Shown here: in pieces, positions 1 to 52,335 of the stretch | Numbering within the stretch: position 1 is the first letter of the stretch | How the letters are laid out: every line of letters starts with the position of its first letter | Assembly (NCBI GenBank): GCA_022508285.1 | Contig: JAFLVN010000009.1 | Location: 1 to 52,335 of the forward strand | Direction of reading: 5' to 3' | Source of the DNA: Clostridiales bacterium | GTDB taxonomy: Bacteria; Bacillota; Clostridia; Christensenellales; Borkfalkiaceae | Length of the DNA: 52,335 bases | The notes under the pieces: generated by a model | The model's input: only the letters and a program-made list of their open reading frames with translations | What the model was told of the DNA's origin: nothing | Databases searched by the model: none | Program-made: the position numbers and the translations under genes

Positions 1-21
1 CAGGGTTGAATACGCTAAATA

Positions 22-36
22 AAAAGCGCGGCTTTT
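22..36. terminator. Short terminator-like hairpin at the left edge
   Basis: AAAAGC and GCTTTT pair around a three-base loop, with A and T runs on both sides. It could end a plus-strand gene lying left of the window; a frame entering from the left stops at 20-22. It could also be a second terminator for the rpsO side. The stem is short. Confidence 0.35.
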
Positions 37-50
37 CTGCATAACTTATG

Positions 51-79
51 AAAAATGAGCGGAATAAAACACCCCGCTC
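51..79 (-). terminator. rpsO intrinsic terminator
   Basis: Reading the minus strand, GAGCGG (74-79) pairs with CCGCTC (57-62) and is followed at once by a T run (51-56). It lies 14 bases after the rpsO stop codon, so rpsO is probably a monocistronic unit here and is not obviously cotranscribed with a downstream pnp. Confidence 0.8.
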
Positions 80-92
80 AATTTCTTTAAAA

Positions 93-347
93 TTACTTTC
101 TGAGTCCAAGAGCCGCAACGATTGCACGGTATCTTTCGATATCCTTGCTCTTGAGATAGTCCAAAAGACCACGGCGGCGACCTACCATTTTGAGAAGACC
201 GCGGCGGGAGTGGTTATCGTGAATGTGCTCTTTAAGATGCTCGTTGAGGTGGTTGATTCTTTCGGTTAAAAGCGCAATCTGCACTTCGGGAGAACCGGTG
301 TCACCCTCCTTTGTAGCATACTTTGCAATGATTTCGGACTTTTCCAT
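93..347 (-). CDS. rpsO: 30S ribosomal protein S15
   Basis: S15 binds the central domain of 16S rRNA early in small-subunit assembly. The 84-residue product is slightly shorter than the usual 88-89. It has the family's [15 protein letters not shown] stretch near residue 17 and the [14 protein letters not shown] segment near residue 47 that contacts rRNA. TCCTCC at 356-361 gives an AGGAGG ribosome site about eight bases before the ATG. A promoter lies about 85 bases upstream, leaving a leader long enough for the autoregulation that S15 shows in other bacteria; no specific S15-binding structure was resolved. Identification is secure. Confidence 0.97.
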
Positions 348-432
348 TTAATTTATCCTCCTATGGAAATATTTGCGGGCAACAAGGTCGGGCGTTGAGT
401 GGTCGCACCGCTTTGTAGCCGTAACACAAGGT

Positions 433-461
433 ATTCTACCACAACTTATTAAAAATTGCAA
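433..461 (-). promoter_or_regulatory. SigA-type promoter of rpsO
   Basis: On the minus strand a -35 TTGCAA (456-461) and a -10 TAGAAT (433-438) are separated by 17 bases. TG one base upstream of the -10 makes it an extended -10. It lies in the 159-base gap after hemZ, so rpsO can be expressed independently. Confidence 0.75.
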
Positions 462-506
462 ACAATTTAAGGAAAAATTTTCTATTAGTAGTAGTTTTTG
501 TTTGTT

Positions 507-1865
507 TTATTTGAAAAATTCAATGCGTTTGGGGATTATATCGGAAATTTTGGAGATATAGGTCGGGATATGCTTTGGGGTGGCGTAGCGCTCTATGCGC
601 TCCTCGGAAGAATACAGGCGTTTTGAAATTGCGTTTGCGCCGACGGCGATATTGTCACCCAGCTCCTCCATTACGTCGATATTATAGAGGCAAGCCTTAC
701 CGGGTTTGCACCAACCCACGTTTTCAAGCCCGCCCGCCTGATACTTTTGACGGTAGAGATAATAGGGCTGGTATCCCGCCGCTAAAAGTTTTTTACGTGA
801 TACGGCTATCATCTGCTCAATTTCTTCAACGTGCAGTCGTTTTGTGTTTTCCTTGAGCTTTGCGCCTGCCTTTAATGACAGCGTGTGCACCGTTATGTTT
901 GCAGGGTTTAATGAAATTGAGATATCGAGCGACTTTTCAAAGTCGGTACAGCGTTCGTTATCAAGCCCTGCGATTAAATCTATATTGATATCGAAGCCGT
1001 ACTTTGCCGCCATTTCAAACGCTTTTATTGTTTGCTCGGCGGTGTGCCGTCTTCCGATTGCCTCGAGCGTTTTGTCGTTAAAGGACTGCGGATTAACGCA
1101 TATACGGTTTACGCCGAACTTTTTAGACAATTCAAGCTTATCCTCGGTGAATACGTCCGGTCTGCCAGCCTCTACAGTGTACTCTATATTTTTAGGTAAA
1201 ATATCGTTAATTGCGGCATATATGGGGGTTAATTGCTCCGCAGAGAGAACAAACGGAGTGCCGCCGCCAACGTAAACCGAGCGGATTTCACCCGTGATAG
1301 GCTTGACGCTTTCAAGCTCTTTTACAAGACATTTTATATAGTTTTCTACGTACTGCTTTGTCTTTTCAATGGGGGCGGTGATAAACGAGCAATAGTCGCA
1401 CTTGGTGGGGCAGAACGGTATACTCACATATAAAGACTTGCCGCCGCCGTGCAGACCTTGCTGGGCTTTAATAATTTGCTCTGTTAAGTTTATATTTTCT
1501 TCCGAAACGCAGAGCTTTTTAAACAGCTCCTTGTAGTCTCTTCCCGCAGCAATTTCAGTCCATGCAAGTTTTGTGGGGCGTATGCCCGTGAGTGCGCCCC
1601 AAGGCAACGTAATGTGCGTAGTTTTTGAAAGCACTTTATAAAATGCAAGCTTGGCAAAGCGCTTTGCGTACCGCTTAAATTCGAGCTCATCCGAGGGGTT
1701 GAAGCCGTCTTCAAAGTCGTAAAACTGCGACATATATTCGATTACGTTGTAAAATTTGCCGCCCGAATATGAAAAATAATGGGTGAACTCCTCCTCTTCC
1801 TTATCGAATAAGCGGAGCACGTCCATTATTTCGGGGCGCAAATATTCGCTGTTGGTGTTTAACAT
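507..1865 (-). CDS. hemZ: HemZ-type coproporphyrinogen dehydrogenase (radical SAM)
   Basis: This is a radical SAM enzyme of the oxygen-independent coproporphyrinogen III oxidase superfamily, which makes protoporphyrinogen in anaerobic haem synthesis. The 452-residue protein has an N-terminal domain with the LPWGALTGIRPTKL block near residues 87-100 that distinguishes HemZ from HemN. The 4Fe-4S motif CxxxCxxC follows (C152, C156, C159), then YVGGGTP near 199. It starts three bases after the stop of the upstream MBL gene with only a weak GTAAGGT ribosome site, suggesting translational coupling. No other haem genes are in the window, and HemZ-like proteins are often orphans in Clostridia, so the physiological substrate is inferred. 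Confidence 0.88.
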   Translation of the reverse strand: MLNTNSEYLRPEIMDVLRLFDKEEEEFTHYFSYSGGKFYNVIEYMSQFYDFEDGFNPSDELEFKRYAKRFAKLAFYKVLSKTTHITLPWGALTGIRPTKLAWTEIAAGRDYKELFKKLCVSEENINLTEQIIKAQQGLHGGGKSLYVSIPFCPTKCDYCSFITAPIEKTKQYVENYIKCLVKELESVKPITGEIRSVYVGGGTPFVLSAEQLTPIYAAINDILPKNIEYTVEAGRPDVFTEDKLELSKKFGVNRICVNPQSFNDKTLEAIGRRHTAEQTIKAFEMAAKYGFDINIDLIAGLDNERCTDFEKSLDISISLNPANITVHTLSLKAGAKLKENTKRLHVEEIEQMIAVSRKKLLAAGYQPYYLYRQKYQAGGLENVGWCKPGKACLYNIDVMEELGDNIAVGANAISKRLYSSEERIERYATPKHIPTYISKISDIIPKRIEFFK

Positions 1866-1868
1866 ATT

Positions 1869-2471
1869 TTACCTTACAAAGGGGTTGTAATTCCGTTCAA
1901 AGTTTAAAGTTGTGTCCTCTCCGTGACCTGCGTATACCTTGATATCACCGTCAAGAGCAAAAAGCTTTTTGACGCTTGAAATGAGCTCTGTAAAGTCGCC
2001 TGTGGGTAAATCCGTTCTGCCCACGCTACACCTAAAGAGCGTGTCGCCCGAAAACATACAGTCTTCGGCAAGGTAGCACATACTACCCGCAGTATGCCCG
2101 GGGGTGTGGATTGCCGTGAAGTTTATGCCGCAGAGATTGAAGTTTTCGCCGTCTTTAAAAGTGCGTGAAATTTCAAATTCGGGAATGTGAACTCCGCCGA
2201 GAAGCTCCTTATTTTCAGTGCTGAAAATATACTCCTTTTCCATTTCGCCGCAGCATATTGCCGCACCAATTTCAAACAGCTTGCCGCACATGCCTACGTG
2301 ATCGAAGTGTCCGTGGGTTAAAAGTACGTACTTACACTCAAGCCCGTTTTGCTTTAAAACGTCAAGCACACGCTTCTCGTACGGGTCTATAACCACCGCC
2401 GTTTTGTTGTCGGCAGTCAGAATAAATGAGTTGCTTGCAAAGCCGAGCGGCTCAACTTTAATTACTTTCAT
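1869..2471 (-). CDS. MBL-fold metallohydrolase (glyoxalase II-like)
   Basis: A 200-residue metallo-beta-lactamase fold hydrolase. The metal site is complete: HGHFDH (H53, H55, D57, H58), H126 in HTPGHTAGS, D143 in SGDTLF and H183 in AGHGEDT. This arrangement is typical of the short YcbL/glyoxalase II-like family, which hydrolyses thioesters such as S-lactoylglutathione analogues in the cytoplasm; the true substrate is unknown. It sits one base after relA and three bases before hemZ in a tightly packed operon. The relA-MBL-hemZ order is common in Clostridia, so the context supports the call without explaining the function. Confidence 0.9.
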   Translation of the reverse strand: MKVIKVEPLGFASNSFILTADNKTAVVIDPYEKRVLDVLKQNGLECKYVLLTHGHFDHVGMCGKLFEIGAAICCGEMEKEYIFSTENKELLGGVHIPEFEISRTFKDGENFNLCGINFTAIHTPGHTAGSMCYLAEDCMFSGDTLFRCSVGRTDLPTGDFTELISSVKKLFALDGDIKVYAGHGEDTTLNFERNYNPFVR

Positions 2472-4598
2472 TTAATTATTTCTGTAAACGTCTATAATGC
2501 GCTTGTCGCGCTTGAGTCTGTTTATTAAAAGGTCGATATCCGAGCGCCTGTTAAGCGTAACTTTTATATCAATTTCCGCCTTCTTTTCCTTATTTACACG
2601 GCCCACAATATTGGTCATGTAGAGATTCATTGCCGAAATTTCCGCAACGACAAAGGCAACTAAGCCGTTATCTTCGGTGGCTATTATCTTTAATCCGGCT
2701 ATGAACTCGGAGCTTATATCGCCCGTCCACTGAGCAGGCTGCAGACGGTTTTGGTCGAGCTGTAAAAGGTTGGAGCAGTCGCAGCGGTGAACTATAACTC
2801 CCCTTCCCCTCGATACGAAGCCTACTATCTCGTCACCCGGAACGGGGTTGCAACAGTTTGCAAAGCTGACTAAAAGTCCCTGCTCGCCCTTTACTATTAC
2901 GCTGCCCGCAGGGGTATTGCGCATGCGTGTGCCGCTGATAACGTTTGCGGGCTTGGGCATTTCCTTTTTGTAGTAGTCAACAAGCTTGACGATAACCGAA
3001 TTTACGGAGACCGCACCGTAGCCGACTGAAGCCATCATTTCGTCTACGGAAGCGAAAACCATTTTGTTTGAAAGTTTATTAAAGGAGCTTTCGGTGAGAA
3101 TATCGCCGAGGGCATATCCCCTGCGCTTTGCCTCCGCCTCGAGCATAGATTTGCCCGTGCGGACGTTCTCCTCCTTCATTTCACGCTTGAAGAACTGCCT
3201 GATTTTAGCTCGGGCAGAGCCTGATTTGACGAATTTGAGCCAGTCCCACGAGGGTCCCTTACTGTTGGACTGCGTTAAAATTTCAACTATGTCGCCCGTG
3301 GTGAGCGTAGAGTTTAAAGCTACGATTTTGCCGTTGACCTTTGCGCCAACGCACTTATTGCCGACTTCGGAGTGGATTGCGTATGCAAAATCCACGGGCG
3401 TAGCCCCGAGCGGAAGGGAAAGCACTTTGCCTTTGGGAGTGAATACGAGTAGCTCGTTGTCGTAGAGGTCGGTTTTAAGACTGTCTACAAATTCCTTGCT
3501 CTCGCCCACTGCGCCCTGCCAGTTCATTACGTCGCGTATCCAGCTTAAGCGGGCGTCGAAGTCCGTTTGATTGGTCTTCTGCTCCTTATACATCCAGTGC
3601 GCAGCAATACCGTACTCAGCCATGCGGTGCATTTCTTCCGTTCTTATCTGAATTTCGAAAAACTGTCCGAAATTCGTGACAACGGTGGTGTGCAAAGACT
3701 GGTACATATTGCGCTTAGGCGTGGCTATATAGTCTTTTATGCGTCCCGGAACGGGATTCCACTTGTCGTGTATCTTGCCGAGAATGGTATAGCACTCGAG
3801 CTTGGTTTGCACTATTACACGCACGGCGGTTATATCGTAAATCTGGTCGAGCGTCTTGCCCTGATTTTTCATTTTGCGGTATATCGAATAGAAGTGCTTG
3901 GGGCGGCCGATTACCTCACCTTTGATATCGCTCTCGTTCAATATTTCCTTTATCTCGTTTACGACCGACTCGACAAACTTGCGGCGTTCGTTTATTTCCT
4001 GATTAATATTTGTAACTAAAAATTCGTAGGATTCGGGGTCGAGGTATTTTAAGCACAAGTCCTCTAACTCGCACTTTATCTGGGAGATACCGAGTCTGCC
4101 CGCAATGGGTGCGAAAATTTCAAGCGTTTCTTTGGCGATGCGCTGCTGGCGTTCGTTGGAAAGGAAGTTAAGTGAGCGCATATTGTGCAAGCGGTCGGCA
4201 AGCTTAATAATGATTACACGCACGTCGTTTGCCATTGCCACGAATATTTTGCGGAAGTTTTCGGCGTCCTCTTCCTCGTGTGATGAGTAATTGATTTTGT
4301 CGAGCTTGGTTACGCCGTCAACAAGGGTCATAATTTCTTTGCCGAAACGTGTCTTTATATCCTCGTCCGTTGCGGGGGTATCCTCGATTACGTCGTGCAA
4401 AAATGCCGCAGCAACCGTGGGACAATCAAGCCCCAAGTCTATCAGTATTTCCGCCACGGCGCAGGGATGAGTAAAATAGGGCTCGCCCGAAGCACGCTTC
4501 TGCCCACTGTGCATCTGTTCGGAATATTCATATGCGGACAGCAAAAGCTGCATCTCTTCTCCGCTGAATTTATCGTGTATTTTATCAAGCACCGTCAT
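2472..4598 (-). CDS. relA: Bifunctional (p)ppGpp synthetase/hydrolase Rel
   Basis: Makes and degrades the stringent-response alarmone (p)ppGpp. The 708-residue protein has the full RelA/SpoT layout: an HD hydrolase domain (H44, H68-D69, E72-D73, D135 in KLADRLHNM), a synthetase domain around 230-350 containing the RIKDYIATPK motif, a TGS domain near 390-450, and a C-terminal ACT domain. The intact HD motif and the RxKD form of the synthetase motif both fit the bifunctional Rel of Gram-positives rather than a synthetase-only RelA. Its start overlaps the recJ stop by four bases (ATGA), so the two are translationally coupled. Confidence 0.95.
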   Translation of the reverse strand: MTVLDKIHDKFSGEEMQLLLSAYEYSEQMHSGQKRASGEPYFTHPCAVAEILIDLGLDCPTVAAAFLHDVIEDTPATDEDIKTRFGKEIMTLVDGVTKLDKINYSSHEEEDAENFRKIFVAMANDVRVIIIKLADRLHNMRSLNFLSNERQQRIAKETLEIFAPIAGRLGISQIKCELEDLCLKYLDPESYEFLVTNINQEINERRKFVESVVNEIKEILNESDIKGEVIGRPKHFYSIYRKMKNQGKTLDQIYDITAVRVIVQTKLECYTILGKIHDKWNPVPGRIKDYIATPKRNMYQSLHTTVVTNFGQFFEIQIRTEEMHRMAEYGIAAHWMYKEQKTNQTDFDARLSWIRDVMNWQGAVGESKEFVDSLKTDLYDNELLVFTPKGKVLSLPLGATPVDFAYAIHSEVGNKCVGAKVNGKIVALNSTLTTGDIVEILTQSNSKGPSWDWLKFVKSGSARAKIRQFFKREMKEENVRTGKSMLEAEAKRRGYALGDILTESSFNKLSNKMVFASVDEMMASVGYGAVSVNSVIVKLVDYYKKEMPKPANVISGTRMRNTPAGSVIVKGEQGLLVSFANCCNPVPGDEIVGFVSRGRGVIVHRCDCSNLLQLDQNRLQPAQWTGDISSEFIAGLKIIATEDNGLVAFVVAEISAMNLYMTNIVGRVNKEKKAEIDIKVTLNRRSDIDLLINRLKRDKRIIDVYRNN

Positions 4599-6907
4599 TT
4601 GTTCGCCTCCGCCTGTATGGTGCGCACTATGTTATATATTGATGAGTTGGTAAGCTCCGTTTTAATTCCGCGGTATATCGTAAGACTGCCGCTCTCAAAC
4701 GAAATAAGCCCGAGTTGGAGAAATACGTTTAGCGCAAAAGCCGACTGCATGGCGGGAAAGCCCAAATCGTTGTACTTTGCCACTTCCGAAACGTTTGAGC
4801 CTCGGATATTGTTCACGTTTGCGCAGAGCGAGGAAAAGATTTTAAGTAAATCCTCACGCTTTGTGGAAAGTTCGTAAAGGTAAGAAGGAATCGCACCGCC
4901 GTTACAATACTCAACCGTTTTACCTTCGAGCGAGGGATTATAGACGGGGCAATTATTCAGGCATATTATGCGGCTGTAACCGCTTAAATCGGCGTCAGGC
5001 TGAGGGGAAATAAGTATTCCCGAAGCGAAATTCTTTGCGGACGGCAAAAACAGGTCTACTTCTAATTTGTAAGAATTTTCAAACCGAGCTATATCGTCGT
5101 ATTCGTATGCTATAAACAGCGTGCCGAAGTCGGAACACTCCGACATTGCCCGCTCGATTTCTTCCTTTGTTATCGGCTTTAATATAGTTCCGCAAGGATA
5201 TGCGAGAGATACTATGCCGTTTAAAGCTATTTCTTCGGCGGCATATTTGCCTGCTTCCCTGCCGTAAATCACTTCACGGACAAATCCCTTTACATACTCT
5301 CTGCCACGGAAGTTGGATACGTTGTATTCAAAAATAAGATTTTTGGGTGCGCCGCTTTCGATAAGCGCTGTGTAGCGACTGCCGCCGAAATACATCAAGT
5401 CTATCCTGCTGTCAGATATTGAAAGATGATTGGACTGCGCTTTGCCCGAACGGATATTAGCCGCCCGCTCCTCAATCATAAACACGGGGCGCTTATTGCC
5501 CACGCCGAAAGGCTCGAGCATTTCGAGTTCTTTTGCAAACCTCGGCGAATATTCGCCGTTTAAAACTCCGCTTATGCGGACGGTGGGAATAAAGTCCTCA
5601 TCGGTGTAAGCCGTGGACATATATTCATTTAAAGCGGTTTTTAAAGCATTAAAGTTTTCGGCAGATACGTTTACGCCCGCCGCCTGAGAATGTCCGCCGA
5701 ACTCTGTTATAAACTGCTCGCATGCTTTGAGCGCCTCGAAAATATTGACGTTTTCAACCGAGCGGGCCGAGCCACGGAGCATATCTCCGTTGCGCACAAA
5801 CAGTATTACAGGGCGGCAAAATTCGTCGGCAAGGCGTGCGGCAACTATGCCGACAAAGCCAGAGTTCCAGCTATCTCCCGCAAGTATTATTATTTTACCG
5901 TTTACCCCTTCCTCGGCAAGCATTTCCTTTGCGGAAACGTAGAGCTCGTCGCAGTACTTCTGTCTTTCTATATTATAAGAAGTGAGCTTTGAAGCGAGGT
6001 CGAATATCACGCTTTCGTCCGTTTCGTTAAATAGGTCGAGCGCAGACTTTGCGTCGCCCATTCTGCCCGCCGCATTTATTCGGGGAGCTATGGAAAAGGC
6101 AAGGGTCTGCGAAGTTATGCCGCCGTCCGACTTAAAGAACTGCGAATAGCATGAACGGGGCTTTTCGTTGATCAGTTTAAGCCCTTCGTATACTATATCG
6201 CGGTTCTCACCGGTCAGCGGAACGCTGTCCGCAACCGTTGCGATTGCCGTGAAATCGAGATATTTATACGCTTTATCCCCGAGAAGGGCGCACGCAACCT
6301 TGAAAGCAACGCCCGCTCCGCAGAGATTATCGTATATGTATCCGTCGTTGAATTTGGGATTTATGCAGATGCAGTCGGGGATATTTTCGGGCAGTTCGTG
6401 GTGGTCGGTGACTATGACTTCTGCGCCCTGCTCCTTTATATACTCCACCTCGTGCGCACATGAAATACCGCAGTCTACGGTAATTATGAGTTGGGGGAAA
6501 TACTCCTCGAAGAGCATATCTATAAGTTCCACGGAAAGTCCGTAGCCGTTGCGCCTTTCGGGCACACAGAGCACGGGCTCTATGCCGAAATCCCTTAAAG
6601 CGTTGCCCATAACGGTTGAAGCGCAGATGCCGTCTGCATCGTAATCGCCGTACACGACGACACACCACTCCTCGTTACGGGCGCGGGTGATAAGCTCAAC
6701 CGCTTCTCGCATGCCGTCCATTTTAAAGGGCGAAATAAAGTGCTCTTGGGAGGGGTGCAAAAAGTTTATAATACTTTCCCTATCTGTTACTCCCCTTGCG
6801 TAGAGAATTTTAACCGTATCTTCGCAGAGGTTGCATTCGGCGGCAAGGCGGGAAATAATATTCAGTTGTTCCGCCGAAAATTCGAACTCGGGTAAAATTC
6901 TTTTCAT
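4595..6907 (-). CDS. recJ: Single-stranded-DNA exonuclease RecJ
   Basis: A 5'-3' exonuclease on single-stranded DNA used in recombination and mismatch or base-excision repair. Counting from the ATG at 6907 (770 residues), it carries the DHH phosphoesterase motifs GDYDADG (87-93), VDCGIS (near 145) and DHH (168-170), then the DHHA1 GGHSQAAG motif and a long C-terminal domain. The frame can be extended to a TTG at 6919, but that codon lies in the arm of a terminator hairpin, so the ATG was preferred; neither start has a convincing ribosome site. No promoter of its own is visible, so it probably depends on read-through from secDF. Confidence 0.93.
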   Translation of the reverse strand: MKRILPEFEFSAEQLNIISRLAAECNLCEDTVKILYARGVTDRESIINFLHPSQEHFISPFKMDGMREAVELITRARNEEWCVVVYGDYDADGICASTVMGNALRDFGIEPVLCVPERRNGYGLSVELIDMLFEEYFPQLIITVDCGISCAHEVEYIKEQGAEVIVTDHHELPENIPDCICINPKFNDGYIYDNLCGAGVAFKVACALLGDKAYKYLDFTAIATVADSVPLTGENRDIVYEGLKLINEKPRSCYSQFFKSDGGITSQTLAFSIAPRINAAGRMGDAKSALDLFNETDESVIFDLASKLTSYNIERQKYCDELYVSAKEMLAEEGVNGKIIILAGDSWNSGFVGIVAARLADEFCRPVILFVRNGDMLRGSARSVENVNIFEALKACEQFITEFGGHSQAAGVNVSAENFNALKTALNEYMSTAYTDEDFIPTVRISGVLNGEYSPRFAKELEMLEPFGVGNKRPVFMIEERAANIRSGKAQSNHLSISDSRIDLMYFGGSRYTALIESGAPKNLIFEYNVSNFRGREYVKGFVREVIYGREAGKYAAEEIALNGIVSLAYPCGTILKPITKEEIERAMSECSDFGTLFIAYEYDDIARFENSYKLEVDLFLPSAKNFASGILISPQPDADLSGYSRIICLNNCPVYNPSLEGKTVEYCNGGAIPSYLYELSTKREDLLKIFSSLCANVNNIRGSNVSEVAKYNDLGFPAMQSAFALNVFLQLGLISFESGSLTIYRGIKTELTNSSIYNIVRTIQAEANK

Positions 6908-6918
6908 AAATAAAGACA

Positions 6919-6940
6919 AAAGGCGGGTTGCCCCGCCTTT
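6919..6940 (-). terminator. Intrinsic terminator between secF and recJ
   Basis: A nine-base-pair stem (AAAGGCGGG / CCCGCCTTT, four-base loop), followed on the minus strand by a T-rich stretch. It lies 12 bases after the secF stop and only 11 bases before the recJ ATG, so it probably attenuates transcription into the recJ-relA operon rather than separating it completely. Confidence 0.75.
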
Positions 6941-6951
6941 AAAGTTTTAGG

Positions 6952-7965
6952 TTATTTACCCTTCTTAAAAGAGGGCTTCGTAAATATTTTTTTAGCGTTA
7001 TTTTTAATGAAGCAATATATTGCAGGCGCAAACATTGTGGTGCCGTAGCACGTTACTATAAACCCGAATATTGCGAGAAGCGCAGGTGTGAGCGCGGGCA
7101 CAGCGGACATTGCGCTGATAGCCATTATTGCAAAGAACAGAATTGCAACTATCGCAAGGAATGCGGGTAGGGCAACGTTTGCCTTGAAGGTTTGACCTGC
7201 GCTCATATCCGTAATTTCTTCTACCGAGAGATTTGTAAATTCCTTGGAATTACGCTTGATTCTTTCCTGCATATACGTTACGCCTATTGCCGTGGCAAGC
7301 GTAACAATAACGGCAAATACCATTACGGTCGAAGAAACGGGTATGCGGCAAATTGCAAGGATGGCCGCATATAGCGCAATGTTGTGAAGGTCTGCGACTA
7401 TTGCGGTGAACGCCGCCGAGAACCTGAAGCGTATCATCGCATAAATCAGATGAATCACCACAATCGTTGCAATCGCAACTGCCGCCATTGAAGCAACATG
7501 CTCGCCGCCGACGATAGTATCAACGTCGTGCATTACCGCACGGCTACGGGGGACGTCTTCATCGTCTCCGTATATATCAGCAACTTCTTCTCTGATTTTG
7601 TCGGTTATAGCTTCTGCCGCCTTTTTGAGAGCTGCGCTGTCGGTTGACTTTTTGAACCTGTATTCAAGTACTCTGTTGAATTCCTTTGCCTGTGAGTTTT
7701 TGGTTACGAGATAATCGCTTACTCCCGCATTTTCAAAGGCTTGACCGCAGACTGCTTCAAAATCGATTTTATCGTCTCCTGCCTTCATCTCTATTACGGG
7801 ATAGTAAACTGTAACCGTTTTATAGCTTGAATACTCGCCGTCGTAATTGAAGAATCCGTTACCCACAAAATGAAGAATTGTGCCGATCAACATTCCTATT
7901 ACTATAATAGCGCAGGATATAATAGCTAATATGCGCAGTTTTGACGAGGGTTTAAAATTAGTCAT
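6952..7965 (-). CDS. secF: Protein translocase subunit SecF
   Basis: Accessory subunit that works with SecD to drive the late steps of Sec-dependent export using the proton gradient. The 337-residue protein has one N-terminal membrane segment (about 12-32), an extracytoplasmic P1-like domain, and a cluster of hydrophobic segments from about 165 on with the SecF-like ATAIGVTYMQERIKR stretch. The canonical glycine-rich motif after the first segment is not conserved. Its start overlaps secD by eight bases, and a strong GGGAGG ribosome site lies inside the secD tail. The subunit order is the standard secD-secF. Confidence 0.87.
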   Translation of the reverse strand: MTNFKPSSKLRILAIISCAIIVIGMLIGTILHFVGNGFFNYDGEYSSYKTVTVYYPVIEMKAGDDKIDFEAVCGQAFENAGVSDYLVTKNSQAKEFNRVLEYRFKKSTDSAALKKAAEAITDKIREEVADIYGDDEDVPRSRAVMHDVDTIVGGEHVASMAAVAIATIVVIHLIYAMIRFRFSAAFTAIVADLHNIALYAAILAICRIPVSSTVMVFAVIVTLATAIGVTYMQERIKRNSKEFTNLSVEEITDMSAGQTFKANVALPAFLAIVAILFFAIMAISAMSAVPALTPALLAIFGFIVTCYGTTMFAPAIYCFIKNNAKKIFTKPSFKKGK

Positions 7966-9427
7966 CTTCTTCTACCTCCCTTTCAAAGCCGCAGAATGCA
8001 AATTTGTTGCGTACAGGCGAAGATATTACGTACCACATAAATCTTGTAAGCCAGTAGAGAACAAACGAGGCTACGGTAGCAATTAAGAATATAAGTCCGC
8101 AAGCCGCAAGCTCGCCCGCACCGATAAGCGCCATAAGGATAGATGCTATCAATAAAATTACGTGAACGTCTAAAACGCCGAACAACGACTTTTTATAGCC
8201 GAGCTTGACGGCGGCTCCTATCGTTCTGCCGACAGCCGTCTCCCTTCTGACCGCTTCAAACGTGAAGAAGTTTGAAAAGCTCATAAGCGCAAGCCCCAAA
8301 AGTGCCGTAAATATTCCGCCTACCGTGAGCTCTACACCTGTAAGCAATATTGCGGTTGTGATTATCACGGTGTACGCAAATACCATTATGGCGTTAACAA
8401 TTCCCAGCTTTTTATATTTGAATACGGGAACTATCGCCGCAAGGAGTACTATAAACAGCACAAGACATGCAAGGTATATTGCCGCATACTCGCCGTAAAC
8501 AGGTGTCGTGGTAACAAGTGTAGCGGTGTTGTTACTGTTATACTTGTTCGAAAGTATATTGCCGCGAGCTACGGAATCAACAATAATTGCGCAGTCCTTA
8601 GCAAAGCTGACGTCAGGCGACGTGAAACCTAAACTTTTTTCAATATCCAACTCTGATAAATCGGGAAGCCTCAGAGGAGTATCCGCAACGTAGAGATAAG
8701 CAGAAGACGAAGCGCTTTTGATAATTTCTTTCAGCTTTTCAGCGCCTTCTTTCGTTAATTTAATTTTTATTCCGTTTCTGTTGACTGTTTTTGCGCTCTG
8801 GAAATAGCTGTTGAATTCATCCCTATATTTGTAGGTAACAATCGAATCCTTGCTATCGGTAGCCGCAGTACGCAAATCAAAACCGCCTTCAAGCGTGAGA
8901 TACGTTATCGTGGTATTGATTTTAGCGAGGGCTTTATCATGTACCGACTTATCGTAATTTTTATAAGCGGCGTACGAGAAAGTTGTGGGAAAGGTTATTT
9001 TTATACCGTACGTATCCACGACGCTTACCGAATAGCTTGAATAGCCTTTTTTAGAAAATCTATCCGAAATGATTTCGGCATCTTTCTTTACGCTTTCGGC
9101 AAATTCTCCGCTGATATCTTTACCGTCTTCATCCTCGAGCTTGTCCTTTTCAATGTAAAGACCGACTTTCTCGACATACTCATACTTTTCCTTATCGTCT
9201 TTCTTGGCAAGTCTATAGTCGTTCTCGGTCATAACTCCCTCGGGATAGACCGTTACTATAGCATCGCCTGTAAATTCGCTGCCGAGAGAAATGCTCGAAA
9301 TGAATGAGTTGTATCTCTTTGTTCCGTCGGAATTGGGAACGTCGCACGATATTGTGGCAAACAGCGCTAATACAATAATTGCCGCAACTAACAGCGCAGT
9401 TATTATCGCCGATTTTATTTTGCCCAT
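7958..9427 (-). CDS. secD: Protein translocase subunit SecD
   Basis: Partner of SecF in Sec-dependent protein export. The 489-residue protein has a first membrane segment at about 8-28, a large extracytoplasmic domain to about 315, and five or six membrane segments in the C-terminal third, with ALLGLALMSFSNFFTFEAV matching the SecD/RND core. The usual LGLDLxGG motif after the first segment reads LGSEFTGD here, an unusual divergence. It is the first gene of the secDF unit, with its own near-consensus promoter and an AGGAGA ribosome site. Confidence 0.88.
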   Translation of the reverse strand: MGKIKSAIITALLVAAIIVLALFATISCDVPNSDGTKRYNSFISSISLGSEFTGDAIVTVYPEGVMTENDYRLAKKDDKEKYEYVEKVGLYIEKDKLEDEDGKDISGEFAESVKKDAEIISDRFSKKGYSSYSVSVVDTYGIKITFPTTFSYAAYKNYDKSVHDKALAKINTTITYLTLEGGFDLRTAATDSKDSIVTYKYRDEFNSYFQSAKTVNRNGIKIKLTKEGAEKLKEIIKSASSSAYLYVADTPLRLPDLSELDIEKSLGFTSPDVSFAKDCAIIVDSVARGNILSNKYNSNNTATLVTTTPVYGEYAAIYLACLVLFIVLLAAIVPVFKYKKLGIVNAIMVFAYTVIITTAILLTGVELTVGGIFTALLGLALMSFSNFFTFEAVRRETAVGRTIGAAVKLGYKKSLFGVLDVHVILLIASILMALIGAGELAACGLIFLIATVASFVLYWLTRFMWYVISSPVRNKFAFCGFEREVEEDD

Positions 9428-9473
9428 CGCATATCTCCTTTTATATTAAACGAAAAAATAATTTAACTTCTAT

Positions 9474-9502
9474 ATTATATAGTAAAAAGCGTAAGCCGTC
9501 AA
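9474..9502 (-). promoter_or_regulatory. SigA-type promoter of secDF
   Basis: Minus strand: -35 TTGACG (9497-9502), 17-base spacer, -10 TATAAT (9474-9479). It lies about 47 bases upstream of the secD ATG and just past the scfB stop, so export genes and the SCIFF genes are separate units unless scfB reads through. Confidence 0.85.
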
Positions 9503-9518
9503 TAAATTTTAGGCTTTA

Positions 9519-10847
9519 TTAAATATTTTTACTGCCTTTTTTATGTGCAAGCGCATGCATTCCGCATTCTATGCGCTTTTTCATCATTGCGCAGGTAATT
9601 TTGTAGGGCGAGTTTATATCGCCCTCGTAGCGGTAGTTGTTTGCCGCACACCCGCCGCTGCATATAAATTTAGCAAAGCAATCCTCGCAGCCCTTGCGGG
9701 TAAACAGGCAAGAGTTTGCAAATTTGGAGCGGATTTCGCCGTTGAGCTTGCCCTCGTAAACGTTGCCCATCAAAAAATCCTTATCTCCCGCAAACTGATG
9801 GCAGGGATAAATATCGCCGTTCGGAACGACTGAGAAATATTCGTTGCCCGCACCGCAGGCGGAGACCTTCTTCTGAAGGCATACCCCTCCCTCCAAATCG
9901 ACGTTGAAGTGGAAGAAGTTGAAGCCCTCCCCCTTATCGTGCTTTTCGAGATACTGCGCAAGCAGATTTTCGTACTCGCTTTCTATTTCGGGAATATGGT
10001 CTTCCCTTATTTCGAGGTCGGGAATATCGGTTACAACGGGCTCCATCGAAATACTGTCGAAACCGCTTTCGGCAAGAAAAATTACGTCCTTTGCAAAATC
10101 GAGATTTTTTGACGTGAACGTGCCGCGAACGTAGTACGACTTGTCCCCACGGCTTTTAACGAATTTTTTGATTTTGTCTATCACGAGGTCGAAGCTGCCC
10201 TTGCCGTTGACGGTTTTGCGGATAGCGTCGTGAACCTCGGGTCTGCCGTCCAAGCTTAAAACGACGTTTTCCATTTCCCGATTGAAAAAGTCTATTGCGT
10301 CGTCATCGAGCAAAAGGGCGTTGGTCGTGGTTGTAAACAGGAATTTTTTGCCGGCCTTTTCCGCCTTTTTTCTTGCGTACGCCACTACGTTTTTGATAGT
10401 TTGCAGGCACATTAAAGGCTCGCCGCCGAAAAAGTCAACCTCTAAAACCTTTCTTTTGCCGCTATTTTCAATGAGGAAATCTATAGCTCTTTTTGCCGTT
10501 TCCTCGCTCATAAACTCCCGCACGGAGTGGTATGCGCCCTCGTCGGCAAAACAGTAGCGGCAGCGCAAATTGCAGTCGTGGCAGATATGCAGGCATAGCG
10601 CCTTAACCTCGGTTGACTTTAAAGGATAGGTTTTTACCCCTTCGGCAAGAAAAAGCCCTTCATCAAAAAGGGCTTTGAGGTCGGATTCTATCTCATTTAT
10701 CTTTTCTTCGGAAAACGCAGATAAATCGCCTTGTCCTTCGTATTTTGCCGCAACGTAGTTTTTAGTTATTTCGTCGCACTCGTGCAGACTGCCGCTGCCC
10801 GAGTCGTAGATGTAGTTTTTACCCTGACAGGAAAATGCGTGTACCAT
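9519..10847 (-). CDS. scfB: SCIFF peptide maturase, radical SAM/SPASM thioether enzyme
   Basis: Radical SAM enzyme that installs thioether crosslinks from cysteines in the SCIFF (ScfA) precursor, making a ranthipeptide. The 442-residue protein has an N-terminal precursor-recognition-like region, the 4Fe-4S motif C92-x3-C96-x2-C99, FFGGEPL near 140, and a cysteine-rich SPASM region towards the C-terminus (CGAGNEYFSVVPNGDIYPC, then CEDCFAKFICSGGC) that would hold auxiliary clusters. It lies 47 bases downstream of the precursor gene scfA, the conserved clostridial arrangement. The biological role of mature SCIFF is not settled in the literature I know. Confidence 0.93.
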   Translation of the reverse strand: MVHAFSCQGKNYIYDSGSGSLHECDEITKNYVAAKYEGQGDLSAFSEEKINEIESDLKALFDEGLFLAEGVKTYPLKSTEVKALCLHICHDCNLRCRYCFADEGAYHSVREFMSEETAKRAIDFLIENSGKRKVLEVDFFGGEPLMCLQTIKNVVAYARKKAEKAGKKFLFTTTTNALLLDDDAIDFFNREMENVVLSLDGRPEVHDAIRKTVNGKGSFDLVIDKIKKFVKSRGDKSYYVRGTFTSKNLDFAKDVIFLAESGFDSISMEPVVTDIPDLEIREDHIPEIESEYENLLAQYLEKHDKGEGFNFFHFNVDLEGGVCLQKKVSACGAGNEYFSVVPNGDIYPCHQFAGDKDFLMGNVYEGKLNGEIRSKFANSCLFTRKGCEDCFAKFICSGGCAANNYRYEGDINSPYKITCAMMKKRIECGMHALAHKKGSKNI

Positions 10848-10859
10848 AGAAAATTTAAA

Positions 10860-10879
10860 GAGCAGAGAATTTTCTGCTC
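10860..10879 (-). terminator. Intercistronic hairpin between scfA and scfB
   Basis: Seven base pairs (GAGCAGA / TCTGCTC) lie 15 bases after the scfA stop, with a weak T-rich tail on the minus strand. It fits a leaky terminator or a 3'-protecting hairpin that keeps the peptide message more abundant than the enzyme message, a common arrangement for RiPP precursors. Confidence 0.6.
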
Positions 10880-10894
10880 CTTTAAAAAATTTTA

Positions 10895-11050
10895 TTACTT
10901 AACTTTTTCGGGGTTCTGTTCTCTTGTGATTCTTTCACAGCTTTGATTGCCTACCGTGCAGCTCGTTTTGCAAGCCGACTGGCAAGTGCTTCTGCATTCG
11001 CCGCATCCGGTAACTTTTTTAACCGAGGGTTTAGCAACTGTTTTTATCAT
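10895..11050 (-). CDS. scfA: SCIFF ranthipeptide precursor
   Basis: A 51-residue peptide, too short for most gene finders. It has six cysteines at 16, 19, 23, 27, 31 and 38, matching the 'six cysteines in forty-five residues' signature; the core reads CQSACKTSCTVGNQSC. The leader has the MIKTVAKPSVKK start, and a short charged tail follows the last cysteine. An AAGGAG ribosome site (11060-11065) and a SigA promoter just upstream support the start. ScfB directly downstream would form thioether bridges between the cysteines and acceptor residues. In the family the acceptors are often Thr, and Thr or Ser lies between several of these cysteines. Confidence 0.95.
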   Translation of the reverse strand: MIKTVAKPSVKKVTGCGECRSTCQSACKTSCTVGNQSCERITREQNPEKVK

Positions 11051-11088
11051 TTTGAAACTCTCCTTAAATGCAATATGTAGTTTTATAT

Positions 11089-11117
11089 ATTATAAAATAT
11101 GTACACCAAAAAATCAA
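11089..11117 (-). promoter_or_regulatory. SigA-type promoter of scfA-scfB
   Basis: Minus strand: -35 TTGATT (11112-11117), 17-base spacer, -10 TATAAT (11089-11094), about 39 bases upstream of the scfA ATG. It sits between the DUF3792 gene and scfA. Confidence 0.8.
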
Positions 11118-11138
11118 GCGATTTTACGTTTCTTTTAA

Positions 11139-11507
11139 TTATGTTTTTCTTTTAATGTTGACGGCAATTACCCCTGTAATTCCGCCCGCAACAATACCTA
11201 TAAGCAGCTCTATGGCAAACTTCCAGTCGCACGAGAGCGTTCCTGCGATAAGTCCGAACAGCAAAAACGTGAGCACGACGGAGAGCACTCCGTGGATTAA
11301 TCCCTTAATAAGCCCCTTATCGCCCCTGATAAAGAGAAGTCCGCCACCGACGATTGCGATAATTTTGAATACCTGATTTACCGGTCTGATTGCCGAAGTC
11401 GAAATAGAAAAGAGCTGAATTAAAACGGTGAATACGAGCACGAACGCAAGCGAAATGAGTATTGCGCCGAGCACCGCCTTTGCAACCTGAAAAATGTGTG
11501 TGCGCAT
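11139..11507 (-). CDS. TIGR04086/DUF3792 family membrane protein
   Basis: A 122-residue integral membrane protein with four predicted hydrophobic segments (about 10-35, 42-60, 65-88 and 95-117) separated by short loops; a single basic loop carries RGDKG. It matches the TIGR04086 (DUF3792, YrzE-like) family, which recurs beside yajC and scfA in Clostridia. Function is unknown. The gene-neighbourhood link to SCIFF and to the Sec accessory YajC is the only clue. Its GGAGG ribosome site lies in the 3' arm of a strong hairpin, so translation may be limited or coupled to upstream events. Confidence 0.82.
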   Translation of the reverse strand: MRTHIFQVAKAVLGAILISLAFVLVFTVLIQLFSISTSAIRPVNQVFKIIAIVGGGLLFIRGDKGLIKGLIHGVLSVVLTFLLFGLIAGTLSCDWKFAIELLIGIVAGGITGVIAVNIKRKT

Positions 11508-11514
11508 AAATTAA

Positions 11515-11542
11515 AACCTCCGCTATACTATATGCGGAGGTT
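11515..11542 (-). promoter_or_regulatory. Hairpin enclosing the ribosome site of the DUF3792 gene
   Basis: AACCTCCGC (plus strand 11515-11523) pairs with GCGGAGGTT (11534-11542). On the minus-strand transcript the GGAGG in the 3' arm is the only ribosome site for the gene starting at 11507. With TTTTAATTT following, it also resembles a terminator for yajC. The two roles compete. Confidence 0.65.
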
Positions 11543-11552
11543 TTTGCGATTA

Positions 11553-11978
11553 TTATTCTTTTGTTTCGGTTGCTTCCTTTTCGGTTGCGCTCTCTTCTGC
11601 AACAGGAGCTTCAGCCGCTTCCTTTTCTGCGGGAGTATTTTCCGTTGATTCTGCTTCGGGAGCGGTCTCTTCCGCAGGCTTTTTAGCTTCAACAACGGCA
11701 TCCGTCTGATAGATTGCCTGCTTATCGAACTTTATATAGCACTTGCCGGTAGCCTCTGAACCTGTTTCGAGAATAAAGGTGTTTTCCTCTTTATCCACTT
11801 CAACTACGATTCCGCAGATACCGCCGATTGTTTTAACCTTATTTCCGGGACCTACCGCATTGATGAGGTCCTGCGCTTCCTGCTCCTGCTTTTTGCGCTT
11901 TTTGCCGCTGAAAACCATCCATACAATAAATAAAACTATTATTGCACCTAAAATAATCCACATTACGTAGCCGGGCAT
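11553..11978 (-). CDS. yajC: Preprotein translocase subunit YajC
   Basis: Small Sec accessory protein associated with SecDF. The 141-residue product has one membrane segment (about 5-24), a basic stretch (KKRKKQEQEAQ), the conserved core VGPGNKVKTIGGICGIVVEVD (near 43-63), and an unusually long Ala/Glu-rich acidic tail from about 100 to the end. Other YajC proteins are usually about 90-110 residues, so the tail is lineage-specific. GGAG lies ahead of the ATG. It has its own promoter and is not joined to secDF, which lies 2 kb away. Confidence 0.93.
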   Translation of the reverse strand: MPGYVMWIILGAIIVLFIVWMVFSGKKRKKQEQEAQDLINAVGPGNKVKTIGGICGIVVEVDKEENTFILETGSEATGKCYIKFDKQAIYQTDAVVEAKKPAEETAPEAESTENTPAEKEAAEAPVAEESATEKEATETKE

Positions 11979-12010
11979 AAATTTAAATCTCCGTTTTTCA
12001 TTTTTTTATT

Positions 12011-12039
12011 ACTATAATATTTTTTTTAAAATTTGGCAA
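12011..12039 (-). promoter_or_regulatory. SigA-type promoter of yajC
   Basis: Minus strand: -35 TTGCCA (12034-12039), 17-base A/T spacer, -10 TATAGT (12011-12016). It lies in the 101-base gap after tgt and separates yajC from the ruv-queA-tgt operon. Confidence 0.7.
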
Positions 12040-12079
12040 GCGTTTTTTAATGGTTGTCCCTTTTTGCACCAAATTTTCA

Positions 12080-14219
<2,140 letters not shown>

Positions 14220-14265
14220 ATTGTTGATATTGTTTAGAGTATGTTGAAATAATTATTTGCTTGTT

Positions 14266-14400
14266 GTATGCAACTGCGGAGATACAAGCAAGACAAGGCG
14301 TGCGAGTATTTTTTGAAGGAGCGTACACAAAAGTACGTGACTGAAAAAAAACGGAGCACAACACAGTATTGCGAAGTATATACGCAGTTGGCGGCAGCTT
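14266..14400. repeat. Intergenic structured repeat, copy A
   Basis: Lies between ruvB and queA. CAACTGCG (14271-14278) and CGCAGTTG (14383-14390) form terminal inverted repeats. The interior has ACAAGCAAGACAAGGCG, a central hairpin GCGTAC / GTACGT (14321-14326 with 14333-14338) and TTGCGAAGTATATACGC. It aligns, in the same orientation, with copies B (16083-16203) and C (35914-36088). In copy A the central hairpin arms differ from those in B and C but still pair. The inner edge touches the ruvB stop codon. Confidence 0.8.
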
Positions 14401-15469
14401 AATTTTTAAAGTCTTTATCGAATATTGAAACTTGTTCTCTTTGCTTTTCTGTCATCTTATAGCCGAGGTGCTCGTATCCGCCACGGAGTATCATTCTGCC
14501 TCGGGGAGTGCGGGCTATAAAGCCGAGCTGAAGTAAGTACGGCTCGTACATATCCTCTATTGTCCCTGCGTCCTCGTTTATGGTTGCGGCAAGCGTTTCC
14601 AAACCGACGGGGCGACCGTCGAATTTTTCTATCATTGCACGGAGAAGCGCTCTGTCAACCTCGTCTAAACCGAGCTCGTCCACTTCCATTCTCTTTAAGG
14701 CAAACTTTGCGTCGTCCACCGTCACGGTCGCATTGCCCTTGACTGTGGAGAAGTCGCGCACACGCTTTAAAAGACGGTTGGCAATTCGGGGAGTTCCACG
14801 GCTGCGGCGTGAAATTTCTGACGCCGCTTTGTCGTCGATATCTATGCCTAGAGTGCGTGCCGAGCGGACGACAATTTCCTTTAATTCCTCGGGGGAATAC
14901 ATTTCGAGGCGGCAGGTTATGCCGAAACGGTCGCGCAGGGGGTTAGACATCATGCCGGCTCTGGTGGTTGCACCGATTAAAGTAAACTTTTTGAGCGTGA
15001 AGCGGATATTTCTTGCGCTCGGCCCTTTGCCGACTATTATGTCGAGGGCATAGTCCTCCATTGCGGAATATAAAATCTCCTCCACGCTGTGGTTGAGGCG
15101 GTGGATTTCGTCAATGAACAGCACGTCGCCTTCGTTTAAGTTGGTGAGAATTGCCGCAAGGTCGCCGCTGCGCTCTATGGCGGGTGCGCTGGTGAGCTTC
15201 AATTGACCGCCCATTTCGTTTGCGATTATGTGAGCAAGCGTGGTTTTACCAAGACCCGGAGCGCCGTACAAAAGGACGTGCTCCAAAGCTTCGCCGCGCT
15301 TCTTTGCTGCGTCCATATATACCTGCAAATTTTCCTTGACCTTGCTCTGACCGACGTACGCTTCGAGCGTTTTGGGGCGGAGTACGTTTTCTTCGTAATC
15401 GTACTCGCCCTTGGTGCTCTGCACTAAGCGTTCTTCGCCGCCGAATTCTTCGTCATCTTCGAAAAACAT
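14399..15469 (-). CDS. ruvB: Holliday junction branch migration ATPase RuvB
   Basis: Hexameric AAA+ motor that drives branch migration of Holliday junctions with RuvA. The 356-residue protein has Walker [10 protein letters not shown] (about 69-77), Walker B FIDEIH, the arginine-finger region of the [11 protein letters not shown] block, and a C-terminal winged helix containing [16 protein letters not shown]. It has an acidic N-terminal extension before the conserved [12 protein letters not shown]. It starts three bases after ruvA with an AAGGAA ribosome site. The stop codon abuts repeat copy A. Confidence 0.98.
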
Positions 15470-15472
15470 AAA

Positions 15473-16066
15473 TTACATTCCTTTGAGCGCAACCATGATT
15501 ATATCCTCAACAGATGTTGCGCCGCTTTCCTTTGCACGGGCTATTGCCTTTGCGCTCTCCTGCCGAGTGAAACCGAGAGTCATTAATGCGACAACCGCAT
15601 CCTCGTCACCCACAGAAATTGGAGTTACCGTAACAGCCTTTGCGCCGCCCTCGGCGGTGGCTATCACCTGCACCTTTTCTCTGAGCTCCAAAATTATGCG
15701 TTCAGCCGTCTTTTTGCCCAAGCCCTTGACAGCCGAAAGCCTCTTCACGTCGTTAGTTGCGATTGCTGCGGCGATATCGCTGGCACGCATACCCGAAAGT
15801 ACGGCTATGCCCATTTTTGGACCTACGCCGGAGACGGAAATAAGTTTTAAGAACATCTCCTTTTCTTCGGTTGCGGCAAAGCCGTAGAGCGACATGCCGT
15901 CCTCACGAACCTGCATATACGTGTAGAGTTCGCCCTCCGTTTTGCCGGCGAGTTTATCGTATGCGGCGGCGGAAATGAGCATTTCGAAGCCTATGCCCGA
16001 CGATGTCACAATGAGAGCCGTGTCGGGGGTGAGCGATTTTATTTGTCCTTTAATATATCCTATCAT
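15473..16066 (-). CDS. ruvA: Holliday junction DNA-binding protein RuvA
   Basis: Tetramer that binds the four-way junction and loads RuvB. From the ATG at 16066 it is 197 residues, the normal length, beginning with the family's MIGYIKGQI. It has the OB-fold domain, two helix-hairpin-helix segments (LISVSGVGPKMG and LSAVKGLGKKTAERI) and a RuvB-binding domain III at the C-terminus. The frame stays open upstream to 16162, but those extra residues are encoded by repeat copy B and do not resemble RuvA. No ribosome site stands out before 16066. Confidence 0.96.
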   Translation of the reverse strand: MIGYIKGQIKSLTPDTALIVTSSGIGFEMLISAAAYDKLAGKTEGELYTYMQVREDGMSLYGFAATEEKEMFLKLISVSGVGPKMGIAVLSGMRASDIAAAIATNDVKRLSAVKGLGKKTAERIILELREKVQVIATAEGGAKAVTVTPISVGDEDAVVALMTLGFTRQESAKAIARAKESGATSVEDIIMVALKGM

Positions 16067-16082
16067 ACTTTTAACCATCTTA

Positions 16083-16203
16083 AAATGCAGAGATACGAGC
16101 AAGACAAGGCGCGTGAGCATTGCTGAGGGGAGTTTACCGAATCGTAAATAACCCGAAGGCAAGCGGAACGCAACGCCGAATTGCGAAGTATATATGCGTT
16201 TTA
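16083..16203. repeat. Intergenic structured repeat, copy B
   Basis: Fills nearly all of the 138-base gap between ruvC and ruvA. It shares with copy A the block around GAGCAAGACAAGGCG and TTGCGAAGTATATATGC, and with copy C the block GAGGGGAGTTTAC...CGTAAATAACCCGAAGG. The central hairpin is TTTAC (16133-16137) with GTAAA (16144-16148). The terminal arms are shorter than in A and C. Confidence 0.8.
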
Positions 16204-16204
16204 A

Positions 16205-16702
16205 TTACCTTATACCGTAAAGTTTGCCGAAGCGTGACGTGTGAGCATGGCAGAGCGCAACTGCGAGTGCGTCCGCTGCATCGTCGGGGCGGGGGATTTT
16301 CTGCAAATGCAGAAGTGAAGTCACAACGTGCTGCATCTGAATTTTATCTGCTTTGCCGTAGCCCGTGAGCGACTGTTTTATCTGGTTGGGGGTGTATTCA
16401 AACAGCCTGCCGCAGTACTTTATACAAGTCAACAGCATAACTCCCCTTGCGTGGGCTACGGGTATGCCCGTTGTGATATTTTTGGAAAAGAACAGCTCCT
16501 CCACCGCAATCTCTTCGGGCTTGTACTTTGTTAAAATTTTATTTATGCCCTCCTCAAGCATCGCAAGGCGGACGGGCAGGCTCTCGTCTTTGGGCGTTAA
16601 AACCACGCCGTAGTCAACTGCTACGGTGTTGTCGTTTTTTTGCTTTTCGATAACTCCGTAGCCCATTGTGGCAAGCCCGGGGTCGAGTCCCAAAATAATC
16701 AT
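16205..16702 (-). CDS. ruvC: Holliday junction endonuclease RuvC
   Basis: Resolves Holliday junctions by paired nicks. The 165-residue protein shows the four acidic catalytic positions: D7 (LGLDPG), the Glu of AVEELFF near 68, and the two Asp of PDDAADALAVALCH near 140. It is the first gene of ruvC-ruvA-ruvB-queA-tgt. The message leader has a hairpin that ends at GGGG, a likely ribosome site 8-10 bases before the ATG. Confidence 0.97.
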   Translation of the reverse strand: MIILGLDPGLATMGYGVIEKQKNDNTVAVDYGVVLTPKDESLPVRLAMLEEGINKILTKYKPEEIAVEELFFSKNITTGIPVAHARGVMLLTCIKYCGRLFEYTPNQIKQSLTGYGKADKIQMQHVVTSLLHLQKIPRPDDAADALAVALCHAHTSRFGKLYGIR

Positions 16703-16712
16703 TGGCGCATCC

Positions 16713-16736
16713 CCGACAAAAAACTTGATTTGTCGG
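16713..16736 (-). promoter_or_regulatory. Leader hairpin next to the ruvC ribosome site
   Basis: CCGACAAA (16713-16720) pairs with TTTGTCGG (16729-16736). On the minus-strand transcript the hairpin ends directly before the GGGG that serves as ribosome site, so folding could modulate access. Read on the plus strand the same hairpin is followed by a T-rich stretch. Confidence 0.5.
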
Positions 16737-16756
16737 CTTAATTTTTTTATAATAAT

Positions 16757-16785
16757 ATTGTAAAATATTTTCAGTAATAAGTCAA
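16757..16785 (-). promoter_or_regulatory. SigA-type promoter of the ruvCAB-queA-tgt operon
   Basis: Minus strand: -35 TTGACT (16780-16785), 17-base spacer, -10 TACAAT (16757-16762). The predicted leader is about 50 bases. No LexA-type GAAC-N4-GTTC box was seen by eye, so SOS control is not supported. Confidence 0.82.
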
Positions 16786-16804
16786 CTTATTAGAGTTATA
16801 ATTA

Positions 16805-16839
16805 AGCCCCGCCCGAGGCGAAACGCCTCGGGCGGGGCT
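16805..16839 (-). terminator. Strong hairpin after sigF
   Basis: A perfect 16-base-pair, very GC-rich stem (AGCCCCGCCCGAGGCG and its complement, three-base loop), beginning 23 bases after the sigF stop. The following T tract is weak on both strands, so it may rely on stem strength or act as a message-end stabiliser. Confidence 0.7.
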
Positions 16840-16861
16840 ACACTTAATTTATACCGTAGCT

Positions 16862-17587
16862 TTATCCCGTTAAATCCTTGCGGAAGGTGCGCATTATGCG
16901 GTTTTCTATGCGGGAAACCTGCACTTGGGATACGCCGAGCATATTAGCCACTTCGCTCTGTGTCATGTCTCGGAAGTAGCGAAGTATTATCACTTTTTTG
17001 TCCCGCTCGGGCAGGTTGGAAATTGCCGTTTTCAGTTGGAGAGAGTCGATTATCTCTTCCTGATTGTCGAGGGCGGGGAGCTTGTCGAGTAGCTCCTGAC
17101 CCTTGTCGTCCTTGTAGTCGCCACGCTCGTAAATGGATACGGGCATGCGGGTTGAGCCCATTGTGAACACCACTTCGCTTTCTGGCATGTTAAATTCCTG
17201 AGAAATTATTTTTATAGACGGCTGTGCGCCGTGCTCTACCGAATAATCTTCGATGAATTTATTTATCTGTTTTGCCGCACTCTTTATGGCACGGGAAACC
17301 TTTATACTGCCGTCGTCACGCATAAAACGCTTGATTTCGCCGGCAATCATCGGCACGGCGTAGGTTGAAAAGCGAACGCCGAAAGACTCATCGAAGCCGT
17401 TAATCGCTTTTAACAGTCCGAGCCCCGCAAGCTGATATAAATCATCGTACTCCACTCCCTTATTAAGGTAGCGGCGGACGATTGATTTTATTAAGTTGTT
17501 ATTTTTAACTAAAAGGACTTCCTTTGCATTAGAGTCGCCCTCTTTTGCTCTGCGTATAAGGTCGTTCGTCTCCTCGACGTCAAGCAT
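16862..17587 (-). CDS. sigF: RNA polymerase sporulation sigma factor SigF
   Basis: Sigma factor that starts forespore-specific transcription. The 241-residue sigma-70 family protein has region 2 (LIKSIVRRYLNKGVEYDDLYQLAGLGLLKAI near 32-62, then FSTYAVPMIAGEIKRFMRDDG), region 3, and region 4 with a helix-turn-helix TQSEVANMLGVSQVQVSRIE near 210-230. SigG is close in sequence, but position behind spoIIAA-spoIIAB identifies SigF. It overlaps spoIIAB by eight bases, the usual coupling with its anti-sigma factor. Confidence 0.96.
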   Translation of the reverse strand: MLDVEETNDLIRRAKEGDSNAKEVLLVKNNNLIKSIVRRYLNKGVEYDDLYQLAGLGLLKAINGFDESFGVRFSTYAVPMIAGEIKRFMRDDGSIKVSRAIKSAAKQINKFIEDYSVEHGAQPSIKIISQEFNMPESEVVFTMGSTRMPVSIYERGDYKDDKGQELLDKLPALDNQEEIIDSLQLKTAISNLPERDKKVIILRYFRDMTQSEVANMLGVSQVQVSRIENRIMRTFRKDLTG

Positions 17588-18017
17588 TCTCCACTTCCGC
17601 TTTAAAACTTTTTGACATATAGACGACGGTGCCCTCTCCTTTGACCGATTCCACGTTGAATTCGTCCATGAAGGTCTGCATTATGGTGAAGCCCATGCCG
17701 CTGCGCTCGTCGGAAGGAAGCGACGTATAGAATGGTTGCACAGCCTTTTTGATATCGGCTATGCCCGCCCCCTGGTCGCTTACCTTTATATGTAATTTGT
17801 TATCCTCGATTTCGCACTCCACCGTCACCATTCCGCAGTTATCTTTATAGGCGTGTACCGTGCAGTTTGTAACCGCTTCGGACACGGCGGTTTTTACGTC
17901 CGAGATATCGGAAAGTGACGGATTGAGTTCAAGGCAAAAAGCGGCAACCGCATCTCTTGCGAACGCCTGATTGCGGGGATAGGAATAAAATTGAAGTTTT
18001 AAATAGTTTTTGCTCAT
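17580..18017 (-). CDS. spoIIAB: Anti-sigma F factor / serine kinase SpoIIAB
   Basis: Binds and holds SigF inactive before septation and phosphorylates SpoIIAA. The 145-residue GHKL-fold kinase has the N box EAVTNCTVHAY (near 47-57), G1 box DQGAGI and G2 box RSGMGFTIM. It lies between its partner genes, eight bases after spoIIAA and overlapping sigF by eight. Confidence 0.97.
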   Translation of the reverse strand: MSKNYLKLQFYSYPRNQAFARDAVAAFCLELNPSLSDISDVKTAVSEAVTNCTVHAYKDNCGMVTVECEIEDNKLHIKVSDQGAGIADIKKAVQPFYTSLPSDERSGMGFTIMQTFMDEFNVESVKGEGTVVYMSKSFKAEVENA

Positions 18018-18025
18018 ACTTACCT

Positions 18026-18337
18026 CTACTCTGCTTTGGGAATAAGTGAATATATACCGCTCAAATTTAGAATTTTGTCGGCGGCGAAGTTGGGTTTTTG
18101 AATGTACAGCGGCACGTTTATGCGGTTGGCTTTTTTGTATCTGCCGATTAAAAAGCCTATGCCCGTTGAATCCATGAAAGCCACTTCGGAAAGGTTAATT
18201 ATAATTTTTTTTGCAGCTACGTTTTCGTCAATCAATTTGTCGCAGTGGGTGCGTGCATCGCGAGAAGAGCACTCGTCCATTTCGCCCGATAAGTTGATAT
18301 ACAGCGTTCTGTCTTTAACATATCCTGAAACATGCAT
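18026..18337 (-). CDS. spoIIAA: Anti-anti-sigma factor SpoIIAA
   Basis: STAS-domain protein whose unphosphorylated form frees SigF from SpoIIAB. From the ATG at 18337 it is 103 residues, beginning MHVSGYVKDRTLYINLSGEMD, with the phosphorylatable serine at S57 in FMDSTGIGF. The frame is open upstream to 18487, but those residues are low-complexity and hydrophobic, and a GGAG ribosome site fixes the start at 18337. A SigH promoter is expected from the family; I could not find a convincing one, only a weak TATAGT near 18370. Confidence 0.95.
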   Translation of the reverse strand: MHVSGYVKDRTLYINLSGEMDECSSRDARTHCDKLIDENVAAKKIIINLSEVAFMDSTGIGFLIGRYKKANRINVPLYIQKPNFAADKILNLSGIYSLIPKAE

Positions 18338-18480
18338 ATGTCTGCTCCGTGGTTTTTTTAAAATATTACTATATGTTAGGTCGAAAATTATGTATAAGGA
18401 CGGCGATTGAAGCATAGTTTTGTCGTATTTTATTTTTGATTTTGTTTTTAAAAAAACTATGCAAATGATTAAAAAATTGC

Positions 18481-18512
18481 TTGACAAAAATTTATGGGTA
18501 TATTATTATAAT
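18481..18512 (+). promoter_or_regulatory. Promoter of the tRNA cluster
   Basis: -35 TTGACA (18481-18486) followed by TATTAT at 18504-18509 (17-base spacer), overlapping a perfect TATAAT at 18507-18512 (20-base spacer). It stands 32 bases before the first tRNA and would serve all five genes. It is divergent to spoIIAA. Confidence 0.75.
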
Positions 18513-18543
18513 TTAGCGTTGTGCGACAATGTACACCTGTTGA

Positions 18544-18617
18544 GGGACTTTAGCTCAGTTGGTTAGAGCGGTCGGCTCATAACCGATTGGTCCGCGGTTC
18601 GAGTCCGTGAAGTCCCA
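18544..18617 (+). tRNA. tRNA with CAU anticodon (elongator Met or Ile2)
   Basis: Complete cloverleaf: acceptor GGGACTT/AAGTCCC, D arm GCTC...GAGC, anticodon loop CTCATAA, T arm with TTCGAGT. Discriminator A and an encoded CCA follow (18618-18620). G1-C72 pairing excludes initiator tRNA. The anticodon CAU could be elongator Met, or Ile2 if modified to lysidine; the body resembles Ile2-type tRNAs of Gram-positives, so the identity is left open. Confidence 0.95.
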
Positions 18618-18628
18618 CCACATTACAT

Positions 18629-18702
18629 GGCCCGATAGCTCAGTTGGTTAGAGCGCCAGCCTGTCACGCTGGAGGTCGACGGTTCGAGCCCGTTTCGGGT
18701 CG
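18629..18702 (+). tRNA. tRNA-Asp (GUC)
   Basis: Acceptor GGCCCGA/TCGGGTC with one G-U pair; anticodon stem CCAGC/GCTGG around CTGTCAC, giving GTC. Discriminator G and encoded CCA (18703-18705). A queuosine target of the tgt/queA products. Confidence 0.97.
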
Positions 18703-18733
18703 CCAAACTTTTTAACGCCGAAAGGCGTACAAC

Positions 18734-18806
18734 GCCTTGGTAGCTCAGATGGTAGAGCGGTGGACTGAAAATCCATATGTCGGCGGTTCGATTCCACCCC
18801 AAGGCA
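18734..18806 (+). tRNA. tRNA-Phe (GAA)
   Basis: Acceptor GCCTTGG/CCAAGGC; anticodon loop CTGAAAA, giving GAA. Discriminator A and encoded CCA. Its ACCA end and GAA anticodon match the UGGU and UUC of the pheST T-box at 39.9 kb, so it is the expected sensor ligand. Confidence 0.97.
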
Positions 18807-18826
18807 CCACCCACGCGGGCGGACAC

Positions 18827-18899
18827 GCTGGTGTAGCTCAATTGGCAGAGCAGCTGATTTGTAATCAGCAGGTTGTGGGTTCGATTCCAATCACCAGCT
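18827..18899 (+). tRNA. tRNA-Thr (UGU)
   Basis: Acceptor GCTGGTG/CACCAGC; anticodon stem CTGAT/ATCAG around TTTGTAA, giving TGT. Discriminator T and encoded CCA (18900-18902). Confidence 0.97.
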
Positions 18900-18949
18900 C
18901 CACAAGTTACCTACCCCGCGGCACTTAAGCGGGGTAAAATTAATAAATC

Positions 18950-19031
18950 GGGCGGATTGCAGAGTGGCCAAATGCATCAGACTGTAAATCTGACGTCTCC
19001 GACTTCGGTGGTTCGAATCCACCTCCTCCCA
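18950..19031 (+). tRNA. tRNA-Tyr (GUA), with an acceptor mismatch
   Basis: Class II tRNA with a long variable arm; anticodon stem TCAGA/TCTGA around CTGTAAA gives GTA. T arm GGTGG-TTCGAAT-CCACC is intact. The acceptor pairs GGGCGGA with TCCTCCC, leaving a C-U mismatch at the fourth pair. Discriminator A and encoded CCA (19032-19034). A tRNA-Tyr-like fragment with the fully complementary GGGAGGA follows downstream. Confidence 0.93.
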
Positions 19032-19041
19032 CCACGAATTT

Positions 19042-19064
19042 AGCACCCTTACGGGTGCTTTTTT
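19042..19064 (+). terminator. Terminator of the tRNA cluster
   Basis: AGCACCC (19042-19048) pairs with GGGTGCT (19053-19059), followed by a run of six T. The bases flanking it (19021-19036 and 19065-19080) are also inverted repeats, so a longer hairpin including the tRNA-Tyr 3' end could form. Confidence 0.88.
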
Positions 19065-19070
19065 CGTGGT

Positions 19071-19176
19071 GGGAGGAGGTTGTAGTAGATGAAGTTATAC
19101 CGTTCGACTGAGCGTAGCGAAGGTTTGCCGAGGAGATCCTTTTAAGGGTTTCGGTAATATCCACCTCCTCCCTCCA
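19071..19176 (+). pseudogene. Decayed tRNA-Tyr-like remnant or att-like duplication
   Basis: Begins with GGGAGGA (19071-19077) and ends with TCCTCCC-T-CCA (19166-19176): a perfect seven-pair acceptor, one discriminator base and CCA. CCACC before the 3' arm matches the T stem of tRNA-Tyr, but no D, anticodon or T loop survives. Inside is a GTTCGACTGAGCGTAGCGAA segment resembling a dispersed repeat. It may be a degenerate second tRNA-Tyr or the scar of integration at the tRNA 3' end. Confidence 0.5.
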
Positions 19177-19220
19177 CAAACTTTTGATCGATAAAAATTT
19201 ACATAACCACACAAAAAGTT

Positions 19221-19249
19221 TTGAAATTAAACAATTTGGCTTGTAGTAT
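19221..19249 (+). promoter_or_regulatory. Possible promoter of the phosphoesterase gene
   Basis: -35 TTGAAA (19221-19226), 17-base spacer, -10 TAGTAT (19244-19249), four of six consensus bases in each box. It lies 23 bases before the ATG. Confidence 0.45.
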
Positions 19250-19272
19250 TTTAAATTATCAAGTGAGGGAAT

Positions 19273-20271
19273 ATGAAATTTATTTTTAGAAGAATAGCAA
19301 TCCTTGTGCTTACATTATCAGCAATATTCACGTCACTTTTATTTAACGGATGCACACAATTATTTAATGAAAGTACCCAAGCAGTTAAAGAGTTGCAATT
19401 TGAAGACTATATGTTGCAAATAGAATACGTAGACAACTTTAAAATAATGCAACTTGCCGATATTCAGGCTAATACTTCCGAAAAGTGCGATAATGCTTTT
19501 ATAGACATTAAAAAACTTGTGAATAAAGAACAACCAAACCTCATTGTTTTGACAGGCGATAATGTTGAAATACCGAAAAGCGAAGACGTATTATACACTT
19601 TAATAGCCAATATGGAAAGTTTAAAAACTCCATGGGCTGCTGTTTTCGGAAACCATGATTCTGAAGGTGTACTTTCTAAAAATTTTATGGCAGAGAAATT
19701 TATTGAAGCGGAGAACTGCTTGTTTTATAAAGGAGAGCAAGGAGTTGACGGAGTTGGTAACTACGTTATCAACCTTACAACCGCACGCAATAAAATTGCA
19801 TATAGCTTGTTTATGTTAGATAGTAATAGGTATGCCAAAGGCGGCTATGATTCAATACATGAAAACCAAATTGAGTGGTACGAACGTGCTGTAAATAAAC
19901 TAACCGAGTTAAATGAAAATAAGGTTGTTCCGTCACTGGCATTTTTCCATATACCGTTACAAGAGTTTATTTATGCGAAAGAGTCTTTAGACAGGAACGA
20001 AAGCGAAGGATTTGCTGTTTTCAACGAAGAAGTATCTCCGGGCGTTATAAATACAGGATTTTTCAGTAAAGCACAAGAACTAAAAAGTACAAAAGGTATT
20101 TTTTGCGGGCACGACCACATAAATAACTGTGATATAAATTATCAGGGCATCCACCTTGTGTATGGGCTTAAATCTTCAAAATGTTCTTATTATAATAGCT
20201 CATTACTGGGCGCAACAACGATAACTTTAACAACCGACGACATAGAAATCAGAAATTCATATTTCGAGTAA
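19273..20271 (+). CDS. Lipoprotein calcineurin-like metallophosphoesterase
   Basis: Predicted surface-anchored phosphoesterase of 332 residues. The N-terminus has a basic start, a hydrophobic stretch (about 8-25) and a lipobox-like LLFNGC with Cys27. The calcineurin-like metal motifs appear in order: LADIQ (D63, Q65), GDN (D96, N97), GNHD (N127, H128), FFHIP and GHDH. The family hydrolyses phosphomonoesters, diesters or nucleotides; the substrate cannot be read here. It is monocistronic, with GAGGG as ribosome site and a terminator directly after. It looks AT-richer than the housekeeping genes around it and lies just past a tRNA-end duplication, so recent acquisition is possible. Confidence 0.85.
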   Translation: MKFIFRRIAILVLTLSAIFTSLLFNGCTQLFNESTQAVKELQFEDYMLQIEYVDNFKIMQLADIQANTSEKCDNAFIDIKKLVNKEQPNLIVLTGDNVEIPKSEDVLYTLIANMESLKTPWAAVFGNHDSEGVLSKNFMAEKFIEAENCLFYKGEQGVDGVGNYVINLTTARNKIAYSLFMLDSNRYAKGGYDSIHENQIEWYERAVNKLTELNENKVVPSLAFFHIPLQEFIYAKESLDRNESEGFAVFNEEVSPGVINTGFFSKAQELKSTKGIFCGHDHINNCDINYQGIHLVYGLKSSKCSYYNSSLLGATTITLTTDDIEIRNSYFE

Positions 20272-20276
20272 TTGAA

Positions 20277-20303
20277 ACAGGCACCCATCGGGTGTCTGTT
20301 TTT
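20277..20303 (+). terminator. Terminator of the phosphoesterase gene
   Basis: ACAGGCACCC pairs with GGGTGTCTGT (one G-U, three-base loop), followed by a run of T. It starts six bases after the stop codon. Confidence 0.88.
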
Positions 20304-20351
20304 CTTTTGCCGTTTTGTACGCAACTATCGCGCATAAGCCGTGTTATATGA

Positions 20352-20380
20352 GTGACAAACGTTTCCGGATGTTATATAAT
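20352..20380 (+). promoter_or_regulatory. SigA-type promoter of the ketopantoate reductase homologue
   Basis: -35 GTGACA (20352-20357), 17-base spacer, -10 TATAAT (20375-20380), 32 bases before the ATG. Confidence 0.8.
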
Positions 20381-20411
20381 TGAAATATAAATAGAATTTA
20401 AGGAGTTGAAT

Positions 20412-21431
20412 ATGAAATATGCACTTTACGGAGCAGGATCGCTCGGAATCGTTTTGAGTGCCTATCTGGCAAAAAACGGGGAAAAGTTTGATATAATCGA
20501 TAGAAACCCAAAGAGCGTTGACGCTTTAAATAAAAACGGCGCAATAGTTGTCGGAACGGTTCAAATGAAGGAAACTGTCAACGCAATATTAGATACTGAT
20601 GTGCAAGATAAATATGATATAATCTTTTTATTAACAAAGCAGCTTGGAAATCTTGAAACCATAAAAAAGATATCTGAATTTCTGACACAAGACGGAGTTA
20701 TTTGCACAATGCAAAACGGACTTCCCGAAAAAGATATTTCCGAAGTGATTGGAGAGAACAGAACTTTCGGCTGTGCGGTTGCTTGGGGTGCAACAAGAAT
20801 CGAGCCGGGCAAAAGCGAACTGACGTCTAAACCGGAAAGACAAAGTTTGAGTTTTAGTTTCGGAAGTATGGACGGTCATAAGGGCGAAAAGTTTGATGAA
20901 ATTGTCAGAATTCTTAACGTTATGGGCGACGTGCAAATTGAAGAAAACTTTATCGGTGCCCGTTGGTCAAAGCTTCTTATAAATTCCGCATTCAGCGGAA
21001 TGAGCGCGGTATGCGGAAAGACGTTCGGTGAAGTCGCAAAATTCAAGCCCAGCAGAAAAATTATACAAAGGATAATTAAGGAATGTATTGACGTTGCCGT
21101 TGCAAACGGAATTAAAATAGAACCTATTCAAGGTAAAGACGTTGTGAAGATTTTGGACTATAAAGGTCCGTTCAAAAAATGGCTGAGTTTTGTGATAATT
21201 CCGATTGCAATCAAAAAACACAGATTGCTGAAAGCCAGCATGCTGCAAGATATAGAAAAGGGCATACCCTGTGAAATTGATTACATCAACGGCATTGTTT
21301 CCGAATACGGAAAAAAAGTCGGAACATTAACCCCTTTCAACGATAAAGTAATTGAAATTGTTCATAAGTTCGAAAGCGGAGAACTTACGCCGAACCTTAA
21401 CAACGTAAAGTATTTTGAAGAATTGTACTAA
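20412..21431 (+). CDS. Ketopantoate reductase family protein (ApbA/PanE)
   Basis: NADPH-dependent reductase of the 2-dehydropantoate 2-reductase family, which in pantothenate synthesis reduces ketopantoate to pantoate. From the ATG at 20412 (339 residues, AGGAG ribosome site) it has the Rossmann GAGSLG motif near residue 7, a TKQ block near 77, the catalytic Lys and Asn region RWSKLLINSAFSGM near 195, and SMLQDIEKGIPCEIDYING, the signature of the C-terminal domain. It is longer than typical PanE (about 300), and no panB, panC or panD is nearby, so another 2-keto acid is possible. It is monocistronic and looks AT-rich like its upstream neighbour. Confidence 0.85.
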   Translation: MKYALYGAGSLGIVLSAYLAKNGEKFDIIDRNPKSVDALNKNGAIVVGTVQMKETVNAILDTDVQDKYDIIFLLTKQLGNLETIKKISEFLTQDGVICTMQNGLPEKDISEVIGENRTFGCAVAWGATRIEPGKSELTSKPERQSLSFSFGSMDGHKGEKFDEIVRILNVMGDVQIEENFIGARWSKLLINSAFSGMSAVCGKTFGEVAKFKPSRKIIQRIIKECIDVAVANGIKIEPIQGKDVVKILDYKGPFKKWLSFVIIPIAIKKHRLLKASMLQDIEKGIPCEIDYINGIVSEYGKKVGTLTPFNDKVIEIVHKFESGELTPNLNNVKYFEELY

Positions 21432-21486
21432 GCGGTTAAAATTTATACTTTTATAATTCGTTTAGGTTACTACTACTCCATCACGA

Positions 21487-21516
21487 AAAGAAGCAAGGCT
21501 TTCGCCTTGCTTCTTT
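21487..21516. terminator. Bidirectional terminator
   Basis: A perfect 13-base-pair stem (AAAGAAGCAAGGC and its complement, four-base loop) with A and T flanks, lying between the convergent ends of the reductase gene (plus) and the ZIP gene (minus). Confidence 0.88.
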
Positions 21517-21551
21517 AATTATCATACCAGAGCACTTTACAAATTATTGAA

Positions 21552-22409
21552 TTAGAACATTACCAATAAAAATCCTACTATTACTCCCACAAATATTGCG
21601 AATGCGGGAAGTTTACTGCGCCACATCAATATTGATTCGGGTAGCAGCTCGCCGAAAACAACGTACAGCATAGCTCCGCTTGCAAACCCCAACGACAAAA
21701 CGAGCATTATATCGCTAATCTCTCCCAACGCAAAACCAAGCAACGCTCCGAAAACCGTGGGCAAGCCGCTTAAAGCTGTCAGCAAAATTGCCTTCGGCTT
21801 ACTCATTCCGCCTGAAATCAGCGGTACTGATACCGCCATTCCTTCGGGAACGTTATGAAGTCCTATCACAATAGCCAATATAAATCCGCTACCCGAAAAC
21901 AGAGTTTTCATAACGTCGGCAGTTGCGTAAGACGCACCTATAACCATTCCCTCGGGCAAATTGTGAAGAGCTATCGCCGACATCATAACCAGTCCCGCTA
22001 TAAACAGATTGGATTTGGAGTTTTTATGTGTTTGATAATGGTCGGCGTGGATGAGCTCGTCCAGATTATCTGCCGTTGACGGGTGATTTTCGTCAATGTG
22101 TTTAACTTCGTGATTCGTTCTTTTATCAATAAACAGGTTGAGAAGATAAACAACGCCGTAGCCGACTATAACCGCCGCAACGACGATTAAAGGAGTTAGC
22201 GGCGGTATCGTCCCGTTATTCATCATTTCTATAGGTTTGCTCATTAAATCGAAGCACACCACGGCAAGCATAATTCCCGCCGCAAACGACAATAAGAGAC
22301 TTACCATTTTATTCGAATCACGCTTTAACACTGCGCCTATAATTCCGCCCAGTCCCGTTCCTACTACGCCTGAAATGAACGTTATTATCACTATTACCAG
22401 ATAGTCCAT
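21552..22409 (-). CDS. ZIP family metal transporter
   Basis: Divalent-metal (zinc, iron or manganese) uptake or transport protein. From the ATG at 22409 it has 285 residues with about eight hydrophobic segments. The two signature metal-binding helices are intact: HNLPEGMVIG and HNVPEGMAVS. Between the third and fourth segments a cytoplasmic loop rich in His and acidic residues (about 100-130) resembles the variable metal-binding loop of ZIPs. An in-frame ATG three codons upstream overlaps the -10 box and is unlikely to be used. The gene appears to be controlled by a palindrome in its promoter. Confidence 0.92.
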   Translation of the reverse strand: MDYLVIVIITFISGVVGTGLGGIIGAVLKRDSNKMVSLLLSFAAGIMLAVVCFDLMSKPIEMMNNGTIPPLTPLIVVAAVIVGYGVVYLLNLFIDKRTNHEVKHIDENHPSTADNLDELIHADHYQTHKNSKSNLFIAGLVMMSAIALHNLPEGMVIGASYATADVMKTLFSGSGFILAIVIGLHNVPEGMAVSVPLISGGMSKPKAILLTALSGLPTVFGALLGFALGEISDIMLVLSLGFASGAMLYVVFGELLPESILMWRSKLPAFAIFVGVIVGFLLVMF

Positions 22410-22416
22410 AAAAATC

Positions 22417-22444
22417 ATTATATCACATATGCGATATAAATCAA
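22417..22444 (-). promoter_or_regulatory. ZIP promoter overlapped by a 22-bp palindrome
   Basis: Minus strand: -35 TTGATT (22439-22444), 16-base spacer, -10 TATAAT (22417-22422), only seven bases before the ATG at 22409. The spacer and part of both boxes form a palindrome at 22418-22439 with TTATATC / GATATAA arms and a CATATG core, 20 of 22 positions symmetric. It looks like an operator for a dimeric, perhaps metal-sensing repressor. The implied mRNA start is at or next to the start codon. Confidence 0.72.
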
Positions 22445-22497
22445 GTGTATAAACTATAGCTGTTTCAATTTCAGACTAAATTATTGATATAGCTAAA

Positions 22498-22524
22498 AAG
22501 GCACTGACTAAACGTCAGTGCCTT
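22498..22524 (-). terminator. Terminator of the two-component operon
   Basis: An 11-base-pair stem (AAGGCACTGAC / GTCAGTGCCTT, five-base loop), followed on the minus strand by five T. It lies eight bases after the histidine kinase stop. Confidence 0.88.
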
Positions 22525-22532
22525 AAGTTTTA

Positions 22533-23939
22533 TTATTCTGCGGGAACGGAGGGGAAATCCACCCAGAACGTAGATCCCTTGCCCTTTTCGCTCTCTACGC
22601 CGTAGTCGAATGAGTGATTTTCGAGAATTACTTTTACTATATTCAGCCCTAAGCCAGTACCCTTGACGGGGCGGGTATGACTTTCCTCTGAGCGGTAATA
22701 CCTGTCCCAAATATTCGGAAGTTCTTCCTTGGGTATTCCCTTGCCCGTGTCACGGATTGAAAGCTTTATGCGCTTGCCGTCCATACTCGTTTTCAGACTT
22801 ATAAACACCGTTTTATCCTCGCCCGTATAGCTTACGGCGTTGCCGAGCAGGTTGTAAATTACCTGTTCTATCTTTTCTTCGTCGGCACGGGTGTAGAGGT
22901 CGGGGTCGATATCTACCATTAAGTTGTAGCCGCTCTCCTGCAAATAGCCGAATTTATTTATTATACCGTACAAAAATTCGGTTAGATTGAATACTTTGAA
23001 GTGAATTTCGCCGAGGTTGGAATTGACTTTGGATACGGAAAGCACGTCGTCGACAAGTCCCGTGAGCCTGTCAGCCTCGTCGATTATTACTTGCAGGTGC
23101 TGATTGCGCTTTTCGGGATTGTCGCCCGATATCTCCTGAACCATTGAAGCGTACGCCTTAATCATGGTGAGCGGCGTTTTTAAATCGTGCGTGACGTTTG
23201 CAAGAATTTCGCGCTGAAAATCTCGGCTCTTTTTAACTTCGTCCCGGACGAAATTCAGAGTGTCGGAAAGCTGTGCGACCTCTCGGTAGTCGGCGTTGGC
23301 AAACTCAACACTGTAATCGCCGTGAGCAAACCGTACTGCCGTGGAAGAAAGATTTTTTAGTCCTCGGGTGAGTCTCTGCGAGATTGTATACGAAATTAAA
23401 AACGCAAGAAGCAGAGCAATTATGCTTACTAAAATAAGGTAAACTTGCAAATCTGTAACGATTTCGCGCACAACGACGAGCGGACAGGATACGAGAATAA
23501 TGTTTACACTTTCGTTATACGTGACTTTGGAACAGAAATTTACAAATCCCTCCGAGCGGTACGCCACGTCGTCACCTACGGACAGAGTCGCCGCCTGCTC
23601 AACAGCCTCTTCTGCCCGACTTTCGGAAATGCTTATTTCGGGCAGAACGACTGCGCCGTCTTCAGATAGAATATATACGACTATACCTTCATCTTGGTAG
23701 CGCAAAAACAGCTGCTTTAAGACTTTGTCATCCGGACGGCGTTCAAGCAGCGCAACCACTTCGGTACCCACTCTTGTAACTCTGTCGCGTGTCTGCCTTG
23801 ATAAGGTTGCGTTGACTATGATATAAAATACCATATCGACTAGCAAAAGCAGTAATACGCTCAAGATACAGAAATACAAAAACATTACCGAATTTACGCT
23901 TTTGAGTTTCAGTTTTTTAGTGCGTTTGTTATGCCTCAA
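22533..23939 (-). CDS. Sensor histidine kinase
   Basis: Membrane sensor of 468 residues that phosphorylates the response regulator encoded just upstream. It has a basic N-terminus, membrane segment 1 (about 18-42), an extracytoplasmic domain of about 120 residues, membrane segment 2 (about 165-188), a HAMP linker, the HisKA box VTHDLKTPLTMI with H251, and the ATPase motifs N (EQVIYNLLGNAV), G1 (RDTGKGIP), F (NIWDRYYR) and G2 (GTGLGLNIV). The layout is like PhoR/YycG-type kinases, but the sensory domain is not diagnostic and the signal is unknown. It overlaps the regulator gene by 11 bases. Confidence 0.93.
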   Translation of the reverse strand: MRHNKRTKKLKLKSVNSVMFLYFCILSVLLLLLVDMVFYIIVNATLSRQTRDRVTRVGTEVVALLERRPDDKVLKQLFLRYQDEGIVVYILSEDGAVVLPEISISESRAEEAVEQAATLSVGDDVAYRSEGFVNFCSKVTYNESVNIILVSCPLVVVREIVTDLQVYLILVSIIALLLAFLISYTISQRLTRGLKNLSSTAVRFAHGDYSVEFANADYREVAQLSDTLNFVRDEVKKSRDFQREILANVTHDLKTPLTMIKAYASMVQEISGDNPEKRNQHLQVIIDEADRLTGLVDDVLSVSKVNSNLGEIHFKVFNLTEFLYGIINKFGYLQESGYNLMVDIDPDLYTRADEEKIEQVIYNLLGNAVSYTGEDKTVFISLKTSMDGKRIKLSIRDTGKGIPKEELPNIWDRYYRSEESHTRPVKGTGLGLNIVKVILENHSFDYGVESEKGKGSTFWVDFPSVPAE

Positions 23940-24591
23940 ACTTGTATCCCAAACCCCGAAGGGTAACTATGAATTTGCGGTATTGCTTTAAGCTGGAACG
24001 GAGCATCTTGATGTGCGTGTCTACCGTTCTGTCGTCACCGTAGAAGTCAAAGCCCCATACATCCATTAACAGTTTTTCACGGGTGAGCGCAATTCCCCTG
24101 TTTTTTACAAAGTAAAACAGAATTTCGTATTCCTTGGGGGTAAGCTCAACCTTTTCGCCATCAACGTAGACGTTGCGCCCCGCCATGTCCACGGTGAGCC
24201 CTTCGAACGTGACCGTATCGCCCGATGAGTCGTCACCGTAGCGCTTTAACACGGCGTGCACACGCGCCATAACTTCCTTCGGGGAAAAGGGCTTTGTTAC
24301 GTAGTCGTCGGCACCGATCTCAAAGCCGAAAAGCTTATCGTACTCCTCGCCACGGGCGGAGAGCATTATAACGGGTATATTTTTGATTTTCTTTATTTCC
24401 TTGACGGCGGAAAATCCGTCGAGGCGGGGCATCATTACGTCCATTAAAATTATATCGAAGTCGCCGCCCCTACACATTGTTACCGCCTGCATGCCGTCGG
24501 CAGCTTCGTACGCCTCGCCACCTTCAAACTCAACGTACTCTTTTAGCACGTTTCTTATCATATCTTCATCGTCTACTATAAGGACTTTCAT
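23929..24591 (-). CDS. OmpR/PhoB-family response regulator
   Basis: DNA-binding regulator of 220 residues. The receiver domain (1-120) has the acidic pocket DDED near 7-10, phospho-acceptor D51 (LMDVMMP), a Ser at SAR near 78 and K100 (TKPFSP). The C-terminal winged helix has the LTPKEYEILFYFVKNRG and RTVDTHIKMLRSSL blocks of the OmpR family. It is first in the operon with its kinase. Upstream there is an inverted repeat AACCGT-N7-ACGGTT (24630-24648) that could be an operator. A clear promoter was not found, although -10-like A/T sequences are present near 24620. Confidence 0.94.
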   Translation of the reverse strand: MKVLIVDDEDMIRNVLKEYVEFEGGEAYEAADGMQAVTMCRGGDFDIILMDVMMPRLDGFSAVKEIKKIKNIPVIMLSARGEEYDKLFGFEIGADDYVTKPFSPKEVMARVHAVLKRYGDDSSGDTVTFEGLTVDMAGRNVYVDGEKVELTPKEYEILFYFVKNRGIALTREKLLMDVWGFDFYGDDRTVDTHIKMLRSSLKQYRKFIVTLRGLGYKFEA

Positions 24592-24743
24592 AAAACTCCT
24601 CGCTACGAATGTTCTATACTATATTTATAAACCGTGCGTGAGACGGTTAATTTATATAAATATGAAATGTAAGTGAAATTTTTTAAATAGTTTATCACAA
24701 AAAAAGTTTTAAGTCAATTTTTACAAAAACTTATACAAAAGGG

Positions 24744-24772
24744 TTGACAAGGCAGTAGCGGGGTGCTATAAT
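24744..24772 (+). promoter_or_regulatory. Consensus promoter of the radical SAM operon leader
   Basis: -35 TTGACA (24744-24749), 17-base spacer, -10 TATAAT (24767-24772): both boxes match consensus. Transcription would start near 24779, giving a leader of about 160 bases before the first gene. Confidence 0.9.
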
Positions 24773-24778
24773 ACGAAT

Positions 24779-24892
24779 ATAAAACAAATGTTTACATACT
24801 GCTTTTCGGGTAATATTTTAGCGGAATGTAGGCAAAATCTGACATTTCCGCCGAGAAAGCCGTTTCTCCTTTTCTCGGCGGAAATTTGCTTT
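24779..24892 (+). promoter_or_regulatory. Attenuator-like leader with mutually exclusive hairpins
   Basis: A 15-base-pair terminator-like stem (24844-24858 with 24871-24885) is followed by a short T-rich tail. GCGGAATGT (24821-24829) can instead pair with ACATTTCCGC (24842-24851, one bulge), blocking the terminator's 5' arm. TACAT (24793-24797) can pair with ATGTA (24826-24830) and would disrupt that antiterminator. This three-state layout is typical of riboswitches and attenuators. No known riboswitch class was recognised. Confidence 0.6.
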
Positions 24893-24939
24893 AGAAACGG
24901 ATACTTAGTAGTGCGACGCATATACAAAGCGGAGAGATA

Positions 24940-26199
24940 ATGATGATTGATGAGAGAAAATTGGAGATATTGACCGAGAGTGCGAAGTACGACGTTTCGT
25001 GCTCCTCTTCGGGGTCACGGCGGGCGAATAAGCCGGGCGGGCTGGGTAATGCCTCGGTCGGCGGTATTTGCCATTCCTTTACGCCCGACGGACGGTGTAT
25101 ATCTCTACTTAAAATCTTAATGAGCAACGAATGCTTATACGACTGCGAGTACTGCCCGAATCGCAAAAGCGCAGACGTGCCGAGGGCGAGGCTAACACCC
25201 GACGAGATATGCGAGCTGACCGTAAATTTTTATAAGCGCAACTATATTGAAGGACTCTTTCTCTCCTCCGCCGTTTTCGACTCGCCCGACAAAACTATGG
25301 AGCTCCTATGCGAGACGGTAATTAAGCTTAGAAAAGTTTACAACTTCAACGGATATATTCACCTTAAAGGTATTCCGCACGCCGATAGTGCGCTGATGAT
25401 GCGGGCGGCACGGGCTGTTGACAGAATGAGCTATAACATAGAGCTACCAAGTGAGCAATCTTTAAAACTGCTTGCGCCGCAAAAGAGCAAGCAGAGCCTA
25501 CTACTTCCAATGAAGGGACTGAAAGAGGCGATGGACTACGACCGCATAAACAAGGTGCGTAAAAACAAGGTTCTGCCTGCGGGGCAGACCACGCAGATGA
25601 TTATAGGCGCTTCGCCCGAGAGCGACGGACAGATTTTAAAGCTGACCGAGGCGCTGTACAGGAATATGGATTTAAAGAGAGTTTACTACTCCTCCTATAT
25701 TCCCGTAGTAAAATCCAATAAACTGCCTGCGGTTGGTGCGGGACTTTTGAGAGAGCATAGGCTGTATCAGGCGGACTGGCTGATACGTTTTTACGGTTTT
25801 GACGTGAACGAGATTTGCGACGAGGACGAAAATCTTTCACCCGACTACGACCCCAAGTGCGCCTGGGCGCTGAGGAATATGCAGTATTTCCCCGTTGAGA
25901 TAAACACCGCTCCCCTCGCTATGCTTTTGCGTGTGCCCGGGATAGGAGCTAAGGGCGCATATAAAATTTGCGAAGCACGGAAATTCGGTTCGCTCGACTT
26001 TGATAATCTTGCCAAAATGCGCATAGTATTAAAAAGAGCGAAACACTTTATCACTTGCAAAGGCAAGTTTTACGGTTCGGAGAGTTTAGCGCAGGTTAAA
26101 ACCTCGCTTATGATAGAGGGGGCTCGGGAATTTCAGACCCAGCTTTCAATGTTTTCAGACTCTTCCACTGCGCTCTCGGTTTTAACGGGTGAGCTATGA
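24940..26199 (+). CDS. Putative DNA modification/repair radical SAM protein (TIGR03916 type)
   Basis: Radical SAM protein of 419 residues related to the family annotated as putative DNA modification/repair. The N-terminal part has a conserved CSSSGSRR and GICHSFTPDGRCISLLK block. The 4Fe-4S motif CLYDCEYC follows near residues 65-72, then a TIM-barrel-like core. The C-terminal part has a helix-hairpin-helix (LLRVPGIGAKGAYKI near 330-345) of the kind that binds DNA non-specifically. It overlaps the next gene by four bases. The strict pairing with a TIGR03915/DUF4130 protein is a known but biochemically unexplained module. A ribosome site GGAGAG precedes two tandem ATG codons. Confidence 0.88.
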   Translation: MMIDERKLEILTESAKYDVSCSSSGSRRANKPGGLGNASVGGICHSFTPDGRCISLLKILMSNECLYDCEYCPNRKSADVPRARLTPDEICELTVNFYKRNYIEGLFLSSAVFDSPDKTMELLCETVIKLRKVYNFNGYIHLKGIPHADSALMMRAARAVDRMSYNIELPSEQSLKLLAPQKSKQSLLLPMKGLKEAMDYDRINKVRKNKVLPAGQTTQMIIGASPESDGQILKLTEALYRNMDLKRVYYSSYIPVVKSNKLPAVGAGLLREHRLYQADWLIRFYGFDVNEICDEDENLSPDYDPKCAWALRNMQYFPVEINTAPLAMLLRVPGIGAKGAYKICEARKFGSLDFDNLAKMRIVLKRAKHFITCKGKFYGSESLAQVKTSLMIEGAREFQTQLSMFSDSSTALSVLTGEL

Positions 26200-26933
26200 A
26201 AATTTTTGTTACCGACGGCGGTTCGGACAGCTTTTTTACCGCCGTGTTCGAGGCATATAAGGAGAGCGAGTGCGTTATAACCTCGGACAGCAACGTGCAG
26301 ATGAGCTTTGACAGCGAGGTCGTGAGCGTGGATTGCGACCTTGAAAAGTGCGAACGGGTGCAACGTGGGATTGAAAAGTACGATAAAAATGCCATTGACG
26401 ATATTCTGATAGTTTTAAGAAGCTGCGATAGCCTTAAAGAGCAAGTTGCGTTTGAATATATAAAGAGGCTTATGGAGCACAAGTCGCCGATTGACAAGGC
26501 GTACAATCTGCCCGAGGTAATAGTTTTTAACGAGTTGAAGCGTAAAGTTACCTACGAAATACACAGATTTACGGGGTTTTTGCGGTTTATGGAGAGCGAC
26601 AGCGGTGCGTTTTACGCCCCTTACTCCCCCGATAATGACATAACCGACCTTTTGATGCCCCACTTTGCCGAGAGGTTTAAAAACGAAAGGTTTGTTATAC
26701 ACGATACGGGCAGAAAGATTGCGGGAATTTACGACGGTAACGAATGGATTATGAGCTATGCCGGCGAAGCGGAGATTTATCTTTCCGAGTACGAGCGGGT
26801 ATTTCAGACGCTGTGGAAAAAGTATTACAAGGCTGTAAATATTAAGGAACGCCCGCACGAAAAACAGATGAAAGGCTACATGCCCGTGCGCTATTGGAAA
26901 TTTCTGCCCGAAAAATCTGCGGATAATAACTGA
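26196..26933 (+). CDS. TIGR03915 family putative DNA metabolism protein (DUF4130-like)
   Basis: Partner of the radical SAM protein; 245 residues. The C-terminal half has the DUF4130-like block RFTGFLRFMESDSGAFYAPY, then DNDITDLLMPHFAERFKNERFVIHDTGR, ending with a YMPVRYWKFLPE motif. In this family it is predicted to act on damaged DNA together with the radical SAM partner. It is translationally coupled (ATGA overlap) and the operon ends with a strong terminator. No catalytic residues can be named with confidence. DUF4130 is sometimes fused to uracil-DNA glycosylase-like domains, which supports a repair role. Confidence 0.85.
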   Translation: MKIFVTDGGSDSFFTAVFEAYKESECVITSDSNVQMSFDSEVVSVDCDLEKCERVQRGIEKYDKNAIDDILIVLRSCDSLKEQVAFEYIKRLMEHKSPIDKAYNLPEVIVFNELKRKVTYEIHRFTGFLRFMESDSGAFYAPYSPDNDITDLLMPHFAERFKNERFVIHDTGRKIAGIYDGNEWIMSYAGEAEIYLSEYERVFQTLWKKYYKAVNIKERPHEKQMKGYMPVRYWKFLPEKSADNN

Positions 26934-26944
26934 ATTTAAAAAAT

Positions 26945-26975
26945 ACGCCGCCGAGGTAATTTATCTCGGCGGCGT
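26945..26975. terminator. Bidirectional terminator
   Basis: A 14-base-pair stem built on ACGCCGCCGAG / CTCGGCGGCGT. T-rich on the plus side, and on the minus strand followed by six T shortly after the stem. It ends both the radical SAM operon and the convergent mrp operon. Confidence 0.88.
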
Positions 26976-26981
26976 TATTTA

Positions 26982-27155
26982 TTATTTATTTTCTTCGGTT
27001 TCGGTAGATTTTTTGTCTTCGGGAATATCCTTAAGGATATCCAACACTTCCTGCGCATGTTCTGCAGACAAATTTTCCTTTGCAAACTCTTCCAAGAGTT
27101 TTTTTGTATTCATTATGCGCTGATGGCGACTTTCGTTAAACTTGTTCAAATCCAT
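26982..27155 (-). CDS. Small charged protein of unknown function
   Basis: A 57-residue frame that starts three bases after the mrp stop codon, with AAAGGG in the mrp tail as ribosome site, and ends just before a terminator. The peptide is soluble and rich in Lys/Glu. It starts MDLNKFNESRHQRIMNTKKL and has a predicted helical body followed by a charged tail (DKKSTETEENK). Position, coupling and the clean stop before the terminator suggest it is translated. I do not recognise the family. Confidence 0.65.
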   Translation of the reverse strand: MDLNKFNESRHQRIMNTKKLLEEFAKENLSAEHAQEVLDILKDIPEDKKSTETEENK

Positions 27156-27158
27156 AAT

Positions 27159-27989
27159 TCAACCCTTTAACTGTGCCGTAATCTGACTTAAAAACTCCGT
27201 AAAATAGTCAGCCTTATCTTCGATTTTGCCGAGGTCGGCTGCTTTGGTGAGTTCGGGGTCGATTGGCATTTTTACAACGGCGGGTATACCGTGCTCGAGA
27301 GCGAGCGCATCAACTCCGCTTTCACCGAATACCGAAATGCGCCTGCCGCAGTCGGGGCACTTGATATAGCTCATATTTTCGACAAGACCTAAAATGGGGA
27401 TATTCATCATATGCGCCATTTTTACGGCTTTATTGACTATCATGCCAACCAAGTCCTGCGGGGTTGTGACGATTACGATACCGTCGATGGGGATACTCTG
27501 GAATACCGTTAAGGGAACGTCGCCCGTGCCGGGGGGCATATCGATAAACATGATATCTACGCCCGACCAGATTACGTCCGTCCAGAACTGCAATACAGTG
27601 CCCGAAATGAGCGAGCCTCTCCAAACGACGGGTTCGTCGGGATTTTCCAAAAGGACGTTCATTGACATAAGCTGTATGCCGCTTTCGGTAACAACGGGGA
27701 GTATGCCGTTATCACTTCCGCTTGCACGCTCCTTTACCCCGTACATTTTGGGTATGGAAGGACCGGTTATATCGGCGTCCATAACGGCAGTTACTTTGCC
27801 AGTTGCCTGAGCTGCGGCGGCGAGGAGAGCGCAGGTCATAGACTTACCTACACCGCCCTTGCCGCTGACAACGGCTATTACCTTTTTTACGTCGCTCATG
27901 GGGTTGAGCGGTTTTATTAAACTCTGTTTTTCGCGCGAGGGGCAACTTTTGCCGCACGACGAGCAGTTACTATTACATTTTTCCGCCAT
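27159..27989 (-). CDS. mrp: Mrp/NBP35-family Fe-S carrier ATPase
   Basis: P-loop ATPase proposed to assemble or carry iron-sulphur clusters to target enzymes. The 276-residue protein has an N-terminal cysteine cluster (C5, C9, C12, C16) like NBP35, the deviant Walker A GKGGVGKS (43-50), FIDMPPGTGD near 148-157, and a C-terminal CPDC pair that would hold a bridging cluster between two monomers. AAGGAG ribosome site. Several Fe-S enzymes (HemZ, ScfB and the radical SAM protein) are encoded in the window, but no direct link is shown. Confidence 0.93.
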   Translation of the reverse strand: MAEKCNSNCSSCGKSCPSREKQSLIKPLNPMSDVKKVIAVVSGKGGVGKSMTCALLAAAAQATGKVTAVMDADITGPSIPKMYGVKERASGSDNGILPVVTESGIQLMSMNVLLENPDEPVVWRGSLISGTVLQFWTDVIWSGVDIMFIDMPPGTGDVPLTVFQSIPIDGIVIVTTPQDLVGMIVNKAVKMAHMMNIPILGLVENMSYIKCPDCGRRISVFGESGVDALALEHGIPAVVKMPIDPELTKAADLGKIEDKADYFTEFLSQITAQLKG

Positions 27990-28026
27990 AAAAACTCCTT
28001 ATTTTTCGGCATTTTTATTTGTATAT

Positions 28027-28055
28027 ATTGTAGAGTTTGAGCAAAAAAAAGTCAA
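28027..28055 (-). promoter_or_regulatory. SigA-type promoter of mrp
   Basis: Minus strand: -35 TTGACT (28050-28055), 17-base spacer, -10 TACAAT (28027-28032). The MITE-like element begins ten bases upstream of the -35 box. Confidence 0.82.
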
Positions 28056-28064
28056 GCTATAATG

Positions 28065-28345
28065 AGCCACGCTGTAATAAATTATAACACGGTTTTTGTA
28101 TATGTCTTTTGGCTTATCCTTTGTCAAAGCCCTTGTCAATCCACCTTTGGATTAACTGCGGTCTTTTTCTCGGCTAATCTCAAAATTCATTATACCAAAA
28201 CTGCGAAGCACTCAAACGAGTGTATTTGCGATTGATTTATATTCGCAGCGACTGAGGCATACAAAGACGTACGCCGAAGGAGCTGCGGAGAGAAAGCGGC
28301 GCAAATCCGCCGTTTGAGCGTATTATAATTTGTTACAGCGTGGCT
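28065..28345. mobile_element. MITE-like element with 27-bp terminal inverted repeats
   Basis: 28065-28091 and 28319-28345 are inverted repeats with two mismatches in 27; both begin AGCCACGCTGTAA from the outside. The 227-base interior has no long frame but holds smaller palindromes, including CACTC/GAGTG and a segment ending GACGTACGCCGAAGGAGC. A clear target-site duplication was not found. It sits between the divergent promoters of mrp and the SRP RNA gene. Confidence 0.7.
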
Positions 28346-28352
28346 ATTTTAC

Positions 28353-28381
28353 TTGCAAATTAATAAAATATCTGCTAAAAT
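28353..28381 (+). promoter_or_regulatory. Promoter of the SRP RNA gene
   Basis: -35 TTGCAA (28353-28358), 17-base spacer, -10 TAAAAT (28376-28381). Start of transcription expected near 28388. Confidence 0.75.
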
Positions 28382-28387
28382 AGCTGT

Positions 28388-28653
28388 ACTGTGCTGGGTG
28401 GGGAGTTTGCGGTGCCCTGTACCTGCAATCCGCAATAGCAGGACCGACCGTCTTTCTCGACGGAGCATGTGGAAGGCTGCGCCTTATAAGGAGTGTTGAT
28501 ATCAAGGTCTTATGCAACCGCAGGCTGCGAACCGTGTCAGGATAGGGATATAGCAGCACTAAACAGTTGTAGCGGTGTGCCATGAGGTAGCTTTGAAGGA
28601 GCCACCTGTAAGGTTTACGCTTCGGCATGTTTCGGCAAAAAAGACTGCACAGC
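28388..28653 (+). ncRNA. ffs: Signal recognition particle RNA, large Gram-positive type
   Basis: Scaffold RNA for Ffh in co-translational targeting. The 5' domain carries GCTGGGTGGGGAGTTTGCGG, GTGCCCTGTACCTGCAATCC and ATAGCAGG, the Alu-domain blocks of Bacillus/Clostridium SRP RNA. The S domain carries the helix 8 strands GTCAGG and AGCAGCACTAA at about 28537-28562. The length of about 266 bases suits the large class. The loop closing helix 8 is not the usual GGAA tetraloop. Ends are estimated from the promoter and the T-rich hairpin region. Confidence 0.88.
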
Positions 28654-28667
28654 TTTTTTGATAACAG

Positions 28668-28709
28668 AGCGGCGTTGAGTTAAACTCAACGCCGCTATTA
28701 TTTTTTTTA
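28668..28709 (+). terminator. Terminator after the SRP RNA
   Basis: AGCGGCGTTGAGT (28668-28680) pairs with its complement (28684-28696), followed by ATTA and a run of eight T. On the minus strand the same stem could help end the uppP message. Confidence 0.85.
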
Positions 28710-28728
28710 GATTTTTAGAGCTATATAA

Positions 28729-29547
28729 TTAAAATTTGCCTATGCACTGCAACACTATACAAGTTATTGAAAGCAATACAAGATACAGCGAAAACCACTT
28801 GTAGTTTGCCTTTTGTATGGCTTTGAGCATAACTTTTATCGCAAACAAACCTGCAATAGCCGAAACGATAAAGCCGAGGGCTATTGCCCAGCCGTAATTT
28901 GCGCTGTTTGCGGCAAAGTCGGCTTTGAGTGAGCCGTCTACTATTCCCTTGCCGAGTTCAAGCACAAATCCGCCCAAGATGACGGGTATGGACATTAAGA
29001 ATGAGAATTTTGCTATATCCTCACGCTTACCCCCCGCTATCGTACCGGCGCAGATTGTGGAGCCGCTGCGGGATATTCCCGGCAAAATGGCAAGAGCCTG
29101 TGCAAAGCCCATGGGAAGTGCTGTTTTAAAGCATATCGGAAGCTCGTTTTGCCTGCGCTTTGCTAACATTTCGGTAATGAACAGCACTGCGGCAGTTATA
29201 AGGAAACATACGGCAAGCAGCACTGCGGCGTAATCCCAACCGTAGAAATAATAATCGATATCGAGCAATTCGGCGATTAAACCGAAAACTACTGCGGGGA
29301 TTGTGGCAAGCACTAAAAAGCCCAAAGTTTTAAAAGGTTTTTGGAAGAGCGCGATAATATCCTTGAAAAATATTATGCAGACCGCAACGAGTGTGCCGAG
29401 ATGCAGAATAATAGATATAAACTGGGCGTTAGATGCGCTAACGCCCAGTACGTTTTGAAAGAAGGACAGATGCCCCGACGACGAGACCGGAAGAAACTCG
29501 GTGAGTCCCTGCACTAATCCCAATACTATCGCCTTCCATATTTCCAT
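28729..29547 (-). CDS. uppP: Undecaprenyl-diphosphatase
   Basis: Membrane phosphatase that recycles undecaprenyl pyrophosphate for cell-wall synthesis (BacA family, bacitracin resistance). The 272-residue protein has about eight membrane segments and the two signature motifs: GLTEFLPVSSSGHL near 14-27 and PGISRSGST near 155-163. It lies 20 bases after the PrsA-like gene; no clear ribosome site is seen before its ATG. Both products act at the envelope. Confidence 0.96.
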   Translation of the reverse strand: MEIWKAIVLGLVQGLTEFLPVSSSGHLSFFQNVLGVSASNAQFISIILHLGTLVAVCIIFFKDIIALFQKPFKTLGFLVLATIPAVVFGLIAELLDIDYYFYGWDYAAVLLAVCFLITAAVLFITEMLAKRRQNELPICFKTALPMGFAQALAILPGISRSGSTICAGTIAGGKREDIAKFSFLMSIPVILGGFVLELGKGIVDGSLKADFAANSANYGWAIALGFIVSAIAGLFAIKVMLKAIQKANYKWFSLYLVLLSITCIVLQCIGKF

Positions 29548-29567
29548 AATATTTTAATAACCTTGAA

Positions 29568-31790
29568 TTAAGAATTGGAATCGAGATCAAGTAAATCCTG
29601 ATATGCGGACGTGATTTTATTGACGGTGGAATCCACGTTGAACTGCGTCATAATCTCCGTTCTGCGGGTCGTGGAAATTTCCTTTATGTCGTTGTTCTTT
29701 AACCACTCGTAGAAGAAGTTTTCGAACGTGCCCTCTACCGTAATATTATCCCAGTTGGGCTGATAAACGGCTTCGTCGTTAGGATATGTGAATGTTACGT
29801 AGATTAAATGCCAGCCGTAGTCGCCTGCGCAGACGTTGAACGAACCGGGACCATTCTCTATAGCTACGTGAGCAGCCGTTTCAAATTCCTTGATATAGCC
29901 CGTAGTGTCGCCGAGGGTTACGGTGTAGCCCAAATACTGCGAAAGGACTCCCGTATCGGTGGTGTATGCGTACTGCAATTCGTTTACAGCCGCAAGAGCT
30001 TTATACTGTGCGCTATCCTTATTAAAGATATTTGCCCTGTAATCGGCAGACTTTGCGTCTACGCCGTTAAGACTTACACTACCTTCTGCATAGATGAAGT
30101 TTTCGTAGTCAATCTTCTTATCTTTTGCCTTTACTTCGTCTTTGGTATCTTCGGTGTAGAATTTATCCTCTGTAAAATCGGTGTAGTAAGCTTCGTTGCC
30201 GTCTTCGGGATTATATCCGTCGAACGTTACACTGCCGTCGCCGTCCAATACATATTCAATATATGCTTTGAACTCTGCAAGCATGTCGTCGATTGTAAGT
30301 TTTTTAGTGTGGTGGAACTTATAGCTGCCGTCCGGCATTTTTACTACTTCGCCGTTGTAGGGGTATTTGCCGATATACTTATCGAGTGATTCGTAGCGGT
30401 CTGTCTTTGTGAGGTTGTTTTCAAAGAACAGCCAGTTTCTGCCATCGCCCTTGCCGAAGTATTCAAGATCTTCCTTTTCGGAAGCGTCGAATGCGTAAGA
30501 AGTTGCGCTGTTAAACCATGCCTGACGCTGGTCGGTGGTTTTAATTTGCTTTAAAAGCTCGTTGCGCTCTTTGTAGTAATTATAGGTGTAGTTGTCTGCG
30601 TCGTCTTTATTGTCGGCATTGTTTTGAAGTGCGGTAAGCTTTGCACTCTGGCTTGCATTGAAAGGCAACAGGATGTTGTACACAAAGCCGTACGTACCTT
30701 CGCCTTCGGTATCGGGTGCATACAGTACGAACGAAGTATCGGATATGCTACCGATATCGGACTTGAACGAGTCGTCTGCGTTTTCTTTCTGCAAATCCAT
30801 CAATTTATTGTAAGCTTTGTCAAGATAATCGTTGCCGGTGAGCTCTTTTTCTTGCTCCTTTTCATATAAATCGTAATACTTGTTGATTATGCGGCTCTCG
30901 AGCTGGGAGATATATTCGTGGTTCATATACTCTATTCCGCCCTTAATGTCAACAAGGTCGTCTTTATCGGGATCTATAAGTCCGTTGTCGATAAGCATGT
31001 CTAAAAAGTCGTTGTACGCCTGTTGACGGGTTGCTCTTTCGGTGTTTTTAAGCGCATTATCTTCATAGTCGCCGCTCTCACCAAGCAGATATCCCTTATA
31101 GCCCGTGTAAATGTTATAGTCAAGCTCAAGTTTGCCGTTCTCACCCTGCTTTGCGGGATAGAAATCTTCTTTTTCCGTGTCAATACCCGAGGGAGTTGCA
31201 CGGTTTTCGGAACCGGAAGTCGTATCCTCTTCGTCGAGATATCTCTTCTCGTAGGAGTCCAAAGCGGAATTTATAGCCGAATAGAAGCCGTATTTTGCTA
31301 TTTTAACTTCCTTATCGGGGTCGTCCGCACCATCATCGGTGAGAAGATACTCGAGCTTTTCGATATCGCTCATAAGCTTATATTCGTTTATGAGGGTAGC
31401 CGTTTCCGCACCTTTATCTCCTACTTTTGCGTCGAGCAGGTACATAGTGGCGTACTGCGTGAGAACGGCGTTTTCTACTAAACCGTCTACGAGCATATTG
31501 AATACGTAGCTGGTGGAATAACCCATATTCACATAGGAGATACCGCGGTTGAGATAATATGCAATCAGCTCGTTTTTATAAATTTTTGTTGTGCCTACCG
31601 CACCCTTGTAGGTGTCTATCAGGTCTCTATCGGCACTGCTGAGCCCTTTTGCGTTGGCAATGTTTACGGTAGCTATAACCTGAAGCATGTCCTCGTCGTT
31701 ATTTGATGTAACGAGAGAACAACCCGTAAATGCGGCGGTGAGTGCGAATGTAGACGCTAAAAGCGTGCCGATCAATCTTTTCTTCTTCAT
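29568..31790 (-). CDS. Large PrsA/SurA-like lipoprotein
   Basis: Predicted extracytoplasmic lipoprotein of 740 residues: signal peptide with lipobox-like AFTGC (Cys24), then a long acidic, Tyr/Asp/Lys-rich body. An N-terminal stretch (about 60-115) of the kind IYKNELIAYYLNRGISYVNMG recalls the SurA/PrsA N-domain. GDYGWHLIYVTF near 660 matches the end of a parvulin PPIC domain. The gene lies right after mfd, where clostridial foldases of this kind are usual, so a chaperone or peptidyl-prolyl isomerase role is inferred. It is about twice the length of PrsA and the central parvulin motifs are not clear. GGAG ribosome site and its own promoter. Confidence 0.72.
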   Translation of the reverse strand: MKKKRLIGTLLASTFALTAAFTGCSLVTSNNDEDMLQVIATVNIANAKGLSSADRDLIDTYKGAVGTTKIYKNELIAYYLNRGISYVNMGYSTSYVFNMLVDGLVENAVLTQYATMYLLDAKVGDKGAETATLINEYKLMSDIEKLEYLLTDDGADDPDKEVKIAKYGFYSAINSALDSYEKRYLDEEDTTSGSENRATPSGIDTEKEDFYPAKQGENGKLELDYNIYTGYKGYLLGESGDYEDNALKNTERATRQQAYNDFLDMLIDNGLIDPDKDDLVDIKGGIEYMNHEYISQLESRIINKYYDLYEKEQEKELTGNDYLDKAYNKLMDLQKENADDSFKSDIGSISDTSFVLYAPDTEGEGTYGFVYNILLPFNASQSAKLTALQNNADNKDDADNYTYNYYKERNELLKQIKTTDQRQAWFNSATSYAFDASEKEDLEYFGKGDGRNWLFFENNLTKTDRYESLDKYIGKYPYNGEVVKMPDGSYKFHHTKKLTIDDMLAEFKAYIEYVLDGDGSVTFDGYNPEDGNEAYYTDFTEDKFYTEDTKDEVKAKDKKIDYENFIYAEGSVSLNGVDAKSADYRANIFNKDSAQYKALAAVNELQYAYTTDTGVLSQYLGYTVTLGDTTGYIKEFETAAHVAIENGPGSFNVCAGDYGWHLIYVTFTYPNDEAVYQPNWDNITVEGTFENFFYEWLKNNDIKEISTTRRTEIMTQFNVDSTVNKITSAYQDLLDLDSNS

Positions 31791-31802
31791 AAAAACTCCA
31801 TT

Positions 31803-31821
31803 TTGCGCAGGTCGTGCGCAA
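31803..31821 (-). promoter_or_regulatory. Leader hairpin of the PrsA-like gene
   Basis: TTGCGC (31803-31808) pairs with GCGCAA (31816-31821) in the 5' leader, ending a few bases before the GGAG ribosome site. Confidence 0.4.
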
Positions 31822-31857
31822 TCGGCAATTATTTAAAAATTTTCTTTACCGTTGACC

Positions 31858-31886
31858 ATTATATAATATTTTTAATATTATAGCAA
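31858..31886 (-). promoter_or_regulatory. Promoter of the PrsA-like gene
   Basis: Minus strand: -35 TTGCTA (31881-31886), 17-base A/T spacer, -10 TATAAT (31858-31863), in the gap after mfd. Confidence 0.6.
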
Positions 31887-31892
31887 TTAATT

Positions 31893-34800
31893 TCAGGCAC
31901 CTTGAAGGGCAAATTTAAAAAATTTTGTCATGTTGAGCATAGTTTTCAGCGGTTGAACACCGCTGTTGAATACCACAAGGGGCGCACGAGCCATGGAAAG
32001 TGTGACTCCGCCCTTATATTTTTCAAGCGCGGAGGTGAGTCGGGTGTCTTCTAAACTGTTCAAAGAGGGCAGCTCTAAAAAGTTTTGCTCCCTGCTCACC
32101 GTAATCTTTTTTACGTTGAATTTTTGGGCGTAGGACTTTAACACGGCTATGACAAGAAGATTTAAAACTTCGTCGGGCATTGCACCGTAATTGTCCTCTA
32201 TGGAGCGGCACACACGCTTGTAGTCGTCCACCGAGCGAATTTCGGCAATCTGTTTGTAGCAGTCAAGCCGCCCTGCGCTGCTTTCGATATAGCCCTCCGG
32301 AATATATGCGGTAACTTTGATATCGAGCTCTGCGGCAAACTGCGCCTCGCCCGTGAGCTCCTCTTTGAGTAGCTTGGAATACAGCTCGTAACCCACCTTA
32401 TCCATGTGACCGTGCTGCTCTGCGCCGAGCACGTTGCCTGCGCCTCGGATTTCGAGGTCGCGCATGGCGATTTTAAAGCCGGAGCCAAGCTCGGTGAATT
32501 TCATTATCGCCTTTAGCCGCTCGGTGGCGTCGCTCGTTAAAACCTTTTCCGCCTTGAAAGTGAAGTACGCCTGCGCAAGGCGGGAACTTCTGCCCACTCT
32601 GCCCCTAAGCTGATAGAGCTGGGAAATTCCGAGGCGGTCGCTGTCTATAACTATTATCGTGTTTGCGTTGGGCAAATCTATGCCGTTTTCGATAATCGTG
32701 GTTGTGACGAGCACGTTGTTTTCGCCTCGGTAGAATGAAAATACCGAATTTTCAAGCGTGTCCCTGTCCATTCTGCCGTGGGCGTAGGTGACTTTCGCTT
32801 CGGGGATAATCTGACGTATGCGTGAAGTGAAAGAGGCAATGCTCTCTACCCTGTTGTATAAAATGAATACCTGCCCGCCTCGGGAAATTTCACGGATAAC
32901 CGCATCGCGTATGAGCGTTTCGCTCTCCTCCACCACGTAGGTCTGCACGGGCAGGCGCTTTTGGGGAGGAGTATTAATTGTAGAAATATCCCGTATTCCA
33001 GCAAGTGACATATGAAGTGTGCGGGGTATGGGAGTTGCCGTCATTGTGAGGCAGTCGATATCTTTTTTTACGTGCTTTATCTTTTCCTTGTGCTCGACGC
33101 CGAAACGCTGTTCCTCGTCGAGGACGAGAAGTCCCAAATCGTAAAATTTTACGTCGTTCGATAAAAGGCGGTGAGTGCCGATTATCACGTCGATATCGCC
33201 GTTTGCAAGAGCTTCCAAGGTCTTAGCCTGCTGTGCCGGCGTTTTGAAGCGGTTGAGCTTATCGACCCTCACTCCGAATTCGGCAAAGCGTTCTACGGCG
33301 GTGTTGTAGTGCTGTTCCGAAAGGATTGTGCTGGGGCACATTATCGCCGCCTGCTTGCCGCCGAGGACGGCAAGGTATACCGCACGGAGAGCAACTTCGG
33401 TCTTGCCGTAACCGACGTCGCCGCAGAGAAGTCTGTCCATGACCTTTTCCGAGCACATATCCCGCTTTATTTCCTCGATGGAAAGAAGCTGGTCGGGAGT
33501 TTCTTCATAGGTGAAACTGTCTTCAAACTCCTGCATCATCACGGCGTTTTCGGGGAAGGCGTAGCCGTGTTTGGCGCTGCGTTCGGCGTACAGCTCCTTT
33601 AAGTCGAAGGCAAGCTTTTTGATTGACTGACGCACCCTCTCCTTTACTCTTTCAAAGTCTGCGCCGCCTATCTTTGAGAGAGCGGGCGCGCTGTCGCCGA
33701 CGTATTTCGAGAGAATGTCCATCTGCTCTACGGGCACGTACAGCGTGTCGCCGCCCTTGTATTCCACGGCGACGTATTCCTTTATTCCGTCGGTCGTCTC
33801 TATTTTTTGTGTGCCGGTAATCTTGCCTATGCCGTGCTTTTCGTGCACGCAGTAGTCGCCTATTTCGGGTGCGACGAACATGTCGCCTCGGCGGCGCTTT
33901 ATGCGTTTTGTGACCGTCTTTGTGTACAGGTCGGAGCTGCCTATAATTACGAGCTTGCACTCGTGAATTATTAAACCGTGCGCAACCTCCTCACCCGAAA
34001 CTGCAACGCCATGCAGGGCTTCGAGTCTGTCGGGAACGGGATACACCGGAAGATATTCGTCCGTTAAAATATCCGAAAGCTTTTGATACCTTTCCACGTT
34101 GCCGCAAAATACGAGTATGCGGTAACCGTTCTGCAGCCAGCTCTTTGCGTCGATCACAAACTGCGGCAGAGAGTTAAGGTATGACGGTGCGGGCGTAGAG
34201 CGCAAAGTGAACGTTTTTAAGGGGTGAAAAAAACTTGTGCTTGAAGTAAAAGTCTGTACGGCAAAATTGCGGAATTTTGCAAAACACCCCGTAATATATT
34301 CGGGTGAAACGAGTTGATCCACCGAAAAATCTAACGCCTCGCCGCCCTTTTTAAGGTCGGCAACACGCTCCTTGTGCTCTCGGTAGACACCCTCCATTCT
34401 GTCGCCAATCAGCTTACATTCATCGAACATTATGAGCGTATCCGAGGGTAGAAAATCAAACACGGTACGTGAATTTTCTAAAAGCGGCATTACGAAAGAC
34501 GCCCCCGCAAACGGCGTGCCGAGCGACATCTTTTCGCACAGCTCGTCGGCAATTGTTTTTGCCCTCTCGTACGACTTTACGTCGGGTAGCTTCTTTATTT
34601 CGGAGTATAATACCGATTTGACGTGCGCTACGTCGGCGTTTGTAAATTTTACGTCGGTTGCGGCGACTATTTCAAGAAAATTGCACTCCTCCAACCTCTC
34701 GCCGCTTATCTGGTCGTAAGGGCGGATTTTTTCTACCGTATCACCGAAAAAGTCAACACGCGCGGGGTTTTCGGCGTTTATCGGATAGATATCGAGAATG

Positions 34801-35306
34801 TCGCCCCGTATTGCAAAACTTCCTCGACTGTCGGCGGCATACTCCCTTGTATAGCCCATTGAAATGAGTTTTGACGGCAGTGACTGATAGTCGTAGTCGC
34901 TGCCCTTTTTCAGTTTGAGAACTTCAATTTGTGCGGGTGCAAGTTGCATTAAAGCTTCGATATCGGCAACTATGCACTCTGCACCCTCCGAAATTTCTGC
35001 AAGTGCACAAATCCGTTTGAATAAGGCGTCCTTTGAAAGGGCGTCTTTATATAAAATGACTTCGTCTTTTGCGGTAAGGCAAGCGCACTTTTTACCCGAG
35101 AACGCCGAAATTGCCTCGTATGCCCGCTGCGCTGACATGCCGTCGGCGGTGACGTACAGCACACTGCCCGCAGTCGCCGCCGCAGTTAAATATTTATGGG
35201 ATTCCGACAGCCCAAAAGCCGCCGTCGGCGTGCCGAGGCGGAGTTCTTCGGACAGGGCGGGATAATCGCCCTGTAGATTTTTATAGGTGAAAAATGCTTT
35301 GTTCAA
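31893..35306 (-). CDS. mfd: Transcription-repair coupling factor Mfd
   Basis: ATP-driven translocase that removes stalled RNA polymerase and recruits UvrA. The 1137-residue protein has an N-terminal UvrB-like region (RGDILDIYPINAENPARVDF), the RNA-polymerase interaction domain GDYCVHEKHGIGK near 490, helicase motifs GDVGYGKTEVALR (Walker A), LDEEQRFG (the Mfd DEEQ box) and TATPIPRTLHMSL, and the C-terminal TRCF domain. The frame opens at a TTG with a weak GGTAG upstream, and the residues after it fit the family N-terminus. It follows pth by 21 bases, a conserved pair. Confidence 0.97.
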   Translation of the reverse strand: MNKAFFTYKNLQGDYPALSEELRLGTPTAAFGLSESHKYLTAAATAGSVLYVTADGMSAQRAYEAISAFSGKKCACLTAKDEVILYKDALSKDALFKRICALAEISEGAECIVADIEALMQLAPAQIEVLKLKKGSDYDYQSLPSKLISMGYTREYAADSRGSFAIRGDILDIYPINAENPARVDFFGDTVEKIRPYDQISGERLEECNFLEIVAATDVKFTNADVAHVKSVLYSEIKKLPDVKSYERAKTIADELCEKMSLGTPFAGASFVMPLLENSRTVFDFLPSDTLIMFDECKLIGDRMEGVYREHKERVADLKKGGEALDFSVDQLVSPEYITGCFAKFRNFAVQTFTSSTSFFHPLKTFTLRSTPAPSYLNSLPQFVIDAKSWLQNGYRILVFCGNVERYQKLSDILTDEYLPVYPVPDRLEALHGVAVSGEEVAHGLIIHECKLVIIGSSDLYTKTVTKRIKRRRGDMFVAPEIGDYCVHEKHGIGKITGTQKIETTDGIKEYVAVEYKGGDTLYVPVEQMDILSKYVGDSAPALSKIGGADFERVKERVRQSIKKLAFDLKELYAERSAKHGYAFPENAVMMQEFEDSFTYEETPDQLLSIEEIKRDMCSEKVMDRLLCGDVGYGKTEVALRAVYLAVLGGKQAAIMCPSTILSEQHYNTAVERFAEFGVRVDKLNRFKTPAQQAKTLEALANGDIDVIIGTHRLLSNDVKFYDLGLLVLDEEQRFGVEHKEKIKHVKKDIDCLTMTATPIPRTLHMSLAGIRDISTINTPPQKRLPVQTYVVEESETLIRDAVIREISRGGQVFILYNRVESIASFTSRIRQIIPEAKVTYAHGRMDRDTLENSVFSFYRGENNVLVTTTIIENGIDLPNANTIIVIDSDRLGISQLYQLRGRVGRSSRLAQAYFTFKAEKVLTSDATERLKAIMKFTELGSGFKIAMRDLEIRGAGNVLGAEQHGHMDKVGYELYSKLLKEELTGEAQFAAELDIKVTAYIPEGYIESSAGRLDCYKQIAEIRSVDDYKRVCRSIEDNYGAMPDEVLNLLVIAVLKSYAQKFNVKKITVSREQNFLELPSLNSLEDTRLTSALEKYKGGVTLSMARAPLVVFNSGVQPLKTMLNMTKFFKFALQGA

Positions 35307-35327
35307 AATTCTACCGATTATTACTTA

Positions 35328-35891
35328 TTAGCCATTATAAGAGGTCATTACTTCTTCTGTAGACTTGCCGCTTGCGAGAGCAATTGCCGCATCCGCCGCA
35401 CGGGTGCAGGCGGAAATAAACAGCTCGTAGTCCTCTTTTCTGACTTCGGAAAGAACGTAATTTATGATGGGAATATTGACTTCCTCATCCCGTATGCCTA
35501 TACGGATACGGGTGAAGTTCTGCGTGCCGATTTCGGCAATCACCGAGCGCATTCCGTTGTGAGTGCCTGCACTGCCCGAGGGGCGTATTCTGACTTTGCC
35601 CTTGGGTATATCGTAGTCGTCGTAAATTACCACGAGGTTGTCCGCAGTGGTCTTGTATTTTGCAAGGAGCTGTTTTACTGCTCTGCCGCTGTTGTTCATG
35701 TAGGTTACGGGGCGGGCTATTATCACCTTTTCGCCGCCGATATTGGCTTCGGCAATAAACGCCTCGCACTCCTTTTTTTTGAACTTGACGTTAAGCTTAG
35801 CCGCAACGTCGCCTGCGGCGATATAGCCCATGTTATGGAAGGTTTTTAAATATTTTTCCTCGGGATTCCCGAGTCCGACAATTATATACAT
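35328..35891 (-). CDS. pth: Peptidyl-tRNA hydrolase
   Basis: Releases stalled peptides from tRNA. From the ATG at 35891 it has 187 residues, beginning MYIIVGLGNPEEKY, with the catalytic His in TFHNMGY near 19, VTYMNNSG near 66 and IYDDYDIPKGKVRIRPSGSA near 92. The AAGGA ribosome site fits this start. The frame is open upstream to 35942, but those codons run towards repeat copy C and are not part of Pth. prs-pth-mfd is a conserved order; here a repeat and a terminator separate prs from pth. Confidence 0.96.
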   Translation of the reverse strand: MYIIVGLGNPEEKYLKTFHNMGYIAAGDVAAKLNVKFKKKECEAFIAEANIGGEKVIIARPVTYMNNSGRAVKQLLAKYKTTADNLVVIYDDYDIPKGKVRIRPSGSAGTHNGMRSVIAEIGTQNFTRIRIGIRDEEVNIPIINYVLSEVRKEDYELFISACTRAADAAIALASGKSTEEVMTSYNG

Positions 35892-35913
35892 TTTTTTATC
35901 CTTATTGCTGGAT

Positions 35914-36088
35914 ATATGCAACTGCGGAGAAGCAATCTCCACTTGCTCGGAATATGAAACTTTGAAGATGCGAGTTAGGCAAGGAGCCTGCGGATTTTCG
36001 AGGGGAGTTTACTTATGCGTAAATAACCCGAAGAAAAACGCAAAGGCGACAAAGTATAACGACGCATATGCAAAGTTTGCGGTAGCTT
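35914..36088. repeat. Intergenic structured repeat, copy C
   Basis: Between prs and pth. It shares ATGCAACTGCGGAGA and GCGGTAGCTT ends with copy A, and GAGGGGAGTTTAC...GTAAATAACCCGAAG with copy B. The central hairpin is TTTAC (36008-36012) with GTAAA (36019-36023). It carries about 40 extra bases near its left end, including a GGAGA/TCTCC hairpin. Orientation relative to the genes is the same as in A and B. Confidence 0.78.
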
Positions 36089-36090
36089 AA

Positions 36091-36120
36091 ACAAAAGCCG
36101 TAGCAGGCTACGGCTTTTGT
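36091..36120 (-). terminator. Terminator of prs
   Basis: A perfect 14-base-pair stem ACAAAAGCCGTAGC with its complement and a two-base loop, beginning three bases after the prs stop. The T-rich 3' arm gives terminator function on either strand. Confidence 0.85.
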
Positions 36121-36123
36121 GTT

Positions 36124-37071
36124 TTAATCGTAAATTTTAGACATTGACTTGTCAAGATAGACGTTTTCGATTGCAGATGCAAATATCGGCGCAGTGGAAA
36201 TCATCTTGAATATGGGGAGCATCTTTTCTTTGGGGATATCGATTGTGTCGAGCATTGCAAGCTCGGAGATGGGCGATGAAGCAAGCCTTTCGATTGCGGG
36301 ACCTGAGAGAACGCCGTGCGTGCAGCAAGCGTAAATTTCTTTAGCGCCGGCTTCCTTCAAGGCGTTTGCGCCTTGAACTATCGTGCCCGCCGTGTCGATC
36401 ATGTCGTCTACCATAAGGCAGTTTTTGCCTTCAACGTCGCCGATGATGTGCATAACCTCCATAACGTTTGCCTTGGGACGGCGCTTATCGATTATTGCCA
36501 TTTTTGCGCCCATTCTTGCGGCAACGTTTCTTGCCCTCGTTACAGAGCCGATATCGGGGGATACGACTACGAAATTTTCGTCTACCTTGGGTTTAAAGTA
36601 GTTATATAAAGTGGGTCCGCCCACTAAGTTATCAAGGGGAATATCGAAGAAACCCTGAATCTGCATGCAGTGCAAGTCCATAGTTAAAACTCTGTCTGCG
36701 CCTGCGCTGGTTATAAGGTTGGCGACGAGTTTTGCGGTGATAGGTTCGCGGGAGCGTGCCTTTCTATCCTGACGGGCATAGCCGAAGTAAGGGATAACCG
36801 CCGTAATTCTGCCTGCGCTCGCGCGCTTTGCCGCATCAATCATTATAAGAAGTTCCATTAAATTGTTATTTACCGGACCGCTTGTGGATTGAATGAAGAA
36901 CACGTCCATTCCTCGGATAGTTTCTTCGAAGCGAACGTAAATTTCGCCGTCGGAAAAGTGCTTAAGTTCCATGTTGCCGAGCTTGGTGTTAAGTTTTGCA
37001 GCTATTGCTTCGGCGAGCGGTCTGTTGGAACTTCCTGCAAAAATTTTGATTTCGTTGCCGTGGTTGATCAT
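36124..37071 (-). CDS. prs: Ribose-phosphate pyrophosphokinase
   Basis: Makes PRPP from ribose 5-phosphate and ATP for nucleotide, His and Trp synthesis. From the ATG at 37071 (AAGGAG ribosome site) it is 315 residues, the usual size. It has [17 protein letters not shown] at the start, [15 protein letters not shown] near 97-111, the flexible-loop [14 protein letters not shown] region and the PRPP motif [12 protein letters not shown] near 215. The longer frame to 37122 lacks a ribosome site. The promoter is overlapped by a 30-bp inverted repeat. Confidence 0.97.
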
Positions 37072-37128
37072 TAAGGTTTTCTCCTTGTGTATTCTTGTGC
37101 GACAGTCTGCGTTTTCCCGCAAATTAAT

Positions 37129-37168
37129 CCGCCCTTACATTTTATAATGTAAGAGCGGACAAAGTCAA
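37129..37168 (-). promoter_or_regulatory. prs promoter with an overlapping palindrome
   Basis: Minus strand: -35 TTGACT (37163-37168), 16-base spacer, -10 TATAAA (37141-37146). An inverted repeat at 37129-37158 has arms CCGC and CTTACATT, mirrored as AATGTAAG and GCGG, and covers the -10 box. It could be an operator or a leader-proximal hairpin. It does not resemble the Bacillus PurR box. Confidence 0.65.
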
Positions 37169-37241
37169 CTTAAATTCAAAAATTTTATAATTGAAAAATT
37201 CACACAAGCAATCGCAATTTGAGGTTAATTATTAACAAACT

Positions 37242-37697
37242 CTACCGCTTGCTCTCTCTTTTGCGCATATCAGAGAAAAAAGTTGAAAGAATTTGTGCGC
37301 ACTCCTCTTCCATAACTCCACCTTCGACTTCAATTTTGTGGTTTAAGAGGTTGGCTTCAGCGATTTCATTAGTGAGTGACCTGCCCTTTGCCTCGTATGC
37401 GCCGAAGTACACTTTTTTTATGCGGGCGTTGAGCATTGCGCCCATGCACATGGGGCAGGGCTCTAAGGTTACGTAAATTTCACATTCGGGGATGCGCCAG
37501 CTATTCAATTTTTTGCAAGCTTTTTCGATTGCCTCTATCTCCGCATGGGCGGTGGCAATCTGCTTTTTCGTTCTTCTGTTGTGTCCGCGCGAAATTATTT
37601 TTCCGTCTGAAACGACTACCGCGCCTATAGGCACTTCGCCCTCTGATAGCGCTTTCTGTGCGCACTTAAGTGCGGCTTTCATAAATTTATTTTCCAT
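37242..37697 (-). CDS. tadA: tRNA-specific adenosine deaminase TadA
   Basis: Converts A34 to inosine in tRNA-Arg(ACG). The 151-residue deaminase has the zinc and catalytic motif HAE (H51, E53) and PCPMC (C81, C84), plus VPIGAVVV near 22. Its start overlaps the end of the M14 peptidase gene by 11 bases. No terminator was found in the gap before prs. Confidence 0.95.
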   Translation of the reverse strand: MENKFMKAALKCAQKALSEGEVPIGAVVVSDGKIISRGHNRRTKKQIATAHAEIEAIEKACKKLNSWRIPECEIYVTLEPCPMCMGAMLNARIKKVYFGAYEAKGRSLTNEIAEANLLNHKIEVEGGVMEEECAQILSTFFSDMRKRESKR

Positions 37698-38418
37698 AGT
37701 TCAAAGTGAAATATCTCAATACGTTATAGCATTTTTTGAGTTTGTACAGTTTTTTTATCGGGTGAGAATTTTTATCCGACCCGCACTCAATAGTGTATGC
37801 CGGAATACACAGTTTTTGTATACACCAGTCCTTGTAGCCGCCGCAGCTATCGAATAGTCTGCGCACCGTGTAGCCGGTGGATTTTGATAAAATCTCGGCG
37901 CCACGCATATCCCCTCTGCCGTTGAATTCGTAGTAAATTTCCTCGCCCTTGGTGTGAAAGCTCAATGTGACGTACGGTTTTATTTTCAGCGTGAAGTTAC
38001 GTACAGCCGAAGTTTCAGGCTCGGAAAAAGGGCTGTCGCCTATGCAGTTTTCGCTGCCACGGGTACGGGTATTGAGTCTGCCGTTACCCCAGTCGGCGTC
38101 GAAATTGCAGTTTATATCCACCCCTCTGCCGTTGGCTTTCCATAGTGGGTCCTTTGTCTGCGAACGCAAAGCTCCGTCAGGATTGACGAGCGGAACAATC
38201 CACCCGCCACCACACTTTATGCCCTTTTTAATATGTTTTAGGGCAAGGCGGGCGGTTATCCACTCCCTGCCGTGAACGGCGTAAATTGCTATGAATTGTT
38301 TTCCGAAGCTGTCGCCGACGTGAAAGGCAAAAATTTCACGACCTCGGAAGGAGTAACCTATAACGCATTTTTTGCCTGCGTAGCTTAAGTAAAACTTTTT
38401 TACTTCGTCATATATCAC
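37687..38418 (-). CDS. M14 family zinc carboxypeptidase
   Basis: Predicted peptidase of 243 residues in the carboxypeptidase A superfamily. Zinc ligands appear as HGREW (H49, E52) and the His of LSFHTKGEE near 147. The general-base Glu is in YTIECGSD near 212. NPDG near 78 and GVDINCNFDADWG near 99 are also family features. There is no signal peptide, so it may act in the cytoplasm or forespore, perhaps on peptidoglycan peptides, as related gamma-D-glutamyl-diamino acid peptidases do. It opens with GTG and no clear ribosome site, so the start is uncertain. Confidence 0.82.
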   Translation of the reverse strand: MIYDEVKKFYLSYAGKKCVIGYSFRGREIFAFHVGDSFGKQFIAIYAVHGREWITARLALKHIKKGIKCGGGWIVPLVNPDGALRSQTKDPLWKANGRGVDINCNFDADWGNGRLNTRTRGSENCIGDSPFSEPETSAVRNFTLKIKPYVTLSFHTKGEEIYYEFNGRGDMRGAEILSKSTGYTVRRLFDSCGGYKDWCIQKLCIPAYTIECGSDKNSHPIKKLYKLKKCYNVLRYFTLNYGK

Positions 38419-38437
38419 ACAATAAATTATGATTTTT

Positions 38438-38875
38438 TTATTTGTGATATTCGCTCCCGGAATTTATCATGAATGCTCGGTACACCTGCTCCAAAAGGAT
38501 TACACGCATGAGCTGATGAGGGAAAGTCATGTCGGAGAAGGAAAGCTTTAAGTCCGCAGCATCCTTGACCGATTTATCAAGTCCGCACGACGAGCCTATT
38601 ATAAGGGAAATTTCCTCACCTTTATCGCAGAGCAACTTTATTTTTTGCGCAAAACTTTCGCTTGAAAGCTTTCCCCCCTCCACGCAAAGCGCAATTTTGA
38701 AGCCCTTAGCGGCTTTGAGTATGGGCTCCGCCTCGTCTTTGAGAGTTTTTCCTTCGGGGAGCTCCTTTATATCTACCTTTGCAAATCTCGAAAGGCGTTT
38801 TAAATATTCGGCGATTGCCAAGCGGAGATATTCTTCCTTGATTTTCCCCACGCACACGACGTTGATTTTTTGCAT
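38438..38875 (-). CDS. rlmH: 23S rRNA pseudouridine1915 N3-methyltransferase
   Basis: SPOUT methyltransferase that methylates pseudouridine-1915 of 23S rRNA in assembled ribosomes. From the ATG at 38875 it has 145 residues, starting MQKINVVCVGKIKEEYL. The C-terminal knot FPHQLMRVILLEQVYRAF and SGSEYHK is well conserved; the usual IGG-x-GL reads IIGSSCGL. The ATG lies two bases after the CPBP stop with a GGAG in that gene's tail. Confidence 0.96.
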   Translation of the reverse strand: MQKINVVCVGKIKEEYLRLAIAEYLKRLSRFAKVDIKELPEGKTLKDEAEPILKAAKGFKIALCVEGGKLSSESFAQKIKLLCDKGEEISLIIGSSCGLDKSVKDAADLKLSFSDMTFPHQLMRVILLEQVYRAFMINSGSEYHK

Positions 38876-38877
38876 TA

Positions 38878-39786
38878 TTAAACTCCGACAAAGGATAAAA
38901 TCCAAACGATGGCAAGGATAACTATACCCACGGAAGCGTAGATAAAGAACGCTTTAACCCCACCATTACCGCATTTTTGAAACGGCTTTTTATCGAGTAT
39001 GAGCCAAACGACACTGCCGACAAACGCAAGTGCGGCAACAACGGTTAAAATTATATTTCCCGTCTGCGAAATTATAAGATCGCCGCCCGAATCGGTTGCC
39101 CCGCATGCATTAAGAATTATAATTATCCCGTTATTTAAAAGATGCATAAGCATGCTCGGCAGAATAGAGCCCGAGCGTATTGCCAGAAAAGCGAACGCAC
39201 AACCGCTTATGAACTGATATACAGTCTGCTCGGGAGAGCCGTGGAAAAGTGAAAAACAGAATCCGACGATAAATATAGCGCGGATATCGCCCACGGAGTT
39301 GCGGATATTGTTAAGCATTACTCCCCTGAACAAAAATTCCTCTAACACGGCGGGAAGTACTGCTATAACGAGCAGAGCTGGAACTATAAGTCCGCCTTTA
39401 AGGGACGGCAGGTAGGAGCTGTCGTCCCTTGGAGTGTAGCCCATTAATTCAAGTAATTTAAGCGTTAAATCGCTGATATGAGTTAACGCAAACAGCAATC
39501 CGAAAATCATTAAAAGGGCTATAATATAGTACTTATAATTACATTTAACGGGTGCAACTTCCCTTATAGTCTGCTTGCTGTATTTCAGCATTAAAAAGCA
39601 ACCTATGGAAAGCGCAATCGGCGCTGCAAGGTAGCTTAAATATATATTGGCATCCGAATCCTCGGGAATGGCCGCGGCAACGATTATTATGGAAATAATT
39701 AAATTTACCAAAATGTAAACTACTATGTTTACCGAATATGCCAGACCCGCCGTTTTTGAGTTGAGTTTGGGATTTGCCTCTTGCAT
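38878..39786 (-). CDS. CPBP-family intramembrane protease
   Basis: Multi-pass membrane protein of 302 residues of the CPBP (CAAX/Abi) family. It has about eight hydrophobic segments and the catalytic signatures LEEFLFRG (E149, E150, R154), FSLFHGS near 185 and MHLLNN near 217. Members process prenylated or bacteriocin-type peptides, or act as anti-sigma proteases; the target here is unknown. The -10 box of its promoter ends only six bases before the ATG, predicting a leaderless message. It is divergent from the pheST promoter. Confidence 0.88.
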   Translation of the reverse strand: MQEANPKLNSKTAGLAYSVNIVVYILVNLIISIIIVAAAIPEDSDANIYLSYLAAPIALSIGCFLMLKYSKQTIREVAPVKCNYKYYIIALLMIFGLLFALTHISDLTLKLLELMGYTPRDDSSYLPSLKGGLIVPALLVIAVLPAVLEEFLFRGVMLNNIRNSVGDIRAIFIVGFCFSLFHGSPEQTVYQFISGCAFAFLAIRSGSILPSMLMHLLNNGIIIILNACGATDSGGDLIISQTGNIILTVVAALAFVGSVVWLILDKKPFQKCGNGGVKAFFIYASVGIVILAIVWILSFVGV

Positions 39787-39792
39787 ATTACG

Positions 39793-39821
39793 ATTATACA
39801 GTAAAATTAAAATTTAGTAAA
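39793..39821 (-). promoter_or_regulatory. Promoter of the CPBP protease gene (leaderless)
   Basis: Minus strand: -35 TTTACT (39816-39821), 17-base spacer, -10 TATAAT (39793-39798). Six bases separate the -10 from the ATG, so the mRNA should begin at or beside the start codon. No ribosome site is present. Confidence 0.65.
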
Positions 39822-39845
39822 CAGTTTTTAATTTACTTTTTTCAG

Positions 39846-39874
39846 TTGACAAACTGAGATACATTTAATATAAT
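39846..39874 (+). promoter_or_regulatory. Consensus promoter of pheST
   Basis: -35 TTGACA (39846-39851), 17-base spacer, -10 TATAAT (39869-39874). It feeds the T-box leader. Confidence 0.92.
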
Positions 39875-39880
39875 TTTTTT

Positions 39881-40137
39881 ATAAAATCTAAATATATTTA
39901 ACGACTGTGACCGGGACAGACGGACGCAAAAACTTCCTTTCAGAGAGAAAAATCCTTAGGCTGAAAGATTTTTTACGGGAGTGCGGACGGTATTCACCCG
40001 TGAGTCGGGCGTGCGAAGTTATTGTAGTGCGCTCCGTTTCCCTTGGCGTTATAAGGAAATAAGGCGCTTAATTTTTAAGCGTGAATCAGGTGGTACCGCG
40101 AAATTTATCGCCCTGTATTTTTACAGGGCGATTTTTT
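39881..40137 (+). promoter_or_regulatory. T-box riboswitch sensing tRNA-Phe
   Basis: About 257 bases. Long stem I region with a candidate specifier UUC (39993-39995). The T-box core AGGTGGTACCGCG is at 40088-40100, where TGGT can pair with the ACCA end of uncharged tRNA. The terminator ATCGCCCTGTA with its complement (40107-40117 and 40122-40132) is followed by T. Uncharged tRNA-Phe would stabilise the antiterminator and allow pheST expression. The specifier is assigned from the downstream gene, so its exact position is less sure. Confidence 0.93.
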
Positions 40138-40171
40138 ATTTGAATTCGAGCGAATAATTATAGGAGTTTTT

Positions 40172-41200
40172 ATGGAAATCGAGCAGGATATCAGATTGAC
40201 TGATAAAGACGTTGACGAGGCTTTGATGGTCGTGACCTCTTCAAAACAGCTTCAAGACGTTAAAATGAAATTCCTCGGAAAGACGGGGCGCATTTCTGAG
40301 TTGATGAAGTGTATGCGCGACGTTATCGCCGAGAAAAAGCGAGAGGTCGGGCAGATGCTCAACGAGCTGAGAGTGCGCACGGAAGATAAGTTTAACGTTC
40401 TGAACGAAAAATTTAAAAAGAAGGAACTCGAAGAACGTTATGCCTCCGAAACTATTGACGTGACTATGCCCGGCAAAAAGAGCGAGAGCGGTTCATTCCA
40501 CCCCAACACGTTAGTAAGAGGCGAGCTTATTTCAATTTTTTCGGGAATGGGGTTCGAGGTTTTTGAAGGTCCGGAAATCGAAAACGATTACTATAATTTC
40601 ACTGCGCTGAATACCCCTGCCGACCACCCTGCAAGAGATATGCAGGATACTTTCTATCTCTCGCCCGAGCTACTGCTCCGCACGCAGACCTCGGCGGGAC
40701 AGATCAGGGTTATGGAAAACAAGAAGCCGCCCATTAAAATTCTGTCGCCCGGCAAGGTGTACAGAAGTGACGACGACGCCACTCACTCACCCATGTTCTC
40801 GCAGATGGAAGGACTCGTTGTGGACAAGGGTATTACCCTTTGCGACCTCAAGGGCATGCTCGACGAGTTTGCGAAAAAGGTGTTCGGCGACGACGTTAAA
40901 ACGAGACTTCGCCCCTCCTACTTCCCTTTCACAGAGCCCTCGGTTGAGGTAGACGTGAGCTGCTTTGAGTGCGGCGGCAAGGGTTGCCGTCTTTGCAAGG
41001 GCACGGGCTGGATTGAAGTGCTCGGCGCAGGCATGGTTAACCGCAGAGTTTTAGAGGGCTGCGATATCGATCCCGACAAGTACTCGGGCTTTGCGTTCGG
41101 CATGGGAATCGAAAGAATTGCCATGCTCAAATACGGCATAAACAATATGAAACTCCTCTTTGAGGGCGATGTGAGATTTTTAAAACAGTTCAAGGATTGA
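40172..41200 (+). CDS. pheS: Phenylalanine-tRNA ligase alpha subunit
   Basis: Catalytic subunit of the alpha2beta2 enzyme that charges tRNA-Phe. The 342-residue protein has an N-terminal coiled coil (about 1-90), class II motif 2 around [19 protein letters not shown], and motif 3 [16 protein letters not shown] near 310. A cysteine-rich insert [16 protein letters not shown], seen in many Clostridia, may bind metal. TAGGAG ribosome site. The gene is controlled by the upstream T-box and followed eight bases later by pheT. Confidence 0.98.
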
Positions 41201-41208
41201 GGTAGATT

Positions 41209-43620
41209 ATGAAAGCACCTTTAAGTTGGCTCAAAGATTACGTTGATATAGATATTCCCGCCGAGGAGTTAATGGAAAAGCTGTTTTCCTGCGGGTTTGA
41301 AGTTGAAGAGCTTATCAATATAGGCAAGGACATTTCGGGAGTCGTAGTCGGCGAAGTTGTGGAATGCGAGCCCGTTGAGGGAACTCATCTGCACGTGTGC
41401 AAGGTTGACTGCGGCAAGCACGGTATTTTTCAGATTTGCTGCGGCGCAGACAACGTAAAAAAGGGAATAAAAGCCCCCGCTGCTCTCGTCGGCGCAACCG
41501 TGTACGCAACAGGTAAAGACCACGTGACCGTTGAGGGCGTGATGACGATAAAGAAGGGCAAGCTGCGTGGCATAGAGAGCGACGGCATGCTTTGCTCGGG
41601 CGTGGAAATCGGTGTTAACGGCGATATGTTCGAGGGCGGCGATTACTGCGGACTTTTACTTCTGCCCGAAGAATTTGAAAACGGTGCGGACGTTAAGCCG
41701 CTCTTAGGACTTGACGACTATATTTTCGATATCGGCGTAACCGCAAACCGCCCCGACTGTCAGTCTATTCTCGGAATTGCAAGAGAGGTTGCAGCCGTGC
41801 TCGGCAAAACTGTGAAAGAGCCCGACTACTCCTATACCCCCGTTTCGGGCAAATACGAAAAAATTAAAATAACCGACCTTGCGCCCGAGCTGTGCCCGAG
41901 GTATATCGGCCACTACGTGAAGGACGTAAAAATTGCCCCTTCCCCCATGTGGATGAGAAAGAGGCTGGCGCTGTGCGGACTGCGTTCGATAAGCAATATA
42001 GTCGATATAACAAACTTTATTCTGCTGGAGTTGGGTCAACCCATGCACGCATTCGACCTTGCCACACTCGGCGGCAGGGAGATTGTAGTTCGCAGAGCGC
42101 ACGATAAGGAAAAGATAATAACCCTCGATGAATCTGAATTTGAGCTGAACGGCGAAAACCTTGTGATATGCGACGGTGAAAAGCCGGTTGCTCTTGCGGG
42201 AGTTATGGGCGGCTTGAACAGCGAAATAAGGCAAACCACCAAAGAAGTACTGTTCGAGGCGGCGAAGTTTGCCCGAGACAACGTCAGAAAGACGGCAAGG
42301 GCTTTGGGGAAACATACCGACAGCTCGGCACTCTTTGAAAAGGGCGTGAACGAATACACCACCGAAAGAGCAATGGCAAGGGCGTTGAACCTGATACAGC
42401 AATTAAAATGCGGTACGGTTACGGATATTCACGTTGACGTTAAAACGGAGTATTCAAAGCTTGAAAACAAAAAAATGACCGTAAGCGTTAAAAAGATTAA
42501 CGCTTTGCTCGGCATAAAAGTTCCGGCTAAAAAGATTGTTGAAATTTTAAAAAATCTCAGCTTTGAAGTTGTAGCCGAGGGCGACAGCCTGCATATCACC
42601 GTGCCCGGCTGGCGTGAGGATATCGACCTCTACCCCGACATTGCCGAGGAAGTTATCCGCTTTTACGGATATGAGCACATAAAAGGTACTTTTATGCCAT
42701 CCGCTTCAATTACGAATGGCGGTTACTCCGCCGAGCAGAAAGCCGAAAGCAAGTTGAAGAGAGCTTTGAGCGAGCGGGGCATGTACGAAATTTCAACCTA
42801 CTCCTTCTACTCGCCCAAAGATTTGGATATGCTGCATATTCCTTTAGACGACAAACGCAGGAAAGCCATAAAAATTCTTAATCCCATAAGCGAGGACTTG
42901 TCCATTATGCGCACTACGCTTGCGCCCTCGGTTATGCAGGTTATAGTAAGAAATCTGCGCCGCGGAAATATGGAAGGCAAAGTGTACGAGCTTGCAAAAA
43001 TTTATCTTGCCGAAAGCCTTCCCTTATCAACGTTCCCCGAGGAGCGGGCAACTCTTGCTTTGGGTATTTGGGGCAAGTGCGATTTCTTCCATTTAAAGGG
43101 AATAATCGAGGGAATTGCCGACGTTTTGAACGTAAAATTTGAATACGTTCCCGCAAAACGTGAGTTTTTACACCCCGGAATGACTGCCGCAGTGCTCTGC
43201 GACGGAGTGGAAATAGGATATCTCGGAAAGGTTTCGCACGAGGTCGCAAACGAACTTGCGCTCGAGCGTGACGCATTTATCGCAGAGCTCGACTACGATG
43301 AGCTGAAAAAGCACGAAAAGGCGTTTAAGTACTCCCCCCTCCCTAAATTTGCCGTTGAAACCCGCGACCTCGCCTTGGTTTGCGACAAAAATATTACCTG
43401 CGGCGAGCTTGAAAAGGCAATATATAGCGCATGCAAGTTTGTTACCGACGTAAAGCTGTTTGACGTTTACGAGGGCGGACAGATTGGCGAGGGCAAAAAG
43501 TCGATGGCGTTCACCGTAACTTTCACACCCAAAGACGAAGAAATTACCTCACGCATAGACGGCTTTGTTAAAAAGATACTCGGAAATCTTAAATTTAACT
43601 TAGGCGTGGAACTTCGATAA
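41209..43620 (+). CDS. pheT: Phenylalanine-tRNA ligase beta subunit
   Basis: Large subunit of 803 residues: an EMAP/tRNA-binding domain (about 40-150), the B3/4 editing domain that clears mischarged tyrosine (about 210-380), a B5 domain (about 400-475), a catalytic-like core and a C-terminal FDX-ACB domain that contacts the tRNA anticodon region (about 705-803). The length is normal for the bacterial type. It is the last gene in the operon; a hairpin follows. Confidence 0.98.
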   Translation: MKAPLSWLKDYVDIDIPAEELMEKLFSCGFEVEELINIGKDISGVVVGEVVECEPVEGTHLHVCKVDCGKHGIFQICCGADNVKKGIKAPAALVGATVYATGKDHVTVEGVMTIKKGKLRGIESDGMLCSGVEIGVNGDMFEGGDYCGLLLLPEEFENGADVKPLLGLDDYIFDIGVTANRPDCQSILGIAREVAAVLGKTVKEPDYSYTPVSGKYEKIKITDLAPELCPRYIGHYVKDVKIAPSPMWMRKRLALCGLRSISNIVDITNFILLELGQPMHAFDLATLGGREIVVRRAHDKEKIITLDESEFELNGENLVICDGEKPVALAGVMGGLNSEIRQTTKEVLFEAAKFARDNVRKTARALGKHTDSSALFEKGVNEYTTERAMARALNLIQQLKCGTVTDIHVDVKTEYSKLENKKMTVSVKKINALLGIKVPAKKIVEILKNLSFEVVAEGDSLHITVPGWREDIDLYPDIAEEVIRFYGYEHIKGTFMPSASITNGGYSAEQKAESKLKRALSERGMYEISTYSFYSPKDLDMLHIPLDDKRRKAIKILNPISEDLSIMRTTLAPSVMQVIVRNLRRGNMEGKVYELAKIYLAESLPLSTFPEERATLALGIWGKCDFFHLKGIIEGIADVLNVKFEYVPAKREFLHPGMTAAVLCDGVEIGYLGKVSHEVANELALERDAFIAELDYDELKKHEKAFKYSPLPKFAVETRDLALVCDKNITCGELEKAIYSACKFVTDVKLFDVYEGGQIGEGKKSMAFTVTFTPKDEEITSRIDGFVKKILGNLKFNLGVELR

Positions 43621-43634
43621 AACTTCACATAAAT

Positions 43635-43668
43635 AGCGGCGGGCTGTTCATACGAACAGCCCGCCGCT
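43635..43668. terminator. Bidirectional terminator
   Basis: A perfect 15-base-pair GC-rich stem (AGCGGCGGGCTGTTC and its complement, four-base loop) between the convergent pheT and yunB genes. The T tails are weak on both strands. Confidence 0.75.
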
Positions 43669-43672
43669 TACT

Positions 43673-44338
43673 TTACGGTACTAAAGAGCTATCCCCTCCT
43701 GCCCAGGACGCTTGCAGGTACGTATCTGGGATTTTTCCCGCAATCACGCTTTCGCAAATGAGAACCTCTATTGTTGAGGCGAGATTTGTGGATTTAGAGG
43801 GCAGTATTATGGATATATCGGACACGATTTCAAGATAGAGAGAGTGTAAAGTCTGGTTTATGCCCGCCTCCTTAAACTTTGAAACGAAGCGGCATTCGAC
43901 GTTGGATATGGGTATTATTTTGATATTTATGGGCTGACCGAAGCCAGCAAGCGCCTCTATGCCCGTGAGTGCGCCGATGGGCACCATTATCCCCTCCGCA
44001 CTCATTCGGTTGAGATTTTCCTGAGAGAGGTACGCCGTATCTCGGGCAATTCTGTTAATTTTAAGACTGTCCGTTGTTATCGAAGTTACGTTCCCCCCCT
44101 CGTCACGCTCGATTGCTATAAGGTCTTCATAACGGATAGTATCGTTCAATGTATAGTAAATTGCGTCGTTGACGGCAACGGTCGTAATCGAACGGATAGT
44201 TGCCTCACTGATAGAGATGAGCACTTTCGTAACATTGCGCTGAAAGTAGACCAACGCCGCAACGATCAAAAGGCATAATATAAGGACAAGAGCCTTAAAG
44301 CGGCGGAATTTGGAATTTTTACGTTTTTTACGCACCAT
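43673..44338 (-). CDS. yunB: Sporulation protein YunB
   Basis: Member of the YunB family, made in the mother cell under sporulation control in Bacillus and needed for normal spore formation by a mechanism that is not clear. The 221-residue protein has a basic N-terminus, one membrane segment (about 15-33) and a C-terminal domain with the family block GIMVPIGALTGIEALAGFG, then NVECRFVSKFKEAGINQT. It closes the ZIP-SDR-spoVAC-AD-AE run. The ATG lies inside a perfect 28-bp palindrome, and no ribosome site is visible. Confidence 0.93.
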   Translation of the reverse strand: MVRKKRKNSKFRRFKALVLILCLLIVAALVYFQRNVTKVLISISEATIRSITTVAVNDAIYYTLNDTIRYEDLIAIERDEGGNVTSITTDSLKINRIARDTAYLSQENLNRMSAEGIMVPIGALTGIEALAGFGQPINIKIIPISNVECRFVSKFKEAGINQTLHSLYLEIVSDISIILPSKSTNLASTIEVLICESVIAGKIPDTYLQASWAGGDSSLVP

Positions 44339-44357
44339 ACAATATTGTATGGTGCGT
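44330..44357. repeat. Perfect 28-bp palindrome over the yunB start
   Basis: Symmetric about 44343/44344, with half-site ACGCACCATACAAT. It covers the yunB ATG (44336-44338). It could form a cruciform, a start-codon-closing mRNA hairpin, or bind a dimeric regulator. No T tract follows on the minus strand, so it is a poor intrinsic terminator. Confidence 0.85.
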
Positions 44358-44364
44358 ATTCCTT

Positions 44365-44412
44365 AATTATATTATTTAGTTGCGCTTGAATTATATTATT
44401 TAGTTGCGCTTG
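44365..44412. repeat. Perfect 24-bp tandem duplication at the spoVAE stop
   Basis: 44365-44388 and 44389-44412 are identical; each starts AATTATATTATTTAG and ends TTGCGCTTG. The right copy contains the last codons and stop of spoVAE; the left copy lies in the spacer before yunB. Identity suggests a recent slippage event. Confidence 0.93.
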
Positions 44413-44783
44413 GTGCGGGATTTGAATATTAAAGCCATTATAAATGCGAACACTACGGCGGCGGTAATGCCTGCACTTGCGGCGGCAAGCGAGCCCGTTA
44501 TTGCGTAGAATAATCCCCTTTCCGCTCCCTTCATTGCGCCGTTTGCAAGAAGGTAGCCGAAGCCCGAAATGGGCACGGTTGCGCCCGCTCCGGCAAACTC
44601 AACAAGGGGCTGATATACTCCGATTGCCGTGAGCACAACGCCAGCAAGCATGAAGTATACCAAAATTTTGCCAGCCGTGAGGTCGGTAAAATTTATAATA
44701 ATCTGTGCTATAAGGCATATGCCGCCGCCGACTGCAAAGGCTTTTAAATATTGTAAAAAAATTTGTAAGATTTCCGCTTCCAT
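44400..44783 (-). CDS. spoVAE: Stage V sporulation protein AE
   Basis: Membrane component of the SpoVA channel that moves dipicolinic acid into the forespore and out at germination. The 127-residue protein has four hydrophobic segments and the family blocks AFAVGGGICLIAQIIIN and AGAGATVPISGFGYLLANG. It follows spoVAD by two bases. The stop codon lies in one copy of the 24-bp tandem duplication. Confidence 0.95.
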   Translation of the reverse strand: MEAEILQIFLQYLKAFAVGGGICLIAQIIINFTDLTAGKILVYFMLAGVVLTAIGVYQPLVEFAGAGATVPISGFGYLLANGAMKGAERGLFYAITGSLAAASAGITAAVVFAFIMALIFKSRTKRN

Positions 44784-44785
44784 GT

Positions 44786-45781
44786 TTACACCTCAAGCTG
44801 AACGGCGTGACTTATGCACGGTATGGATTCGCCCTGCCCCGAGGACACGGTAGACAGCAGCGCACCCGTTGCCGCAAAGAGTATCCGCTTATACAGCCCC
44901 GCATCCATCTTTGTGAGAATGTACGAATTTAATACGGTTGCCGAACAGCCTGCGCCGCTTCCGCCCTGAAATTCGCTTTCGATAACCTTATATATAATTT
45001 CGCCGCAATCGACGTGGTTTGCAGAGATATCGAATCCCTTTTCCCACGTTAAATCCTTTAAAATGCGGCTACCGAGCGCACCTAAATCGCCCGTTAAAAT
45101 TAAGTCATAGTCCTCGGGAGAGGTTCCGGTATCTTCAAAGTGTCTCATTATGGTATCCGCCGCCGCAGGAGCCATAGCGGCGCCCATGTTGTTTACGTCG
45201 GTGACGCCGAAATCGCACACTCTGCCCATTGTGCCGTTGACAATTTTTATACCTTTATCCGCCTTGCCGATTACAAGTCCGCCTGCGCCCGTTACAGTCC
45301 ACTGTGCCTGAGGCGGGCGGGTACAGCCGAGCTCCAAAGGATATCTGTACTGTCTTTCCGCCGACGCAAAGTGACTGCCCGTGGCGCAGACAGCCGCATT
45401 CGCATATCCGCCGTCAACCAAAGTTGCGCCGAGCAGTATGCTCTCGCTCATGGTAGAACACGCCGAATAAAGCCCCAAGAACGGGAACGTGAAGTCCCTT
45501 GCCGCAAAGCTTGCCGAGATAATCTGATTAAGTAAGTCTCCCGATAAAAGCACGTCCACTCCCTTTTCTTCAAGACCGCTCTTATTTAAGGCAAGCGATA
45601 TGGCTGTGGAGAGCATTTTACACTCCGCCTTTTCGTAAGTGGATTCCTCGTACATATCGTCTTGCAACGTTATGTCGGCATATTGCCCCAGCACGCCCTC
45701 CTTTTCCTTTGAGCCGCAAATTGCGGCGTAAGAGAGTATGCGGGGAGTATTTTTAAAAAATATAGTATTTCCCTTTTTCAT
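44786..45781 (-). CDS. spoVAD: Stage V sporulation protein AD
   Basis: Soluble component of the SpoVA complex, related in fold to thiolases and shown in Bacillus to bind dipicolinic acid. The 331-residue protein has the SpoVAD blocks GLYSACSTMSESILLGATLV near 100 and GTMGRVCDFGVTDVNNMGAAMAPAA near 184. It overlaps spoVAC by one base (TAATG), typical translational coupling. Confidence 0.97.
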   Translation of the reverse strand: MKKGNTIFFKNTPRILSYAAICGSKEKEGVLGQYADITLQDDMYEESTYEKAECKMLSTAISLALNKSGLEEKGVDVLLSGDLLNQIISASFAARDFTFPFLGLYSACSTMSESILLGATLVDGGYANAAVCATGSHFASAERQYRYPLELGCTRPPQAQWTVTGAGGLVIGKADKGIKIVNGTMGRVCDFGVTDVNNMGAAMAPAAADTIMRHFEDTGTSPEDYDLILTGDLGALGSRILKDLTWEKGFDISANHVDCGEIIYKVIESEFQGGSGAGCSATVLNSYILTKMDAGLYKRILFAATGALLSTVSSGQGESIPCISHAVQLEV

Positions 45782-46230
45782 TACACAAACAAATAAATAA
45801 GTCCGACAAGCACGCCCGAGAATACTCCGAATACAACGATTGCGCCCGCCACCGTAAACATCTTTGCAGCCATTCCGTAGATCCAGCCCTCCGTTTTGAA
45901 CTCAATTGCGGGTGAAGTTACGGAGTTTGCAAAGCCCGTAATGGGTACGATAGAGCCTGCACCTGCGTGTCTGCCTATGCGGTCGTATACGCCAAGTCCT
46001 GTCAATAGGCAACCGATGAATATAAGAATTACCGAGGTTGAACCCGCAAGCTCGTCCCCCGTCAGTCCCATAAACTCGAGCGAATAGCGGATAAACTGAC
46101 CAATGCAGCAGATAAGCCCGCCAACGCCGAACGCCGATGCGCAGTTTTTAAGATGCTTTGTGGGAGGGTCCTGCGTTTTTACGTAGTTCAGATAGTTTTC
46201 GTTGTAATTTTCACGTGTTCTGCCTGTCAT
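45781..46230 (-). CDS. spoVAC: Stage V sporulation protein AC
   Basis: Pore-forming membrane protein of the SpoVA channel, mechanosensitive in Bacillus. The 149-residue protein has four hydrophobic segments and the characteristic HAGAGSIVPITGFANSVTSPAIEFKTEGW block near 88-116. AAAGGTG ribosome site. No SigG-type promoter (TGAATA/CATACTA) was seen in the 75 bases upstream, so it may be transcribed from the SDR side. Confidence 0.96.
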   Translation of the reverse strand: MTGRTRENYNENYLNYVKTQDPPTKHLKNCASAFGVGGLICCIGQFIRYSLEFMGLTGDELAGSTSVILIFIGCLLTGLGVYDRIGRHAGAGSIVPITGFANSVTSPAIEFKTEGWIYGMAAKMFTVAGAIVVFGVFSGVLVGLIYLFV

Positions 46231-46305
46231 TTTTTATAATTTCACCTTTCTGCGGTTTTATAAAGCTTTCCCGCTCGTCGCGGCGGGTGAGGTCGATTTC
46301 CTTTT

Positions 46306-47109
46306 TCACTGGTTGTACATCCTGTCGTTGATATTTAAAGTGACTTTTTCCGGCATAATGCGTGAGAAAAGTCTGTATGCCGTATTTTTTGCGCCGCATA
46401 TCTTTATTACGGGGGGCTTGTCCAGCGTGGTAAGATTGCAAATAATTTCCGCAACCGCCGCAGGCGACATCCCGCTCTGCTCCATGTTGGCAAGCGCCGC
46501 AACCGCCTTGTTCATACTGCCCGCATAGCGACCTGTTTCACTTTCGTTATATATCTTGCGTTTAAAAGTAAAGCCCGTTGCTGTTCCACCGGGGAGTACG
46601 CCCGTAACCTTAATGTTGTACGGTTTGAGCTCGGAGTACGCCGCACGGCACAACATTTCGAGCGCCGCCTTGGAAGCCGAGTAAAAGCTGTCGAAAACTA
46701 TGGGAAGAGCGCCGCCCAACGAGCCTATTAAAATTATTCTGCCGCCCTTCTCTTTCATGTGCGGAATGGTATTCTGAATGGCTCGGAGCGCACCGAAAAA
46801 GTTGACTTCGAAGAGGTATTTATAGTCCTCCTCCTTTGCAAATTCAATGGGCGCAGCCATAGAAAATCCAGCACTGTATATAAGCAGGGATATGCCTGTT
46901 TTACCCGCCGCTTTTTTTATTGCCGCCGCAAGTGCGGCTCCGTCTGCGGCGTCCGCTAAAATATTTGTTACTTTTGCGCTTTTACAAGGGGTGCGGGATA
47001 CGTTGACTACGTTCCAGCCACGGTTCACAAGCCGAAGACAGGTTTCGTATCCTATGCCCGAGCTGCCGCCGATTATTACCGCCGTCTTTTTAGATATTGT
47101 CTTTTCCAT
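46306..47109 (-). CDS. Short-chain dehydrogenase/reductase
   Basis: Classical SDR-fold oxidoreductase of 267 residues. The NAD(P)-binding GGSSGIGYE (14-22) and the catalytic Ser (LIGSLGG), Tyr and Lys (YSASK near 154-158) are present, with an SRTP after the second strand suggesting NADP. The NAG motif reads YSAG. The substrate is unknown. It lies 32 bases after the ZIP gene and 75 before spoVAC, which suggests, but does not prove, a role in sporulation. Upstream GGGG is the only ribosome-site candidate. Confidence 0.9.
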   Translation of the reverse strand: MEKTISKKTAVIIGGSSGIGYETCLRLVNRGWNVVNVSRTPCKSAKVTNILADAADGAALAAAIKKAAGKTGISLLIYSAGFSMAAPIEFAKEEDYKYLFEVNFFGALRAIQNTIPHMKEKGGRIILIGSLGGALPIVFDSFYSASKAALEMLCRAAYSELKPYNIKVTGVLPGGTATGFTFKRKIYNESETGRYAGSMNKAVAALANMEQSGMSPAAVAEIICNLTTLDKPPVIKICGAKNTAYRLFSRIMPEKVTLNINDRMYNQ

Positions 47110-47141
47110 ACCCCTATGTTGCGGAAATTTTTGTAAATTAT

Positions 47142-47915
47142 TCAGCCGAAAGCGATATCTAAAATCATCATTAAAGCAAAGCCTGCGATAACGCCGATTG
47201 TGGCTTTTATTTTACCCGCCGCAAAGCTTTCGGGAACGAGCTCCGAGCAGACGACCGCAAGCATTGCGCCCGCCGAAAAAGCCAGCGCCCATGGGAGTAT
47301 TCCGCTTACAGCCGTAACGGCGGCAGCGCCGATTAGCCCCGCAACTATTTCGACTGCGCCCGAGAGCTGACCTATAAAAAAGGACTTCCCCCTGCTCATA
47401 CCGTTTGCTCTGAGCGGAAAGGCAACGCACATACCCTCGGGAAAGTTCTGTATACCTATGCCGACCGCAAGCATCAGCGCAGCAACGGTTGACGCAGCGT
47501 CTCCCGAAATTGCAGCACCGCACGCAACTCCCACAGCAAGACCTTCGGGAATATTGTGCATGGTTACAGCTATGCACATGACCACAGACGAACGCTTTTT
47601 TGCGTTATCCGAAAAAAAATGCAGTTTACCGATTACAATATCGGTGACAATAATAAGAATTCCGCCTGCAACAAAGCTGACGGAAAGTACTATGTATGAC
47701 GGCTCTGCCGCCTGCTCCATGGCGGGCAAAAGCAACGAAAAAAAGGTTGAAGCCAGCATAATTCCCGCCGCACTTGACATCATCAGGGAAAATGCCGAAC
47801 CCCCTACTTTTTTACATATAAATACGAGCGCCGCACCCGCCGCTGTCATAAGATATGTGAATGCCGTGGCGATGAGCGCAAGCTCTACGCCAGACAATGA
47901 AGTTAACCAGTTCAC
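47142..47915 (-). CDS. ZIP family metal transporter (second copy)
   Basis: Divalent-metal transporter of 257 residues, counted from a GTG at 47915 that has a good CGGAG ribosome site eight bases upstream. The frame is open back to 48002, but the upstream codons run through the lgt terminator and do not resemble a ZIP. About eight membrane segments; signature helices HNIPEGLAVG and QNFPEGMCVA (the second begins with Gln rather than His, as in GufA-like ZIPs). It heads the run SDR-spoVAC-AD-AE-yunB, so a link to spore metal loading is possible. Confidence 0.9.
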   Translation of the reverse strand: MNWLTSLSGVELALIATAFTYLMTAAGAALVFICKKVGGSAFSLMMSSAAGIMLASTFFSLLLPAMEQAAEPSYIVLSVSFVAGGILIIVTDIVIGKLHFFSDNAKKRSSVVMCIAVTMHNIPEGLAVGVACGAAISGDAASTVAALMLAVGIGIQNFPEGMCVAFPLRANGMSRGKSFFIGQLSGAVEIVAGLIGAAAVTAVSGILPWALAFSAGAMLAVVCSELVPESFAAGKIKATIGVIAGFALMMILDIAFG

Positions 47916-47975
47916 TTGTGTTTCTCCGAGTAAGTTATAATATCGAGTAAGGTACAATACATTGTATGAATAGAA

Positions 47976-48009
47976 AAAGGCGGTGCGTGAAGTTTCACGC
48001 ACCGCCTTT
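47976..48009 (-). terminator. Terminator of lgt
   Basis: A perfect 16-base-pair stem (AAAGGCGGTGCGTGAA and its complement, two-base loop), followed on the minus strand by TTCT. It begins 15 bases after the lgt stop. Confidence 0.9.
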
Positions 48010-48023
48010 AAAATATTATATAC

Positions 48024-48833
48024 TCAGACGTTATTTTCTTTTTTCTTTCTGCGGGGAAGGAAATACATCAATGCCAGCAGAACGCCTGCGCCAACAATGA
48101 GAGCAAGGCTTATCCATTGCGAGGTGGATAGACCGCCGCCCACGCCGCGGATTGTATCGCCGCGGAAGAACTCGAGCACAAACCTTATAACACCGTAAGC
48201 AAACACATATGTGAACAGGCTGACGCCCTTCTTCTTTGTAAAATGAAACAGCACTTCAAGCACTGCATACAAAATAAACAGTAGTCCCGCTTCTATGAGC
48301 GGCACGGGCAGAAGGGGCACACCCGTGGGAATACCTGTTCCGTACTGCGCATACCATTTGGGATAGATTAAAGAAAACGTGCTTCCCGCAGGGAGCTCCA
48401 TACCGTAGCAACAGCCGCCGAAAAAGCATCCTATTCTGCCGAGAGCGTGCCCGAAAGGGACGCTGGGCGCAAAAGTATCGAATAGATCCAACACTTTGAG
48501 CTTCAAAAGTTTAGCGCCGAGCAGCAGTCCGCCTACTCCGCCGATTAATCCGCCGTAGAACACAAACCCGCCGAACACCAAATCGAGCCACTTAATTTCT
48601 CCCGATATAAGCTGTGGCAATACGGTTATGATAGCCAAAAGCTTGGCGCCGACTATTCCGCCGATAGCGGCACAGATTGAAGCAAGTAAAAGATCAACTT
48701 TTAAAATGCCGTATTTTTTACCGCGCAAAATTGCAAGAGCGGCACCGGAAATCAAGCCCGCCATCATAAGGAGGCTGTAATTGGAAAATTCTTTACCTAA
48801 CACGGTAAAACCGGCATAAATATGTAATTCCAT
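48024..48833 (-). CDS. lgt: Prolipoprotein diacylglyceryl transferase
   Basis: Attaches diacylglycerol to the lipobox cysteine of prelipoproteins. From the ATG at 48833 it has 269 residues, about seven membrane segments, the signature HALGRIGCFFGGCCYG near 128-143, and RFVLEFFRGD near 226. It would act on the window's own predicted lipoproteins (19273 and 31790 genes). An in-frame GTG at 48875 lies in the arm of the upstream terminator and was rejected. No ribosome site is obvious at the ATG. Confidence 0.95.
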   Translation of the reverse strand: MELHIYAGFTVLGKEFSNYSLLMMAGLISGAALAILRGKKYGILKVDLLLASICAAIGGIVGAKLLAIITVLPQLISGEIKWLDLVFGGFVFYGGLIGGVGGLLLGAKLLKLKVLDLFDTFAPSVPFGHALGRIGCFFGGCCYGMELPAGSTFSLIYPKWYAQYGTGIPTGVPLLPVPLIEAGLLFILYAVLEVLFHFTKKKGVSLFTYVFAYGVIRFVLEFFRGDTIRGVGGGLSTSQWISLALIVGAGVLLALMYFLPRRKKKENNV

Positions 48834-48854
48834 AATTTTAAAATATAAAGAAAA

Positions 48855-48880
48855 AAGCAGTAACCGTTCGGTCACTGCTT
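48855..48880 (-). terminator. Terminator of the small membrane protein gene
   Basis: AAGCAGT-ACCG pairs with CGGT-ACTGCTT (one internal mismatch). On the minus strand it is followed by TTTTCTTT. It ends the message of the gene at 48896-49183. Confidence 0.88.
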
Positions 48881-48895
48881 AAATCTTGCCTTAAA

Positions 48896-49183
48896 TTAGA
48901 TTACCAAAAGAGTGGCAACAGCGGTAACTTGGTTAACAATCTCTGAAGCTGCAACATATACGCATATACCGCAGATAACTGAAGGCACGTTGAGAACAAC
49001 GCCTATGATACCGATAACAAGTGCGGCAGTAGCAATACCGGACTTACCTTTCTTCATTGCCATAGCGCCGAGGATAAGACCTACAAGGCTGCAAATGAAC
49101 GTTGCAATACCCATGAAAGGTACGAAGAAACCACCGATACCGACAATACCTAAAATTGAAAGTATCAAACCTGCAATAGCCAT
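48896..49183 (-). CDS. Small glycine-rich membrane protein (DUF4190-like)
   Basis: A 95-residue protein that is almost entirely membrane segments: about 2-20, 22-42 and 47-72, with an MKKGKSG loop between the second and third. It resembles DUF4190-type small membrane proteins, whose function is unknown. An AGGAGG ribosome site at ideal spacing fixes the start at 49183; the longer frame to 49222 has none. A fully consensus promoter and a private terminator make it a strongly expressed single-gene unit, unusual for such a small protein. Confidence 0.8.
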   Translation of the reverse strand: MAIAGLILSILGIVGIGGFFVPFMGIATFICSLVGLILGAMAMKKGKSGIATAALVIGIIGVVLNVPSVICGICVYVAASEIVNQVTAVATLLVI

Positions 49184-49234
49184 TTTTTTACCTCCTGAAA
49201 ATTTTGAGTGAAAAAACTTCACATACTTTTCACA

Positions 49235-49263
49235 ATTATATTATATTTAATACTATTTGTCAA
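49235..49263 (-). promoter_or_regulatory. Fully consensus promoter of the small membrane protein gene
   Basis: Minus strand: -35 TTGACA (49258-49263), 17-base spacer, -10 TATAAT (49235-49240). Both boxes are perfect, suggesting high expression. Confidence 0.92.
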
Positions 49264-49284
49264 CAAATATTATGACAATATTTA

Positions 49285-50196
49285 TTATTTAATTGATTTT
49301 TTTGTAAATTTTTGCTTTAACCAGCTCTCGATTTTATCCTGATACTTAAACGATAGCACCGCAAGAACGATACACACGGCAAAAATAGCTATCCACACGG
49401 GTATGCCCCAGCCGCTGAAAGGAATTATATCACCGCTGCCAAGGTAGCAGTAAGTTGCCACTATTGCAGGGCGGACGATAATCATCGTTGCAAGGAAAAA
49501 TATAAAATTCATGCCCGTTAACCCTGCGATTAGGCATAGGATGTCGTCGGGGAAAAAGGGCAGAATCTGCATAATTACAAATAAACCTTTTCCACGTTTG
49601 CCTAAATAATTTGCGTACTTATCCGTCGCTTCCTTGCCCGCTATCCACTCCACCGCTCTTCTGCCGAACAGCTTGCCGAGGAAATAGCATATCAGAGAGC
49701 CTATAAGCACGCCCGCAGACGCCAGCAGCGTTGCTATCCCCGGTCCCCATATAAGCGTTCCCGGAAAATAGCACACGAAAGCCGGCAGAGGCAGAATTAC
49801 GACCTGCAAAATCTGAACGAGGACGTAAACAAGCATTGACCAAGCGCCCGCACCGTCGATAAGAGATTTGAGCGCATTCATTTTTTCTTCGTCTGTTTCA
49901 AGTTCGTTGAGGTGCGCAGTATAGTTTAAAATTATTACTGAGGTAAAAACAAGTACGCCGCACACAACAAGAACAAGCGCCGTCTTTAACAGTGCATCCT
50001 TTTTGAGTATAAAAAACAGAACGCCTAAGATAATTCCCGCTCCGCCAGCAACATAAAGCGCAACCCGAACGAAAATTCCCCAGCCGTTCATCATAAACAC
50101 CGTACCTAAAATTATATAGGCACAGAGGGCTATTAAAATTGAGAGTATGACTATTTTTGCACGTATATGCATAATTAATTTAAAAAAACTCAACAC
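49285..50196 (-). CDS. TVP38/TMEM64 (VTT domain) family membrane protein
   Basis: Membrane protein of 303 residues, about eight segments, with the VTT (DedA/TVP38-like) core: FVCYFPGTLIWGPGIATLLA, then GSLICYFLGKLFGRR near 168-182 and LPFFPDDILCLIAGLTGM near 218-235. Related proteins are lipid scramblases or envelope-maintenance proteins. The N-terminal 100 residues add three extra hydrophobic segments. The start is uncertain: a GTG at 50196, three bases after the dfrA stop, or an ATG at 50172; neither has a ribosome site. Confidence 0.87.
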   Translation of the reverse strand: MLSFFKLIMHIRAKIVILSILIALCAYIILGTVFMMNGWGIFVRVALYVAGGAGIILGVLFFILKKDALLKTALVLVVCGVLVFTSVIILNYTAHLNELETDEEKMNALKSLIDGAGAWSMLVYVLVQILQVVILPLPAFVCYFPGTLIWGPGIATLLASAGVLIGSLICYFLGKLFGRRAVEWIAGKEATDKYANYLGKRGKGLFVIMQILPFFPDDILCLIAGLTGMNFIFFLATMIIVRPAIVATYCYLGSGDIIPFSGWGIPVWIAIFAVCIVLAVLSFKYQDKIESWLKQKFTKKSIK

Positions 50197-50199
50197 GTA

Positions 50200-50700
50200 T
50201 TAGTATTTACTTGGATTGAGATTTTTATAAACTGTGAATTTAATTGTGTAACCGTTAGTTACTTCGGGCGCACTCTCACTTGACAATACAAAGTTTTTAT
50301 TCTCGTCAAGGTTTTCAAAAAATGCGTCGGCGCCCCCAATTGCGTCAACCTTGGTGACGAGCACTTCGGTGCAATAGGGTAAAAGGGTTTTATACATCAT
50401 CTGTCCGCCGACAACGAACACCTTTTCTGGGTCGTGCTTTTTGATTTCGGTGAAAAGCTCTTCGAGCGAGCGAACGATGAGGCAGTCCTCCCTGTCCTCG
50501 CCGTCGGGGTATAACACGATATTCAGTCTATCCTTTAAGGGCTTGCCGCCGGGGAATGACTTCAACGTGTTTGAACCCATTACGACAACATTGCCGATTG
50601 TAGTGTTTTTAAAAAACTGCATGTCTGCGGGAATACGGAACATAAGTCCGTTGTTTTTGCCTATTCCCCACTCTCTGTCCGCATGTAAAATTGCTCTCAT
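50200..50700 (-). CDS. dfrA: Dihydrofolate reductase
   Basis: Reduces dihydrofolate, the by-product of ThyA, to tetrahydrofolate with NADPH. The 166-residue enzyme has WGIGKNNGLMFRIPADMQFF (active-site loop and acidic residue), VVMGSNTLKSFPGGKPL and FVVGGQMMYKTLLPYC. A GGAG ribosome site sits in the thyA tail and the ATG is three bases past the thyA stop, the common thyA-dfrA pair. Confidence 0.96.
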   Translation of the reverse strand: MRAILHADREWGIGKNNGLMFRIPADMQFFKNTTIGNVVVMGSNTLKSFPGGKPLKDRLNIVLYPDGEDREDCLIVRSLEELFTEIKKHDPEKVFVVGGQMMYKTLLPYCTEVLVTKVDAIGGADAFFENLDENKNFVLSSESAPEVTNGYTIKFTVYKNLNPSKY

Positions 50701-50703
50701 TTG

Positions 50704-51534
50704 TTACTCCGCCACTGGTATATTATATTTTTTGTCGTTGTATTTATAGTCTATGAGTTTGAAGCTGTCGACCGTGAAGTCGTAGAAATTTGTAATGCTT
50801 TTATCCAATTCCACCTTGGGAGCGGGATAGCGGGGCATACTCATTATTTCCTTGACCATGTCTATATGCCTGTCGTAAACATGCGCATCGGCGATGACGT
50901 GAACGAGCTCGCCCGCTTTAAGACCGGATACCTGCGCTATCATCATGAGGAGCGCCGCATACTGCGCCACGTTCCAGTTGTTTGCGGTGAGCATATCCGC
51001 CGAGCGTTGGTTGAGTATTGCGTTTAGAGTATTGCCCGAGACGTTGAACGTCATGGAATATGCGCAAGGGTAAAGGTTCATTTCGTGCAAGTCGGCAAAG
51101 GTATAAATATTAGTCATTATACGGCGGCTTGCGGGGTTGTGTTTCAAGTCGTACAGCACTCTGTCAACCTGATCAAACTCCCCTTCTTTATACTTGTGCT
51201 TTACGCCGAGCTGATAGCCGTACGCCTTGCCTATGCTGCCGTTTTCGTCCGTCCATTGGTCCCAGATTTTGGAATTTAAATCGTGCACGTTGTTGCTCTT
51301 TTTCTGCCAAATCCATAAAATTTCATCAAGGCAGGACTTGAAAGCCGTGCGGCGGATTGTTAAAAGTGGAAATTCCTCCTGTAAATTATAACGGTTAACT
51401 ACGCCGAATTTTTTAACGGTGTGCGCAGGCGTGCCGTCCTCCCAGCGGGGGCGGACGTCTCTATCCGTATCCCACACTCCGTTCTCTAAAATTTCGTGCA
51501 TATTTGCAATAAAAATATCGTCTGCCCTACTCAT
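50704..51534 (-). CDS. thyA: Thymidylate synthase (ThyA type)
   Basis: Methylates dUMP to dTMP using methylene-tetrahydrofolate. From the ATG at 51534 (AAGGAG ribosome site) it has 276 residues. The catalytic Cys157 is in YPCAYSMTF; QRSADM and the NWNVAQYAALL block for dUMP binding follow. The residue after the catalytic Cys is Ala, where ThyA of E. coli has His. The upstream frame to 51582 overlaps the promoter and was rejected. Confidence 0.95.
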   Translation of the reverse strand: MSRADDIFIANMHEILENGVWDTDRDVRPRWEDGTPAHTVKKFGVVNRYNLQEEFPLLTIRRTAFKSCLDEILWIWQKKSNNVHDLNSKIWDQWTDENGSIGKAYGYQLGVKHKYKEGEFDQVDRVLYDLKHNPASRRIMTNIYTFADLHEMNLYPCAYSMTFNVSGNTLNAILNQRSADMLTANNWNVAQYAALLMMIAQVSGLKAGELVHVIADAHVYDRHIDMVKEIMSMPRYPAPKVELDKSITNFYDFTVDSFKLIDYKYNDKKYNIPVAE

Positions 51535-51553
51535 TTTTTCTCCTTTTGTAAAT

Positions 51554-51582
51554 ATTATATACTTAATCGCATTACAAGTCAA
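51554..51582 (-). promoter_or_regulatory. SigA-type promoter of thyA-dfrA
   Basis: Minus strand: -35 TTGACT (51577-51582), 17-base spacer, -10 TATAAT (51554-51559). Confidence 0.88.
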
Positions 51583-51590
51583 AAATTTAA

Positions 51591-51619
51591 TTGACTGAAA
51601 TCTAAAATAATTATATAAT
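51591..51619 (+). promoter_or_regulatory. SigA-type promoter of tRNA-Pro
   Basis: -35 TTGACT (51591-51596), 17-base spacer, -10 TATAAT (51614-51619), back to back with the thyA promoter. Confidence 0.88.
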
Positions 51620-51639
51620 GTTTATTGCTTAAAATAATT

Positions 51640-51712
51640 CGAGGCGTAGCGCAGTTGGTAGCGCGTATGGTTCGGGACCATAAGGTCGTGGGTTCAAATC
51701 CCGTCGCCTCGA
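51640..51712 (+). tRNA. tRNA-Pro (CGG)
   Basis: Acceptor CGAGGCG/CGCCTCG; anticodon stem TATGG/CCATA around TTCGGGA, giving CGG, which reads CCG. T loop TTCAAAT. Discriminator A and encoded CCA (51713-51715). Confidence 0.97.
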
Positions 51713-51716
51713 CCAA

Positions 51717-51753
51717 AACCCTTGAGAGGACTTTTGTCCTCTCAAGGGTTTTT
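51717..51753 (+). terminator. Terminator of tRNA-Pro
   Basis: A 15-base-pair stem (AACCCTTGAGAGGAC and its complement, four-base loop), followed by T. It begins two bases after the CCA end. Confidence 0.92.
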
Positions 51754-51898
51754 GATTAAGCGTTTTGCGACGGAATTTGAGGGTGGGAGACGATTGCGGG
51801 AGCAATCGGTTTGCGTTTAACGGTTGGCATGCGTTATAGCTTTTTACGCAAACTGAACAGCACAGTGTGCTGTTCATCGGGGCGCGCCGCTAAAGGCG
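51754..51898. other. Gene-free, hairpin-rich interval
   Basis: No convincing frame. Contains hairpins CGATTGC/GCAATCG (51791-51808) and one with GAACAGCAC arms near 51856-51877. It lies between the tRNA-Pro terminator and the tRNA-Pro 3'-end duplicate, so it may be remnant DNA of an inserted element or an unrecognised structured RNA. Confidence 0.45.
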
Positions 51899-51941
51899 CA
51901 AATCCCGTAAGACTTCGTCTTCGGTACGACTGCCTCGACCA
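51899..51941 (+). pseudogene. Interrupted duplicate of the tRNA-Pro 3' end
   Basis: CAAATCCCGT (51899-51908) and GCCTCGACCA (51932-51941) match consecutive stretches of the 3' half of the tRNA-Pro gene but are separated by a 23-base insert that forms a small AAGAC/GTCTT hairpin. It may be an attachment-site scar or a decayed tRNA copy. Confidence 0.5.
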
Positions 51942-51947
51942 ACGGGA

Positions 51948-51987
51948 AACGGCGGAAGGCAATTGTGCCTTCCGCCGTTCCTTTTTT
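51948..51987 (+). terminator. Terminator-like hairpin after the tRNA-Pro duplicate
   Basis: AACGGCGGAAGGCA (51948-51961) pairs with its complement (51966-51979), followed by CC and six T. It implies something upstream is or was transcribed, perhaps the duplicated region itself. Confidence 0.8.
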
Positions 51988-52193
51988 GGAGAAGAAAGTG
52001 TAGTTATGCAAAAAACCACACTGTGTGAGCTGTAATTCAAGTCGCAAGTTAAAGGTTAGCTCTATGATTGCGCTATGCAGCGCTTGTATGTATCAGAGTA
52101 ATTTAATTTGCGTACTGTCCGACAATCTGGCGGCGGCGTGCCGCCGCCCCTTGCCAAACATATAGTGAGTGAAAAAAATGAAACGTGTTAAGG
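51988..52193. other. Gene-free interval with a GC-rich hairpin
   Basis: No supported gene. A nine-base-pair hairpin GGCGGCGGC/GCCGCCGCC spans 52129-52148, and GCGC/GCGC brackets 52069-52083. Neither has a T tail suited to termination. Confidence 0.4.
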
Positions 52194-52335
52194 TTAATTT
52201 ACCGACCTTAATTCTTCGCCCTGATAGATAAAGAATACACAGTAGCCGAACTCGGCGTCGGGGTTGAAGCCCGTAGTTGTGATTGTGACCTCGTATGTGC
52301 CCTTGTTCAGGGGAATTACGAGCCAATTTTCTACG
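52194..52335 (-). CDS. C-terminal fragment of an unidentified protein (runs off the window)
   Basis: A minus-strand frame enters at the right edge and stops at 52194-52196, giving the last 46 residues. It contains WLVIPLNKGTYEVTITTTGF, then NPDAEFGYCVFFIYQGEELR. Alternating hydrophobic residues and Thr/Gly turns suggest the end of a beta-sandwich, often extracellular. The amino-acid make-up is far more natural than the other frames here. The family is not recognised. A weak hairpin TTAAGGT/ACCTTAA overlaps the stop. Confidence 0.6.
   Translation of the reverse strand, partial: VENWLVIPLNKGTYEVTITTTGFNPDAEFGYCVFFIYQGEELRSVN

Follow-up and report, generated by a model that had tools for sequence, protein, structure and literature searches.

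What is the folded repeat that occupies the ruvB–queA, ruvC–ruvA and prs–pth gaps of a clostridial genome, and what keeps its arms paired? The window, that is, the whole stretch of DNA analysed, comprises 52,335 nucleotides from a Clostridiales bacterium of the Borkfalkiaceae (GCA_022508285.1, contig JAFLVN010000009.1, positions 1 to 52,335, forward strand), a small gut bacterium with a genome of 1.47 Mb. The original prediction placed three copies in this window; their positions were all confirmed, and Pfam upheld the naming of the neighbouring products as RuvB, QueA, RuvA, RuvC, Prs and Pth. The hairpin core of copy A (14271..14390, + strand), between ruvB and queA, matched covariance model R1 with 135 bits (E = 9.7e-31), copy A being a member of the training set of this model. 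It is preceded by a 5′ outer end of the long form (GCTTGTTGTATG, 14259..14270, +), related to ends found at the same place in 18 long-type copies of this genome, and followed by a 3′ outer end (GCGGCAGC, 14391..14398, +) with related 8-base ends in long-type own copies; the latter adjoins the stop codon of ruvB (14399..15469, −; Pfam RuvB_N and RuvB_C). The core of copy B (16082..16202, +; 115 bits, E = 1.2e-25) lies between ruvC and ruvA, and the stop codon of ruvC (16205..16702, −; Pfam RuvC) abuts its 3′ side. The core of copy C (35957..36078, +; 109.8 bits, E = 2.6e-24), between prs and pth, is followed by a 3′ outer end defined by sequence comparison of the copies (GCGGTAGC, 36079..36086, +). 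The head fragment of a second copy (about 35914..35956, +), which has sequence in common with the head of copy A, is fused ahead of copy C and accounts for its longer appearance.

The three copies belong to a real and far larger family. We searched the whole genome and its relatives with the covariance model, a search that could have left the three copies on their own, and many more were found: 53 matches at E ≤ 1 in the source genome, 51 of them at E ≤ 2.1e-13 and the remaining two partial (5.6e-5), well beyond chance. Of the genomes examined, 122 of 151 in the bacterial family and 80 of 200 in the order carry the repeat, and the copy number within the genus ranges from 0 to 65 per genome (65 in G014, 55 in G006, 51 in G024, none in G018, and almost none in some other members). 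For comparison with the own copies, one of which (L198) is cut off by its stretch, we used a named set of 109 copies, made up of 81 of 102 matches (≥88.9 bits) and 28 of 55 matches (≥85.6 bits, from a list that omits 7 whole-genome loci), and a far set of 41 copies, from which 19 of 60 matches, mostly tandem neighbours, were left out. At least two copies are in both sets (L340 = L142; L331 = L126), and the assemblies of several far-set genomes also contributed loci to the named set. As predicted, no named family was found to fit: Rfam 15 gave no match at copies A–C or elsewhere in the window at the curated threshold, and a scan of 8 further loci to E = 1 returned four matches, all below gathering scores and to four unrelated families.

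The distribution of the copies indicates that the repeat spreads, since members of the genus have anywhere between 0 and 65 copies and, of 30 genus loci, a single one has the ruvB–queA site filled, the other 29 being empty; the option of mobile DNA raised in the original prediction is thereby supported. The rplF–rplR site is filled in 3 of 30 loci, and 19 of 23 loci from other genera have a short clean gap there. One 58-nt internal insertion is common to two own copies at different loci. In some relatives, near-identical copies have arisen in bursts, recently in G014, G006 and G145, and tandem arrays also occur. At ruvB and rplF, the closest filled/empty pairs have 84–91% identity and none was usable; the loci fetched included no clean near-identical pair of the kind needed to define element boundaries and a target duplication. 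We consider it fairly probable that the repeat is a non-autonomous mobile element of the REP, ERIC or MITE kind, recognised by its structure, in which pairing is constrained after insertion. The recognised feature would be the folded + strand, either as RNA or as single-stranded DNA, on which a putative enzyme would act in trans. Insertion would target the downstream edge of genes, and the constraint on the arms would persist afterwards. Once past a stop codon, the hairpin might also modestly affect the adjacent message or how it is translated, in the manner of REPs.

The placement of the copies follows a strict rule. According to gene calls made with a simple custom script rather than a published caller, the gene on the 3′ side of the copy is antisense to it in 174 of the 196 copies with a called gene, and in 117 of 203 copies the 3′ end lies within 15 nt of the stop codon of that gene, the mirror arrangement being seen in 1 of 34. 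In tandem contexts, the distance to the stop codon is at most 8 nt in 28 of 39 own copies (4.8 expected) and in 51 of 78 named copies (9.1 expected). Copies located 13–199 nt past a stop codon stand behind a terminator in 8 of 13 own and 11 of 27 named cases, and identical gene ends have been used again by copies in different genera. The predicted location between cotranscribed genes was borne out insofar as 40 of the 53 own copies lie between codirectional genes; it is doubtful for prs–pth, because a terminator-like hairpin with a T-run, detected by script (36092..36119, −), separates copy C from the stop codon of prs (36124..37071, −; Pfam Pribosyltran_N), the gene on its 3′ side. Similarly, the copies were said to abut stop or start codons: the stop codons are indeed close (8 nt from copy A to ruvB, 2 nt from copy B to ruvC), but the rule concerns only the stop codon on the 3′ side. 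The common orientation of the three copies, also predicted, proved to be one in which the strand with the more stable fold is antisense to the genes. The site rule is thus antisense and directly past a stop codon or terminator, rather than simply intra-operon.

Such a location could also reflect a message element that serves the host, REP-like near stop codons, which would stall ribosomes, block exonucleases or uncouple the genes of an operon, its spread being secondary. Ribosome stalling has been reported for REPs located up to 15 nt from a stop codon (PMC12306157), a range that includes 117 of our copies, and the message strand of the repeat folds as well (mean z −4.5 and −4.3; the fold test took in 47 of the 53 own copies, 110–130 nt long). 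Retention at particular genes is consistent with this role. At the queA site, the outer arms follow the gene end of each species: one arm consists of the last codons of the host gene and the other tracks it across species, with 7.09 of 8 positions paired within species against 3.73 of 8 between species (0 of 20000 permutations reached this). The queA copy has therefore kept its pairing in place across the divergence of species after insertion. The arms at rplF are also re-paired, but 1563 of 20000 permutations of its 4 loci reached the observed value. This long persistence, together with the reuse of gene ends across genera, is compatible both with mobility and with a role in the host. Nevertheless, the + strand, antisense to the message, folds better than the message strand, as RNA beyond shuffles and also as DNA in a comparison made without shuffles, and the mismatches in P1 favour the + strand. 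In addition, some copies stand behind a terminator, where the message should not reach, and many relatives lack the repeat at the same genes. We therefore regard a primary host role as doubtful, while giving it some weight.

Each copy forms an imperfect hairpin of approximately 120 nt, with a core of 120 positions, somewhat longer where lineage-specific ends are present. The predicted change of the arms from GCGTAC/GTACGT to TTTAC/GTAAA is real and corresponds to pairs 53–69 and 54–68 of the own-genome alignment A2, in which 16 and 13 of 36 copies, respectively, have changes on both sides. Paired positions were examined for changes without compensation in two alignments; instead, the covariation score was 0.492 in A2 against 0.191 in shuffles, and 0.559 against 0.175 in another alignment. 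The outer eight pairs are complementary and differ in sequence from copy to copy; since the outermost pairs vary freely as long as pairing is kept, a fixed terminal sequence is unlikely to be the recognised feature. The step from compensation to structural selection, taken in the original prediction, holds for the constraint on pairing but is weaker as proof, given that template switching during replication, which copies one arm into the other, can give the same outcome. This process reportedly generates hairpins and preserves them with compensatory changes of several bases (PMC8794818), and it may explain part of the covariation; if it explained most of it, there would be little structural selection and the repeat would otherwise be an ordinary small mobile element. 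In agreement with this, P1 differs between species in blocks of several bases, and intermediate G.T and A.C cells are rare. However, copying of the arms would erase the near-invariant G.A mismatches (11–114 in 36 of 36 own-genome copies, 34–89 and 50–72 in 34 of 36 each) and the conserved, purine-rich internal loops, which persist. The mismatches of P1 are also biased by strand in the direction of the + strand fold, with G.T against A.C counts of 10:2, 33:9 and 18:5 at pairs 2–8, pair 1 being left out and showing the opposite in the named set (G.T 1, A.C 7). Over all kept pairs the bias is not significant (18:11 own, 63:53 named), and a control in true RNA stems, whose sample of 6 distinct tRNAs is too small to rely on, gave 6 G.U against 1 A.C. 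On this evidence, template switching is an unlikely account of the arms as a whole.

We looked for an enzyme that could mobilise the repeat among Y1 transposases, reverse transcriptases and integron integrases, and found none; their presence does not track copy number. There were no matches to PF01797, the Y1 transposase family, in G006, G014, G024, G016 or G009, and no integron integrase over the TIGR02249 cut-off in 41 genomes, 39 of which have weaker tyrosine-recombinase matches. As for carriers, the exact head motif did not occur in viral contigs and plasmids gave no match; a single record labelled as phage, a label that is unverified, contains a partial match in which the model finds a weak copy. 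The repeat might alternatively be SINE-like, the folded + strand RNA being copied into DNA with the 3′ end of the coding strand as primer, at a stop codon or behind a terminator. This single step would yield the antisense orientation and place the 3′ end of the RNA at the stop codon, and it would also yield ends whose pairing alone is conserved and a target site common to stop codons and terminators. Nevertheless, no fitting reverse transcriptase was found, and the enzyme is absent from four copy-rich members of the genus (G006, G009, G016 and G017); we regard this route as improbable.

It is a little less probable still that the hairpin is a boundary against antisense transcription, ending or destabilising the transcript of a polymerase that arrives from behind the gene. 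Such a function accounts jointly for the antisense orientation and for the sites at gene ends and behind terminators, and it agrees with the more stable fold of the + strand; however, as a rule the hairpin is not followed by the U-tract of intrinsic terminators, and some members of the genus have almost no copies. A link with weak Rho, whose domains are weak in the genus, is inconsistent, as stronger Rho domains occur in other families with the element. Least probable is a family of small structured RNA genes that multiplied while their + strand transcript had its own cellular job, as the strong one-strand structure and conserved internal loops might suggest, since none of three promoter-like hexamers is enriched at a fixed place upstream, copy number varies to the extreme of none in G018, and the window has no Rfam match at gathering scores.

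The mobile, structure-recognised element that we favour resembles several known systems. Integron attC sites are single-strand hairpins that immediately follow a gene and form on its antisense strand, conserving structure while sequence varies; the repeat shares these properties, but it lacks an integron integrase in the genomes mentioned above, many of its copies in other genera are without AAC..GTT ends, and its neighbours are fixed core genes, not cassettes. ERIC/IRU, nemis, BOX and RUP elements are folded, 100–200 bp long and located between and within operons, with defined ends or target duplications. The repeat is similar in size range, folding and operon sites; in contrast, its outer pairs vary freely and its orientation to the stop codon is fixed. 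Nor does it have the conserved terminal inverted repeats of classical MITEs mobilised by DDE transposases, the outer eight pairs being complementary but variable in sequence. Like REPs and REPINs, it consists of many dispersed, non-autonomous intergenic hairpins, often close behind stop codons (PMC12306157). REPs, however, are 20–40 bp long with a GTAG or CGTC tag (PMC3733652), whereas no such tag was seen in the longer, free-ended repeat of about 120 bp, and the Y1 (RAYT) transposase is absent from the copy-rich G006, G014 and G024. The bcr1–bcr3 elements of the Bacillus cereus group are MITE-like, of similar size and often located in UTRs and operon gaps (PMC3446304, PMC2267715); they belong to other bacteria and are set apart here by description rather than by sequence comparison, and the passages cited mention no antisense address at stop codons.

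The repeat marks gene ends in a strand-specific manner across a large clostridial group, most of it uncultured, and hundreds of copies are available for comparison. If the folded antisense strand is the recognised feature, the mobilising enzyme would be one not yet known for such repeats. The family bears on the question of whether small dispersed palindromes of bacteria are selfish or useful, or owe their pairing solely to mutation, and sites such as queA, where the last codons of the host gene form one arm, let these options be told apart.

Re-reading of the window bore out the positions of the three copies described in the original prediction, A (between ruvB and queA), B (ruvC and ruvA) and C (prs and pth), and the family proved far larger. 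Used as DNA queries, copies A and B gave 41 and 42 matches, respectively, in the source genome. We aligned 36 copies from this genome (alignment A2), drew a 36-pair structure by hand from the base counts, and from it built the covariance model R1. Searching the same genome with R1 at a cut-off of E ≤ 1 retrieved 53 matches; 51 had E ≤ 2.1e-13, and two partial ones had 5.6e-5. At gathering scores, Rfam recognized only the SRP RNA and tRNAs in the window; for eight further loci, searched to E 1, it returned four weak matches to unrelated families, all below gathering scores. Beside the SRP RNA gene, positions 28065-28345 hold a 281-bp stretch between 27-nt inverted repeats (93% complementary), possibly an unrelated MITE-like element. 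We found no description of the family in the open-licence literature, which does not prove that none exists. Since a human-microbiome survey (PMC8040213) lists 3161 candidate RNAs, including 250 palindromic ones, the family may already bear a number in it.

On the + strand, which reads AGCAAGACAAGG, the core of the element is a single long hairpin. Its outermost helix, P1, has eight pairs of nearly free sequence and is followed inward by a purine-rich step, a short helix (e.g. GAUAC/GUAUAU) and the helix GCAAGAC/GUAUUGC, which has a single G.A mismatch. Further in lie two variable helices, the first of four pairs, each followed by a tandem G.A step, and a cap hairpin closes the structure. Paired cells make up 95.5% of A2, and compensatory change, which the original prediction read as suggesting selection on structure, was evident: both partners had changed in 23 of the 36 pairs. 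A2 had a covariation score of 0.492 versus 0.191 in shuffles, none of 500 scoring as high. Sliding the partners out of register lowered it to 0.040-0.120. The count of further pair types was a weaker signal, equalled by 55 of 500 shuffles. A second alignment of 60 matches (59 distinct) scored 0.559 versus 0.175 in shuffles, a value biased toward the R1 structure because its sequences were fitted to that model.

The stems of A2 contain 56 G.T cells versus 10 A.C, 38 of the 56 being supplied by two pairs. At pairs 2-8 of P1, where the sequence is freest, the G.T:A.C ratio was 10:2 in the source genome, 33:9 in the 109 named copies and 18:5 in a far set of 41 copies; pair 1 ran in the opposite direction among the named copies (1:7). 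When every kept pair was counted, G.T did not significantly outnumber A.C (18:11 own, 63:53 named), and only in the named set did A.G significantly exceed C.T (48:17) and A.A exceed T.T (23:4). Folded as RNA, the + strand was the more stable in 43/47 own and 104/109 named copies, exceeding dinucleotide shuffles; DNA parameters, applied without shuffles, favoured it in 47/47 own, 107/109 named and 41/41 far copies. The mismatch bias and the fold stabilities therefore make + the likely strand of consequence, whether as RNA or as single-stranded DNA; p-values in all these strand comparisons are indicative only, because the copies are related.

The address of the element is strict: a gene end, in antisense. 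Among copies with a called gene past their 3' end, that gene was antisense to the + strand in 46/53 own, 95/105 named and 33/38 far cases. Its stop codon lay within 15 nt in 33/53, 62/109 and 22/41 copies, respectively, and in 13 of 20 copies outside the source's own family of genomes (f6, f31, f23, f29). The most frequent distance was −2 nt, the last bases of the element forming part of the stop codon. The mirror arrangement, a stop within 15 nt facing the 5' end, occurred once in 34. Between codirectional genes, 28/39 own and 51/78 named copies lay within 8 nt of the stop (4.8 and 9.1 expected under uniform placement), and none of either set lay within 8 nt of the following start. Abutting stops were TAA in 99/117 cases versus 430/623 in the background. 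For copies 13-199 nt past the stop, a terminator-like hairpin intervened in 8/13 own and 11/27 named cases. REPs located ≤ 15 nt from a stop are reported as ribosome-stalling (PMC12306157, citing its reference 17). As a separate observation from the 41 relatives, Rho shows a weak RNA-binding domain in the genus (0 or 19.7-56.8 bits), compared with 59.1-114.8 bits in families elsewhere in the order that possess it.

The family spreads. The site downstream of ruvB was filled in one of 30 genus loci read (40 genomes had a match, and 30 of these yielded loci), that of the source genome; the site downstream of rplF was filled in 3/30 loci, all within the genus, with 64-122 nt and no element in four genus loci and a gap of 10-14 nt in 19/23 loci of other genera. 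Some relatives carry bursts and tandem arrays, the latter direct and spaced by ~120-160 nt (L145, L177, L334, L352 and others). Two own copies at separate loci, L008 (G000 C1:6933-7110) and L021 (C45:24392-24568), have in common one internal insertion, an AT-rich hairpin (..GAAAATTTTTTAGGGTTAGTAAAAAATTTTC..) that is apparently a second small repeat carried along. Recent-burst copies of genome G145 (L292-L307) have longer common flanks, CGACAACGGGTACCGTC before and TACGAAGTCC behind, and adjoin another repeat family (..CTCGGAATGA..). At L099:2202-2443 the exact head motif occurs three times, 111 nt apart, with no R1 match, either a head array or a diverged subfamily. According to PMC3446304, bcr1-bcr3 are MITE-like repeats frequent in UTRs and operon gaps.

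Pure mobility is opposed by the persistence of the element at queA, where 13 of 30 genus loci had a match and the arms pair best within species. In nine of the 13, the queA stop lay 13 nt inside the element. The outer arms of 11 queA-site elements formed 7.09 of 8 Watson-Crick pairs within species versus 3.73 between, a value reached by none of 20000 permutations. In nine, the arm consists of the gene's own codons; the arm of L252 is a duplicate of the gene end, and that of L256 is located past the stop. Four rplF loci followed the same trend (6.5 versus 3.58), without statistical weight. At loci such as L231, L236, L242, L244 and L251 a second queA end (GGGACGC.ATG..) follows the element, as if gene end and element had been duplicated in tandem. 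Hairpins can arise and persist via template switching, as stated in PMC8794818.

Candidate mobilisers were sought in 41 relatives. Y1 transposases (11/41) were rejected, being missing in the copy-rich genomes G006, G014, G024, G016 and G009, as were reverse transcriptases (16/41), missing in G006, G009, G016 and G017. No genome had an integron integrase above the cut-off; general tyrosine-recombinase similarity was found in 39. Viral contigs gave no match to the exact head motif, and plasmids gave no match. An unverified bacteriophage-labelled record from human faeces (MT835564.1, L362:3963-4079) held one weak copy in the usual place, ending an antisense gene.

R1 matches occurred in 28 of the 41 relatives, the source genome included, with 0-65 copies per genome in the genus. 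The element was present in 122/151 genomes and 16/17 genera of the bacterial family and in 80/200 genomes and 35/100 genera of the order; these large searches scored a subset of the candidates in each genome and thus give minimum copy numbers. Among the named matches listed, nearly all were Clostridia, including Candidatus Borkfalkia, Coproplasma and Gallimonas; two from other phyla did not fit R1. The analysis establishes a large repeat family together with its structure, placement and spread; the family would be recognized through its folded + strand and would have a mild effect on its neighbours.
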